From contig JABAKD010000020.1 of assembly GCA_012845835.1 (NCBI GenBank), positions 17,272,306 to 17,336,305 on the forward strand: a DNA stretch of 64,000 bases, written 5' to 3'. Position 1 is the stretch's first letter. Each line of letters opens with the position of its first letter. This document shows, one piece after another, positions 1 through 64,000 of this stretch. The notes under the pieces were generated by a model. The model ran no database searches, was not told the origin of the DNA, and saw only the letters and a list, made by a program, of their open reading frames with translations. A program made the position numbers and the translations under genes. Source of the stretch: Undaria pinnatifida (lineage: Eukaryota; Sar; Phaeophyceae; Laminariales; Alariaceae).

Positions 1-249
1 TATCCCCCCCCCACCGACACTGCCCTTTATCCCGCCGACCCTACCCTATTCGACCCTCCCTTCCACCTGCCCCACCCCCCCCTCCCTCCCTCCCTCCCAA
101 CGACTCTGCCCTATCCTACCCTCCCCCTCACCGACCCTACCCCTCCTCACACCGACACTACACTATCCTACCTTTTCTCCCACTGACCCCACCCAACCCA
201 ACCCAACCCCCTTTCTACGCGCGCGATAACAATGCTCCTCAAAGAAAAG

Positions 250-447
250 GTGCGTACGGGGCGCATGGGCTCTCCAAAAAGAGTGACAAGATCAAAGCCG
301 ATTGGAAGACGGCGACGCAGTACCAACTCTTCCACGCCGTAGCGCTGGCCACTCTGCCCACGTTCCAGAAGACTGCGGCGAGGACGGCTTCGGGTTTTCT
401 TTTTTCGGCGGGGATTACTCTGTTTTCGGGGTCCGTCTACGCGTACG
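250..447 (+). CDS. DUF423/TMEM256-like membrane protein, one internal exon (partial gene)
   Basis: The exon reads in one open frame from about base 250 to the donor gtgagc at 448. It begins GAYGAHGL and ends in a hydrophobic stretch, GITLFSGSVYAY. The GA(F/Y)GAHGL start, the central WKTATQYQLFHAVAL block and the LFSGS motif are hallmarks of the DUF423 family (bacterial YgdD, animal TMEM256), small proteins of about 110-130 residues with several membrane helices and no settled biochemical role. The exon covers the middle of such a protein. The start is uncertain: the nearest AG acceptors lie at 243-244 and 248-249. The first exon should lie before the window. The last exon, with the usual TPxGG and GW signature, was looked for on the plus strand up to 7 kb and not found, so the gene may continue through a long intron or be broken. 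Family call is confident; completeness is not. Confidence 0.72.
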
Positions 448-964
448 GTGAGCGTTTCGCGCGAATATCCCCCGTCAGGGCTTTTCAGAGGAGGAAAATG
501 TCGAAAACAAAACGATCACTACAGCATCGACCGCATGCAACAGTCGGGGTCGCTTTGCTGGGGGGGGGTGGGGGGGAGGGGTCCACGCTGCAGTGTTAAG
601 AGCTGTGTGCTGTATGACACGCGCGCAACATGGTGATGTTCATACCGACGCACGCTATTACTAGATGCTTGATGAAGACACCGCACCAACCGCACTCGTC
701 CTTTGTTTTGGTCGCTATACATGAACCCCAACGTACAGCGACGAAAACAAAACACCGACGGGCGCCCTGCCCTTATCACGCGACTAGAAAAGAGCGTACA
801 GCACTACATGTACCAGTATGCCTCGCGCGCGTGCTGCACAGGCCCATACATTGCAATTCTGACAGCGTCCCTACCCCGTCGGGCTGTTTCGTTTGGTCGA
901 TGGTGCAATAGTCAGGTTATGAGCACAGCTAGGGTAGGGTGCCCCCTTGGTACCCTTTCTTTCA

Positions 965-1205
965 CACCCGGATTTGAGCCACTCGCCCGAGCGACTCTGT
1001 ACCTCGCTGCAAAAAGTCTCCTGACAGTTTATTTGGCGTAACGTAGCTAACCATCCCATGGCGGTGTCGTATCGCAAAATAAAAAACACGAAACCTAAAG
1101 GCCGCAAAAGGAACACGGGGTTTGCTCGCGCAAGTGGGCCCGACCCACGGAAAAATGAGGCCCCAAAAGTGACCGAAAAAATGTGCCACCCCTTCCGTAA
1201 GTCTT
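965..1205 (+). repeat. Dispersed repeat B, copy 1
   Basis: Starts near GGATTTGAGCCACTCGCC and runs to the CCACCCCTTCCG block. A second copy in the same orientation lies at 53960-54215. They share blocks in the same order (GAGCCACTCGC, GACTC-GTACCTCGCTG, CATGGCGGTG, GCTCGCGC) with indels between. The family is not identified. Confidence 0.6.
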
Positions 1206-1799
1206 GGTCTGATTTGGACTTTTTTTTTTCCCCGGTTCACGTCTCGAAGGCGCTTTGACGCGGTGAGCGTTTTCGACGCGCGCTGCGATAGGGGTAGAGT
1301 AGTGGCACTTTCTTGGCCAAACGTTCCACCCGCTCCGCGTGCTTTCGAATTGTTGCGCTCGCTCGCACATGCTGGGCGTTGCTTGCTGAGCTGACGAGGC
1401 GCTCCTGTACGGAGAAATGGCCAAAATGTTGGCATCTCAGTGGCGTTTTACACTATCCATATTGTTACCCGCTTCTACTATTTACGGAGGCTCATATTAA
1501 TCAGGTCCTCGGCCATAAGATACCTAGGCACCAGGTACGTACCCCAGGCGATGGAATTGCCGATCGGGTTAGTAGTTATTTCTCGTAACCTGTTTTTGCG
1601 GGAGGTATGGCTTAACCCTTCCAGTACTGGGTCCACGGTTTGGGGGACAAATGTCTTGGAATTAGTGTGGTGTAAAAAATTCCAGTTCCATAAAAGGGGT
1701 CCTCAGCACAATGAGGTGCTCCCCCCACAATAGCATGCGTCTTTATTTGCGCGATGAACGCTTTGCGTGCTGCAGGGTTTGGGGTTTTGGGCATTTCGC

Positions 1800-1935
1800 G
1801 CCATGTTGAGAGCTGTTCGCGTGGCGAGCGTTTTACATGCTGAACGTTTTAGATCCTGAGCGTTTCGCGTGCCGAACGCCTCGTAAGTTGGGCGTTGCGT
1901 AAGATGAGCGTTGCGTAACATTGACACGTTTAGCT
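1800..1935. repeat. Degenerate short tandem repeat around GAGCGTTTCGCGTGC
   Basis: Variants of GAGCGTTTCGCGTGC, GAACGTTTTAGATCC and GGGCGTTGCGTAAGA follow one another at about 15-22 bp spacing. Isolated relatives occur at about 448, 1262 and 1372. Confidence 0.45.
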
Positions 1936-2589
1936 AGATGAGGTTGTATATAGCACAATTAGCGTTTCTCGATGGTGAGCATTTTTTCACGTGCCGAAAT
2001 TTCGGCGCGCGTGCAGTGTGTGCTGGTTTGTCGCTAGGCTTGTCGTTGCAGTCCGTCGCGCCGCCTTTGAGCGCGTTTTTTTTTTGCCTGTTGCCCCTGC
2101 GCTTCTGCTTGCACGTTAGCCTTGTACCTGCTGCATTGATATTGCCACTCCAAAGCCCTGTTCGCTGGTGTAATTGTTTTTCGGGTTACAAATTTACTGG
2201 TTTCCAAAATTACAGGCAATCTCGCAAATATTCTGCCTCGGGCTGCTTGTGAAAATAACTCTGCGCATACGGACAAAAATATACTTCAAAAATTGAAATT
2301 TGAGGTTTGGATTTTTGGAAGTTTGGACGAAAATGTAAATAGTAAATAGTTAGAGAGCTTAAGTTCAAGTAGGTCTCCCCCGAAACGTGCTTACCACACA
2401 TGTTAGTCGGTGATATCGGGGTTTGACCCAACAATCCGACTGTTGTTTTACGCAATCGCCTTGCGAAGCCAACTTTCCTTGAAACTTACATTTGCAAGCC
2501 TCGAACCTTGCCTTCCATTGTTTTGCGTGTAAACGCAGCCTTGACGGGGGAGAAGAAGATCACAGGCGCAGCACCGGCCGGCGGCATCG

Positions 2590-2865
2590 CGTTGATGCTG
2601 GGGTGGGCTAGCATGGCGTTCCTCAAGCGGTGACAAGTTTTTTTCGGGCGACACGGCGTTGGCGACAAGGGATGCAGCAGCTCTGCGAGCCACTACAACA
2701 GTATGAGTTTCTTGAAATGCACCATGCGCCCCTCCTCTCGCCAGAGCAACCATCCCCTTTAACGTGGGGTGGGCTAGCATGGCGTTCCTCAAGCGGCGGC
2801 AGGCGTTTTTCAGGCGACACGGCGTGGGCGAGAAGGGGTGCAGCTTCATGAACCCCCAAGGGTTC
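2590..2865. repeat. Imperfect direct duplication, about 168-bp offset
   Basis: The block GGGGTGGGCTAGCATGGCG followed by TTCCTCAAGCGG and a GGCGACACGGCGT block occurs at about 2598 and again at about 2766. The minus-strand frames are open in both copies but shift between them, so this looks like duplicated non-coding or transposon-derived DNA. Confidence 0.55.
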
Positions 2866-4544
2866 GTTGAGATGCAACCCTGTTAGTTTGGATCGTCACA
2901 GTACGACGGTTACAAATGTTGTAGAGGGTTGCGTATACATTCGTAGGCGTTTTTATGCAATTTCTCTCATGGGAGGAGAGCTCCAGCACTCCGCCCTCTG
3001 CTCCTTCTCTCCTCTCTGTCCTCTAATACAACGAAGATAAGAACACTCGTCAGACCGCGAGGCGGTCAGGGCATCCAGGCTTGAACTCTACGAACAACCC
3101 CCCCCTGGTGGGCGAGCAAGTGGGCAGCTTTTGAAAAACCCTAGGGGTTGATTGAACTGCAACCTCCCCTCAAGAGAACAGGCCAGCTTACCTCTCTCAA
3201 CGCACACTAACAGTGTGGTTTATGCTTGCCCAACGCAGGCTATGATGATTCGGCACGCTATTATACAACGCCCTCTGCTCCCTCTACTACTGCTCCCTCT
3301 GCTACTGTACAATGCCCTCTAGCAGTCTAGGAAACCCCCAATGCAGGCTAGGCTGGCCTTCCTCCTTCACGACACCCTCAACTGCGCCTTAGGGGTTTGG
3401 GGTGGGGTTATAGGATTTTTCAACAAACTACTGCAAAAATGATCCCACACTAACTCCAAGTAGGCTGTACCCAAAACGCGGGTGAGGTGCAGTCCTTAAG
3501 GGGTCAACACCCGTTTTTATGTTGCCCCCCTGAAAACTGTGACCTTCTTGACCCTTTTGGAAGAGCGCCCCACCTTTTTGGGAGGCAAGCGATTTGCTAT
3601 TAATGTAGGATATGTTTTGCTCGGGTTCACGTTTTGGGGGCAGATGATTGGATTTTTCGGGGGGGAAAGTTTTGCAGTTTGTAGAGGGGTTGAAGCTGCG
3701 TATGAAGTATGGGGTGGATGTCCGAGTAGCGAGTGGCACAGCGAGGCGGGGGGTCGGTCGGGGATTGCGGCATGGGTAGCAGCGGGCGTTTCTCCTCTTG
3801 GTTCAAAGATAATTTGGTCATTTTTTCTTTTGAAAAAGAATCACCGACCGCCGTAAATACCTAGAGGAAACCATTTGATTTTTTTGTTTGTTTTGAAGTG
3901 GCTTGGTTAGGACAAGGAGAGAACGTGTGAGCGGGAGGTGGCGTTGCCAGGGTGAGGTGTTATTGCTTGCCAATCGCACAGCGGGCGCAACAAGCAGTAG
4001 TTAGTTCTTGAAACAACTTAGGATAGTTTTTTTCCGGGAAGGATTGAAACAGTCCGGTTGTGAAGTAGGCTTGTGGGGCGGGTCTCCGCCATTTATTTAT
4101 TTTGTGGGCCCTTGACCCTTGAGTTCCGGCTGCCGGGCGGGAATCCAAAGCCGCATTGCTATTGAACTCCTCTTGCCCATGCTTGAAAGTTGAGGTTTTC
4201 GTTTATATTTTTATGGTATGATGCACATATCTCGGGTATTCTCTTGGTTTTCAGCATTTCGGTACACGCAGAGCAGTCAAGCCGATAGTTCTGGGGATTG
4301 AATGTCACACTAACGGACGACAAGAATGTACGTCCTGACGGACGTCTTGATTTCATTTGATTAATGACTGCGGCGCTTATTCCAGTGAGTAATCGGACAG
4401 ACACTTTTGGATCGGACATATTTAGACTTTCTGCCACAGGAAAACTCCCAGTAAAATCGGGAACAGTTCCTGTTTGGGAGGACACGCGAAGCCGGTCCTT
4501 GCGGATGTACAGCTAAAGTTGTCCCCTTCGAATATTTCATGCGT

Positions 4545-4770
4545 TGGATAGATGAGATCCCTATTCATGATCTATGTGATCTACATAATGATCTGCACGG
4601 TCTATATATCACTGTGCCGGGTGAGAGCCGGATGATCTGAATGATCTAGCACTATTAATAGTATATGTTTCCTGGATTGGATGGTCTATACAATACAGAT
4701 CTTGCACAACATACCATATCATCGCGACAGATACTGCAGGTGATCTAGATTACCATCGTTGTATGTCCAC
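4545..4770. repeat. GATCT-rich dispersed repeat, copy 1
   Basis: A run of irregularly spaced GATCTA, GATCTG and GTCTATA words, AT-rich relative to the flanks. Similar tracts lie at 14815-15130, 45500-45710 and 60480-60715. Confidence 0.5.
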
Positions 4771-6015
4771 TGTTTGAAATATTTCTAGTCCACATGGTGA
4801 CAGCTTCTTGGTACATATGACGAAAATCAAATGATGCTGGTATGGTAGGTTTCGAGGGTAACCTCAAATCAATTATTTATTGACAAAAACACAGATAAAA
4901 GACAAAACCTGGGACAACAAAAATAAACAGCTAACATTTTTTCTTCATCAACGCCATCCACACAAAAAAAAACAGACAAGTCGAACACTCCCACCTGAAG
5001 CTGCTGTAAGTACGGACCTACTGTATCTACTGCTGTACCTACCTGCCGCCGTACTTACTGTTGAATCTACTGCAACTACTGGGTCTATCGAACACAATGA
5101 CTTGGCCCACAAGGCGCTCTGCCGAACGAACACCAAAAACTTCAATCTACGTCAGGGTACAGTACTTGGAAACATCTGGATGTGGATAGAGATTAGATGC
5201 CTCAAGTATTGTCGATCCATTTTGTACGCTCTCGAAAAGAGGTTTCTCGATATCACACGAAACGGAAACGTGCGTGCGCTTGCTGCTGATCTTCATCGTC
5301 CACCACTCCACACATAACACTCAACAGGCAAGGGCAACCTAAAACCCCTCTAGCCAGCGCAGCACACCAAGGACACAAAACACTCTTCGGTACCTTACCA
5401 CAGACATCAAAAAAACACGATACACAACTACGTCCACTAACACAATCCGGCGCCGTGCAACAGACAAAACAAAACAAACATACAATCCGACGCCCCAACA
5501 GCAACAAGATACCATACAATCCTACGCCTACAATCGGTAGTACATGGCGAATACATGCTAAAAGCTATACACCCGCTTTGGAATTGCACCAACCTTTTCC
5601 AAGACCAAAAACACTTGGAATTAGAATGGAATAGTAATTTTGGCAGAATTATACGGAAATACCCACGTACAACATAAGAATCGTCGCATTCTCTAACGCA
5701 ACCTGGAAGCCGCCCGAGTACGATATATACCGCCTTCCAGCGGGACAAAAAAACAACTCCCCCCCGAAACAATAGCGCCCTTACACACAACGAAAAGACG
5801 GGAAAACACCACCCTCGTTTACATACCAAAACTACACGGGGCGGAGAGACGAGAGGCACGACTACATGGGCGGGGGGGGGGGGGGGGCTAGAATACCCCC
5901 AGCCCGGTTGAACCAGGCCTCCCTCGCTACCCCCCGTGTAGACCCGGTGTGTACTCGTGTACATACCACGGATAAACGGGGAGGGGGGGGGTGCCTGTCG
6001 CCTCCCCGTTGTTAC

Positions 6016-6114
6016 CGAAAGTGATGTTCCATGTAGGTGTTGAACTGCGAAGTGTCGAAGCCACCATCAGGGAAAGCCTCCTCCATGGGAAGGTGACGCT
6101 CGTAGTTCGTTGCG
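6016..6114 (-). CDS. Orphan exon, unknown protein
   Basis: On the minus strand an acceptor (CCACAAACAG, exon from 6114) opens a frame of 32 codons that includes the words NYERHLPMEEAF and FNTYMEHHF, and ends at a donor GTAACA after 6016 (phase 1 in, phase 2 out). A C-rich tract of about 150 bp lies just upstream on the sense strand, as seen before many true acceptors in this window. It lies about 1 kb downstream of the stop of the sphingomyelinase-like gene, so it should belong to another gene on the same strand whose other exons were not found. Function unknown. It could also be a chance frame in GC-rich DNA, but codon content and splice signals argue for a real exon. Confidence 0.42.
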
Positions 6115-7162
6115 CTGTTTGTGGAGCACAAGTGTTGTTCGGGCGTAACGGGAGGAGTGGGGGTGGGGGGAAGAGAGAGGTGGTGGGATGGGGACGTGCT
6201 GGTGGTGTGCGGGAGGGGGGGGGGGTGAGGGGAGTTCGGCGGGGTGGTGGTAGGGGATGGGGTGAGAAAGGACAGGGGGTTGGGGGGCATTTAACCACCG
6301 CCAAACAAAACCCAATTGGCCGAAAACAACGATTAAAGTAAGGCAACACCGTTCTGCAGTAGGATCGTTTCTAGACGCCCCATAGGTCACCGCAGGGACA
6401 AAACACATACAAATAGTCGTCAAAAGCATTGCCCCGCAGCGGCAACAAAAAATGCGTCCGACGTCGCTCCTTCCGCTGAGCAAGGGCATCCCTCGCTCGT
6501 CCCAAGCGTCTAGGCCGCCGCTCACGAGCAGTCGGGGGTCGCGCACCGGACACAACTTCTACATATCTACCACCACTCTGTCGTCAAATGTAAGGATCGT
6601 TTTATGCATCAACTACAATACCCAAACGGCCCTTACATTTGAGAACGTTGTACTAAGAAGTATCATCGGCCGACGACGTACAGCCACTAACACAAAATGC
6701 GATTGTTCCCGCAGCTCGCCCGCAATATTAAACTACGCATGTAGGCCGCCGCACATGGGCGGCAGATGACACAGCCAGAAGGACGGATAGACAATCTTCT
6801 CTGAAAAAAAACGATAGCTCTAGCTCGCCGCTCGCACGCTCCCACTTGCCACCACGTAACCACTGGCAGCGCAAGCTCGGCCACTCCATATGCCGGCGTC
6901 GCTCCGCGGACAAGACGTTGCCGAACAGATCACAACAATTCAAGGCAAAGGAAACATCAGAGCCCGGAGGAGAGCGCAACTAGACCGTTTCTAGTCGCAG
7001 AGCCCTCGAACCTACAGCAGCAAAGCTAAGCCAAGACAATATCGCCTTCTAACAAACCGCCGTCATCCCTCCCTCCCCCTCGTCAGTGAATGCGCTGAGC
7101 CGCCGTACCCGTGCCACACCTATTGCCACGCTTCGAGGTCAAAACACTCGTTCCAAAAACCC

Positions 7163-10100
7163 TCACGTTTGGAAAACCTCCTTCAGCCCCTGCATTTCTT
7201 CCTTCGCTGAAAACCAGTAGGCCAGAAAAAGCACCGACGCCGCCGCGCACAGGAAACCCCCCAGCGTCCCGGCCGCCGCCCTCGCGACAATCCTGGCATG
7301 GCCCGGTTATCGAGGGAGAGCGAGATCGAAATCGCAAGGGTTCGTTAAGCTTTCGAGTTACGACGGGTGAATTGGACCTTCTACTTCGTGGCGAGCACGT
7401 ATTGTACGAGTGTGTCTGCGCCTTTGTTGTTTATTTTATGGGTGTGTTCTTGCTCTCACTCCACCATTTCTTGGTCGCACCACAGGTTCCAACGGATTGC
7501 GCGCGCGTGTCCCTGCAACGTCGTTCTTGACAACACATTAAGTCGCGTAAAGCCGCGTGTCTCTTCAATGTTGTTGATAACGCATGAAGTCGATCACCGG
7601 GCAGACTCCAACAAAGTGCGGAATCGAAGAAATCCTAAGGAAAAACAAAACAAAAAAATCACCAGGGTAACGCGCACAACTTCATCAAATCGTATACCTC
7701 AGAATAGCATGTTGTGTGCGTATATGGTTGTCGTTGGCCCCAAACCGCCCCTCCCACCCCCCCCCCCACCCCCCCCGCCCTCCATCCCTCCAAACCCTCA
7801 CCCCAGTGCCCCGTCCGACGTAGCAACAGCGCTGCCAGCCACTAACGCCACCCAGACAATGATGACGGCTTTAGCAGAGCGCAGGTGATGTATTCTTCGG
7901 GCCGTCGCCATCTCGATGCCCCGGTCGATCTCCGTCAGCGCGCGTGCCAAGAGCGGGCCCTGCCTCGGTCGGTCGATCGGTCGGTCGGTCGGTCGTGCGA
8001 GAGACAGAAGGGAGAGAGGAGGAGTCACGCCAGACGCGTGGGGGGGGAGAGGAGAGTCAAGCCCGGGACGTGGGGTTGTATATAGATGGACCTTGGCCTA
8101 GGTTCGACAAAATTGCTGCAATATAAAATATAACAGGTATATATTATAGCTGACTTTTTAAAGCTTGACGCTAACCCTACTGATGAAAACCGACCACGTG
8201 ACAACATTCCCCGAATGAAGACGCAATCAAGAGCAAATAGTGAGGATTATCAACCATTTCGATGAAGCTGGGCCAAGTCCAAAACACCACAGCCGGAGGA
8301 AGGGAAGGGGGGAGTCAAGCCAGCACGAGCGGCGGAGACAACATCTCCGAACAAAAAGTCAGGGTCCCCGATAAACCTATCTAAAACGATATCTTGCCTG
8401 GCTGTTTAACACCAGACAAGAGTGAGGGTCTCCACTAAAAACTTACCTATGAAATATGACCCGGCCGCTCTCGGGGGTGGGCGGTAATTGGCCATAGCGA
8501 AGAGGAACTACTGGTCTGGTAGTCTCAGCGTATACTGCGTTTTGGCTGGATACTAAAAAAAAAACGCCTCGTGCTCGTACACGGTACTCATGCGTCGAGG
8601 CTGCAGTTCCGTAGTTCACATACATATGGACTTCAGACGTCATATTCCAGCGGAAGAATGTCGATTGAATCTGGAACAAATCTCTTCAGATCACGAGCAT
8701 TCGGTTGTTGATTTTGAGTGGAGTAGGGCCGAAACACGACACGTTGGTCAAAACATATACTTCGTAATCGTCTCCCCCCCAAAAAGTGCAACGCTTTACA
8801 CCCTCGCCGAGAAAAATCCCGGAAAACTCCCGGTGGTGCGCGCGCATTCAGCTGCCCTCGCTCAGAAATGTCGGGGGATTTTCTCGGTGCGTGCGTATGC
8901 GTAGCGCCTGCGGGGCAAAATCGTGAAATTTTCGCGGTATTTTCGCTCTCTCCGCACCTGCGGACAGCTTCCTCCGATCGAAGCCTGCGCCAGCGGCAGG
9001 CGTAAGAGGGGGGGCATATCTCCGTTCAGTTCCTCGACGTTGTCGAAGCTTCCATTGCCTTCCAGGTCTCTAGCAATAAACTCGGCGGCCACCTTTCATC
9101 AGCGGTAAAAACGCGTCACCGACATGCGCATCAACTGTTACTACGTGTTTAGCAGACCATACCAATTATTGATATGAGGGGGGGTATAATCGCTTTCCAG
9201 TCTAGCAACAAACTTTTCGGCCACCTGTCAGCGGTAACAGGCGTTATCAACGAGGGAGTCATTGTGTACTTATGCATACAGGAGGCAAGAGGCGGAAGGG
9301 TGGGGGGGATACAAAACCACTCTTGTTTCTCGGTTCGGACGCCCTTTACTGATTTTGTGGGTTGGTTGTCATTTTGTCCTGGAAGAGATCCGCGATATCA
9401 CACACCGAAACGCTTGCACACCCACAAACGAAAAACATACAAAAAATAACATAATATAAATAGACATGCAAACAAACAACACGAACAAAAGAACAGACAA
9501 CAAAAAAGAAGCAACAAGCAACCAACGAACACAAACAAAAAAATAACACAAACCACACAAAATTACGTACACAAACACAAAAAAATAAGCCAACCACCCA
9601 ATGAATGAACAAACCAACCAACCAACCAACCAACCAACCACAGAGCCACTAGGGCTGCGAGATGGCTAGACTTGACGGCTAGATAGTATTTTGACGGTGA
9701 AGAAAGCCAACTAAATGACTTTTAGTGTTATAAAAGTAATACAACGCGAGCAACAAACGCGCCAGACTGATCCAAAGACACTGAACCTCACAAATTTCAT
9801 CTATTCATAACTGCAGTACCCAAAACACCTAGTGGGCGACTTACAGTCAGCCGGCCAACTCAAAGCCGTAAACATTAGGGATCACAGTTACCTATGGCCG
9901 GTAACTTACGGGCAACACTGTGAGAGGTAGGTGGCACAAAAATCTCCGGTAGCATCTAGTGTCCCCTATCCCCCCGGTAAAGAACGCCTATGATATACAC
10001 ACATTGGAAACCGCCTAACGCATCACCCTTTACCCCGGAGGGATTGTTCATACCCCCTCCCCCCGGTAACTGCCTTAAAAACAAATATATATATATAATA

Positions 10101-13100
10101 GTTGGTCTCGGTTGGCACCGACGCTGTAAAACATTATACGAAATATATATATTGGGGTTGGAGTTGGTTGGCAATGACGCTCTAAAACATGGCAGTCACT
10201 GCGTGAGCTAAACAGGGTACCGTTTTTGTTTGTTTTTTTTGGGGCCACCATGATTGTTATCGAGTAGGTCATATTGTGCGGGGTGGAGAACCCTAACTGC
10301 GCACAAGGGGAATGATCGCTTCACGTAGTGTGAATATGGCAAGGTACCCACGAGGCAGTTACATAGAAATGCCCATCGCTGTCTCTGGAGTGGCCACACC
10401 AGAAAACAAAGCAACTCATTGTCACTGTCATCCATAAGCAGGAAAACAGGCACAAGGTGCCGAAGTCCGTCTTACGAGCGGTTCTTGGAAGGATGCAGTT
10501 CACCCTTCATGCGACTCGCCGAACACCTCACGGCGCTTCGCGCTTGGTGCAAGCAATGTTTGCCTGGTTGGTGAAAACCCGACGTGCTCCATCCCGGCAT
10601 AGTAGGGTTGTGAGGGTCTATGGTCATACGACTACGGCCAAGCACAAACTGAGTACATCTCCCCCCCCAGTAACTGCGGTAGGCCACACGGAAGTCTGGA
10701 AATCGTGGATTCCCTATACGTATATAACATGGCTTACTACAGGAAATTGCCATTCCTGGTAAAACATAACACAAACAATATCTCACCCCATGGTGATCCG
10801 ACAAGTTGACGCGTCTCACAGCCGACACCGCGGCCCCCTGCCCCCTCCCCGCGCCCCTCCTTACCCCGCCGCCCCCGACGCCGTCAATATAATGTCCCGC
10901 CCGCGATCGCCCTGGGGACAACACGCCTCCAAACTGGTTTCTACCAGGTCCATTCGTTGACGGCGATGACCTACTAATAGCACCGTCACGGGTCGGAGTA
11001 GACGGGGATGTCGTCAATGACGTAACCGGGGATGACGCTGTTGATGTCGAGATATAAGTCGACGGAGTGGCTCCCTCTGGTGGCAGCAAACCTTCGGCGT
11101 CTTCCTCCGGGACGTGCTACAAGTTGCGACGCCAAAAAACAGCGGTAGCATCGACGGTGCGGGGGGGCGGGGGGGAGAGGGGAGGGAGGGGGCAAGGGAG
11201 AGAGAGGGACGGGGCGTTTCGGAAAGACGTTTCGAAAAGACGTTATGGAAAGCGGTGCTTCGGAAAGACAATCAGGTGGCGCGGTGTCACCCGCGGCAAC
11301 CCGCACTCTACATCCGCTCTCGCAATCGCCATCCCCAGACAATTACATAACCCGACCAACGCGCAACCCCCCCCTCAGAACCCCCCCAAACCCTCCCGCA
11401 CTACCCCTCCCCCCCCCAAAAAAAAAACACACACACTCCCAGCCTACCTCTATCCCCCCCCCCCCCTTCCCCACACCTACCCCAACCCCCACCCCTTCGT
11501 GGTTGCCTTACCGCCGTGTGTACCCAGCAGTCGCGCAGCTCCCACGTGGGTTCTATCGCCTGCGGCGCGCACAGCGGAGGAGGTACGGCCTTGAATAGCA
11601 CGTAGTCCAGCCTTATCGGCGGATCCCTTTCAGATACGTCAGAGGAAGCATACACACGAAAACACACGAATAGGGCAACGAGGACATACACCAACACAAC
11701 GACACAAACGGACACGCAAACACACACAGACAGTACAAGGACACACGAACACACAGACACACACGCGTGCACGAACAGGGCAACGACACCCAGACGAGAC
11801 AAGGCAGGGCGTGGAAGGCGGGAGATCGGCCGCGTAAAAAAACGACGAAGGAAATATGCGGCGACAAATCAGAGCGGTGAGACAATATCCCGAAACCGTC
11901 AATCGTTCCCGCGTCTCGCAAAAAATGAACCTTGAATAATTCCAGTTTTTTTCATGGATCGGATCACCTCTTCCGGGTCGGGTCGGGTCGGATTGGGTCG
12001 GGTCGGGTCGGATTGGGTCGGGTCGGGTCGGATTGGGTCGGGTCGGGTCGGATTGAGTCGGGTCGGGTCGGATTGGGTCGGGTCAGGGTGACCTGACCAG
12101 ACCCGTGATACTTGAAAACATCCCGACCCGACCCGACCCGACCTGACCCGACCCGTGGATTTCGAACACCTCCTGGCCAGACCCGACTCGACCAGCGAGC
12201 TCACGAAAACTTCCTGACCCGACCCGCGGGCCGGGTGATGATCCGTGAAAAGCGTACCACCCGGCACTCTCGTTTAATAGGAGAAAAAACACTGGGCAAC
12301 ACAATACACGACTTTCAGGGGGTACAATTTGAATATCCCATACAACACTGGAGTACTCGTGCTCGGTTGTGTACGGGCTGCGAAAGGGTTAACAAGTAAG
12401 TTGTCATTTTTTACCTCCTCCTCCTCCTAATAATGACGCCTGCTACGACAGCGGTAGCACATTTCGCCCGAAAAAATGGTTTCTGAACGCCGGGGCGGCT
12501 TCCTTAACCAAAGTCGCCGGAAATAGGACAATTCTTTTGCAGTGAAATTCTCGTCGTGTACCTAGGCCATGGTATTTTCAATTCCGGTACGTAGCAGTTT
12601 TCATTTTTCTCCAAATCAGTTTTTGCCTTAGAGAGGTCTTAAACCGCCCAAACTGAGGAACCTCAGAAGGAAAAGGAAAAACGGGGCGCACCACTATCTT
12701 AGCCCGTGCCAGCGGCAGATGCGTCTCCTGGCAGTTTCCATCAGGGATGCTCCGGGACTGGCCGTATGCGGTCGGCCCACGTATTGTAAGCATGCCGGGG
12801 GCACGGGATAAAAGTACTGAATATCGCGTCTGCGGTTGGGGTTGAAAAATGGGTCAACAAGTAACTTGTCTTCACCTCGGCGGCTGATCAAAGCACGACT
12901 TGGCTCATTTTCGCATCATTATATCGCTAGTATGTAGCGTGAATCAACATCGTGATTTCAACATCGTGAATCAACATCGTGACTATCGCATCTGCGGTTG
13001 GGGTTGGGAAAGTGTCAACAAGTAACTTGTGTTTACCGCAGGGGCCGATGAAAGCACGACTTGGCTCATTCTCGCATTATTACATCGATATTAGCGTCAA

Positions 13101-15984
13101 TCAACATCGGACGCGTGCCATAAATAGAGGTGCACCACTTTTTCTTCTGAGGTTCCTCAACTTGGGAGGTTTAAGACCTCTCCCAAAAACTGATTTTGGA
13201 GAAAAATGAAAACTGCTACGTCCCGAAAATAAAAATAGCTTGCGCTGCCGGGGTTGTAACGAAGACCACTGATAGGGACAGCTTACGCTATACCTACAAT
13301 GGGACCCGGAGGGTGCGCCAGCTAGCGTTGGGCTGCGAAAGCAACTGAGTTAAATCGACACACGACGCGTATGAAAATACGTGGAAGTGTGGTGAGCTAA
13401 AGCTTTATTTTTCCCCATCCGCCGGAGGATAAAAAAAAAAAATACCATCGTCTAGCTACACCACGAGAATTTCATTGCGAAAGAATTGTCCCATTTCCGG
13501 CGACTTTGGTTAAGGAGCCGCCCCGTCGTTCAGAAACCATTTCTTCACACGAAATGTGCTATTAATACCTCTATTGTGTAGCATTGGTCATCGCGCGAGA
13601 GGGGATGCTGTTGAGCCCTAACAGGTATGAGCGACAAACAAGAAGGAGAGCACTGCAGGTGGATAAGAGGGACGACACCTATGAGCGCGGACGACTTGTC
13701 CAGCAGGCCAAAGAGGGTAAATTATCAACCTTCCAAGGGTTGAACTGGAAAGTACTAAAAAGGGCTGATCAGCTAAAAACAAGAAACAAAAATGAGAGGT
13801 GAAAATTCGAAGCAAAACGAACACTTTTTTTTTCCCCGTTTGAGGGTGAAATACTCCGTGTTGAACTATTGTAGAAAGCAATGAAAGCGAAACCAACCAA
13901 CAAGAATAAACACGTGAGAAAGGGGGGGGGAATTGAAATAAATAATTATAAGTGCAAGCTTATCGTCTCTACTTTCATCTGGGATGTGTTTGTTTTTTCA
14001 GACTCCGTGAATAAATAAAGAAAATAGAAACAAAACAAATTGTCTTTGAGTGGAGGACTAAAATAACGAAACAAATTTATAATTTTAAGAAATTGCCTTG
14101 TTCCTGGGGAGGCTAAACATGAGTAAATAAATGGTTAAATAAATGAACGAAAAAGAAAAAACACCATCTGTTTCTATAGTAGACGAAAAATAAACAAACT
14201 CACCTCTTGTTAGCGAACACGTTATCCAAGGCCTCGCACGTGTACCCCGCCTGCCGAGGTTTGGCTTGAGCGAATGCGTCCTCCAGCCCGGCAACGCTTC
14301 GCTGCAGTCCGTACGGCATCGACCCGGGTCCCGCATTGAGATCCGTCTGCGGGGGACACAAAGTGTCGGCGTTGTGCCGACAGGAACTAAAAGTCAGTGT
14401 CACGTGTCCCTGTATCGTGTGATTGATTGCGCATGTGTGATACCAGCCAATCACAATGGTGTTTTCAAGCCGATCGGTCAATCGGCACAAGCGGCTACCA
14501 GGCATATACAAAATATCAGGGCATTTCACTGGTCCAGTCACTTACCGCGGGTCGGGTTGGGTCGGATCAGGGTGTCCCGATCCGACATGACCTGACCTGA
14601 CCTGTGGATTTCAAATCCTCCTGATCCGACCCGACCCGACCCGACCCGACCCGACCCGACCCCACCCGACCCAATCCGGGAGACCTCCTGATCCGACCCG
14701 ATTCCACCCGCGACAGTTTACAAAACTCCTGACCCGGCTCGAGGGTCCGATTATGACCTGTGAAAAGTCCTGCAAAATATGGAAATATGAAAAATTCCAC
14801 ACCTAGGACAGATGACGATCGAAATCATATAGATCATATAGATCATGTAAATCATATACATCATATGTATAGACCATATAGATCATATAGATCATACAGG
14901 TCATATAGAGCATCTAGACCATCTACAGTACATCCCGTATCTGCCGTTACGTGACGTTGTGCTCGATCTGCATCCCTGTAGACTACAGAGCCCTCCGAGA
15001 AAAAAACGAGCTAGGTCACGCAGATCGTACGGCTCCCACCGGATGACATGAGCTAGACCGTACAGATCTTCCCTGGAAGATCTAGATCATTAAGTAGGGA
15101 TACATCATGATGGATCATCTGTCCGAGGTGGGCAACCTGACTACTTGTCTCTCTCTCTCTCCCAGTCCGTATGGAATCGACCCAGGTCCGCAGCTGAGGC
15201 TCGTCCAAGTGCGGGGGAGGGTGTACTTATTTCACGCAGGGCGGTAGTCTTAAGGCCGTTTACCCTCGGGGGGGGGGGTACTCATTGTTGCTTGCCTTAG
15301 TCATTTGACCATTGACCACGCATCCCTTTCGAGACGGAACACCGTTCCTACTCCTAATAGACACCTCCAACATTTGGGCGCTCATTACGCTTCTGCCATG
15401 TACTGCATAGAAACTGTTTGCTTATCTCATCCCCGTCCTGTTTCGCCGTCTGCGGCCACCATCCATCTCCTAGGATAGCGATCGTTTTCTCGCCACTCTC
15501 TAGTCTACCAGACTCTTCCATGCCACATACGTCTACTTTCCCCATCCCCTCCTCTCACGCATCCCGTTCCTCCTTGTATATTGCACATTCTCCTACTGCG
15601 TGAGTCCTACTCTCTATTGTTGTGCCACACGGGCACATATTTGTAGCCACGTCCTCCTCTTCTCCCTACTACTGGTTTACATATTTTTCCTTCCTGGTAG
15701 GCCCAGGTTTTCTACATGAAAAATCAGTTTCAGCTGTTTCGCGTGGTCCATTAGGCCGTGCAGTTACGTTTTCATTCCAATATCTTCCCTCAACCCCCCG
15801 TATATCTGTTAAGTGCTTCTCCTCATTCACGTTATTTCTTAGCGCTTGCTTTCTCTTTCTACTCTTATTTATTTTACTTCTGTCTTGTACCCGCCAAACT
15901 TCTCTGTAAACATTACCTCTTCTTGGTCTCCCCCTGTACCCTTCCATACTTTCTCGACTACGTTATTCCATCTATTCCAGCTCG

Positions 15985-16016
<32 letters not shown>

Positions 16017-19000
16017 CGGTGTTGTCCCGATAGGAGCGAGAAAACAGAACAATGTGTCCCTGCTATCACTGCTATCATCCAATACGTACGGTACCAGCCA
16101 AGCACAGCGGTGATGCCGTACCACACCGCAATCCCTGAGACCCGCAGCACCTATCGTCTCTGTAAGCGTTGGCTAGGGAGACAAAAAGTCAGTACGTACA
16201 AGTACTGTTGTGCCCTCCTTCCCTCCGCTTTGGTTCCACTACGTCTTCATACAGCGGACGGGGTCCTTACCAGGAGGAGGACGAGAGGGCTCTTGCTGGT
16301 GAGGCGGATAATGTGGGCCAACTCGAAAGCTTGTGCGACACGGTGGGCCTTGTACCTGTCCGAATAGGAGCGGTGAGCGAGATCCGTCAAACGCCAGGGA
16401 AAAACACCACAACAGACTGTTTGCGTACAATTTTTTATTATCGAACAATACTCTGCAGACACTAAAAGCAGTGAAACCACTGGTACTGTTCAAGGAAACG
16501 AGACGCCTTCGTTACTACAGCGCATCGTCACACTTGGCGAACTGCCGTTCAAATACATCCAAGGTACATACTAGTATCATAAATACAGTAGACGTTACGC
16601 GGACCCTCTAATCCACCAGGCTGTGATGAAACAAGGAGCATCGCAGCATGCGCACAAGCATTGCAACGTTCCACGAGCATTGCAGCATGCGTGGTACACG
16701 AGAGAATTACAACACACGGTGACCTGCAGAGGTGGCCCCTGTAACGCCCTAAAAGCGGTCAAATTCAAAATCCAAGCAGCTTCACCGCAAAAGGTGGGTG
16801 TAGTGCCTAAAGGGGAAACCGTCCGCGCAACAGGCCCGCCCCATTGGCCCGCCAGTCCGCCCCTACCTCCCCTCCCCCCCCACCCCCCACCCCCACCCGA
16901 TACAGGATCTAGATTGCGGCCATGGATGGTTCGAGTCGTCCTCCTCCCTCCTTCCCCCCCCCCCCCCCCTCCGCCCCCTCTCCTCCCCCCCCACCTGCTT
17001 GCAGATGGCGACCCTTTTGCCCGGTCGTAGTCGGCATGCAAGTGCGAAACATACAGGTCGACGGCTCCAGCAGGCGTGTGTAGGCGAACCAGCCCGACCC
17101 CTTTTCCTCCCAGATAGTCGCCGTGTTTCAGCTGATACGGCTGACCATTCGCCGAAAATCGCTGGGGGCGGGAGAAAAGAAGAGGTCATAGACAGGGGAC
17201 GGGCGGCGGTGGGGGTGGGGCAGGGAGGCGGGGAGCGGGGGGGGGGGGGGGGTTGACTTAGTCGCCGCTCTTCGCCTGCTACGGCTGACCATTAGCCGAA
17301 AATAGCTGGGGGGTGACTTGGCTGTCCCGATACCACACACCTATTTCCGATACCCAAGCAGGGGGGGCGCGGGGGGGGGGGGTACTAAAAACTCAGCAAA
17401 AAAAACAAGAAAAAAAAACTAAAGATTAAAGACATTAGGCCGATGACAATGGAAAGCCGATAGTTTGTGCAAAAAGTTTCCAAAGTTTTTTTTGGGGTTA
17501 TTTGCTGAAAGATTCCGGGTAACGTTGCTATGGGGGAAAACGATTAAACTATTTTTTTTCTGGCTTTTTTTTTCGTCATGCGATCCAACAGGTCAATTCG
17601 CCTATGTTTCATCAAGCCCTGGTCAACATTGTCCAACAAACACGATGGACCGTCGATCTCGAGATAGAGACAATCCACGGTCACTGCTCTTCGCTCCGTA
17701 CAAAGCCACATGAGTGTAGTTGACAGCGCCAAATAATTCATCTCGATCCATGCCCTAGGGCGTGAGAGGTTGCTTGTGTTGTCCTGTGGTCTTCCGTCAC
17801 ATCCTCTAAAAATAATGTTTTTCGCCCGTTGGGAGACGATAGACAGTTGTTGTCTCAGCTTTCTGCACACCAGCCGCCAAATGTGTTTCTAACAGGAGCC
17901 TGATCGGCGCCCGCCACAAATCACCGCCCCGTAGATTGAGCTCTGTACACCAAGGGGGGGTTGGAGCTCCTAATGCCAAGTTCAGAGTTCACGACGCTGT
18001 CGCTGATTTCGTCGAACACAGTGTGTGGAGAACACGAAACTACGCCGCGTCTAATCCAACATCTGCTTGAGAATTTCTCAGGCCGATGTTGGCCAAGATC
18101 GCTGCGAGAAACCGGTTTTTATTTTTCCAGAATTCTGGAATTTTTCAAAAAACAATTCTACAAAAATCGGGCCCATAGGCGACCGTCCGGGCAAATTTTG
18201 GCTGGGATCTTCGGGGATTTCGATCTTTTGGCCTTCCATTGTCAACGGTCTTGCACAAAGAGAAAACTACCGACACTTTGTTTTTCACGCCGATATGGCA
18301 GCGAGTGAAGTATTGTTTCCTCTTGTTCTCGTGCGCCCTAGAGAGCTCTGGTTTACACAACCCACACTCAAAACCTGTTTTGGAGAACAACTGCCAAACG
18401 CATGACCCGACGATCACTCCCGGATTACCTAGACACACGTCACAAACAAAACGTCACCCTGGCAGTACACAGGCGGGACCGCCAAAATATTGGGCACTTC
18501 CTAGGTTGAGGAACCCCACCGTCAGCCCCAAGTATGTCAGGAGACGGTCAGTCAAGGTAAAACGTCAAGCGGTCAAGGGTGTCGAACCGATCGTTACACA
18601 CTAAAACCTAGTAGTTTGCCGTCAGTCAAGGTACATCATTGGAAAATTACCGTCTATAAAGAGGCGAAAGCGGGAGCACGTCAAGCGGCCAAGGGCGTCA
18701 AACCGATCGTTCCACGCTAATACCTAATGGTTTGCCGTCAGTCACGGTAATTTTTCGGAAAATTGCCGTCTGTCGAGGGGTGGAAGTGGGAGGACGTCAA
18801 ACGGTCAAGGGTGTCAAACCGATCGTTCCAGTCTAAAACCTAGTAGTTTACCGTCAGTCAAGGTACATCATTGGAAAATTGCTGTCTATAAAGAGGCGAA
18901 AGTGGGAGAACGTCAAGCGGTCAAGGGTGTCAAACCGATCGTTCCAGTCTGAAACCTAGTAGTTTGCCGGCGGTCAAGGTACATCATTGGAAAAATGCCG

Positions 19001-22000
19001 TCTGTCAAGGGGTGAAAGTGGGAGCACGTCAAGCGGACAAGGGTGTCAAACCGATCGTTCCTTAAAACCTACCAGGTAGTAGTTTACCGTCAGCCAAGGT
19101 AAATAATCGTAAAATTGCCGTCCGTCAAGGGTTCAAAGTGCCGCCTCCTGACATCTTTGGTCAGCCATACCATTTTATCCAGGGCTTTTCACGGGTCATG
19201 ACCGATCCGCGGGCCGAGTCAGTAGGTTTTCAGACTCTCGCGGGTCAAGCCGGGTCGGTCTGGGAAGTCTCACGGGACGGTTTTTGGGTCGGTTCAGGAG
19301 ATGTTGAAGCCTCACTGGTTGGGTCAGGTCGGGTCGGATCGGATTACCCGGACCCGACCCGAACCGCGAGAACTGGTCTGACCCGTGAAAAGCCATAAAC
19401 TTTCCATCCTGAAAGTACCCTTCCTACCACAGGACGCAACCGGTACTCCGCGTTGAAAGGGATACCTGGTCAACAGCCAAAAGACCAAAGCAAGCAAAGA
19501 AACATGACCACCTCCCCCCCCCCTCTCCCCCCTCACCACAGCAACATGCGGCTCGCTTCCGCAAAAACAGCGGCAAAGAAACAAGTAAAAAACATACTTC
19601 GGGAGATAGCAAAAACTCTCAACCAACCAACCAGCAAAACTTTTCACGAAATAAAATAAAATAGCACTCACCCAGAAAAAACTCTCGGCGATTGGGAAGC
19701 GAGACAGCACCATCAGCCCCGTCCCGCCGGACCCCGCCCCCATCAGCGGCGCCCCGCAGCCCTTCTCGAAGTGACGGCTGTACCTCAAGCCGACCGATAG
19801 TGCCGCCCGCCGCAGAGCGTCTCGCTCGCGCGCGTGCCACACCTCCTGGAGTGCGACGACGTCCCATCCGCTGCACGAGGAAGGCGTTAATTATCGGTTG
19901 GGGATAGGGGATCGGTGAGGGGGGGTCTGTGCGGTGCAGGGAACGCTAACGCTGGCTTACACCGATACTTCGCATCGCGGGAGGCTTGTTACAGTGTCCC
20001 ATGACGGAACAATTACAGCATCATCCGTCGCACCCAGGGAATGACGAGGGGGTGGGGGGCGCATCTCCACACCAGGGGCGCTCGGTGCCCTCAAAACGGG
20101 CTGCACGGTACCACCGTAGAGGGCACGCGTAGGCGTGTACCGGTGCACGCCCCTGCCGCCAGAGGCCCATCGCACTACCAAGGCCACGAAAGCAACAAAA
20201 ACAGCATCCATACAAAATCCGAGCGTCGAAGACCTGCCTCCGCCGACAACAACCTTACCCGTCTCCTGTCCCTCCCCCCCCCCCCCCCCCCCATCACATC
20301 CCCTCCCCCCCTCCCCCCCGCCCCATATGTATGAGGTACGTGTATGGATATGTACCCCCCCCTTCTTCGCCCTTCCCCCGTCCCTTTCTCAACCCCCCCA
20401 TTCACCACCCCCACACAGTCCTCACCTCCCCAAGGTCTTGGCGAAGGCGTGTACTCTTGCCTCGAGGCAGCAGCTCACCACGGGCAGCGCCCACAAGTTC
20501 TGGGTCAGGACGCGGAGCCTAAACCCCGCCCAGCTCTGGTCGCTGTTTGGGCCACCGGGGTATATGCCACCGGAGTGTGCCACCAGAGTGTACCACCGAT
20601 GTGCGTCACCGATGTGTGCCACGGATGTGTGCCACCGATGTGTGCCACCGAATTGTGCCACCGAATTGTGCCACCGATGTGTGCCACCAGGGCGTGCCAC
20701 CGATGTGTGCCACCGGGGTATGACACCGAGGTGCGCCACCGGAGTGTGTGACGACGGAAAATCGAGCGCGGAACAGGCCGAATGGGAAGGTCAAGGTTAG
20801 CCACTATAGGTTAAGCAATCAATTTTGAGGGTGAGCGATCTACTTGTAGCACTGTGACGACCGGTACATATCGTCAAGCTGAGCCCTCGCGCCGTCCATC
20901 CAACCTTGCACTACCGTAACAGCCCGCAACCCATGCAACATATTAACGATAACCCTATAACGAAAAAAACGCACACACGCACACACGCACACACGTCGAG
21001 CCACACACACACGTCGAGCCACAAATGCGCCAGCCAGACGAAGCAACACGCAGACACCTTCAAACTATCGCACGCAACTAGCTACTATAACTAGTCAACT
21101 AATAACTAGTCGGCGACTTACACTTTTTTGTGTGTTGATCGATAAATATTGTTAATCCATCGCCTTTACTCTCCAGCTCAACCCACAAGAGGTTTCACCC
21201 TCAGCGACCTTCTGGACAAGCCGTGGTCACACCGTGTGTTGCCTTCCCCCCGGTACTTGCCTTCATTTTATCACGCATAGGGCTCAGCATTCCCACTTTT
21301 CAGCTTGTTAAGCTCGTCCAATTTCATCGAATTTCATTATATGGCCCGCCAACCCACACAGCCCTTAGCCCTGAATCGCTTGTTCCTTGGCGTGTCAACC
21401 TTCTCAGCAAAATACAGGGCATCAATCGTCCAACCAAAAGCGGCACAGCAACAAAAAAAAACACCTCAATAACGCTCACAGAAGTTCCTCCACTTAGCGT
21501 CACCCCCAGATCCACCAACAAACATCCCGCCTAACCCCCACCGCTAACCATTACTAGCGCTCCAGCGGACAAAAATACAACCCGCCACCAAGGACATTAA
21601 ACACTAGCAACAGCAATATCGTTTTGTCGCTTATCGCTCGCCCCCCTCCCCCCGCTGCCACCTTCCGGGGGCGGAAACCCCAACGCGTTTACGCCGCACA
21701 GCAGTTCACCCCTCCGACGTTGAAACGCTCTCCTAATACAGCAAATCAACTGAACGCGAACATTGTGACCAACCCCCCCCCCGCCCCCCCTTTTCCCTCC
21801 CGCCCCTCCCCCTCCCCCCAGCCCCTACCCCCCCCCTTCCTCCCTGCTCTCTGCTCCCCCCCCCTACCTCTCCCCCCAGCCCGTCCCCGCCTCCCCCTGC
21901 CCCCCCCCCAGTCCCTACCCCCCCTCCCACCCCAAACCATCCCCCCCACGTCATACCTCCACCCCCCCCTCCCCTCCCCCGTCCACTCCCCCTCATGTCC

Positions 22001-22156
22001 CCCCGTTTAGCTCACCTTCCAGAGATAGCCCCGACGTCGGCTTCCGTTCCGTATGCGTCCTTAGTTTTTCCCGGACCGTAATCCCACAGGTCCATCCAAA
22101 TTCGGGTCAAGCGGGAGATCCGCCCCGGCCCTTCCTCCCGAGCGTAGAGGTCAGCC
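7163..22156 (-). CDS. Neutral sphingomyelinase / ISC1-type phospholipase C, 11 exons, 5' incomplete
   Basis: Exons in transcript order: 22156-22016, 20542-20426, 19870-19672, 17161-16995, 16355-16271, 14346-14204, 11626-11512, 11116-10787, 9092-8958, 7959-7802, 7292-7163 (stop 7163-7165). All junctions are GT-AG, phases match, and together they give 572 codons plus stop. The product is a magnesium-dependent endonuclease/exonuclease/phosphatase-fold enzyme that hydrolyses the phosphodiester of sphingomyelin or inositol-phosphoceramide to ceramide. Motifs in order (numbering from the first codon seen): LTQNLW 59-64 (Asn62), LQEVW 93-97 (metal Glu95), HGDY 165-168, HLH 192-194, TDLN 237-240, RLDYVLF 289-295 and SDHHG 428-432 (catalytic Asp-His). 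Two C-terminal hydrophobic helices, about 507-523 and 538-557, match the membrane anchor of SMPD2/ISC1. An insert of roughly 100 residues rich in Ser, Thr, Pro and Gly (exon 8) separates RLDYVLF from SDHHG. Exon 2 could instead start at 20518. The N-terminal Met exon was not found. Brown algae probably use inositol- or other phosphosphingolipids, so the substrate is open. Confidence 0.88.
7802..7959 (-). CDS. First membrane-helix exon of the sphingomyelinase-like gene
   Basis: Acceptor GAGGCAG, then GPLLARALTEIDRG, a basic stretch ARRIHHLRSAK and a hydrophobic segment AVIIVWVALVAG. It exits in phase 2 at GTGAGG and joins the last exon (7163-7292), which carries the second helix GGFLCAAASVLFLAYWF and a short charged tail before TGA. 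The basic residues before helix 1 suggest that side faces the cytosol. The donor is followed on the sense strand by a long G-run. Confidence 0.75.
7965..7998. repeat. GGTC microsatellite
   Basis: Perfect to near-perfect GGTC units interrupted once by GATC. It lies directly upstream, in transcript sense, of the acceptor at 7959. Confidence 0.7.
9191..9240 (-). pseudogene. Decayed copy of the 5' border of sphingomyelinase exon 9
   Basis: On the minus strand this reads CCGCTGACAGGTGGCCG and on through a TTTGTTGCTAGACTGGAA block, closely matching the true border at 9110-9050 (CCGCTGATGAAAGGTGGCCG, then TTTATTGCTAGAGACCTGGAA). It lies 132 bp upstream of the true exon in transcript sense. It covers the last bases of the intron, the AG and about 35 bp of exon, and then diverges. 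Confidence 0.72.
9420..9645. repeat. A-rich ACAAACA tract ending in AACC repeats
   Basis: Low-complexity AACACAAACAAAA-like sequence, ending in six AACC units at about 9615-9640. No gene is seen in it. Confidence 0.6.
10080..10660 (+). mobile_element. Retroposon family A, longest copy
   Basis: Begins in the GGTTGGCACCGACGCTGTAA region and ends at CACAAACTGAGTACA followed by a C-run. Other copies: 41740-42414, 49251-49450, 59118-59440, 61320-61680, a minus-strand piece at 53832-53945 and a 3' stub at 40545-40600. Copies begin at different points but share one 3' end (a TGAGTACA-like word and then C-rich DNA), the signature of 5'-truncated retroposition. A frame of about 70-100 codons stays open in several copies (QFTLHATRRTPHGASRLVQA), but the opposite strand is open too, so coding is unproven. 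Confidence 0.65.
11965..12250. repeat. GGGTC-type satellite family C, copy 1
   Basis: 20-bp units GGGTCGGGTCGGATT-like on the plus strand, turning into CCCGACCCGACC-like units near 12120. One edge carries the conserved words CGGGCCGGGTGATGATCC and GTGAAAAGC. Related copies: 14545-14775, 19185-19395 and 47230-47480. Every copy has the CTTTTCACGGGTCAT-like edge next to CCCGCGGGCC, then variable numbers of GGGTC-rich units. Confidence 0.75.
12455..13561. mobile_element. Foldback-type DNA element with long inverted termini
   Basis: The left end starts TAGCACATTTCG and the right end is its inverse, CGAAATGTGCTA. The arms stay similar for over 130 bp (GGTTTCTGAACG, CCTTAACCAAAGTCGCCGG, GAAATTCTCGT) and resume at 12590-12690 and 13130-13230 (TTTTCATTTTTCTCC). 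The interior holds a direct repeat of about 125 bp (12826-12950 and 12984-13108) containing GTCAACAAGTAACTTGT. No transposase frame is seen. It lies in the intron between sphingomyelinase exons 6 and 7. Confidence 0.72.
14545..14775. repeat. GGGTC-type satellite family C, copy 2
   Basis: Minus-strand orientation of the conserved edge (CTTTTCACAGGTCATAATCG at 14775 inward), followed by CCCGACCCGACC arrays at 14625-14680. The flank at 14795 onwards is the GATCATATA repeat. Confidence 0.7.
14815..15130. repeat. GATCATATA / GATCT-rich repeat
   Basis: Tandem AGATCATATAGATC units at 14822-14930, then irregular GATCT words to about 15120. It is in the same intron as the exon 6 border copy. Confidence 0.65.
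15163..15222 (-). pseudogene. Decayed copy of the 5' border of sphingomyelinase exon 6
   Basis: On the minus strand, CCCCCGCA followed by a GGACCTGGGTCGATTCC block and ATACGGACTG matches the true border at 14355-14300 (CCCCCGCAG, then GGACCCGGGTCGATGCC and GTACGGACTG). It lies about 870 bp upstream of the true exon in transcript sense. Repeat family C and the GATCATATA tract now lie between the two. Confidence 0.72.
15279..15982 (-). mobile_element. 5'-truncated LINE-type retrotransposon
   Basis: Minus-strand frames give the end of a LINE second open reading frame: FGGYKTEV, then a zinc-knuckle-like CPCG-x9-HAVGEC block near 15570-15630, then AILGDGWWPQ and NERPNVGGVY before the stop near 15354. 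Frameshifts and a TGA near 15570 show it is dead. The 3' end is a tail AAGGCAAGCAACAATGAGTA followed by a C-run (G-run 15268-15278 on the plus strand). The 5' break abuts a run of about 30 G at 15985-16014. Tail-only copies lie at 40719-41280, 48113-48198 and 48251-48318, and on the minus strand at 50689-50815. Confidence 0.72.
15985..16014. repeat. Long poly-G run
   Basis: About 30 consecutive G, the longest homopolymer in the window. It lies at the 5' break of the truncated LINE. Confidence 0.85.
17258..17315 (-). pseudogene. Decayed copy of the 5' border of sphingomyelinase exon 4
   Basis: Minus strand CCCCCCAGC followed by TATTTTCGGCTAATGGTCAG matches the true border (CCCCCAGC, then GATTTTCGGCGAATGGTCAG) and lies 144 bp upstream in transcript sense. 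Read in the same frame it has in-frame TAG and TAA stops within 16 codons, so it cannot replace the true exon. Confidence 0.78.
18540..19145. repeat. 116-bp tandem satellite, about 5 copies
   Basis: The phrase GTCAAGCGGTCAAGGGTGTC (and one-base variants) recurs at 18564, 18680, 18796, 18912 and 19028, exactly 116 bp apart each time. Each unit also has CCGATCGTTCC, AAACCTAGTAGTTTGCCGTC and GTACATCATTGGAAAAT. It lies inside a 2.5-kb sphingomyelinase intron. No frame runs through it. Confidence 0.93.
19185..19395. repeat. GGGTC-type satellite family C, copy 3
   Basis: Edge GGCTTTTCACGGGTCATGAC with CCGCGGGCC, then GGGTCAGGTCGGGTCGG-like units to 19345 and an inverse edge near 19380. It begins about 40 bp after the 116-bp satellite ends. 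Confidence 0.7.
20562..20750. repeat. GTGCCACCGAT minisatellite
   Basis: Around fifteen 11-14 bp units of the type GTGCCACCGATGT. Frames on both strands therefore read as artefactual Cys/Pro or His/Gly repeats. It lies just upstream of the acceptor of the LTQNLW exon. Confidence 0.85.
20985..21015. repeat. ACAC/CACG simple repeat
   Basis: CACACACGCACACACGCACACA-type sequence. Confidence 0.6.
22016..22156 (-). CDS. Most 5' recognised exon of the sphingomyelinase-like gene
   Basis: CTGCAG acceptor before 22156, 46 whole codons starting ADLYAREEGPGR and ending VGAISG, donor GTGAGC after 22016. It is not a recognised domain. It is joined to the gene because its exit phase (2) fits the next exon, because it is on the same strand, and because a strong G-run follows its donor as in the other exons. 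A further 5' exon would have to exit in phase 2. A short candidate near 22860-22915, next to an ATC microsatellite, is possible but unsupported. Confidence 0.6.
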
Positions 22157-22194
22157 CTGCAGAGGAGAAGGCGGCGAAAGAAAGCGTGTGTGTG

Positions 22195-23560
22195 GGAGTT
22201 CCATCGAATTTGAAATCGAGCGCGATACAGGAAAGGAGAGGGTTCAAGGGTTAAATGGAGGAGAGGGGGGCAATTGGGTCGAAGTTGAAACATAAGAGGA
22301 AGCAACAAACCACGGGCGTAAGACAAAAAGGGGACGTGGGAATTGAAATCGAAGCCAGAAATACAGGAAGAACCTGGAGAGGGGAGAGGGGTGAAGGACG
22401 CGTACCACGACAAGAGGTTTCATTTTTCGCTATTTTTGTTGTTGAAAGACGGGGCGAGCTCCTTAACCTCGAATGTCACTTTTAAATTGGCAGAATGGCG
22501 TGTTTTTTGTTTTTAATGCCTACTGCTGTAGACCATGGGATAGTCCATCGAATTTCATCTTCATTTTTCTCGAAATCAGTTCAAATCAGTTTCTGGGTCA
22601 TCCCACGCTAGGAGTGCAGCATATTCTAAGAACTTTCTAAGAACTTTCCGAGCTCCTAACATGAGGAGTTCGATGTCATCATCATCATCACCATTATCGA
22701 TATCATCATATCATCTTCATCATCATCACCATCACCATCACCATCATCATTACCATCATCATCAGCATCACCACCAACATCAACATCAACATCATCATCA
22801 ACATCATCATCATCATCAACATCATCATCATCATCAACATCATCATCAACATCGTCACCACCCGAAACATGACCTTGGAAGACACTCATTCGTTCGCGCA
22901 ACGCGACCAGCATTTCTATGCGCGAGTCCTAAAATCAACCATTGTACTCGTAAAAAAGTATCATACAAATGGTCAGATCGGTCAGATCGGTCAGAAAAAA
23001 ACAATTGGCCAAAAAAAGTGCAACTTCTACCCCACTATATAGGGATGGAGGGATGACTCCTTTCGGTGGGGTGAAGAGCTCCGTATGTGAGGGGCCTTGC
23101 AAAAAAACGAAGCGCACCTCCACCCCGTCGCATGTTGTCGGTAACATGTTGGGGGGGGGGCAATTCGATCGAAGCTGTAATGCAGGAGGAAGCAGGAAAG
23201 GAGAAAAGGGTCAATAATGAAAAAAGGGGGGGGGGGGTGGCAAAATCGATAAAAGCCAGAAGGACAGGAAGAGCCCGGAGAGGGGAGAGGGGTGGAAAAT
23301 AAAAGAGGGGGGGGCTTGCAATTCGATCGAAGCTGTACTCCTTTTATCATTATGAGTACGATTATGTTCAGAGTGATCAAGCATACAAGAGTGGGTGGCA
23401 ATCCGATCGACACCATAAACACAGGAGGGGAGAAGAAAACATTAGGGGGTGGCAATTCGATTGGTGTCGCAATCAAGGAGGAAACGGAGGAGGAAAGGGG
23501 TCAAGGACAAAATGGGGGCGTGGTAATTCCATCCAAGTCGCCATACAGGAGGCGGCGCCG
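22195..23560. repeat. Degenerate array around GGCAATTCGATCGAAGC
   Basis: Units containing GGCAATTCGATCGAAG, AGGAGGAAGCAGG and GAGAGGGGAGAGGGGTG recur at about 22264, 23158, 23318, 23396 and 23450, with more diverged ones near 22195 and 23524. It is interrupted by the ATC microsatellite and other DNA. No gene is seen. Confidence 0.6.
22675..22865. repeat. CAT/ATC microsatellite
   Basis: Near-pure CAT/CAA/CAC triplets over about 190 bp. It gives poly-His and poly-Asp frames that should not be called as genes. Confidence 0.9.
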
Positions 23561-23566
23561 CGCCGG

Positions 23567-24280
23567 CTACGCGTCCGTTACGCATCGAGTACACGTCGAG
23601 TAGACCGCGAATACACGTCGGGTAGACTTCGAATACGCGCCGGGTACGCGTCGCGTACGCGTTGCGTACGCGTCGGGTACGCGCTGGTTACCGTTGGTCA
23701 TGCGCTTGTTGCCCTTTGGCTACCGTCGGGTAGGCTTCGGTTACGCGTCGGGTTCGCGTCAGTTACGCATTAGTTACGCGTCGATTTCCGTAGCTATCGT
23801 CGGGTTCGCGTCAGTTACGCATCAGTTACGCGTCGGTTTCCGTAGTTACCGTCGGGTTCGCGTTAGTTACGCATCGGTTACGCGTCGGTTTCCGTAGTTA
23901 CCGTCGCGTTCGCGTCGAGTACGCGTCGGTTACGCGCCAGTTACGCATCAATTACGCGTCGATTACGCACCAGTTACGCGGCGGTTATCGTCGGTCACGC
24001 AGGTTGCCCTTCGCTTACCGCCGGGTACGCTTCGGTTACGTGTGATATACCGCCGGGTACGCGTCGAGTACGCGTCAGATTCGTGACAGTTACGTTATGG
24101 TGATGCGTCGGTTACCGTCTGGTACACGTCGGTGACGCGTCGGATACGCGTCGAACACGCGTTCGCGACGCGTCGGTTACCGCCGGGTATGCGCTGCTTA
24201 CACGTCATCTACGCGCCGGGTACATGCCGGGTGCACTTCGATCACCACCAGTTACGCGTCGGCTACATGTCGGTCATGGT
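23567..24280. repeat. 12-bp-type minisatellite with dense ACGCGT sites
   Basis: Over 700 bp of GTTACGCGTCGG-like units, most with the palindrome ACGCGT or near variants (GGGTTCGCGTC, ACCGTCGGGT). No stable frame runs through it. It lies in the gene-poor stretch between the two large divergent genes. Confidence 0.88.
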
Positions 24281-24379
24281 AACGTGCAACAAGAAATGCT
24301 ATCTCCCTCCCCTCCCCTCCCCCAAAAAATAACTGATACAAAACATCGCGCCGCGCGTCGTGTGTTGCCACCCACCGTC

Positions 24380-24560
24380 GCGCCGAGCCGCCATGCCGTC
24401 GCCGTCGCATGAAGTTCCACCGCGAGTTACGCGTAGAAGCCGCTTCCCCCGCTCTCGCCGCTGCTTGTAGCCGTGGAAGTCCCGTCCCGGCTACTTGGCA
24501 ACCCGCGTCGGTGGTTTCAAAGATGGGACGGCTCGGGTCATGCATGGACCGCGCGCGTAC
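24380..24560 (-). other. GC-rich segment, possible exon, unresolved
   Basis: Base composition here is exon-like, and a minus-strand frame begins at an ATG at 24543-24545 (MHDPSRPIFETTDAG). It could be the missing 5' end of the sphingomyelinase-like gene, but no phase-compatible donor is clear and the frame downstream is Arg-rich and not protein-like. A guess only. Confidence 0.15.
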
Positions 24561-24611
24561 TCCCTGCTAAAAATGTAAAAGGGCGTTTTCGTGGGGAAAC
24601 AGGGAGTGCTT

Positions 24612-24850
24612 AATGGCCGGTTGGTTGGTTGGGTGGAATGGCCGGTTGGTTGGTTGGGTGGTCCGTTGGGTGGCCGGTCTATTGGTTGGCCGGTCTGTTC
24701 GTTGCTTTGTTTGTTTGGTCGATCGTTTGGTTTGTTGGGTGGTATGGTTTGTCGGGTGGTCTGTTCGTTGGTTGGTTGGTCTGTTGGCGGGTCCGTTGGC
24801 TAGTCGGTTGGTTGGAACGTTTGTTCGTTGGTCCGTTGGCTGGTCGGTCG
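24612..24850. repeat. GGTTGGTTGGTC simple repeat
   Basis: GTTGGTTGGT / CCGTTGGCTGGTCGG words throughout. A similar tract is at 25145-25390. No gene. Confidence 0.75.
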
Positions 24851-25390
24851 ACGCGTTCCAAGACAGAGGTAACACTGTCGGGCCCCTTTCTTTCCCGGAT
24901 GACGGGGTTTCCTTAGCCCCTCTAGAGTCCCAAAATCCCTCCCTATACTAATTCCAAGTAATTTGTCCCCCAAAACGGGTGACCAGTTGAAAAAACCTTA
25001 CTGACCCAAAATCGTCGGAATCTCCTTGTTTGGCAATGTTATTTACGGGTTTGTTCGTCGGGTTGCTTTCAGTTTATTCAAAATAAACTTTAGGGTGAGT
25101 TAGAGTATTTTATCAAGCCAATGACCTTGCAGGGAAAACAGAGCCTCCGTAGAAATGGTCCGTTCGTCGGTCTGTTGGTAGTTTGGTTGATTCTGTGGGT
25201 TGGTCCGTTGGCTTGCTGACTGGTCGGTTGGTTTGTTGTCATGGTCGGTCGGTACTGTAAATCCGTCGGTTCGGTAGTCGGTCGGTTCGTTGGCTTCTTG
25301 CTGCGTTGATCGCTTGATCGATTGATTGATCGATTGGTTGGTAGGTCAGGCGGTCGGTCGGTCGATTCGGTCCGTTGGTCGGTCTTGGGC

Positions 25391-27055
25391 TGGGCTATCG
25401 CTGGCAGAGTTAACAAACTCCTGTCCCGTCCTGGTCACGGCCAACGGGCACCCACGGTTCACGCCACGCCAACGCCACGCCAACGCGCTTGAGAGACAGC
25501 GCCGACTGAGTAAAGATTTTGATATTCGATTCGGCGGGATGTAACGGGCGTGTGGATGCGTGCGTGTGTGGACACGAGCAACGGGTAGCGGTACATGGCC
25601 CCGTGCGGGGTCACGCATCGACAGCAGGCGGTTTTCGGGACGGGGTACGGGGTTCGTATATCGTTCTGCTCCGCCCCAGGACCGGGACACAGGTGGTTCA
25701 ACTCGCATCCACTCGGAGGAGATCCCATCCACTCGGAGATCCCAGTCTCAACATTTTTTTAACTTGGGCGACGAAGGTGCTGCGGAGAGGTATGGTCCAC
25801 CCTCGTGACGCTACGCTGAGGGTTGGTGCACAGCCTTTGTCGACCTAGAGGGTGGTGGCCCAGGGCAACTAGTCTCCGCGGCCGACGAAGACTAGCATGC
25901 TTTCCTATGTTGGGCATGATGCAGGCGGTGGTGGTTGTTGTTGGTGGTGGTGGTGATTGTCTCACACTAGTAATAGTTCGTTTCCTTACATCTAGTCCAA
26001 CCTCACGAAAAGATGGAAAAAATCCACGGGAAAGCACACCAAACAAACCCAGTCGGAGTGCCACAGCAGTACGGTGGCATTCGTACTACTATAATGGTGG
26101 ACCTATTTGCAATGGGTTCACGGGGAGTTGGAGTCGCTCCTTGTCTCCACCGAAAAAAGATTCCCTCTCCCGCCATGAGTTGAACAAGGACGCCCGAAAC
26201 ATCAAGCGAGCATCAAGCTTGTGACAGGAGGAAGGACCCTTGGCTCCCCCCAATGGGGCTCAACGGCATGGCCTTTCGGCGGATTCGACGAAGATCCAAG
26301 GGACGAAGATCCAGCGGATCTCTGCGCATGTGATACGATATTACGTTGTTACTGCTTCATTATACGAGAGACCTGAAGGCACGAAGTCTCTCCGCCCATC
26401 GGTCTAACAACAATTGGGGCTGGAGACTGGGGGTTGGGGCGCGCGCCACGGAGCAAGTTTATGTTGCAGTAGCTCCTTCTAACAGGCGGAAAAAACCACA
26501 TTGCAGGCGATGTCAATAGACTCGCACGTAAGAGCTACAGATGGGCGTACCAGGTACGAATTATCAGTAACGAGATATGCCTCAAACAAAATACGGTATA
26601 TACATACTGCAGGGATGCGTATCGACGAAACTCTCGATCTCGCAGCTGAAGTGTCTTTTTTTCATTAAAACAAAATATGTATGATAGCTGCACCGATTGT
26701 TTTTCACCGCCTCTTGTAACACGCGGGTTACAAGGCCTGGAAAATCGACCCGAATCTCTGGTATTGTATACGAAAAAATTACGTTCCCGGCGTTTTCGAC
26801 GCGGAGAACGACCAAATCGGGCTCTCTCTTTTCAGAACACGTGCCGCCTTTTGGAAACACGTGCTGCTAATACTTATACTACCGGTACGGCAGCATACAG
26901 TAGTATACAGTATATTAGACCTGTTCGTCACATCTCCGGGGGCTTAAATCGAAATTTCGACGGTCTGTCCGCAAGCGGACAAAAAAGTCAGGAAATGGCT
27001 CCAAGCTTTCCTGTAAGGCCGTTTCACCCTAAAAAGCGCAACAACAAAAACCGTC
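25391..27055. other. No gene seen
   Basis: Mixed sequence. 25400-25560 is GC-rich and contains CACGCCAACGC duplications. 25920-25960 is a GGTGGT tract. 26605-26680 holds a piece related to the inverted-repeat element at 41508-41733 (CGACGAAACTCTCGATCTCGC). Several frames exceed 90 codons but lack consistent composition or splice signals. Confidence 0.4.
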
Positions 27056-27057
27056 TA

Positions 27058-27836
27058 CAGTCAAACCCCGCTTAAAGACGCATATCGGTACTTTTTTTCA
27101 AGGCGTCTTTAACGCGGGGAATCGTCTTTAAGATTCCGGGGACGATAACGCACCATCCCCGGGGCCGATGGAGGCATAACATACATCAAAAGACGCGCCG
27201 TTGCAGCAGGTATACTATAACGAAACGAGAATCCACAAATCTGACCGTCACAACGTTGCCGTGGTTGAAAGTGTAATGTACTTAAAAACCAAGTTTATAC
27301 AGTAGTTGCCGCACCCCACCGCCCGAAATAAAATGCTCCGAGAAGTGGGTTCAATGTTGCAGGATGAAGGTTATTATGACTGCAGTGAACTCTCTCTCTC
27401 GGTTGGTGTCGACTGTGTTTTTCTTATTATCTTCTCGTCCTCATGTTGGAAACCTCGCCGATATATCATTCACCACCTCTGTTCCAACTTTGACATGTCA
27501 AATCCTACCTGATAAGGACACAGATGGACATCAACTCAGAAAAACGGTGAAGATAAACAACGCTAGACAACAACAAGAGAACCGTACATCACAAACAGGC
27601 CCATTGCTATATGCCCTCCACAAAAAAAAAAAAAACTACCGCCCCCACATGTCGCCAAGAGTGGCCTGCACCTCGCCCCCCTGCTTCGCTCTTCGGTTGA
27701 CTTGAGTTTCATGAGTGAACGAATGCACAGTCCTCGAAAGAAGGTACAGGGTTTCGCTGTACTCGCCGTTCTTCCCTTTCGCGTTGAAAAAGGAGCGGCA
27801 CTCCTCGAGGCGAGAGCGGACTCTATCCATGTCCAC

Positions 27837-27871
<35 letters not shown>

Positions 27872-28046
27872 CCGCTCTCTGGCAGTCTACAGGTGTGCTG
27901 CACCATTTTTTGGGGGGCCCCGCAGCGTAAACAATACACCCCCCCTTAAACTTGTACATCTGCGGGGCACCCTGGTTCAGATTTTTTTGTCGTCTTTATA
28001 GCGGGGAGTTGACTTAAGAAGTGCGTCTTTAAGCGGGGTTTGACTG
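27058..28046. mobile_element. Pogo/Tc1-mariner-like element, TA-flanked, non-autonomous or decayed
   Basis: Left end CAGTCAAACCCCGCTTAAAG and right end its exact inverse, with at least 24 bp of perfect terminal inverted repeat and TA on both outer sides (27056-27057 and 28047-28048). The CAGT start and TA target duplication are typical of pogo/Tigger-like members of the Tc1/mariner superfamily. The 989-bp interior is too short for a full transposase. It carries a CAG/GCA microsatellite at 27838-27870 and a minus-strand coding-like stretch (27640-27835). Confidence 0.82.
27640..27835 (-). pseudogene. Coding-like stretch inside the pogo-like element
   Basis: Minus-strand frame with ordinary protein composition (MDRVRSRLEECRSFFNAKG, then SETLYLLSRTVHSF) flanked upstream by a triplet repeat that would read as poly-Cys. 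No DDE motif or DNA-binding domain is visible. It may be a transposase remnant or captured host sequence. Confidence 0.3.
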
Positions 28047-28048
28047 TA

Positions 28049-30950
28049 TCTGGTACATGTTTTCCCGAGATACATCGCTTCCGAAACCGATTTGGAGGGA
28101 CCTGTACTGCCGTGCTGCCTAGTCAACATATCTACCAAACTGCAATTCGAAAGAAAGAAATGGCCAACGGCGCAGAAGTACCTCTGGATTGGCTGGATCG
28201 TTTGGAACTCGAGAAGAGCGGGGGTGGTTCAACTGTTTCTTGGCTCAAACACGCCTGCAAAGGTGCTGAAACCTATACTTGCGGGGGGGGGGATCCTGAA
28301 AATCAGCGCCTTTGTGTCGAAATAGTTATCTGGTTGTAAGAAGTGGCCTCAGTACTCATGCGGGTGTATTGGGTGTGCTGCATGACCCTTGCTGTTGAGT
28401 TATTGTAGAATACTGCTATCATACCGGTTTTCATGTGAGGGTGACAGCAGATGAACCCGCTGGCAACAAGGCATTAACAAACTTCCATGCTGCTTATGTC
28501 TGCGTTTACAGAGAGCCACAGCAAGTGTCTTGCTGTTCCGTTTTTCCTTCTTATTTCTTCTGGTATGCGTTCTTCACATTGAGCTGACCTTTCCACCCGT
28601 CTACATCCAGCAGAACCAGTGTCCGTGCCGACGATTCATCCTATTAATAGAGAGAAGCTCTGTGGTCACAAACTACACAACAAAGATACACATCGCGAAC
28701 ACAGGTAACGTTATCTGGCCAAGCAATGCCAAACACAACGAAAAACAAAGGCGGAACATGCGCAAGCCAGCACACACCAAACCCCTTGCAAGGAAGAAAG
28801 AGAAGAAGAAAAGAAAACAGAAACAAGACAAACAAGAAAAACACCGGGGTGCCCGGTCTAAGAGCGTCCATAAAAGAGAAAACGGAATTAAGAGCGGTCA
28901 GACCGGCTTGCCGCGCCTTGTAGCGCCTGCACCAAATACCTATATATATACCTGGTATATGACTGCGACGCCCACACTAAAATCTACCAGGTGCCTGGTA
29001 TATGATACCCAATCTGAGATAGACGTATGTCGTCAAGACACGATCGCATTCTTGCGCCTGTCGACTAAGTTTTCTTTTTCAACACGAGGCAGGTGCGTGA
29101 GTAGGTTGCCCGTTCCCTTCGGTGCCCGACAGTATATGCACTCGTAGAGGGCACTTTGTATCAGTTGACCGTTATCGTAAAACGTCCAAAAAACGGGTTT
29201 CCCGACGTAAAGAGCACCCTAGATAAGAGCATTCGGGACTTAAGAGCGGTCAAATCTGCACGTCCCGCCATACCAAAAACCATGCATAGCCCGTTGCAGG
29301 TATGACAACTGCGTAGGTAAGCCGTAAGCGCCCGTTTCGGTTTGGTTCTTCACGGGGTGCTCTTAAGCCAGGATACCCACTGCTTGTATTTGTATTTCTC
29401 AGCGCGCAAAGCTCGGCCACAACGAGAGAGTTTCCCCCCACTAGAAACGTGTCCCAAGACGTACTGGGAGCGAAACCGGTTCCCGTTAACTACAGTAGGA
29501 GTCCCCCAATAAGGCGGTCTGAGTAAGACGTTACCGGTATCCCGATACAAGGCGGTCGAGATCGCTTGCCGCGACTGGGGAATTGCACTAAAGTACTCAC
29601 AACCCGGAATGACTAAGGCGGCTTCCCCCGATAAGGCGATCATAGTGCTCTCACACACCGCCGCCTTACTGGGGGCCCTCTAACTTCTGCACTGGGAACA
29701 ACAACGGTTCGAAGAAGTACTGGGAGCGAAACCGGTTCCAAGAAGTACTAGGAGCGAACCGGGTGCAAGAACTACTCGTACGACCACTGAACCCGGGCGT
29801 GGTAGACGCCTTCGATGAGTAGCAAGAAGACAACACGCATACTTGGCTCCGTTTCGCAGTATGCGTGGGGTTTTGTAGTGTCACCACGGGATTGTGCACA
29901 CCAGGTAGCTGGTGCTCCGTCGCCGTTAGGCCGCAATCGCCCCATTTCATATAACGTTTCTCTAGGAAATAACTCAGTACGTGCGGACCTCGGGTGTGAT
30001 GGATGCTGCATTTCTGTCATGCTGTATATACCTGTATACCACAAATACGTACCAGGTATGCGAATCGCGGTTTTATCAACTTCTACAATATGTGCAGTGG
30101 AGTGAGCGCGCAGCGTACCAAGTACTGAAGGACCACGTTGTGCGTGTGACGTGACCTACACCTACTCGCACCCTTGCTTGCATGTTTCGGACACAAGAAC
30201 AAAACAAAATGTATCATCCCCTAACCCCGCAGTGGTTGATGTGGACGAAGCTCCAATCGCCATTTGCCGTGGACATCTTTCTCTCACGTTCCAGAACGGC
30301 AACACACAACAGAAGCAGCAGGGGTAAAGTAGTCGTTTGAAAAGGGCTACGTGCAGCTACTCCCCGTGCAGGTGCGTATCAAACCGCCTCCTGTACGAGG
30401 TAGGCTACAGCAACGAGGCTCGAACATTGCGAGTAGCCGTTAGCTTTACGTAACACTTGCCAGCCATAGATACCAGGCACGAGGCATGGATCGCTTCGCA
30501 AAAAACGTTAAAAAAACAACAGTTGACGGAGCTGCGAGAATTCCAAGCCTTCCTTACGACCGGCTCGGCAGCTCGGCAGCAGGATTCAAAGGACTTTCTT
30601 TTGAGCGATTGTGCCTTGATCTCATGACTGGCTTAGGCTTGAAGTTACCATTCTGCGCTTTTTCCCCTAATTTTATGCTTTCTTTTACTGGCATGTGTAT
30701 ACTTGCAATTTTTTTCCGCCCGTGTATGCCTGTTACGCTCCTAGAGAGCCCACGTAAACCCTGTACAGCCTCAAAACCCCTCGCTATACCAATTCCAAGT
30801 AACTTGAAAAAAAACGAACCCCCAGGTGTGAAGGCGTTTAGCTACTTTCATGCAAAAAAAAAAACGGCGCCACTTCATGCTCTCCTCAGGACGCGGGGAA
30901 TCCGCAAGGAATATTTGGTCAAGTAGTCGCGAGTGAACTGAAAGACCTAA
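28049..30950. other. No gene seen; short repeats
   Basis: Contains dispersed repeat E at 28556-28690, AAGAGCGGTC words (28895, 29245) and AAGGCGG words (29510-29640), and a CTGGGAGCGAAACCGGTTCC motif at 29465 and 29722 with a third partial copy. Plus-strand frames at 28530-29147 and 30486-30926 are long but cross these repeats and have no supporting signals. Confidence 0.4.
28556..28690 (+). repeat. Dispersed repeat E, copy 1
   Basis: Shared blocks TTCTTCACAT, CTACATCCAGCA, CCAGTGTCCGTGCCG and ATAGAGAGAAGCTCTG recur in order at 33107-33245 and, more diverged, at 57636-57750. All three are on the plus strand. The family is unknown. Confidence 0.5.
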
Positions 30951-30954
30951 CAAT

Positions 30955-31246
30955 GTGGCCGCCCGGATCTTCGAGGGTAGTTTTACGCTCTCTCATTGGC
31001 TGAGGGCTACGTGGTGGTCCGCAGGTCGGAATAGTAAAGAAATTTCCAATAAGCGGCGCAGCTGCGTTTCTCGCCCATTTCTGGCCCGTTTGGGGTCCGG
31101 GTTGGGGTCAGGGTTAGGGTTAGGGCTGGGGTTAGGGCTAGGGCTAGGAGGTGGGTTGGGTCTACGCCCGTACCTCTATCCGACCAGGAAGTGCTTTCTG
31201 CTCGCAAACGCGAACAGCCCACCGCCCCAAAGATCCGGGCGGCCAA
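30955..31246. mobile_element. Short inverted-repeat element, about 290 bp
   Basis: GTGGCCGCCCGGATCTT at the left is mirrored by AAGATCCGGGCGGCCAA at the right. A clear target duplication is not visible. The inside holds telomere-like repeats. Confidence 0.4.
31092..31156. repeat. Interstitial telomere-like repeat
   Basis: GGGTTAGGGTTAGGGCTGGG and variants: about ten TTAGGG-type units with substitutions. A smaller GGTTAGGGTTAGGGTTAG lies at 32413-32432. Embedded in ordinary sequence, so not a chromosome end. Confidence 0.7.
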
Positions 31247-34200
31247 CTTGCTAGGTGAGCTCTCCGAGTAAACGCTTCGCCAAATATACAAACGACTGGG
31301 AAATTGAGTAACAGTTTCACAAAAAATGTCCACTTTGCTCGGATTTTGAAAAACTGATGAAAAATAAAAAAAATCATATGCTTTTTGCCATTTTTCCCCT
31401 TTTTTCAGCCCAATACTTGACTACCTCAAATGGCGACATTTTTTCCCTGTCCGCACATTTTTTGGGTACGTACGCAGTACTCGTAGTGTTTCAAGATATT
31501 CGCGAAAACCCCAGCTACCTTTTGGTGAAAGCCGTTTCTTCGTACGTGCTGTAGTCATGGTGCGGTGCTACAGTAGCTCGCAAATGTATCAAATCGTGGA
31601 TTTCGAAGCAATTTTTCGATTTTCCTATTTGGTGATGCTGGCTGGCAAGTCCGAGTTCACGAAATGACCTCATGCGTCTTTTCTGGTTGCCTACGACTGC
31701 TGGCCGTTGCACCCGACGCCCTCGCGCACCTCATAGTGAGCGTGGTTCAATTTCGCGGTCTGTGGCTGTGGCTGTGGCTGCTTGTGAGGAGTGACGGAGT
31801 GATGGAGTGATGGAGTGATGGAGTGATGGAGTGATGGAGTGATGAGATGTAGCTGTTCCCAAGTGAAGTGCAAACGCTCAATGGGAGGATATTCGTTTTT
31901 GCTCCTTTTGTGTCTTGTGAATTTCGACGATTTTCGATTTTCGACGATTTTCGACCACTGCAGCACCCCAAAGTCGAGGTGAAGACCTCCGCTGCAAAAG
32001 TGCGGACGGTCACTCTGAGTAGAATCACGAGCTGCTGTGAATTCAACACTACAGTATGCGTTAATACCCGCTATCTGCTGAGGCACCGAGTAGTTGAAGG
32101 TCGGAGTGCAACGTGATAAAATGCGGCGTAATTGACTGCACCAAAAAAAAATGTAGACATTAGAGTGAACCGGAAATCCTGGGATGAGGGGTGATGGTTA
32201 AGATCTCCCGCGGCCTCGAAAAAAGGTCCAACTATGACGACAAAACTGCGGGCATTATGGATACTCGTATACGTCTAGACTGGTTGTAGCCGTCGGCGTG
32301 GGAGCAGGGTGCCAAGGAGACAGAGTAGTGATGACACATTATTTGGCATTTCCAACCATTTTACCCCGGTGATGCCATTAGGGGACCCTTCCACCGGTAC
32401 AGTGTATTTCGTATGGGTTAGGGTTAGGGTTAGTGAAGCAGAGTTGAAAAAACACAAAACACAATAACCCCGTCGGCGGCAAACAACTTATCCAAGGTTA
32501 CTTTGGAGGGCTCAGGTCCGAGTGGGATCCAAGGCAGTATTACCAAAGGGTATTAGTCCGTTCGACCACTACTAAAAGGTTGCCCAATTGTCTACCCAAA
32601 ACTAAGTCTTATAACACCTTTCCCCCCCCCTGGGCCGGGGAGACAGCAGGTCGGTCCGGTATCAAGCGAGATGAGAGGGTAAAATGGTCAGGCGATGCAG
32701 TTTGCGCTTCCCAGCCAACGGAAAAGATTAAATGATCCTCAGAGAACAAAAGGGAGAAACAACATCTTCCGGTTTTGATGACGGTTGCGAGAAGTAGGAT
32801 ATAGCGCTGCTGCCGAACCGGTTGTAAGAACTACTGGGGGAGAGAAAGCACACAGTTATTAGCTGTCCAATTCGTGGCTTCCTGCCCCAACATTAGCCTC
32901 TTGTCGAAGTATTAGGCTGCATTAGCCGCTTTCGAACACTGCCGGGACATTTTTTGCGTGAGTATACCTGGCAGGCTTTATTAATCTATCAACAGCAGCG
33001 TAACAACGTTAGTATAACCTCCTTCGGGATAAAAGCATAGCGATCAAGAAAACGACGATTGCGGTTTTTATCAACCTAATGTGAGCATGCAGCAGTCGTT
33101 GCGAACTTGTTGCTGTTCTTCACATCCAAGCTGATAGTACTACCCATCTATGTCCAGCACAACCAGAGCCCGTGCCAATGCCTCATATAGAGACGAGCTC
33201 TGGGTAGTATGTGCATGATGTACATACGAGTATCGCAAATCAATAATTGCTGCGCGAATGCCGTACAGCTCCTTGCGTTAAGTTCGCTATGACCGGTATT
33301 TGTATTACGGTCTTAGAAGCACGTGGGTGCGAACACCCCCTCTAATCCACTCCCCCGCAAGCAGTACTTATAGCATATGTTGCGCTTCGCGGAGACCGAC
33401 ACAGCTTCGACCCGGGCGGATTAGGCCCATACGCGAGGGCGGTTGTGATCTTGCACTGTTTCATCGCAGGTAAGGTGCTTGCATAACACGGATATTCTGG
33501 AATGCATTAGCATTTTCTCGTGGAATCACTGCTACCGGTGAAACGACAGCTTGACGCTATGTGGACCGATATAACGTACGAGGGACAGGAAGAAAGGATT
33601 GCGTGCTGTATTTTTTTTAAAGTATTATAATGTGTTGGGGTGGGTGTAGAGTAAATGGAGAGTGTACAACGCCTTCCAGGTCAGATAGGAATAATGCCTG
33701 CGATGTGCTTGGGAAACTTTTTTTCCTATCACTGTGAAAGTATGCCCAACACGAATTTACTGGAAAATTATTGACGGAAATTTCCAGCAACGTTCTTGCA
33801 CAACACAGCATAAATCAATGCGCCTTCTTCGTAGATGGGGATATTGTGCCCTAAAAACTGGGGGACAGTCGGCATTCATTTTGTGTGGGCAATCCTCGAG
33901 ATGCATTGGAGTAGTACCACCGTGTGCGCACGCACGTGCGCGCCCCCTCACAGAACTTCACCCGCGCTGCTGTCCGGCAGCCTTTCACACGTGGCTGCCA
34001 TCTGCCACTAGGACGCGGCTGCGCACGACTGTAACGGAAAACGCGAGACACACACATGGTGAGCAAAACAACGGCGGGCGTGTGGCGACATACACAACCA
34101 AAGACGAGAGCACGGATGTGTATGGCGACAAACGCGAAGAAGACAACGCAGCAGCAGTTGTAGTACTTCAGTAGTAGCCCACCGCAGCACAGTAGTCGTG

Positions 34201-35450
34201 AGAGGGCCCTCCCGGCCTGGCTATGGTGGCACAGCCGCATCTACTTCGTGTCCGTGCCCTACAGGGCTGGGTGGTGATTGATGTAGGGCGTTTGGAGGGG
34301 GGGGTGATATCGTTGTGTGGGGGGGGTGGGGTGTGTGAGGCAATGAAAACTGGCTTGCTGCTTGCAGTATCAAGGATCAACTTCAACCAAAGAGCCCCCC
34401 TCGCAGGATTTACAACCCCCTGTGTTGCGGTTTGGAATCGTTCGGGTTCAATTATTCGGCGACGACGCGCTATAACTCGACTAAACCGGATACCGGATAT
34501 GCCCCGCGTACTACGGCTGCCTTGCTGCCTGGCGCTCTGATGTACGAGCTACTCTGCTCTGTACCAGCTCAGTCACAGCAGGTATACAACGGGCACCTGA
34601 CACCTGACTACCCGACTGCCGATCGCTACGTATGATCATACACTGGCTACTGGGTGAGGAAATTGCTCGAGGGCTTCGAGAAACGTCGCGGAAACGTCCG
34701 GCCATGACCACAAAACATAAACACTCATCACAGGGCAGCCCCAACTATTGCCAGCCCCGACACTTGGACACGGAAGGTCAGGGTATGTAGGAGTAGACTA
34801 CCTCGTACACCCGAGCTCAGACTGCGAATCTCTGGTCGAGACGGGGTACACGCAGCCTGATGAGAGAGGCAGCAGCAAGCAGAGTTTCCGCGGAGATATT
34901 TCCTTTTTACGTTTCTTCTGTTCACGCCGGACCCGAAATTCGTCGAACTCACGGCTGACGTCCTTTAAAATATTGTTTTAAGATACCGTCGTCCTTCTAA
35001 ATTTCTCACCTGTGCCAAAATAAATCAGTGTAGAAAGCCCTTTTGGGGCGTGATGTCCGAGGTGGTCCACGACTGATATTGGTAGATGATCCCGTGCGTC
35101 AAAGGTGGAAAGCTGAGCGGCTTCCACCTTCCAGCAAAGCCTTCGTTGTGCTGTGGGTCGGCAGCACTGGCAGCAAGCAACAAGCAACATAGCCTTTGTA
35201 GGTCCCCAGAACCCTATTCAATAAGGCCTACATATCAAAATGAACTCCTTTTGTGTTGACCAATGAGATTATTTCGTCCTTTTTCCGCCGCCTGCCACCT
35301 GCCACCGCAGAGACCGTACGTAAACGCATAGATAAGTCCCCGGTGTACTGGTCTAGCAACCCACTACCAGCGTGCCGCCCCACAAGGCGAGCAAGAACCA
35401 CCCGAAGCAGCGGGTGCTTGTAGAAACCTCAGAGCAATCTTCCCCGCAGC
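31247..35450. other. Upstream region of the presequence protease gene
   Basis: No gene seen. It holds 9-bp GAGTGATGG tandem repeats at 31793-31850, a short telomere-like run, dispersed repeat E at 33107-33245, and an AAATTCGTCGAACTCACGGC block at 34935-34975 also found at 36750. The last 150 bp before the ATG are GC-rich with no TATA box. A CTTCCCCGCAG immediately before the start codon could be an acceptor of a 5'-UTR intron. Confidence 0.4.
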
Positions 35451-35834
35451 ATGCCGAGGATTGGGCTCGTGGTCGTCGCAACGCTGGGGGGCGCGCAGAG
35501 GGCGGCCGGCTTCACAATGATGTCAAGCGCTCTGCGACGGGCGGGCTCTTCCGGAGTCTTGGGAGCGAGGAGAGGGGTGACTGCCTTCCTTGGAGGGGCC
35601 CCGTCAATGCCAGCGTCGGGCCCCTCGCAGTCTCGATGGACCAGCACGGTGATGTCGGCGACGGTCCCTGCGGGGCCGACGTTGTCCGTTCGCAAGAAGG
35701 AGTCCGTGTCGCACCCGGCCTATGATGTGCTCGAGGAGGACTTCGTGTCGGAGTACGGGGCCACCACGACCCTCTACAAGCACAAGAAGTCGGGTGCCGA
35801 GATCCTCAGCGTGCAGATCGATGATGACAACAAA
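35451..35834 (+). CDS. PreP exon 1: targeting peptide and first conserved segment
   Basis: The first ATG (35451) gives MPRIGLVVVATLGGAQRAAG then F, a short hydrophobic core followed by a small-residue-Phe motif. That resembles a signal peptide plus the Phe-containing cleavage site of stramenopile plastid presequences. In-frame ATGs at 35517 and 35520 begin an Arg/Ser-rich segment (MMSSALRRAGSSG) typical of mitochondrial presequences. The conserved protease sequence starts near HPAYDVLEEDF. Donor gtgagt after 35834, followed by a G-run. Confidence 0.8.
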
Positions 35835-38800
35835 GTGAGTGGGGGGGTGGGTGCGTGCTTACCTTGGGCAACGTTGTTGTTTTGTTGTAACCTGACCTTG
35901 TAACTTTGTTCGCCGTGTTCTGCTGAGCTTGCTCGCATGACGATGATGATTGCGTCATGCTCCTAATATCAACTTGGTGTTTTTTTTGTTTTTGGGGTTT
36001 TCGATGTTTGCTGTGACTGACTCGTACGTCGCGTGCCTGTCTTGTGACGATCAGGCATGAGCTGGCGGTCATGTCATGAGTCAAGGGGTGACCAAGAGCG
36101 GTGTGTGTGCAGCCGCCCCCCCCTTCCCCAGCGTGACACTTCGCCTACTCTTTGCTCGCAGCAGTTCTGTGCGATGTTCGCATGGAAGTCCTCGTCTCGT
36201 TCCAAGCGTAGTAACCTGGTGCAGAGTAGGTTTTAGGTTACAGCACAGACTTTCTTGCTGACCGCGCGACACACTGCTGGACAGCTGGAACTATGCGTGC
36301 TGTGTACTTCGTACTTCTGCGTACCTCGTGCGAGTACGTACGCCAACAGCAGTACTACTGTTACTCCCAGTGAGCTTGTATCATAGTAGGGCTCGATGAG
36401 CAAACTTGAAAAAACAAATAGTCTCCGAGAAGCTTCGTCAGTCGTATACTTGTAGTGTGTCCCAGTGTGGTACTGGTACCAGGTGTGTATCGTAGTAGCT
36501 GTGCTCTACGCAAAGACCCACTCTTCGGGTCCGACTGCAATGCTCTTTTCTCGGGTTGAGTCTGGTTGAGTTGCTGCCGTTGCCAACGAACGTGAGGATA
36601 GAGAGCTGCGCAACGGCGCTTCAACATAAATGCCAAATACGGTACCAACTAGTTCGACGTAACAAACGGTAACACCTCCCAATCAAAACTCACTCATATA
36701 GTATATTACGAGTACCAACAACGCAGCTTGCAAAGATGAGTATTGACCTGAAATTCGTCAAACTCACGGCTGACGTCCTTGAAAACTAGTTATAAAAAAC
36801 GGTACCTGGTACCCTCGTGTAATGAAATTCGATGCAAATCGACAAGCATAAAAGGCTGAAAAGTGGGAATGCTGAACCCTATGCGCGATTAAAGCGAAGG
36901 TGAGTACCGGGGGGGGAAAAGGGAAGACACCTGTGACCGCATCTTGTCCAGAAGTTCGCTGAGGGTGTGAAACCTCTTACCGAGATGAGCTGGAGAGTAG
37001 AAGGGATAATAAAAACAAATACAACGATGAAAATAGGAATACCTGGTAGACTACTACAATACGGGCACACTCTTGCGCTGCTCTAACAATGATGTAACAA
37101 GATGTCTAACGTCTGTTGTATCAAGCGCAAGCATTACAAGACGCAGACACCCCCCCAAGCGACCAGGCGTCCGTTACGTAGTGTAGTCAGCATCATGGTT
37201 GCTACTTTCTCGTCTGACCGTGCTTCTGATTCACTGAAACCTGCCGCTGACATGCCAATGAAGACGACAGCAGCACGGGCGACCCCAGCCACTCCGCCGT
37301 CCCGCACGGAAAATAGTACTGTAACACGACAGAGACCGGCATTGGGTCGTGACGTGGGTATCGTATCCAACGCAGATGCTCAGCACCACTCTCATCACTC
37401 ATGATGTAGGTGGCATGAGAGCTACCCTCTGCCTCGCCGCGTCCCACGTCATACCGCACCTTAATTTAACGCCTCACGTCGGGGAAAACCAACCGCTTGT
37501 TTTAATCAGTTTTTAATTTGTTGTGGGTTCCTCGACAATCCACCGTTTAATTTTTCATACGAGTAGCGTCCCCCTCATTTTTGTTTTCTTCTCGGCGTAT
37601 CCGCCGACAACCGTCCGAATCTTATCGCCCTGCGTCCTTCTGATGGACGTGTTTTTTTTTTCGTCCCCCCTTAGGACAAGGATTAATGAGGAAGAAAAAA
37701 AAACGTTTTTTGGAATAATATTTTCCAAAATGGATTTGACGTCGCGAAAAAAACTGATTTGCTTCCTGCTGGTATCCAGGAAAGGGCGCATTGTTCATCA
37801 AATGTGTGGGATATCGGAATAACGCAGCAAGTCACACAACGCCCTGCCGACGAACACGGACGAGAGCAGACGAGAGCGATGGCTTGCGTCGTCGTGTGTG
37901 CGCCGTCGCCACAAACTATGCTTTCGACGGCCCAAGCTAGAAAGCTATCGAACTCTTGAGCGACTATGCGTGTTTTTGGCTCGTTGGGTCGGTTTTCGTG
38001 CGTCTTGGCCGAATGATCGGGTTGAAAAATCGGGCTCGCGGCCGCCATGATCATCTTGAGGCGCCACCACCGGGGTACGATGAGCCATGATCTGTAGGCG
38101 TGGGCGCGGCTATTGCCCCGGTCGTCTCTCGTTGTTGAGGTTCGCGTTTTATCGTCTCGATCGTGATGTGGACGCAGCCAAAACTCGCGCCAGGCTGCCC
38201 CGGGTGTGTTGTCCCACCATGAAAATGCCACGTCAAGTTGGGCCAACTCCCTAATTGGATTTTGATTTTCATGCTAAATAAGTATTTTAGGACTTGTTTT
38301 ATTTTTCGTTCAAATCCAGTATCGTTATGCCGAAATCATATTCTGTGGTGCCGACGCGCATTATTTGTTTGTTTGACCTATTCAATACAACTTAGATTGT
38401 ACATTTTTCCAAATTGGATTTTGTTTTTATCGTCAATCCTGGTGGCTCGCGTTCCGTGTCCTGTGATATTTGCCGCCCTTCGTCCCCGTGATATGCTTCT
38501 TCTTTGCTTGTGTTACCCTCAAACAACCGCCCGATTGCTTACTGGCGTCCTGCATCTCGTGTATGTCCCTCAACAGCCTCCTGATTTTTTCCTGCGCCCC
38601 ATGCCCCGTGTTCTCTGTCCCGTGTCCTGCGTCTCGTGTTCCGTGTCACGCACGTCCCCATGCCCCGTGTTCTCTTGTCCCGTATTCTCCGTCTCGTGTC
38701 CCGTGTGCCCCCCCCTACAATCACTCGACGGTTTGCCTGGTTCCCGCGTCTCGTGCCCCGCGTTCCGTGTGCCGTGCCCCGTGTCCCACGCCCCCCTGAT

Positions 38801-41800
38801 CCGGGTATGCCCGCCGCGGTTATACCGGGAGCAGGTGTTCGGCGTGACCTTCCGCACCCCTCCCGAGGACAGCACCGGCGTTCCCCACATTCTAGAGCAC
38901 TCCGTGTTGTGCGGGAGCCGCAACTACCCGGTGAAGGAGCCTTTTGTGGATCTCCTCAAGGGCTCCCTGCAGACGTTCCTCAACGCCTTCACCTACCCCG
39001 ACCGAACCTGTTACCCCGTTGCCTCCCAGAACCTCAAGGTGGGGTGGATTTATTATTCGTGCTTTGGGTTGGGTAGGGTAAGCCGGGGAAAGGGTTTTTG
39101 GAGGAAGCGGGGGGGGAGGGGGGAAGAGGGGATACGCTTCGGGATGGACGGTGTGTACCCTTGTGGTTTGATTTTCTTGGTATATAGTATATGGTTCAGT
39201 TGCGCTTTTTACTCAATTTTCTTTTCCCCTGTGTATCGTTACCTCTCTGTGTGTTGCGTTGGCCCAAAACACTTGAGCCAACAGGGTATTTCCGTGTGTT
39301 GCATAGGCCGGAGAAGCTGGCGCCGACAGTTCTGTGTATTGCCTCGGTCGGCGAAACTGCGCAAAGAGAAGGGTGTGTCGCCCCGCTTGATTCATGTGTG
39401 GGACCTTCCTCTGCTTTGCGGTAGCCTCACCTCTGCCTTCTCTTACCCCCGCTCTCTCTCGCGCCCTCTTTCTCCATCTGCAGGACTTCTACAACCTGAT
39501 GAACGTGTACCTTGATGCCGTCTTCTTCCCAAGGGCAGTCCGCGACCCTCAGGTAACGCCACTCATCCCTCCCCCCCCCGAGATGTCAGAAACACGGTCC
39601 ACAAGGTTTATCTCGAACTCGACCAATGGGATAGGATGGAATGGGATACATTGGCATCGTACAAGATGAGATGGGATGGGATAATGTGGGAGTCGGTCAA
39701 TGGCATGGGATGGGATAATATGGGACGGAATGGGATGGGATGGGATAATATGGAAACCGTCAATGGGATGTGTTTAGATGGGACGGAATGGGATGGGATG
39801 GGATAATATGGAAATCGTCAATGGGATGGGATTGGATGGGACGGGATGGGATACATTATGACGGCTTGGGATAGTATGAGATGAAATGGGATGGCGTGGT
39901 ACTTGTTGCCGATTTTTCTTTTTTTTTCGGGTGTAGTCGTCTTTCCTCCTTCCCTCCGGGGGCTTATTTTGTCCGCTTTGTCCGTCTTGCACATCCCAGG
40001 TGATGCAGCAGGAAGGGTGGCACTACGAGCTGGAAAACAAGGACGAGCCCCTGACGTACAAGGGCGTGGTTTTTAACGAGATGAAGGGCGTGTACTCGTC
40101 CCCTGATTCTCTTCACGGCCGCACCTGCCAGCAGGTAACGAGCCGTATGTAAGCATGGATAGTGCTAGCATGTCTACCGAATGCGAAGGTCAAATTTACA
40201 CGGCACAGAAAAATACGGACTTCCTTCGAGGTGGCTGTTTCGACCATCGACCGCCAGCCACCAATGCACACAACTTGACCTTAGTTACGAACACCTTCAG
40301 CTACGAGATTTCCTAGCGACAACTACACTACTTTAAGTAATAAGCACTGAATTACCGCGGTAATATCAGTGTGTGGGATACCTTGTTCATTGATTCGCGT
40401 GGTGTTACTACGGGGTTTGCCCAGTCAGGCGTTTTTACCGTGCCCCCTTCGCTTGCGTAGGTACCCCTACGGCAGAGAAAATATGTGTAGCGTACGAGTT
40501 TGTATGTGTTCGCGTTAATTCGGTGGATTGTTTTTCGATGATATCACTAGTAATGAGGGTCAATGATCGTGACACTACGGCTATGCATGAAATGAGTACA
40601 CCCCCCTTCCCCCCTCCTGACTCTACGTACCGACCTTTTCTGGAACGCCCCCCCCCCCCCCCCCCCCACCCCCTCTCCAATGACGCCACCCACCTTCTCT
40701 AGAACCCCCCCCCCTCCCCGAAAGGGATGCGTGGTGTAGTGGTCAAATTAGTAGGGCCTGACCCGTTATGTGGGCATAGTTATTGACATAGTTGGCTCTA
40801 GGGGCCATAGGCAAAGCCATAATAAGTTAATTGTTGGCAAAACAGGCGATATTTGGGGCAATAAGGTGGCAAAACAAGCGAAGTGTAGCATAGGGTGCCT
40901 CTGCCACCCCTAGTTTAGGCGTTGGGTAGGTTTACAGCTGGGGTAAGATTCCCAATCGGCGTTGGGAGTCGCGAGCCGCGCCTAATACGTGACACACCAA
41001 AATCGGTTGACTTTTCGCGGTGAAAAATTGGCGTATCTTGCTGCATATTTCGCTATTGAATATTGTCCGCAATCACAACGGACAAAAATAAGCAACAAAT
41101 GGCGCCTGGTTGCCAAACCTGTGGCATAATTGGGAAAAAAGTGATAATAGTTTGGAGCCAAAGTTCGCTTATTGGGGCACTGGCCACCCCGAAAAAAGGG
41201 CCACAGAAAAAAAAAAAAAAAGCATAATGGGTCAGGCCCTACAAATGATACGAAACTAAGGCAAGCAACAAATAAGCATGCCCCCCACCCCCCGCCCGCA
41301 TTGACATCGTCGAGCTTCTCGGGACCCTCCCACTATCTTCTCCGACAACGCATACGGCGTGGACTCTGGCGGCTGATTACGTGGCAGGAGAAACAACGAG
41401 GCGCTCACCCCCACCCCCGCCGCCGACGTTTTCTGCCCCCACTCCCCCCTCCCCCTGTCAACACCCCCCCCCCCCCCCTTAAAATATATATTATAAAAGT
41501 AAAAATACACTCCAGCTGTAAGATCGAAGATTTCGTCGAAACTCATCTTTGCAAGCTGTGTGTGATACTCCGATCGCGCGTATTACTGGGTGTGCGTGTC
41601 CTCATTGAGGATATAGGTCGGCGACTCCCCTTGGAACTACAGTGTAGCTTGTACCAGGGTCAACAGGGTGGTGTTAATCAATTATGTAATACTTGGTAGA
41701 CAAAATCTTCGATCTCACAGCTGGAGTGTTTTTTTTTTTCATGACAATAGTTGGCCTCGGTTGGCACCGACGCTGTAAAATGTTCTATGTACTCGTATAT

Positions 41801-44800
41801 TGAGGTTGTCGTTGGTTGGCAATGACGCCGTAAAACATGCCAGTCACTGCGTGAGCTAGACAACCACGGTACCGTTTGTTTTTTTTTCGGCGGCCACCAT
41901 GATGATTATCGAGTAAACCATATTGTGCGGGGTGGAGAACCCTAACTCCGCACAAGGAGAATGATCGCATCACATAGTGTAAATAATATGGTAAGGCATC
42001 CACGAGGCAGTTACATAGTAATACCCATTGCTGTCTCTGGAGTGGCCACACCAGAAAACAAGGTACAACTCATTGACGCTGTCATCCATAAGCAAGAAAT
42101 TAGGCACAAGGTGCAGAAGTCCGCCTTACGAGTGGTTCTTGGAAGGATGCAGTTCACCTTTTATGCGACTCCAACACCGCACGGCGCTTCGCGCTTGGTG
42201 CAAGCAATGTCTGCCTGGTTGGCGAAAACCCGACGTGCTCCGTCCCGGCATTGTAGGGATACGATGGTCTGTGGTCACACGACTACGGCCATGCACAAAC
42301 TAGGTACCCCCCTCTCCCAACTGCCTGGTTGGTGAAAACCCGACGTGCTCCATCCCGGCATAGTAGGGATGCGAGGGTCTATGGTCATACGACTACGGCC
42401 ATTCACAAACTGAGAACCCCCCCTCCCCCCCACTGACGGCACCGAACTTCTCTGGGACACCCCCCCCCCCTCTCAGACCATCTTCCCCGACAACGCTTAC
42501 GGCGTGGACTCTGGCGGCGACCCCACCGCCATCCCCAACCTGACGTTCGAGTACTTCAAGGGATTCCACGAGAGGTTCTACCACCCCGGAAACAGCCGCG
42601 TCTACTTCTACGGAGATGACCCCCCGCTCAAGGTATGTAACCGTTCGTGATTTTTTCCTACGGCTCTGTATATACCACTACGTCACGGAAATGTTTTATC
42701 GGGACCATTTGGTTGCCATCATTTTTTATGGAGAACGTAAACAACAACTGCGGACGTATACGAGCTGGGCCAGCCAAGACTCCGCTAGAACAGTCGATCG
42801 GCTATGCCCCGCTAAATAATGCGTGTTTTGGCGTGATTTTTTGACACGGTGTTCCTTAAGTACCAGCCTACCTTTTTTATTGTCATCCCTTTTTTTTTTT
42901 TTTCTTGTCCAGGATGTACGACCAACAATTTTTTCTTGTCATCCAACAATCCGCCAAAATGAACAGTGGTCACAATTAGTCCGAAAACGAAAAAAAAAAA
43001 AAAAGGGATGACGCGGAGTACATTCGCATGTGTATTTCAAATACGTGCTAACAAAAATCAGTTTAAAAAGTAGAAAATTGAGCGGAGCATCGCAGTTTTT
43101 CGGACCCGCCATTTTGGTAAATCGAGGGAGGGAGCGGGCGACCTCTGCAGCGCGCATGAATAGACGCCGATGTTTCGAGTTCCCGCCTGTACCTCATACT
43201 CAAATATGTAAATGAAGCTCCCGAGCGATGTGTAGAATAGGTCCTGATCAAAAGACGCCCCAAATGATGAATTATTGCCGTTCGTGGCGATCATTATACG
43301 CTGTACCCGCGCGGGTGTGCTCGTGTTATCCCAGTGGTACTCTTGATTGACCAACCGATCGCGCTGTGTGGCACTGGTCTCCGGCGGGAGTGCGCTGTCG
43401 CCTGTGGGGTGTCCGCCGACCTCTGTGCCCCCGCCCTCTCCCTCACCAACAACGTCCTCGTCGTCGGGTTGGAGCAACTCGGTAATGTCCCCCAAAAGAG
43501 CTTTTCGAAGACGGAAGATGTCGTACTCCTCCACGAACCTTAACTTATAGGATTGAGTAGTAAAAAGCGAGATAGCAGGCACGACGTGGCGAGGAAAACA
43601 GCAGCAAACAGAACCAACACACACGGCGCGAGACAACATTAGTTCGCCATGTACAACAGTACTTCTACGCGTACCTCAACATATAAGATTTAGTATTGAA
43701 AAACGAGACAGCAAATTCGACGTCAACCAGGAGAACAGCAGAACCAACACACACACCGCACCAGACAGTGAAGTACCACTCCAGCCGAGAATATAATACA
43801 CGCATTATGTTGGTACTAGAGTTCAAACGGACCTTAATATTTCCGGCCAAATGTAAGACCAGGCTCGTACAGCAGTACCTTAACATATACCTGGTACGAT
43901 TTAGTATAGAACAGCAAGACAGAACGGATGACGTCGCACAGCAAAAAAACAGTCCGGAAAATTGCACAATATTTCGTGCGAACCAACACACCCACAACTC
44001 GCCTGGCGGGAGAGCGGCAGCCACCGAACTTGATGCAGGCGCGGAGCCCGAGCTTCGCTCTTGGCCCGGAGGTGTGGGCGGGTCCACCTTCTCGCCTCTG
44101 TGCCCCTGCTCCCGACCCAGCCGCCACCATGGTATCGTTGCTTCCACCTCCTCTCTTGTGCTAAAGTACACCGATCTGACAATCTCGGTCCGCTTTTTCG
44201 AACTCGCTGTGTACTGCATCCTCAGCCTCCATTTCCCCTTGGTACGATCGAACTCGACCTTGGGTTCAGAGGTCTTCTTCCACTGGTTAGCGCCAGACGA
44301 GCTCGACGCCATGTCTCAGCGCGAGGTGTGCAACAACAGCAGTGCGCTGCAGCGCGCGCACAGCTCGCAATTTTTTTTTTTTGAATTTTGTGCGTACGAG
44401 CTATTCCGCCGATAAAAAACGGTTTCAAAAGCCAATTTAATACACACTAAATACAAGTATGTTTTAGTACGAACTGATCATTTGGATAAATTGCGCCCAG
44501 TCGCCTCCAATCACCTGGCAACGTGGAGCTGCATATTCACGGTGATCTGCCGTTTACAGCGGTATCTTTTGTTCATTCTAATTCGCAGTGGTTCACAAGA
44601 TACGACCTCACAACGAAAAATCCGTTTTATAGCTGGCCCAGCTCGTACGCCAACTAACTGAAAGTTGTAGATTCCACCGATCGCGGGCGAAAAACAACAC
44701 CACCAGGTCTCCGGTGGGAGTACCAAAAAAACAGCATGGTTATTACATGATTTTTACGTGATCATTTTATCCAAACGCTCCTTACGTGTCATTGCGAGAA

Positions 44801-47800
44801 GAAGCGCAGTTTCTAATTTTCTTTTGGGTGCCAAAAAAAGATAGAGGCCCTTTTTTCAAGATCGCTTGCCCGGCTTATGTTTGCAATGTCCTTCGTTGGA
44901 AATAGCTGCTGCAGCAAGAACCAGTATGAATAGTATGAGCAGGTTTTCCCTTTGGGATGTGGTTGGCTTGAGGTCCCGGGGATGTCACAAGAAGAAAAGG
45001 GCGGCAAAAGTAATTGAAAAACTGAAGAAAAAACAAGTGACCACCCGGTAAGTACCCCGGCAAGTAGCACCGACCGGCGCAGACGAGTTTATGGCGTAGT
45101 CTATACCGTCTCTCCCCTCCCCGAAACAAGCAATGGCTTCCCCTTGAGTGTGCTCGTAATGCTGCAAGCCAAGCCCGAATTGGTGCCGCCCTTTTGCGTT
45201 ATCTTCTCAATAATGCCAAAGTAATTGCTGGCGTGATGGATATTAGACCATTCGTTAATCGTGTCATCGCAAGCTCCACTTTTGTTTTGCCTCGGTCTCG
45301 CAGACCCCGGAGTCTTTGGTCGGTTAACTTTCCGAGTTCCGAGAACAAACAATTTCGCCTGTTAGCAAGGCAAACCTTTACTCCACGCTAACTGTCCCAA
45401 CTATTTTGTACCCAAAAACGTGAGTATAGTCACAGTTCCACACAGGGGAAAGATCTCGATATAGGTCATCTATTTATATGTCCCATATCTGTCTTGGTGA
45501 TGCGTTGTGCAGGATCTGTGTGGTACAGATCCAACCCAGCAACATGATCTAGAGCTCTTTCAGATGATCTGGTTCCCACCCGGCAACGTGATCTGTTGGT
45601 CATTCAGGTCATGTAGACCAGGGATCTGTCTGCCCCAACGGGTCATTCAGATCACGTGGACCAGGGATCTGCCTGCCCTGAAAGGCACAGATCTGCTGTA
45701 GATCACACGAATGCTACGGTACGGGTCCACCGATGTTTTTCCGCTGCTCGTTTTATACTGTACCTCCACCAAAAACTAATTTGGAGAAAACTAAAAGCGA
45801 CATTCGATAAATAAAATCCCATGTCCTAGGTATACAACGAAACATATTCCGAAACAAGAACGAAAATATTGCGTGACGAGTTTGCGTCAAGTGGAGCCCA
45901 GTCATTCGGAAACCGTTTCAGCCAGAAAACGCCACCTCTATCTTAGCATGTAGATCATCAACAGTACATACGGATCCGATCTGTCCGATCTGTGTACAGT
46001 TCTAACTTGTTCATTACCCCCCTTGACCCTTTTTGGGGAGCTTGATCAGAGGCAAAAATTGGAGACGTTTTCTAGCAAAATGTAAAGATGACGTTTTCAT
46101 TGCGGGCGGTCCGAAATTAAAAAAATAACCCCTCAGTTACTTAACTACAGTATGCGTCGACGGCTGATGTTGTACCTTTTTCATTCTAAATGTACCGTTT
46201 TCATTGTAAATGTACCTTTTTCATTGTAAATGTACCTTTTCATTGTAACTGCACCTTTTTCATTATGAAAATCGACGAATCAAAGTGGCGAGTGCGGCAT
46301 CCTTCACACGAAGTAACCCGGGCTGCTAGACTAGGTCACGACGATTTTCCGGTCGAAGTCCAATGCAAAAACCTGCAAGACACGCGCACAGCTTTCACTG
46401 CTGCCGTGTGCTGCTGTGCTCGCACCACATGGTCACAACGCGTTTACACTTTGTTTTATCGCTGGCGCCAAGATTGATTGCCTCCTCGGTTCACCTTGGG
46501 TTGTTTTCCTCGCTCCCGTATGGCAGAGGCTTGAGCTGTTGGATGGCTACCTTTCAGAGTTCGACGCCTCGGGCGCGGACACGAGCGGATCGAAGGTTAA
46601 GTGGCAGCAAAAGAAGAAAACGCCCTGGATGGTGAAAGAGGAGTTCCCCGCCGGGGAGGACAGCAAGGGTGAGCAACAAAGAGGTCGTCGGATTGCTCTA
46701 TAGCTTGGCTTTTTAATGGTCTGTGATTGGTCGGTGATTGAGTATAATTCGTTGGTTGATCTGTGATTGGTCTGTGCTTGGGCTATTTGATTAGTCTGTG
46801 ATTGGTCTGGTACGATGAGGGTGTTTGCGATGTACTAACTTTGATCGGGTAGGAGAACATTTTATACTGTTAATAGTGTGGAAACCATCACAATCCAAGG
46901 CCAGCACAACCCACGAAAATTCAGAAGAAGAAATGGTGAAGAGATATGTTTTCCTACCATTTTCTTTTTTTTTCTAACCCGTTTTTTTTGTTGTTATGGG
47001 TTGGTTGGCCTTGGGTTATGTGGCATTCGTCGGTTTCAACATTATTTTGGGCTTTTTGGCTTTGTGCCAACCCAACCGAGTTTGGAAATCGCGTACCGGG
47101 TACATCCTATTGTTGGATAATTTAGTTGGTTGACCTGTGACTGGTCTGTGCTAGGGTTGTGATGAGTGGTAAGAATTTGGTTGATACCTCAGGACCACAG
47201 GACCACGTGATTATTGTTTGTTTCATTTTCCGTCTCGCGGGTCGGATGACTTCTCGCGGGTCGGAGTGCTTCTCGCGGGTCGGGTCGGTTCGGACCAGGG
47301 TCACCAGACCCGACCCGACCCGCGATGTTTGAAAACCTCCTTTGACCCCACCCAACCAGACCCGTAAGCTTTTGAACACCTCCTGACCCGAACCCGTGAG
47401 ATTTCGAAGACCTACCCGCGGGTTTTGAAAAACCCCTGGCCCGGCCCGCGGGCTGGATCTTGATCCCGTGAAAAGCCCCGGTTTATTTCAATGGTCCCTT
47501 CCTACGAAGTACAGCAGTACACGCTTGAGACCAAGTATCACCCTCACTGCCCAAACGCCGTTTCCTGTTTTTTTTTGTTGCAGTTACGCATGCCTTGCTT
47601 GCTGAAATGGGTTAGTTTGCGTTTTGCTTCTGCCGAATGTCGCGCAGGGGCGAGTATCGTATTGTCGCTGAAGACGTGGCCGGCGCAACGGGCAGCCCCC
47701 CCCCCGTCACACGGAAGGGTTGCTGTTTTTGCGCTCACGTGTCCCTTGACATGACCCTCTTTCCCTTTGTGCCGCTGATTTCGTGCGTCCGCACTGACAC

Positions 47801-50800
47801 CGCCTCGGCATTTTTCAACTAAAACTGCAAGTTCAACTGCAACGCTAACTGCAACGCTAACTGCAACAACAACCGCAACGACAACGACAACGACAACGAC
47901 AGCAGCGGCAAGGGCGAGTCACAACCACAACAACACCCCTCCTCAGCAACATTACCACCACCGCAACCAACAACATGACGGCCATCACCACCACAACAAC
48001 AACAAACACCAACACTACAACAACCCCCCGACTAACCACCCCGCCCCCTCCCCCCTCCCCCCCCCCCCCCCATGCCCAACCACCACCACCAAAACCAACA
48101 ACCCACCCCCCCACTATTCGGAGTAGGAACGGTGCTCCATCTCGAAAGGGAGGCGTGGTCAATCATCGAATGACTAAGGCAAGCAACAAATGAGTACGCC
48201 CCCCCCCCCCCCCCCCCTCCCCCCCCCCCCTCCCCCCTCCCCTCCCCCACCAGCTCCGTCTCGAAAGGGATGTGTGGTAAACAATCACATGACTTAAGGC
48301 AAGCAACAAATAATCACGCCCTCCCCGCCACGCCCTCCCCGCCACTCCCCCCTCTCCCACTACCCCAACAACAACGCACAAGATAAGCACATGGTGTCGG
48401 TGAACTGGCTCCTCAACGACGAGCCCATGTCCCCCAAGGACTCCCTGGCGCTCGAACTCGCCGACGACCTCCTGGTCGGCACGTCCGCCGCGACCCTCCG
48501 TAAGGCCCTCACCGACAGCGGCCTGGGAGAGAGCGTGATTGGGGGCGGCCTCAGCTCAGAGCTCATGCAGAACACCTACAGCATCGGCCTCAAGGTGGGG
48601 GCGGTGGGAGAGGAGGCGGGTGTGAAGGGGGGGGCGGGGGGGGTGTTGTTCAGTTCATGTTTTCACCGGTCGCTTAGGTTCGTCTTTTTAGTGTTACAGA
48701 GCTAGTCTAATGTGATCGTCCTTTTTTGTTGTTCGGGTGTGTGTTTTTGTCGTATGGATACTCTGGACCACCTGATGTACTTTTTTTTCTTGTTAGGGTA
48801 TCGTATGTTTGCCGTTACGGTTGCGATTGGACACGTTTTTTCTTTTTGTGCATGTTTTTGTATGCAACATTTTAGACATTTGTTTCTGTTTGGATTATGT
48901 AACCGGTTCCTTCCTTGGGTATAGCATAATATGTGGTTTGTGATTGGCCAGCAATACCCAACCGTTTTGTTCCGGTTGATGTGCAAAACGGTTACGCCGA
49001 TTTTTGTGTCTGTTCGCAGGGAGTCTCCAAGGAGAACGTGCCCAAGGTGGAGGCTTTGGTCCTGCAGACGCTGGAGAAGATCGCCGAGGAAGGGTTTGAC
49101 CAGGAGGCTATCGACGCCTCTATCAACTCCGTAGAGTTCAACCTCAGGGAGTTCAACACCGGCTCTTTCCCGAGGTATGGCGTGCTACGATGGTGTGTTG
49201 TAAAACCATCTTTTGGTTCGTTCCCGATGTGCGGTGCTTAGAAGATTAAGCTCTCACAAGCGGTTCTTGGAAGGGTGCAGCTCGCTCTTCATGCGACTCG
49301 TCGAACACCTCACGGCGCTTCGCGCTTGGTGCAAGCAGTGTCTGCCTGGTCGATGAAAGCCCAACGTGCTTCGTCCCGGCATAGTAGGGTTGCGACGGTC
49401 ACACCACTATGGTCATACGACTACGGCTATGCATGAGATGAGTACACCCATCTCCCCACCTCCACCTGCCCCCTTCTCTCTTCCTTTACGTTCCTTGGAA
49501 TGATTCATTACCCGCCCACGACGACGTGTGATGTTTGTGTTGCGCCTTGTATTTTACCCCTACATCTTGCCTACATCTTGCCTTGCTTGTGTGTAATGCT
49601 GCCGGTGCTTGGGATGCATGCTTCATCTGTGTAGCCTTGGAATGTTGTATGCGTGTTCTCCCTCGTGTGCGGGAATTACTCAAGTGTGGTGCGTTAGTAG
49701 GCCCGTGGTGCGGTAGATGTGCGCTGGCTCTTTTTTTCCCTGCAAGAGCATTGACTTGATAAACTACTAGAGCTATAAGTCGGCACGACTTGAGTCATCA
49801 ACTAGTTACTAGTCGGACTAATAGTCAGTCGTATTGCGGAGGAGCCGACTATCCGACTTACTGAGTTTCCATACTTTAGGAAGGACTGTTTGTTGCGGAG
49901 TGCTTTCGGCCCTTTTTTGGGAGGACCCCCCTCGGCCCGCGGAGGGGGCTGATTTGGCTCGCTTCGCTCTCCTGACTTGAGTCGGAAAGTTGACTGACCA
50001 TCAGCTGGTTTCGCCGGCTGACTTGCCGACTATAGTCACTTAGTTGGCAAACGGCACCTACCGATTAGTTTTTTGGTCGTGAAATCCTGCCGACTCATAG
50101 ATCTATGAACTACTCTACACCTCACCCAAAAAGTGATTTTGAGCAAAAACTGAAAATGCAACCCGAGGAACAGACAAACGCATGGGCTCTAGGTATGTGA
50201 CAATGAAGATTTCAGAAAAATAATGACAATTCCGACCATTATGTGTTAAGAAGCCCCGTCCTTCCTTCAGAAACCGTTTTGTGAAAAAAAAAGTGGTACG
50301 TCTTATGCCGGTATCGTAGCGTGCGTCGTTAGTGGTTAGTGGTACCTGGTATGGATTAATTGTGTGTCGTCTCCTATAATACAAAACGATGTTGTTTTAT
50401 TTATTTATTCTTTCTTTTCACCCCCGCATTGTTTGTTTATTATTTCCCATGCAGGGGCCTTTCTTTCATGCTTGGCGCCATGAGCGACTGGGTGTACAAC
50501 CGCAACCCTACGAACAGCCTTCACTTTGAGACACCCCTAAAAGAGCTCAAGGAGGACCTAGCGGCCGGGAAGAAGGTGAGGGGGAGACGGGTTCGGGGGA
50601 GGGGAGAGGGAAAAGGGGAGGGGAGGGCGGGAGGTGGGGTGGGGGGGAGAGAGGGAGGCATGCCGAAGGGGGGGGCGCTCAGGTGTTGCTTAACTTGGTA
50701 ATTTGACCATTGAACACGCACTCCTTACGAGACGGAGCACCGTTCCTACTCCTAATAGAGACACGTCCAACATTTGGGCGCTCAGTTCGTCTTTCCCATT

Positions 50801-52765
50801 TATTACATGAAAAAAAGGGCAGATGGGAGGGGGGGGGCAGGTGTAGGCAGTCGTTTCTTCTGGTAGGGGGGGGGAGCCCGGGGGGGGGGGGGGGGGGGCG
50901 CTGTTGTTTTGCCGTTACCGGCTTTGTGGAGGCGTTCGTGAAGCGAGGCGTTTTGATATTTTTGATGGTATTGAGGTTATGCCTTGGGCGTTCCTTCTGC
51001 CGTCCCAGGTGTTTGAGGGCATCGTGAAGGACTTGCTGGTCAAGAACGGTCATCGCGCCACCGTGGAGAGCGTGCCCAACACCGAGCTCGAGGCCTCCAT
51101 CGATGGCAGGGAGAAAGGACTCCTGCAAGGCGTGAAGGACCGCATGTCGGACCAGGTATGCTGTTGTGTGTTTGGTCAGTGTCGTTTTCTCGTCGTTTTC
51201 CTATTCCTCCGCTCTTATTCTCCCCCCCTCCCCCCGACACACACCCGCCCGCTCCTCCTCCCCCTCCCCTTTCTCTTCCTTGTCGTTTTCTCTTGCCCTC
51301 TTGCTCCTTCCCCTCTCCATCGTCCTCCGCCTCTTCTTCCTCTTCCCCCTTCTTTCTACATCCTCTTCCTGCTCGTGTTCTGTCTCCGCCACTTTCTTCC
51401 CCCCCCCTCTTGTTTACCCCCCTCCTCGTCCAGATGATCCCCCTCTGTCCGCCCGCCCTCCTCGTCACCTTGTTCCGCGCCGGGGCTTTGTTTTGTTCCC
51501 GTCTCGTCTCTTCCCCCTCCTCCGTCGCGGTGTTTGTTCGCCTTCGCACATCATTGCGGCTTTCCGAACCGAGCCAGCCAATCCCCCTTTTGCGCGAGAT
51601 CAGTGGAACACAACCATTTTCCAATCCTAAGCCCCCCCCCCCTCTTCAACCCCCTTGAACCCCCCCCCCCCCCTTCCGCTGCCGCCCTATTGCCACCAAC
51701 GCCACCGCTGCCTTCACTGTGTTAGCCAGGACCTGGCCAACCCCCCCCCTGACCCCCCCCCCCCCCCCCCCCCCCGGACCGCCCTACCTCTATCCCCCCA
51801 CCCTCCCCCCACTACGGCCTCCATGACCGCATTATCCAGGACCTGGTTGACGTGATCGAGTCGACGAAGCTGCTAAAAGAGGCCCAGGCGAAGGAGGACT
51901 CCGCGGAGGCCAAGGCTAGCCTGCCCACGCTTTCCGTCGCGGACCTTGATCGCAAAGTGAAAAACATCCCCATCGAGATCACCAAAGTGCAGGGCGTCGA
52001 CGTCATCACACACGACGTCCCCAGCAGCGGTAAGGTGTAGTGGTATGTTTTGGTAGTGAGGACGGACGCTTTCCCTCCTAAGAACTACATTTTTTTTTCT
52101 TTCTGCTCATCCCTTCTACTGTATTCACGCGTTTTCTTTCTCCTTCTCCTCTCGCTAGATGTAACTCAAATCCAGGGTCATTCGGCAGGCTCTTCTTCTC
52201 CCTCCCCACTACGGCATGCGCCTGGTTTTATCGCGAGAAATATTCTTCCCTTCCCTCGTCGACTTGCGTCAAATTGTGCTTACCGTAACGCTATAAAGCG
52301 CTCTCGGCCAGTTTGGTGTCTCAAAAAAATAAACACCTCCATTCCGAGATTTGAACGCTGTAAAGCGCTCTCGGCAATTGATGTCTCAAGAAAAAACATT
52401 CACCTCCATACCGAGATTCGAACCCCTGACTCCAACGTTAGCAGGGGGTTCGAGGTTAACCACGAGTAGTGAGAAGTGACGCGTACCCTCCGGACAGGTA
52501 GTGAGAACCAACCTCCAGACTTGACCCTCTTACCCAGAAGCTTGTATGGTAGTAGTACTAGTAGTACTACCCTAAGTTATTTACTTGTTTTTGTGGTGGT
52601 CGGGGGTGGCGTGGCGGGGGTGAGACCCGGGGGGGGGGGGGGGGGCGGGGCGGGGGGTGATGTCATCGTGCACAATGCACCTGAAGCGGTGAGAAACTAT
52701 TGTGTCCCCTGTCTTCCTCCCCCAACCCTATAACGGTCCTACCTGCACCCCGCAATTGTGCTCGG

Positions 52766-52798
<33 letters not shown>

Positions 52799-55700
52799 CG
52801 TTGTCGTTGTCGTTGTTGTTTTTATTGTTGGTTTCGTTGTTGCTGTTTTTTTTTCCCACATCGTTTGGTGTTGTTTTTTTTTTACAAGATTGTTGCTTTG
52901 TCACGCTTGCATCGCGGGGTATTTTGTCCTCCTTTGGCTATTTTGTTCTCCTCTTTAGCTTGCTTTTTTTGTTTTTTCTTGTTCTGTGGCAGGATAATGC
53001 CGACCTTCCTCCCCCTCGCCCCTTCCCCGTTTTTTTGTCAGGTTGTCTGTGCGTGCTTGGTGATATTCGTGGTATTGTGGCGAGTCTTGTTTCGTGACTT
53101 AGTGGATTCACACGCATTTTTTTTGTATTGCCCCCCCTTCACCCCACCCCATACCCCTCCCTCTCCCTGCCCCTACCGAACGCACGTATCGCGCTCGTTC
53201 GCTCGACCCCAGGCATCCTTTACGCGGATGTCGGGATGGACCTCAGCAACGTTCTCCTCGAGGACCTTCCTATCCTAGGCCTCTTCTCAAGGGTCATAAT
53301 GGAGACCGGGACTTCGAGCATGGACCGCGTGCAGCTATCCCGCCGCATCGGAAGCCAGACTGGAGGCGTTTACGCGACATTCTTAGCTGATCAGCCGTCG
53401 GCGGGAGGGGCAGTTGCCGACCCGAAGGCCCTGAAGCAGTTCCTCTTCCTTCGCGGAAAGGTGGGGGTGGGGTTTTGGGGGGGTTGGGGGGAGGGGTGGC
53501 GGGATGAAGGTGGTGGGGGTTGGCCCTTTTGGGGACTTGATTGTATCTTGATTATAGTATGCAGACCAGAAAGCGACGAGCGCGGTCTATTCAGGGCGTC
53601 TACGGTAGGAAAAGCTTGAGGGAATCCGAGTATCGTCATGCCTCGCGCTTGCCTCACAGCTTCTTCCTGCGTGTGCAGTTCGAACACATCTGCTACCCCA
53701 GCAGCAGCTCGGGTTGCTTCATGTGGCCGATGCATGCTGTAGTCGGCAGTTTTTTCCCCTGGATTATTTTACGTCTAATCTGAAGAACCAAAGGGGTTCA
53801 TGACCGAGATAATTGCTTGCCGTGGAGGCGTGTATGTGTGTGCTCAGTTTGTGCATGGCCGAAGTAAGTCACTATCATCATAGACCCTCACATCCCTACT
53901 ATGCCGGGACGAAGCACGTCGGGTTTCCACCAACCAGGCAGGCCGTGGAGGGGGGGGGGTACACCGCCATGTTGACTACCGGGTTTGAGCCACTCGCACG
54001 AGCGACTCCGTACCTCGCTGACTACATGAAATAAGATATGTAGGCGTGTTCTTTGGCGCAGCTTAGCCAACCGTTGCATGGCGGTGCGGCTTCGCATCGC
54101 CAACTCAAATCAACACGAAAGCTTGAGACCGCGAAATAACAGGGGGTCGCTCGCGCGAGCAACCACGAGCCACTGCTAAAATTGTCCCAAAAACGACACA
54201 ACCCCCTTCCGAGATGTTGACATGTTGACATGTTGACATGTTTACATGTTTCGAGATGTCTAGATGTTTACATGTCGAGATGTTTGGATGTTGACATGTT
54301 TAGATATCTAGATGTCTAGATGTTTACATGTTTAGATGTCTAGATGTCTAGATGTTTGGATGTTGGCATGTCTAGATGTTTGGATGTTGACATGTTTAGA
54401 TGTCTAGATGTTTACATGTCTACCAGGTAGATGTTTAGATTTTTAAATGTCTAGATGTCCAGATGTCTCGATGATTTTGTGGGTAGGGGGGGCACGTGCC
54501 ACGATAGAGGTATACCTTTTTTTGGCGAAAATTGTTTCTGAAAATGGTTTCTGAATGACGGGGCCCCTCAACAAAAAAATCGTCGGAAGTACGATAGGAT
54601 AGGTCATTTTATTCCCATGATTCTCGTTGCATACCTGGGCCATGGGATTTTGCATCCGGGATCATAGCAGTTTTGTTTTTGTCCAAATCAGTTTTTGGTT
54701 CAAGAAGGACATGTCTTGAGCTGTCTCAACCTCCTCCTAAATTGAGGGGTGGTATTAAGAAAAAAAGTGGAGGGGGGACGTGGCAGCCTTGAGAGGGTGC
54801 GCTTCCCCCCCCCCCTCCCCCCCCGCTACCGCCACGACTTGTGATGTTGTCGGGCGTGATGGTCTTGAGCGCGTGTGTGTTTCCCCTACTAATGGTGCTG
54901 CCTGCGACTCAACGAGCACCGCACTCGACTACCCGCCCAAGTTAAAAACGCGAAAAAAACATGGAGCACCTGGTCCTTTTGAAGATGACGTAAACGTACA
55001 AAGATAACATATAGATGGGATGAGCAAAAAACAACAATGAAATGTGTTTGTGGCTTGAGAATGTTGTTGTGATTGCTGCCCGAGCACGAATCTGGCCTTC
55101 TGAACCCGATTCCTGTAAACGCGGTTTCCTCGGCATGGCAGGCGGTGGTCGACAAGGTGCCCGACATGCTGAACATCATGTTTGATGTCATCACGGATGC
55201 GAACCTCGACAGCCAGCAGAGGGTCGTGGAGATGCTCAAGGAATCCAAGGTGCTTAGTATAAATGCAACATGCATGTTATCGAAAGTTTGTGTGTGGATC
55301 GACTATACTATCGTATGAACTTTGTGGGGGGGGGGCGTGAAATAGTGTATTCACCGACAGCCAGCAGAGGGTTTCGTAGAGATGCTGAAGGAATTCGACG
55401 TGCTTCATATAGAGCAACATCGATGTGAGAATGCAAAACGTGTGTATGTGTAGACAATATTCTATGCTGTAGTTTGTGTGGGGTGAAGGTATTAATATAT
55501 CTGGCAATCGACAGCCAGCAGAGTGTCGTGGAGGTGCTGAAGGAATCCAAGGCGCTTAATAAACATACAAGTACAATGTTGATGACATTAAAAATCTGTG
55601 TGCAGTATACATACTCTATGTGGAGTAGTTACAGTAGTTTGGGGCGAAGTTCGCAAACAATCGGCGACCTTCAGAGGGCGCAGTTCATTGCGAGCTGACG

Positions 55701-58415
55701 AGGGAAGAAAGGGCTGGAGTCTTCTCGCGATAGAAATGAAGGCACGTACCGTAGTGGGGACGGGGGAGAAGAGCCTTCTTATTTGCCCTAGATCTGAGTT
55801 AGGTCTGGGAAGGGAGAAGGGGAAAGAAAAGCACAAGGACAGTAATAAATGGGATGAGCCAAAAACAAAACTAAAAAGAGGGCCGTAGAGAGAGATGTTC
55901 ATGGAGCCCAAGGGGCCGAGTAATATGTCATTGATGCCATATAAAGTATATATCGGGTATACAAGTATATATACGAAGTATGTATATAAGAGTACTGTTG
56001 TTGACTCCTGTTGACGTTTTGTGAGGCTGCTCATTAAGTGAAATTGCAGCCGGCCTGAATGAGTGAACGGCAGCCTACAGTGTTGTACGTCATCAGTGTG
56101 CTGTCGCTCTCTCTCTTTATCCTTGCGCCCTCTGCTCCTGTGCTGTGCCTAACGCTGTTTGGTTGGGTTTGGTTTGGTTTGGTTTCGTCTCCTGGTACGT
56201 GTGTGTGCCGCCCTCTGCTAACAGGCGCGGCTGCAGGCGTCCATCCAGGGGTCGGGTCACTCATTCGCCAATACCCGTCTCGAGGCCAGGTGAACGCTGC
56301 GACCCTCTCTTGGTTTTTGTTTCTCGCTTTTATTTGGTGGTGGTGGTGCTGTAGGTATTGTTGTTGTTATTGTTTATGGTTATTGTTTATGGTTATTGTT
56401 GTTGTTGGTTGTTGTTGTTATGGTTATTGTTGTTATTGTTATGGTTGTTGTTGTTGTTTTTTCTTCGGTGGCTTGCCTTGCCATGCCTTACCTTGCCTTG
56501 GAGGCAATCGTTTCATCTGAAAAAGAGGTTTTCGTGAGTGCAACCATTCACACAATAACTATTTACATCCACAGTAGTCGAGCTCATTAATGGTGTACTT
56601 TACGTCTTCTTTGGGGCGCGTCGAACCAATAAAATAGGCTGCCCCCCCCTCCCATCCCCTCTCCCGGTGCGGAAACCTTAACCTTTGAATTACCTGTTAT
56701 TTCCTCAACAGGTACACCGTGGACGGTTACCTGGGTGAGTTGCAGGGGGGGGTGACCTACATCAACACGGTCAAGGAGATGCTGAACCAAGCCGAAAACG
56801 ACTGGCCCACCATGCTGGCCCGCCTGGAGCGCGTGCGCGCGACGCTCCTCTCCAAGGAGCAGTTCATCTTCAACCTTACGGGAGACCAGGTGGGGGGGGG
56901 GGGGGCATCGGAAGGTTTTTGGTTGGCGTGTTTTTTTTTTTGTTTGGTGTGTGCGTAGGTCTGTGTCTTAACCTCTTTTTTTGTTAGTAGTACTGCTTCA
57001 CGCGCGTTATGATAGAGGCGTCCTTTTTGGGGGTAGAATGTCCTCTGAATGATAGCGATTCCTAACCCGAAATCGTCTGGAAAATGCCCCAAATCGTCGG
57101 GAAAATGCCCAAAATCGTCGGAGAAATGTCATAATAACGTCATTCATTTCTTGTTTTTGCAACAAATCCACAGTAATTTTTGCGTGTTTTATTTTGTTTA
57201 CTACTGTAGTAATGTGCGTCAGCTGTGAGTTGGATACATTTAGGGTCGATACTCGTCTTTGCATGCTGCGTGATACAATGGCTGCTCTTTTGTACGTGAT
57301 GTGCTGTCCTTTGAGTACATGTGACACGTATGAATCGTGTCAGGGTGAACAAACAACAACGAACTGTTATTAATATCAACTATAATAATGGTACGAGTAC
57401 AGTAGCTCGTACTTCATCCCAAGGTATTCTTATAAAAGTAATGGTAATATCATTAGTAATGATAACCGTAAAATAGTGGAGGCGGTCAGACAGCAACACC
57501 AGAAAACAGCGGCCTAGCAGCAGAATAAATTGCATGAGAGATGAGTGCAAACGGCGGCAGGCAGTTGATTAATACAGCGGAGCAGGCGAGCCTTTTCTAT
57601 ATATACGAAGGAACGAAACTATGCGTGCGCACAAGCCATCCTCTTCACATCCTCTTCAATATAAAAGAACAAGCTACATCAAGCGGCTCTAGTGTCCGTG
57701 CCGTTGCCTCGTCCTAGAGAGAGAGAAACTATGCACTTTGTACTTACTTGTACGGCTAGGCCGTGGGTTTGTTTGTTCATCGGGACGCTGTACTGTAAAT
57801 CGGTTTTGTGTTTGTTACATTTTATACAAGATTCCCAAGGAAAGACGCCAAGATGATGTAATGGGGCGGCATTTTTTTTTTTCGCAAAATCCCAAAATTG
57901 GGTTGTTTGTGTCTTACAACCTGTGTTTACCGCCAACAAATATCTCAAAAGCGTGTACACCCGTCGCTCTTTTGTGAGGAGCGGTTTGTCTTGAACATTA
58001 CGGGAGACCAGGTTGCTGGCACCCGGGGTGGGGGGGAGGGTGTTGGGAGATTCGGAGGCGTGTGTGTTTGGTGTGTGTCTTAGCCCCTCCTTTTTTTCGT
58101 TCGCCACCTACTGGCTGCCTCCCCCCCCCCCCCTCAGGCTGTTCTTGACAGCGCAAACCCTGCGGTGGCCGGGTTCCTGTCTAGGCTCCCGGAAAAGACG
58201 GAGGGCGCGTCGGCGAACGCTAGCCCTGTCGCTGACCAGGTTGCCCTCCTGGAGGAAACCGACGAGGGCTTCGTCGTACCTACGCAGGTGAGTTTCTCAG
58301 TCGGTTTTTGCTGTGTGGCTCAGGGCTGGATGGATACATGGATAGATGGATGGATGGGTGGGTGGGTGGGTGGGTGGATAAATGGAATGATGGATAGATA
58401 GATGGATAATAGACG

Positions 58416-58452
<37 letters not shown>

Positions 58453-61400
58453 GTTGATTAATTGTTTGGATGATTGGTTGGTTGATTGATTGATGGATAC
58501 TACTGTAGATAGGTAGATAGGTACATATATGGATGTATGGGTGGGTGGATGGACGGATGGGTGTATAGGTGTATGGGCGTGGGACGGATGGATGGATGAA
58601 TGGATGTCCGTCTGTCTGTCTGTTGTGTATTTTTGCCTGTGTCTTTTGTCTGTTTGGCTAGCTGATTGTTGGCGATAAGGACCAGGCGGGGTTGGGCGTG
58701 TGGCGTGTGGTGTTAGGGTTCTTGAGGTTCTTGAGGTTCTTGGTGATCGGTTTAGCTATGCGGCGGCTCTTCGTGTATTTAGGTGTGTTTGCGTTTTTCG
58801 TTCTGTTAGTTTTTTGTGGGCTCTGGGAGGTGAAAGCGAGGGCTTCGTCGTTCTGACACAAATGTGCTTCTCTCTCAGTTTTGGCCTGTTGAGCCACCTG
58901 TAGGTTGGTTGTCCCGTGTCGTGCTGGGGGTTGTGGCGGTATGTTCTCTGCCGCGGCTGTTTTCTAGGTGTGTGTAGCTCAACCCCTCCCCACGACATAA
59001 ACCCTTTTAGCACCGCATTCCTGACATGGGGACAAAGCACTTGGAGTTAGAATAGGAAAAGCATTTGAAACAAATAGGAGTTGGAAATGGGTCAACCCCC
59101 CCCCCTAATACGATAGGGTAAGGCACCCACGAGGCAGTTACATAGTAATACCCATTGCTGTCTCTGGAGTGGCCACACCAAAAAACAAATCATAACTCAT
59201 TGGCGCTGTCACCCATAAGCAAGAAAGTAGGCACAAAGTGCAGAAGTCCGTCTTTCGAGCGGTTCTTGGAAGGATGCAGTTCACCCTTCATGCGACTCCC
59301 CGAACACCTCACGGCGCTTTGCGCTTGGTGCAAGCAATGTCTGCCTGGTTGGTAAAAACCCGACGTGCTCCGTCCCGGCATTGTAAGGGTACGAGGGTAT
59401 ATGGTTTTGAGACTACGGCTATGCATTATATAAATAAACCCTCCCCCCCTCCTCCACATTAACCCCCCCCCCCCCCCCCCGCTTCCATACTTAACAAACG
59501 CCTCGTAAAGGTGAACTACGTGGTGAAAGGCGGTCGATTGTACCAGCCGGGGGAGGTCGTGCCAGGGCAGGCCTCGGTCGTGTCCCGATTCCTGAGGACG
59601 GGCTACCTGTGGGACACCGTGCGCGTGATGGGGGGTGCGTACGGGGGCTTCACGAAGTTCAACCCCGTGTCGGGACTGTTTAGCTGCTTGTCCTACCGGG
59701 ACCCTAACCTCGGAAAGACTTTGGACAACTACGATGGTTGCTCCGGTAAGAGCCTCTGATTGAAGTTTAGTTTTTTTTTTTAATTAGCATTTTTTGTGTC
59801 CAGCTTTGGATGTCGGTGCAGTGGGGTTTGGTTATGTATGGGGTGGGTGCGTGTTGTGTTTCCTGCGTCGTCGTGTCGTCGTCGTCGTCGTCGTCGGTTT
59901 TTTTCTAATGATATCGGAAGGTGTTACAGGCATCCTTGCATTTTTTTTTTTCGAGTCATTTATCGTGCCCTGATAGCGCGATGTTTTGTGTTTACGTGTT
60001 CATGTGACGGCAATATTCTTCATTATTCTTGAGTGTTATTCGTTATTATTCTTTAGCCTTCGTCATTCTTCATTATCCTTCATTATGCTTCATTATTCAT
60101 TATTCTACATTATTCTACATGTCAGCATTCTGTCAGCATTCTATCCACACCAACACCAACAACGTGGTCACATTGTCCGCTGCCTCTTTCTCGTGCCTTT
60201 TTTTTTTACAGCGTACCTGACTGAACTGGACCTTCCGCAAGAAGAGCTGGACTCTTCGATCATCGGCGCGATCGGGGACATGGATGGCCCCATGCCCGCG
60301 GACACCAAGGGGTGGGCCAGCCTGCGAAGACACCTCATGGGGCACACCGATGAGACTCGCCAACGCTTTAGGGACGAGGTACGCGAGAGCTTCGAACACC
60401 CGCCACGAACAGGATAATGCAGCGCTTTTTGTCTTAAACGTTCGCACGGTGAACAGACGACCGATCCCCACCTGGGTGATATTTTGACAGATCTTTCAGG
60501 GAATATCTGTATGGTCTATAGCTCATGTTATCTGTTGGGAGCCGTACGGTCTGCGTGATCTAGCACACACGCACGTTTTTCCGGGGTTGAATCTGTACTA
60601 TTTACGTATAGATGCTGCACGACATCTCGTAACGGCAAATACAGGATCTGTTGTAGATCTGTTAATAAGGCATGTGTGGATGATCTATTAATAACAGATC
60701 GTGATCTGTCTGAGCCGTGAAAACGTTGCTGTTTCATGGGGCTCCGCAGCAGAGGAAGTGTCGGCATACCGTTCGTAGTTCGCAACGTTGTTCGTTGGAT
60801 ACCTAGGCCATGTTGTTCTTTCATCGGTCTTTTTCATCGGTCTGCAATCAGTTTCTCGACGATATCGTAGATTTAATTCACCAGCACCATATCGTAAATG
60901 AAATGTAGATGTACCACGCAGCTTGCAAAGGTGAGTTTCAACCATTCAATCGGGCGTACTCACAGCTGACGTTTATTTTTTTTTATTTTTTTTTCTATAA
61001 TCAGTTTCTCGAACAATGTTTATTGTGGGTGAGGTATAGAGCGCTCCTCACGCGACAAGATTTAGGAGAACCTGATACTTTTTGGCGTGTGTGCCTTCGT
61101 CTGCACTTGTGGGTGCATGCGTATCTATTGACCCGTTGTCTGTTCCGCTCACCGATGCTTTGTTTTCGTTGTTGTGTGGTGAGAGGGGGTGCGCTGGGAC
61201 GGGCGGGCCGCAGTGTGTGTGGCTCCTTGTTTTGTGCTGCACGTGTTTTTGTCTATGTTTTGCTCCATCCGCTTATCGTACCCTTTGTTCACACTTGTTC
61301 CCCCCTCCCCCCCCCGTTGTACAAGGGGAATGATCGCACCACGTCGTGTGAATATGGTAAGGCACCCACGAGGCAGTTACATAGTAATACCCATTGCTGT

Positions 61401-62764
61401 CTGTGGAGTGGCCACGCCGGAAATCAAATTACAACTCATTGGCGCTGTCATCCATGAGCAAGAAAGTAGGCACAAGGTGCAGAAGTCCGTCTTTCGAGCG
61501 GTTCTTGGAAGGATTCAGTTCACCGTTCATGCGACTCGCCGGACACCTCTCGGCGCTTCGCGCTTGGTGCAAGCGACGTCTGCCTGGTTGGTGAAAACCC
61601 GACGTGCTCCGTCCCGGCATAGTAGGGATGCGAGGATCTATGGTCATACGACTACGGCCATGCACAAACTGAGTACACCCACCACCCCCTTTTTGTGTGT
61701 GTCACGTCCCTGGCTTGGAACAGGTGCTGTCGACGAAGATCGAGGATTTCGCTGAGTTCGGGAAGCGCCTTGAAACGGTGAGCTATAACTTTTTTGACGT
61801 GCACGGTTTTTGCGGACAGCTTACTTGGGATTAGCGTGTATTTTTTCCAGTGGTAGCAGGATTAAAACAGTAGGGTGTTTGCGATTTCCAATATTCTATT
61901 GGGTTAGAAAATTGTAAAAGTAGCAGTGAAACCGACCGACGAACATCATGCTAACTTGCCCCAGGCCAACCAACCCACGAAAACATCAGGTTGAACAATA
62001 AAATAAAAAACGGTAGAAAAATGTATTTCTGACCAATGTTTTCGCTATTTTTTTCGTGGGTTGGATTCGCCTTGGGATAGAGACGTTTGACGGTTTCAAT
62101 ACTATTCATAGTATTAATTGTTTTTCTACCCAACTCGTACCCAAACAAAGTTGATACCAGATACATCATAAACACCCTAGTAGTCGCCGTTTCGTAACGG
62201 CTTAGCGTTTGAAGCAAGAGGGCAACAACAGCGCTTACACCACTACTGTAGACCACTCGCACGGTGTCGTTGCCGGGTTTGTTGTCTTGTCGGGGATTCT
62301 GCGGCGTGCACCCCCGAGTGCCCGCGCGTGAGGAGGCGTTTTGTCGCTTTTTGATGGCAATGTTTCGTTGGATGCAGGGGGGTGTTTCTGAGCGCGGGCA
62401 GCGGGCGCTCTAAAGAAGATGTGCATACTTTAGGCAGATATCGATTTCTCAAGAGTTTTGTGGCTTGGAGGACTCTTCTGTCAGCCACGTTCCCTCCCCC
62501 TCCACCCCCCGTTGCGTTTCCCCTTCTTTTGGTTGGAAACCCTACTGTTCCGTGGTGGTTTCCTGTGTTTTTATGCCGAAACCCCATTTTTTCGCTCCGA
62601 CGGCGTTATCTCTTTCTCACCGTGTGTCAATCGTTTTTTCCGTTCAGCTTAAATCTACGGCGAGTGTAGCGGTTGTGGGCTCCAAGGCTGCGTTTGAGAC
62701 GTACAACTCGGAGGCTGGCGACGCCGACAAGCTGAACATCGTTGACCCGTTCTCCCAAGAATAG
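35451..62764 (+). CDS. Presequence protease (PreP), peptidase family M16C, 20 exons, complete
   Basis: Exons: 35451-35834, 38835-39038, 39484-39552, 40000-40134, 42477-42632, 46527-46668, 48383-48594, 49020-49174, 50455-50575, 51009-51155, 51840-52029, 53213-53460, 55142-55249, 56225-56289, 56712-56889, 58138-58287, 59511-59745, 60212-60378, 61724-61777, 62648-62764. All phases match and give 1078 residues, the usual length of the family. PreP is the zinc metallo-oligopeptidase of mitochondria and plastids that destroys cleaved targeting peptides. Zinc site: inverted motif HILEH at residues 146-150 (His146, His150, catalytic Glu149) with the third ligand Glu246 in NEMKG, 100 residues on, as in plant PreP. 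The C-terminal half keeps RVMGGAYGGF (Arg926, Tyr932), the residues that complete the active site in plant PreP. A charged Lys/Glu/Ala segment (about 576-625) matches the hinge between the halves. Introns are 0.42-3.9 kb and repeat-filled. No frameshift or missing key residue was seen. Confidence 0.96.
35835..38834 (+). other. PreP intron 1
   Basis: 3,000 bp. It contains an AAATTCGTCAAACTCACGGC block near 36750, open frames on both strands at 37102-37404 and on the minus strand at 37683-38246 without splice or family support, and a degenerate CCCGTGTTC-type repeat at 38595-38800 just before exon 2. Confidence 0.6.
38595..38800. repeat. CCCGTGT-type degenerate repeat
   Basis: Variants of GCCCCGTGTTCTC and GTCTCGTGTTCC at about 12-16 bp spacing, ending 35 bp before the exon 2 acceptor. 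Pyrimidine-rich on the sense strand. Confidence 0.7.
39610..39895. repeat. GGGATGGGAT minisatellite in PreP intron 3
   Basis: Units such as ATGGGATGGGATAATATGG, with longer repeats carrying AAACCGTCAATGGGATG (39690-39840). Confidence 0.85.
40617..40718 (+). repeat. Two copies of the pre-exon-5 intron segment
   Basis: TGACTCTACGTACCGACC, then TTTTCTGGAACG and a C-run (40617-40669), and TGACGCCACCCACC, then TTCTCTAGAAC and a C-run (40680-40718). Both resemble the segment just before true exon 5 at 42433-42476 (TGACGGCACCGAAC, TTCTCTGGGACAC, C-run). A third copy, with exon sequence attached, is at 41301. Confidence 0.6.
40719..41280 (+). mobile_element. LINE tail interrupted by a DNA element
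   Basis: CGAAAGGGATGCGTGG at the left and AAGGCAAGCAACAAATAAGC at the right are the two halves of the LINE 3' tail seen intact at 48113-48198. The halves are separated by the inverted-repeat element at 40752-41241. Confidence 0.7.
40752..41241. mobile_element. 490-bp inverted-repeat element (MITE-like) inside a LINE tail
   Basis: Left end TAGGGCCTGACCCGTTATG, right end the inverse with one mismatch. No coding frame. It is AT-rich inside, with a poly-A run next to the right end. It interrupts the LINE tail, so it is the younger insertion. Confidence 0.75.
41301..41376 (+). pseudogene. Truncated copy of PreP exon 5 with its upstream intron
   Basis: The segment ACTATCTTCTCCGACAACGC continues to GGACTCTGGCGGC and then hits TGA. 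It matches the first 14 codons of exon 5 (TIFPDNAYGVDSGG) with one substitution, Pro to Ser. The bases before it also match the intron end of true exon 5, but the AG acceptor is lost (CTCCCACTATC instead of CTCAGACCATC). It lies about 1.1 kb upstream of the true exon. Confidence 0.88.
41508..41733. mobile_element. Short inverted-repeat element (MITE-like), 226 bp
   Basis: CACTCCAGCTGTAAGATCGA followed by AGATTT at the left is mirrored by AAATCT and TCGATCTCACAGCTGGAGTG at the right (one mismatch in about 27). Pieces of the same family occur near 26610 and 34935. No coding frame. Confidence 0.75.
41740..42414 (+). mobile_element. Retroposon family A, copy 2, with a second partial tail
   Basis: A near-full copy from GGCCTCGGTTGGCACCGACG to about 42305 is followed by a second partial copy (42321-42414) starting CTGCCTGGTTGGTGAAAACC. 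The C-run after the second tail leads directly into the acceptor of PreP exon 5. Confidence 0.75.
43058..44312 (-). CDS. Probable nested gene of unknown function in PreP intron 5
   Basis: Antisense to PreP. Exon A starts at ATG 44312 (MASSSSGANQWKKTSEPKVE) and reads through KGKWRLRMQYTASSKKR and STREEVEATI. The likely donor is GTGGAC after 44088 (phase 0). Exon B begins after the acceptor CCTATAAG at 43543 (phase 0) with LRFVEEYDIFRLRKALLGD, and stays open to a stop near 43058, giving about 236 residues. The W-x-L-R-x-Q-Y-...-YF-S-T-x-E-E pattern of exon A is loosely like small strand-rich DNA-binding domains such as AP2, but that is only a resemblance. A GC-type donor further on is an alternative. 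The upstream intron holds two decayed copies of the exon B acceptor region. It could be a host gene or a domesticated or resident transposon gene. Confidence 0.5.
43670..43915 (-). pseudogene. Two decayed copies of the exon B acceptor region of the nested gene
   Basis: On the minus strand, CTCGTTTTTCAATACTAAATC then TTATATGTTGAGGTACG (about 43674-43710), and CTATACTAAATCGTACC then TATATGTTAAGGTACTGC (about 43878-43910), match the true acceptor CTACTCAATCCTATAAG|TTAAGGTTCG (bar marks the splice). Shared upstream words GTGTGTTGGTTC and GACGTC show each copy extends at least 100 bp into the intron. Spacings are about 135 and 205 bp. Confidence 0.62.
45500..45710. repeat. GATCTG-rich dispersed repeat
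   Basis: AGATCTG / CAGGGATCTG / GATCACGTGGACC words with an internal direct repeat (ACCAGGGATCTG at about 45618 and 45661). Confidence 0.6.
45760..45950 (-). repeat. Solo relative of the foldback element arm
   Basis: AAAAACTAATTTGGAGAAAAC ... CCTAGGTATACAAC ... TTCGGAAACCGTTTC follows the order of the arms of the 12455-13561 element (TTTTGGAGAAAAATG ... CCTAGGCCATGG ... TTCAGAAACCATTTC). Similar solo arms: 22430-22600, 50110-50300 (inverse) and 54500-54730. Confidence 0.5.
47230..47480. repeat. GGGTC-type satellite family C, copy 4
   Basis: CGCGGGTCGGATGACTTCTCG units at the left, CCCGACCCGACCCGCG near 47310, and the conserved edge GGCCCGCGGGCTGGATCTTGATCCCGTGAAAAGCC (given as two adjoining words, GGCCCGCGGGCTGG and GATCCCGTGAAAAGCC) at 47440-47478. 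Confidence 0.7.
48113..48318 (+). mobile_element. Two tandem LINE tails before PreP exon 7
   Basis: CGGAGTAGGAACGGTGCTCC ... AAGGCAAGCAACAAATGAGT (48113-48198), a C-run, then GCTCCGTCTCGAAAGGGATG ... AAGGCAAGCAACAAATAATC (48251-48318) and C-rich DNA. Exon 7 begins at 48383, about 65 bp later. Confidence 0.75.
49251..49450 (+). mobile_element. Retroposon family A, 5'-truncated copy in PreP intron 8
   Basis: Starts abruptly at CTCTCACAAGCGGTTCTTGG and ends ATGAGATGAGTACACCC with C-rich DNA, 77 bp after the donor of exon 8. Confidence 0.72.
50689..50815 (-). mobile_element. LINE tail in antisense orientation, PreP intron 9
   Basis: Minus-strand copy of the LINE 3' end (on the plus strand TTGACCATTGAACACGCAC ... 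GAGCACCGTTCCTACTCC ... CCAACATTTGGGCGCTCAG), preceded on the plus strand by a G-rich tract. Confidence 0.68.
51709..51742 (+). pseudogene. Short copy of the PreP exon 11 acceptor border
   Basis: TTAGCCAGGACCTGGCCAAC matches TTATCCAGGACCTGGTTGAC at the true border, 110 bp downstream. Similar ACCGCCCTA-like words precede both. The AG is intact, so it is a potential upstream alternative acceptor. The frame would read DLAN and then a poly-Pro tract from the C-run. Confidence 0.6.
52270..52475 (-). repeat. tRNA-derived repeat fragments (SINE-like)
   Basis: On the minus strand, TGGTTAACCTCGAACCCCC with an internal CTGCTAA and then GGGGTTCGAATCTC resembles a decayed serine-type tRNA with A-box and B-box. 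Downstream, GCCGAGAGCGCTTTACAGCG with GTTCAAATCTCGG, and a second GGCCGAGAGCGC, are further A/B-box-like pieces. It does not fold into a complete cloverleaf, so it is not called as a functional tRNA. Confidence 0.4.
52764..52845. repeat. GTT/TTG microsatellite
   Basis: About 25 triplets of TTG/TCG type in PreP intron 11. It yields spurious poly-Val, poly-Leu or poly-Cys frames. Confidence 0.9.
53832..53945 (-). mobile_element. Retroposon family A, antisense fragment
   Basis: Inverse of the family A 3' region: CTCAGTTTGTGCATGGCCG, ACTATGCCGGGACGAAGCAC and GGGTTTCCACCAACCAGGC. It lies immediately before dispersed repeat B (53960-54215). Confidence 0.7.
53960..54215 (+). repeat. Dispersed repeat B, copy 2
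   Basis: GGTTTGAGCCACTCGCACG ... GCATGGCGGTGCGGC ... GGTCGCTCGCGCGAGC, in the order of the copy at 965-1205. Confidence 0.6.
54215..54470. repeat. GATGTCTAGATGTTT minisatellite
   Basis: ATGTTTACATGTCTAG and ATGTCTAGATGTTTGG units of 8-16 bp over 250 bp in PreP intron 12. Confidence 0.85.
55355..55445 (+). pseudogene. Second tandem copy of the PreP exon 13 3' end
   Basis: GACAGCCAGCAGAGGGTTTC then GTAGAGATGCTGAAGGAATTC repeats exon 13 (GACAGCCAGCAGAGGGTCGT, GGAGATGCTCAAGGAATCC) 148 bp downstream. A one-base gain shifts the frame into TAG. The intron part downstream is also duplicated (GTGCTT, TGTGTATGTGTAGAC, TTTGTGTGGGG). Confidence 0.9.
55505..55640 (+). pseudogene. Third tandem copy of the PreP exon 13 3' end
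   Basis: GACAGCCAGCAGAGTGTCGT then GGAGGTGCTGAAGGAATCC, 154 bp after the second copy. Its frame is open across the exon part (DSQQSVVEVLKESK), but the donor is GC (AAGGCGCTT) instead of GT. The following 100 bp match intron 13 loosely. Confidence 0.9.
56350..56455. repeat. TTGTTATTGTT microsatellite
   Basis: GTTGTT / TTATTGTTTATGG repeats in the short PreP intron 14. Confidence 0.85.
57065..57125. repeat. CGTCGGGAAAATGCCC short tandem repeat
   Basis: Three units of about 20-23 bp of the type AAATCGTCGGGAAAATGCCC. Confidence 0.75.
57972..58100 (+). pseudogene. Copy of the PreP exon 15 3' end and start of intron 15
   Basis: TGAGGAGCGGTTTGTCTTGA followed by ACATTACGGGAGACCAG matches exon 15 (AAGGAGCAGTTCATCTTCA, ACCTTACGGGAGACCAG), 1.1 kb downstream and just before exon 16. 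The frame is intact (EERFVLNITGDQ) and GT follows. The intron part is copied as well (GGTGGGGGGG, TTTGGTGTGTGTCTTA, CCTCCTTTTTTTCG). Confidence 0.88.
58328..58470. repeat. GGAT/GGTG and TTGA tandem repeats
   Basis: TGGATGGATGGGTGGGTGGG units, then ten TTGA units (58416-58450), with further GGAT-type repeats to 58620. Confidence 0.9.
58817..58905 (+). pseudogene. Copy of the PreP exon 16 3' end and start of intron 16
   Basis: GGGAGGTGAAAGCGAGGGCTTC then GTCGTTCTGACACAAATG matches exon 16 (GGAGGAAACCGACGAGGGCTTC, GTCGTACCTACGCAGGTG), about 580 bp downstream. The donor GT has become AT (CAAATG). Intron words follow in order (CTCAG, TTTTGGC, TGAGCCAC against CTCAG, TTTTTGC, TGGCTCAG). Confidence 0.85.
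59118..59440 (+). mobile_element. Retroposon family A copy ending next to PreP exon 17
   Basis: Starts near GGTAAGGCACCCACGAGGC and ends at GCATTATATAAATAAACCC. It is followed by C-rich DNA with an 18-bp C-run (59463-59480), and exon 17 starts at 59511. Confidence 0.78.
59870..59897. repeat. CGT/GTC microsatellite
   Basis: Eight to nine CGT units in PreP intron 17. Confidence 0.85.
60002..60125. repeat. CATTATTCTT repeat
   Basis: TTCATTATTCTTCATTATCC-type units in PreP intron 17, pyrimidine-rich on the sense strand. Confidence 0.8.
60480..60715. repeat. GATCTG-rich dispersed repeat
   Basis: CAGATCTTTCAGGG, GATCTGTTGTAGATCTG and AACAGATCGTGATCTG words in PreP intron 18. Confidence 0.55.
61320..61680 (+). 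mobile_element. Retroposon family A copy before PreP exon 19
   Basis: Starts at ACAAGGGGAATGATCGCACC and ends CACAAACTGAGTACACCC, 44 bp before the exon 19 start at 61724. Its plus-strand frame is open throughout. Confidence 0.78.
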
Positions 62765-64000
62765 ACCCAAAAGAAGAACGAGTTTTGTTTTTTTTGTTGT
62801 CGAAAAAAATGAGCACGATTGGTGTTTCTACCCCCCCCCCCCCCCTTTTTCTTCTGCACCCACCAGTTTTTGGTGGCGGACAGTACCCACCGTTTTGGTG
62901 ACAAAGCTACTCGGATTTGATTATGTGGGTTGATTTTCGCCGTAGAGAAAAAAGCGTTAAAATATATTTTTTTTCTGCACCCACGTTTTAGGAACTTTTC
63001 GCTTTGAAATGGAGTGGGATGTTTTTTGCAGTCGTCATTACAGGGTTAAGAACGTCTTTGACCTGATTGGTGGATTGCTTCTGCGGGGAGGCGGGGGGGG
63101 GGGGGCGGTGGCCGGGGAGGCGATCATGGCGGCGCCTTTTGCGCGTTTTGTTTTTTGTTGCGCTATTAAATGGTGAAATCGAGGAGACTTGATCCATGTG
63201 GCACTGCGCCCACGTGTTCGGGGACTTGACTACTTGGAATTAGTAGGGGATGCTTTTCCAAGTAGTGAAACGTGTTTATAACAGCAGTCAGTAGTAGCAG
63301 GAGCAGCAGAGGGATAATCTCGTGTGCGTGTGCGCTAAAACGAGGGTGCGCGTGTCGTGTTGGACGTTTCGCCGGAAGAGGAGGGTCCGTTCTTGGATAC
63401 CAGTACCTTTTATTGGCACCCTTGTGGGATATACATCTGGGATACCTTTATGGGGACCCTTCTGGGATACCGTCGTTACTGGGACCCTTCTGGGATACCA
63501 GGTACCTTTTATTGGCACTCTTGTGGGACACACACATGGGATACCTTAATTGGCACCCTTGTGAGATACCGTCGTTATTGGGTCCCTTCTGGGGTACCTT
63601 TTTTTGGCACCCTTGTGTGGGATACACATCTGAGGGTACCTTTTTTGGCACCCCTGTGGGATATCATTGTTATTGGGTCCCTTCTGGGATACCTTTTTTT
63701 GGCACCCTTGTGTGGGATACACATATGGGGGTACCTTTTTTGGCACCCCTGTGGAATAAACATCGGGGATACCTTCATCGGGATCGTTCTGGGATACCTT
63801 CGTTAATGGGTCCTTTCTGGGAGTCCATTTTGGGTTTTCTGTTATTTTGCTTGTGATGTTTTGCACTTCAGACCGGTGGATGCTGCCTGCGCATGTGACG
63901 TTCACCAGTTGCGACCCTTAGGCGGCTCTAACTTGATGTTGAAAAATATCTTCTAAACACGTCAGAGGTGAATTCGATAAATTGAGGTCGATGGTCATCC
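62765..64000. other. Downstream flank of PreP
   Basis: 3' untranslated and intergenic DNA. It contains C-runs at 62830-62850, a G-run at 63090-63110 and the minisatellite at 63405-63830. No further gene was seen before the window ends. Confidence 0.6.
63405..63830. repeat. GGCACCCTTGTGGGATACC minisatellite
   Basis: About twelve units of 25-40 bp alternating GGCACCCTTGTGGGATAC and GGGTCCCTTCTGGGATACC with TTTTTTTGGCACC linkers. Both strands show long artefactual frames. Confidence 0.88.

What the first reader, a model, noticed from the sequence alone, without database searches (positions are those of the whole stretch)
8958..58905. Decayed partial copies of exon-intron borders in three genes
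At least eleven partial copies were found: sphingomyelinase-like gene exons 4, 6 and 9; PreP exons 5, 11, 13 (twice), 15 and 16; nested-gene exon B (twice). Acceptor-type copies always lie 5' of the true exon in transcript sense, and donor-type copies always lie 3'. Every copy includes both exon and adjacent intron DNA. This is what tandem duplication of a segment spanning a border leaves: one intact border stays functional and the other copy is free to decay inside the lengthened intron. It suggests that border-spanning duplication is a routine route of intron growth here. Tandem duplication is known as an intron-gain mechanism; a systematic border-copy pattern would be a different, growth-type outcome.
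Basis: partly seen in the sequence, partly recalled or inferred. Interest (0 to 1): 0.88.

Follow-up and report, generated by a model that had tools for sequence, protein, structure and literature searches.

The report
Decaying exon-edge duplicates inside introns
In the genes sampled from this large eukaryotic genome about one exon edge in ten has a worn-out copy of itself in the neighbouring intron, nearly always on the side where it does no harm, which marks introns that grew by local duplication; the duplication seems to be a general process rather than one aimed at exon edges.

Summary
The pattern extends beyond the window. Of 446 exon borders from 66 regions, 51 have a direct copy of the border region on the predicted side (40 span the border itself), 1 on the other side, 0 in another gene's intron, 0 inverted. 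The copies decay like unused DNA: exon half 80%, intron half 70% identical; 15 of 29 frameshifted; splice dinucleotides lost at about the neutral rate. One-sidedness argues strongly against symmetric insertion and fits tandem duplication plus selection.

The stronger claim is not supported. Intron positions away from borders carry copies at 7.7% per side against 11.4%. The border excess is 1.1- to 1.9-fold, which slower decay of a half-constrained pair may explain; I did not model it. The event itself is in print: a potato duplication crossed an intron-exon boundary and made a new intron (PMC4974935). What looks new is the frequency and the growth-type outcome. Why most copies are spaced by unrelated DNA is unresolved.

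The parts
17259..17312 (-). Decayed acceptor-type copy of SMase-like exon 4 start (source 17115-17168; exon begins near 17161)
   Evidence: 85% identity, 56.8 bits
15163..15218 (-). Acceptor-type copy of SMase-like exon 6 start (source 14305-14356)
   Evidence: 77%, 38.3 bits
9189..9251 (-). Acceptor-type copy of last SMase-like exon start (source 9054-9123; exon 8958-9092)
   Evidence: 73%, 39.7 bits
41248..41373 (+). Acceptor-type copy of PreP exon 5 start (source 42387-42518; exon 42477-42632)
   Evidence: 71%, 65.4 bits
51660..51736 (+). Possible acceptor-type copy of PreP exon 11 start (source 51768-51846); marginal
   Evidence: 65%, 31.1 bits
55355..55476 (+). Donor-type copy 1 of PreP exon 13 end (source 55207-55324; exon 55142-55249), part of a ~150-bp array
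   Evidence: 72%, 69.7 bits; array 55207-55706
55508..55570 (+). Donor-type copy 2 of PreP exon 13 end (source 55206-55268); donor GT reads GC here
   Evidence: 87%, 69.7 bits
57950..58077 (+). Donor-type copy of PreP exon 15 end (source 56828-56953; exon 56712-56889); GT kept, donor score 10.7 in the exon and 3.9 in the copy
   Evidence: 66%, 55.4 bits
58821..58885 (+). Donor-type copy of PreP exon 16 end (source 58246-58311; exon 58138-58287)
   Evidence: 71%, 39.7 bits
43659..43759 (-). Acceptor-type copy of nested-gene exon B start (source 43523-43629; exon about 43447-43538)
   Evidence: 72%, 65.4 bits
43867..43952 (-). Possible second copy of nested-gene exon B start; marginal
   Evidence: 31.1 bits, 38.3 bits
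35451..60378 (+). Presequence protease (PreP, M16C) gene, 18 exons placed; exon 1 start, exon 7 start and gene end not fixed
   Evidence: tblastn with 18 bacterial PreP proteins, Pfam, reading, exon finder
8958..22156 (-). Sphingomyelinase-like (Exo_endo_phos) gene, 8 exons tentatively placed; 22016-22156 uncertain
   Evidence: Pfam PF03372 on 19324-19890, exon finder

Best explanation
The genome suffers frequent small local duplications in direct orientation, in introns and, from a small sample, between genes. When a duplicated segment covers an exon-intron border, only one arrangement leaves a working gene: the copy next to the rest of the exon stays in use and the other ends up inside the intron. 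That copy is not needed and decays at about the neutral rate, and the intron is longer by the duplication. Shown here: direct orientation, one-sidedness, near-neutral decay, near-background frequency. Inferred: that the events were tandem at birth, that the gap between copies comes from later turnover or from filler at the repair junction, and that the lesion was a staggered double-strand break filled in before end joining.
For: 446 borders searched: hits at 36 bits or more 51 right side, 1 wrong side, 0 other gene, 0 inverted; 40 span the border. 33 of 33 borders in the self-comparison are right-sided; a mirror insertion would have cleared the exon in 23, so symmetric insertion has P 1.2e-7. 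One of the 33 is probably a short dispersed repeat at a mis-called PreP exon 7 start; without it 32, 22 and about 2.4e-7 (my arithmetic). Direct 81 clusters against inverted 10 in 252.6 kb. Exon half 0.80 against intron half 0.70 identity, higher in 17 of 21 measurable, P 5e-4; frameshifting indel in 15 of 29 copies; change rates by codon position 0.164, 0.149, 0.289. GT kept in 16 of 26 donor copies (16.8 expected), AG in 12 of 18 acceptor copies (11.4 expected). Intron positions 51 of 660 side-searches against 51 of 446 borders. Gap homologous to the predicted tandem flank in 8 of 25, against 0 of 19 controls. Window clusters per 10 kb: 2.2 in stretches without a called gene (5 clusters), 2.05 in the two gene spans (8 clusters).
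Against: Most pairs are spaced: 2 of 21 simple border pairs and 8 of 31 simple intron pairs are adjacent, and 17 of 25 gaps do not reach z 4 against the tandem flank, including pairs at 79-87% identity; the 93% pair does not either. A border excess remains in two-copy clusters (27 against 18.9, P 0.014; 24 against 12.8, 0 of 400 shifts as high, in the 50-region sample). I put it down to slower decay but did not model it. In a first set with badly placed borders the two halves looked equal (0.800 exon, 0.813 intron, gaps not counted).
Confidence: 0.8

Rival explanations
1. Copies were inserted at a distance (template switching or templated insertion at a break), not made in tandem.
For: Most pairs are spaced, with unrelated gap sequence.
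Against: Such insertion can land either side and often in either orientation. Right:wrong is 51:1 with 0 inverted in 446 borders; mirror test P 1.2e-7.
Confidence: 0.08
2. Each pair is a long target-site-like duplication around an inserted piece: a wide staggered break is filled on both sides and joined with filler, so a border survives although foreign DNA entered beside it.
For: Explains spacing, direct orientation and one-sidedness together. Of ten gaps compared with the other regions three had strong matches elsewhere, against none strong (four weak) of nine control pieces. One intron pair's 198-bp gap is a dispersed element.
Against: 8 of 25 gaps show tandem homology instead.
Confidence: 0.15
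3. The copies are functional: alternative or mutually exclusive exons, or regulatory decoy splice sites.
For: Some keep a good donor score (10.5, 11.1, 8.7). The C33 kinesin copy is followed by GTAAG and was itself called as a small exon by the finder.
Against: Copies found are partial exons; 15 of 29 frameshifted; codon positions 1 and 2 change at 0.15-0.16; dinucleotides kept at about the neutral rate. No transcript data.
Confidence: 0.05
4. Chance or low-complexity matches.
For: The window is rich in simple repeats; two of the eleven copies are marginal.
Against: 0 of 446 other-gene and 0 of 446 inverted searches reach 36 bits.
Confidence: 0.02

Closest known systems
Intron gain by tandem duplication crossing an intron-exon boundary (potato RdRp gene, PMC4974935; passages seen)
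   Same: The duplicated segment contains the 3' part of an intron and the 5' part of the next exon, with its splice signals.
   Different: There the extra copy made a new intron; here the copy lies in an existing intron and decays. Many cases instead of one.
Rogers-type intron gain by duplication of an AGGT-containing exon segment, and Drosophila cases (PMC2891723; passages seen)
   Same: Local duplication near splice motifs, resolved by splicing.
   Different: Those duplicate coding sequence with a proto-splice site; here the segment spans a working border.
Small tandem duplications from fill-in of staggered breaks (CST-Pol alpha, PMC8355091; abstract and introduction seen)
   Same: Small direct duplications that add DNA, described there as common in genomes.
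   Different: That introduction speaks of insertions under 100 bp; here copies are often separated by a spacer (median gap 200 bp). The lesion and enzymes were not tested here.

Membership tests
Tandem duplication spanning an exon-intron border | Copies in direct orientation | tested here: met
   0 inverted of 446 borders; 81 direct against 10 inverted clusters
Tandem duplication spanning an exon-intron border | Copy lies only on the intron side of the duplicated border | tested here: met
   51 right, 1 wrong of 446; 33 of 33
Tandem duplication spanning an exon-intron border | Copies adjacent, or whole interval duplicated | tested here: inconclusive
   2 of 21 simple border pairs adjacent; 8 of 25 gaps homologous to tandem flank, 0 of 19 controls
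Tandem duplication spanning an exon-intron border | Present in one lineage, absent at the same site in a relative | not testable with these tools
   No relatives held; two paralogue pairs gave no case
Intron gain by tandem duplication | A new intron arises from the duplication | not tested
   No transcript or outgroup data; copies were sought inside introns by design
Duplicated alternative exon | Complete exon with both borders and intact frame | tested here: not met
   No border cluster covered a whole exon (0, null 3.8); 15 of 29 copies frameshifted
Border-targeted process | Borders hit more often than intron positions | tested here: inconclusive
   34 against 30.1 (P 0.21) and 27 against 18.9 (P 0.014); 51/446 against 51/660 (counts, P 0.044); excess may come from slower decay

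The most novel reading that the evidence does not exclude
A large share of intron length in this lineage was built by staggered-break duplications that leave 'A-filler-A' structures. Those that hit exon borders form a dated, self-polarised fossil record: the exon says which copy is original, and the decay of the copy says when, so the rate of intron growth could be measured from a single genome. Spaced birth would make this a distinct duplication-with-filler process rather than plain tandem duplication.
Probability: 0.2. Interest if true: 0.72.

Novelty: new variant of a known kind. Interest (0 to 1): 0.5.

Why it matters
Intron lengthening is often put down to transposons (my own background knowledge). 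Exon borders act as built-in markers: they show which copy is the original, which intron-only repeats cannot. If about 9-11% of borders carry a readable copy (40 and 51 of 446), intron growth by duplication can be counted, dated and compared between species from single genomes. It also suggests that borders tolerate such hits and that the spare splice site fades at about the neutral rate.

Tried and rejected
Rejected: symmetric templated insertion (one-sidedness); functional exons (no transcript data); selection against the spare splice sites. A first look at few donors suggested faster loss (8 of 10, my count from rows), but the larger set is neutral (its copies are not all independent, and 1 donor and 3 acceptor sites lost to indels are outside the counts).

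Superseded: one search's pseudo-exon null (16 of 93 exons, 17.2%, against 16.5%; 24 right-sided pairs, 0 wrong) counted unannotated exons as intron. Searches used 50 regions; the counts, the border and pair counts of 52 and the intron positions of 62 use 66. Pair-level counts (38 exon-intron pairs, null 44.7) showed no excess at all. One search took minus-strand loci as transcript-sense, which is wrong; right or wrong side is unaffected. The intron pair at C22_4425880 is a dispersed repeat but is still in the intron counts.

Led nowhere: paralogue comparison for presence or absence: one pair, 97% identical, differs by a 335-bp insertion that is not tandem; the other is too diverged. Gap search in the genome was filled by one repeat. 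Paper searches listed no paper whose title or abstract start describes the growth-type outcome; I saw capped listings only. Gao and Lynch 2009 (internal gene duplication) I saw only as cited in PMC4974935.

Weak points and rows dropped: the 229 exons include likely false ones (for example window 22730-22873, 35371-35648, 44072-44325 and the 48299 start of PreP exon 7) and miss SMase exon 4 and 11512-11626. The HMM matches were typed by hand, the 30 located ones of each plus those I saw inside the regions, so some may be missing. L090 (twin of L089) dropped from then on. In the 14 later regions three HMM matches with stops were left out and three with one stop kept; they only serve as support. 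The PreP exon 7 start was dropped only. L163-L166 are in no count. One search's other-gene control is one replicate; one search's 330 intron positions are a random draw from a longer list.
Full report
What the window is. The window lies at C27:17272306-17336305 of a 511,146,479-base, 68-contig eukaryotic assembly. A kelp is my guess from size, intron style and recall; a kelp assembly of 516 Mb with mean introns of 1816 bp is in print (PMC11836290, passages seen). PreP was located with tblastn of 18 bacterial PreP proteins, Pfam matches on three of its open frames and reading of splice sites. An exon finder trained on 93 HMM exon matches found an exon at 91 of those same 93 and placed PreP and SMase-like exons. 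The SMase-like gene rests on one Pfam match (PF03372) and predicted exons, and its numbering is tentative.

Checking the observation. Self-comparison of the window found most of the claimed pairs. A border-by-border search found all eleven on the stated side, nine at 38 bits or more and two at 31 bits. Two weak wrong-side hits, 34.0 and 29.7 bits, appeared in C-rich stretches of the SMase-like gene.

Loci were taken by protein family, not by content: M16, kinesin, dynein, plus 14 kinesin stretches chosen by position. With PreP and SMase they make 66 regions, 278,319 bases and 229 exons, 128 of them HMM-supported. Some of the predicted exons are surely false (listed in Tried and rejected). Of their 458 borders, 446 had enough flank. 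Each was searched with up to 75 bases on either side, within 1.5 kb. Hits at 36 bits or more: own gene, predicted side 51; own gene, other side 1; intron of another gene 0; predicted side inverted 0. At 32 bits: 64, 2, 1, 1. Hits spanning the border: 40, 0, 0, 0; so 11 of the 51 touch the border region without crossing the border.

Is it more than background? Local direct pairs cover 10.9% of non-exonic bases. Comparisons give no or a modest excess at borders: all clusters 34 of 91 against a circular-shift mean of 30.1 (SD 4.1, P 0.21), exons with a copy 32 of 229 against 31.4, and two-copy clusters 27 of 68 against 18.9 (SD 3.5, P 0.014). Per side, 51 of 446 borders against 51 of 660 intron searches (counts; odds ratio 1.54, P 0.044), and spanning hits 40 of 446 against 36 of 660 (P 0.029). 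In the earlier 50-region sample the excess was larger, 29 against 20.2 and 24 against 12.8. A border pair should diverge more slowly because its exon half is held in one copy, so some excess is expected; I did not model how much. In the window, cluster density is 2.2 per 10 kb in stretches without a called gene (5 clusters in 22.7 kb, not checked for unrecognised genes) and 2.05 in the two gene spans (8 in 39.0 kb), so the process does not look confined to genes.

One-sidedness. In the 66 regions, 32 border clusters are right-sided and none wrong, against means of 15.0 and 11.1 in the null (no wrong ones in 0 of 1000 shifts; for two-copy clusters 25 and 0 against 8.3 and 4.9, P 0.012). All 33 independent borders are right-sided. 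In 23 of them a copy placed at the same distance on the other side would have cleared the exon, giving P 1.2e-7 for symmetric insertion. One of the 33 (PreP 48299, 44 bits, 7 kb away) is probably a short dispersed repeat (copies at 41257, 48175 and 48295) at a mis-called start; leaving it out changes little. Direct clusters outnumber inverted 81 to 10 in 252.6 kb. Under tandem duplication a wrong-sided copy would come with a whole extra exon, which selection would tend to remove; this last step is inference.

Fate of the copies. Where both halves can be measured (21 borders), the exon half is 80% and the intron half 70% identical, gaps counted, with the exon half higher in 17 (P 5e-4). Frameshifting indels occur in 15 of 29 copies with enough exon part, and in-frame stops in 3 of 29. 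Changes by codon position are 0.164, 0.149 and 0.289, as expected for a freely decaying copy compared with an exon that changes mostly at third positions. Copies keep GT in 16 of 26 cases (16.8 expected from flank identity) and AG in 12 of 18 (11.4 expected), so spare splice sites look neither kept nor purged. An earlier set with badly placed borders showed no difference between halves.

The unsolved part. Most pairs are spaced. Median gap over 33 borders is 200 bp; 2 of 21 simple border pairs and 8 of 31 simple intron pairs are adjacent. If the whole interval had been duplicated, the gap should match the sequence beyond the copy. It does in 8 of 25 cases (z 4 or more) against 0 of 19 controls, mean z 2.91 against 0.92. 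In the window the SMase exon 4 gap also scores z 6.6 there, but that gap is G-rich. So some look plainly tandem and the rest are eroded, filled or spaced at birth. Three of ten gaps have strong matches in other regions, so later insertion explains part. A paralogue comparison to catch newborn events gave none.

Place among known things. A duplication crossing an intron-exon boundary is described in potato, where it made a new intron (PMC4974935, passages seen). Small tandem duplications from filled-in staggered breaks are a known mutation class (PMC8355091, abstract and introduction seen). In the listings of searches I saw no report of border copies as a common residue of intron growth; subscription papers are mostly not held. 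My reading: a known mutation type, at high frequency, with an outcome that exon borders make visible and orientable.

Noticed in passing
window 10332-10631, 41986-42285, 49252-49400, 59113-59412, 61352-61651: A dispersed repeat of up to about 300 bp in five places; three of the five lie in PreP introns, one in the SMase-like gene, one beyond PreP.
   Followed up: no
window 41257, 48175, 48295: A short repeat beginning TAAGGCAAGCAACAAAT in three places, probably the cause of one false border hit at the mis-called start of PreP exon 7.
   Followed up: partly
L100 2401-2778 (gap at C22:4428370-4428567): The spacer of this intron pair belongs to a roughly 200-bp dispersed element: 46 further matches at 80-94% identity in a capped list, in at least four places paired 278-294 bp apart. 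With its direct-repeat ends it looks like a small terminal-repeat element.
   Followed up: partly
window 43193-44325, minus strand: A gene-like set of three predicted exons nested in PreP intron 5, opposite strand; no Pfam match at E 0.001 for the two open frames tried.
   Followed up: no
window 23536-24276; 20539-20785; 54211-54489: Three decayed minisatellites with periods of 11, 13 and 8 bases.
   Followed up: no
L163 2693-3027 against L164: Two kinase paralogues, 97% identical where aligned, differ by one 335-bp insertion beginning in a TTG run.
   Followed up: no
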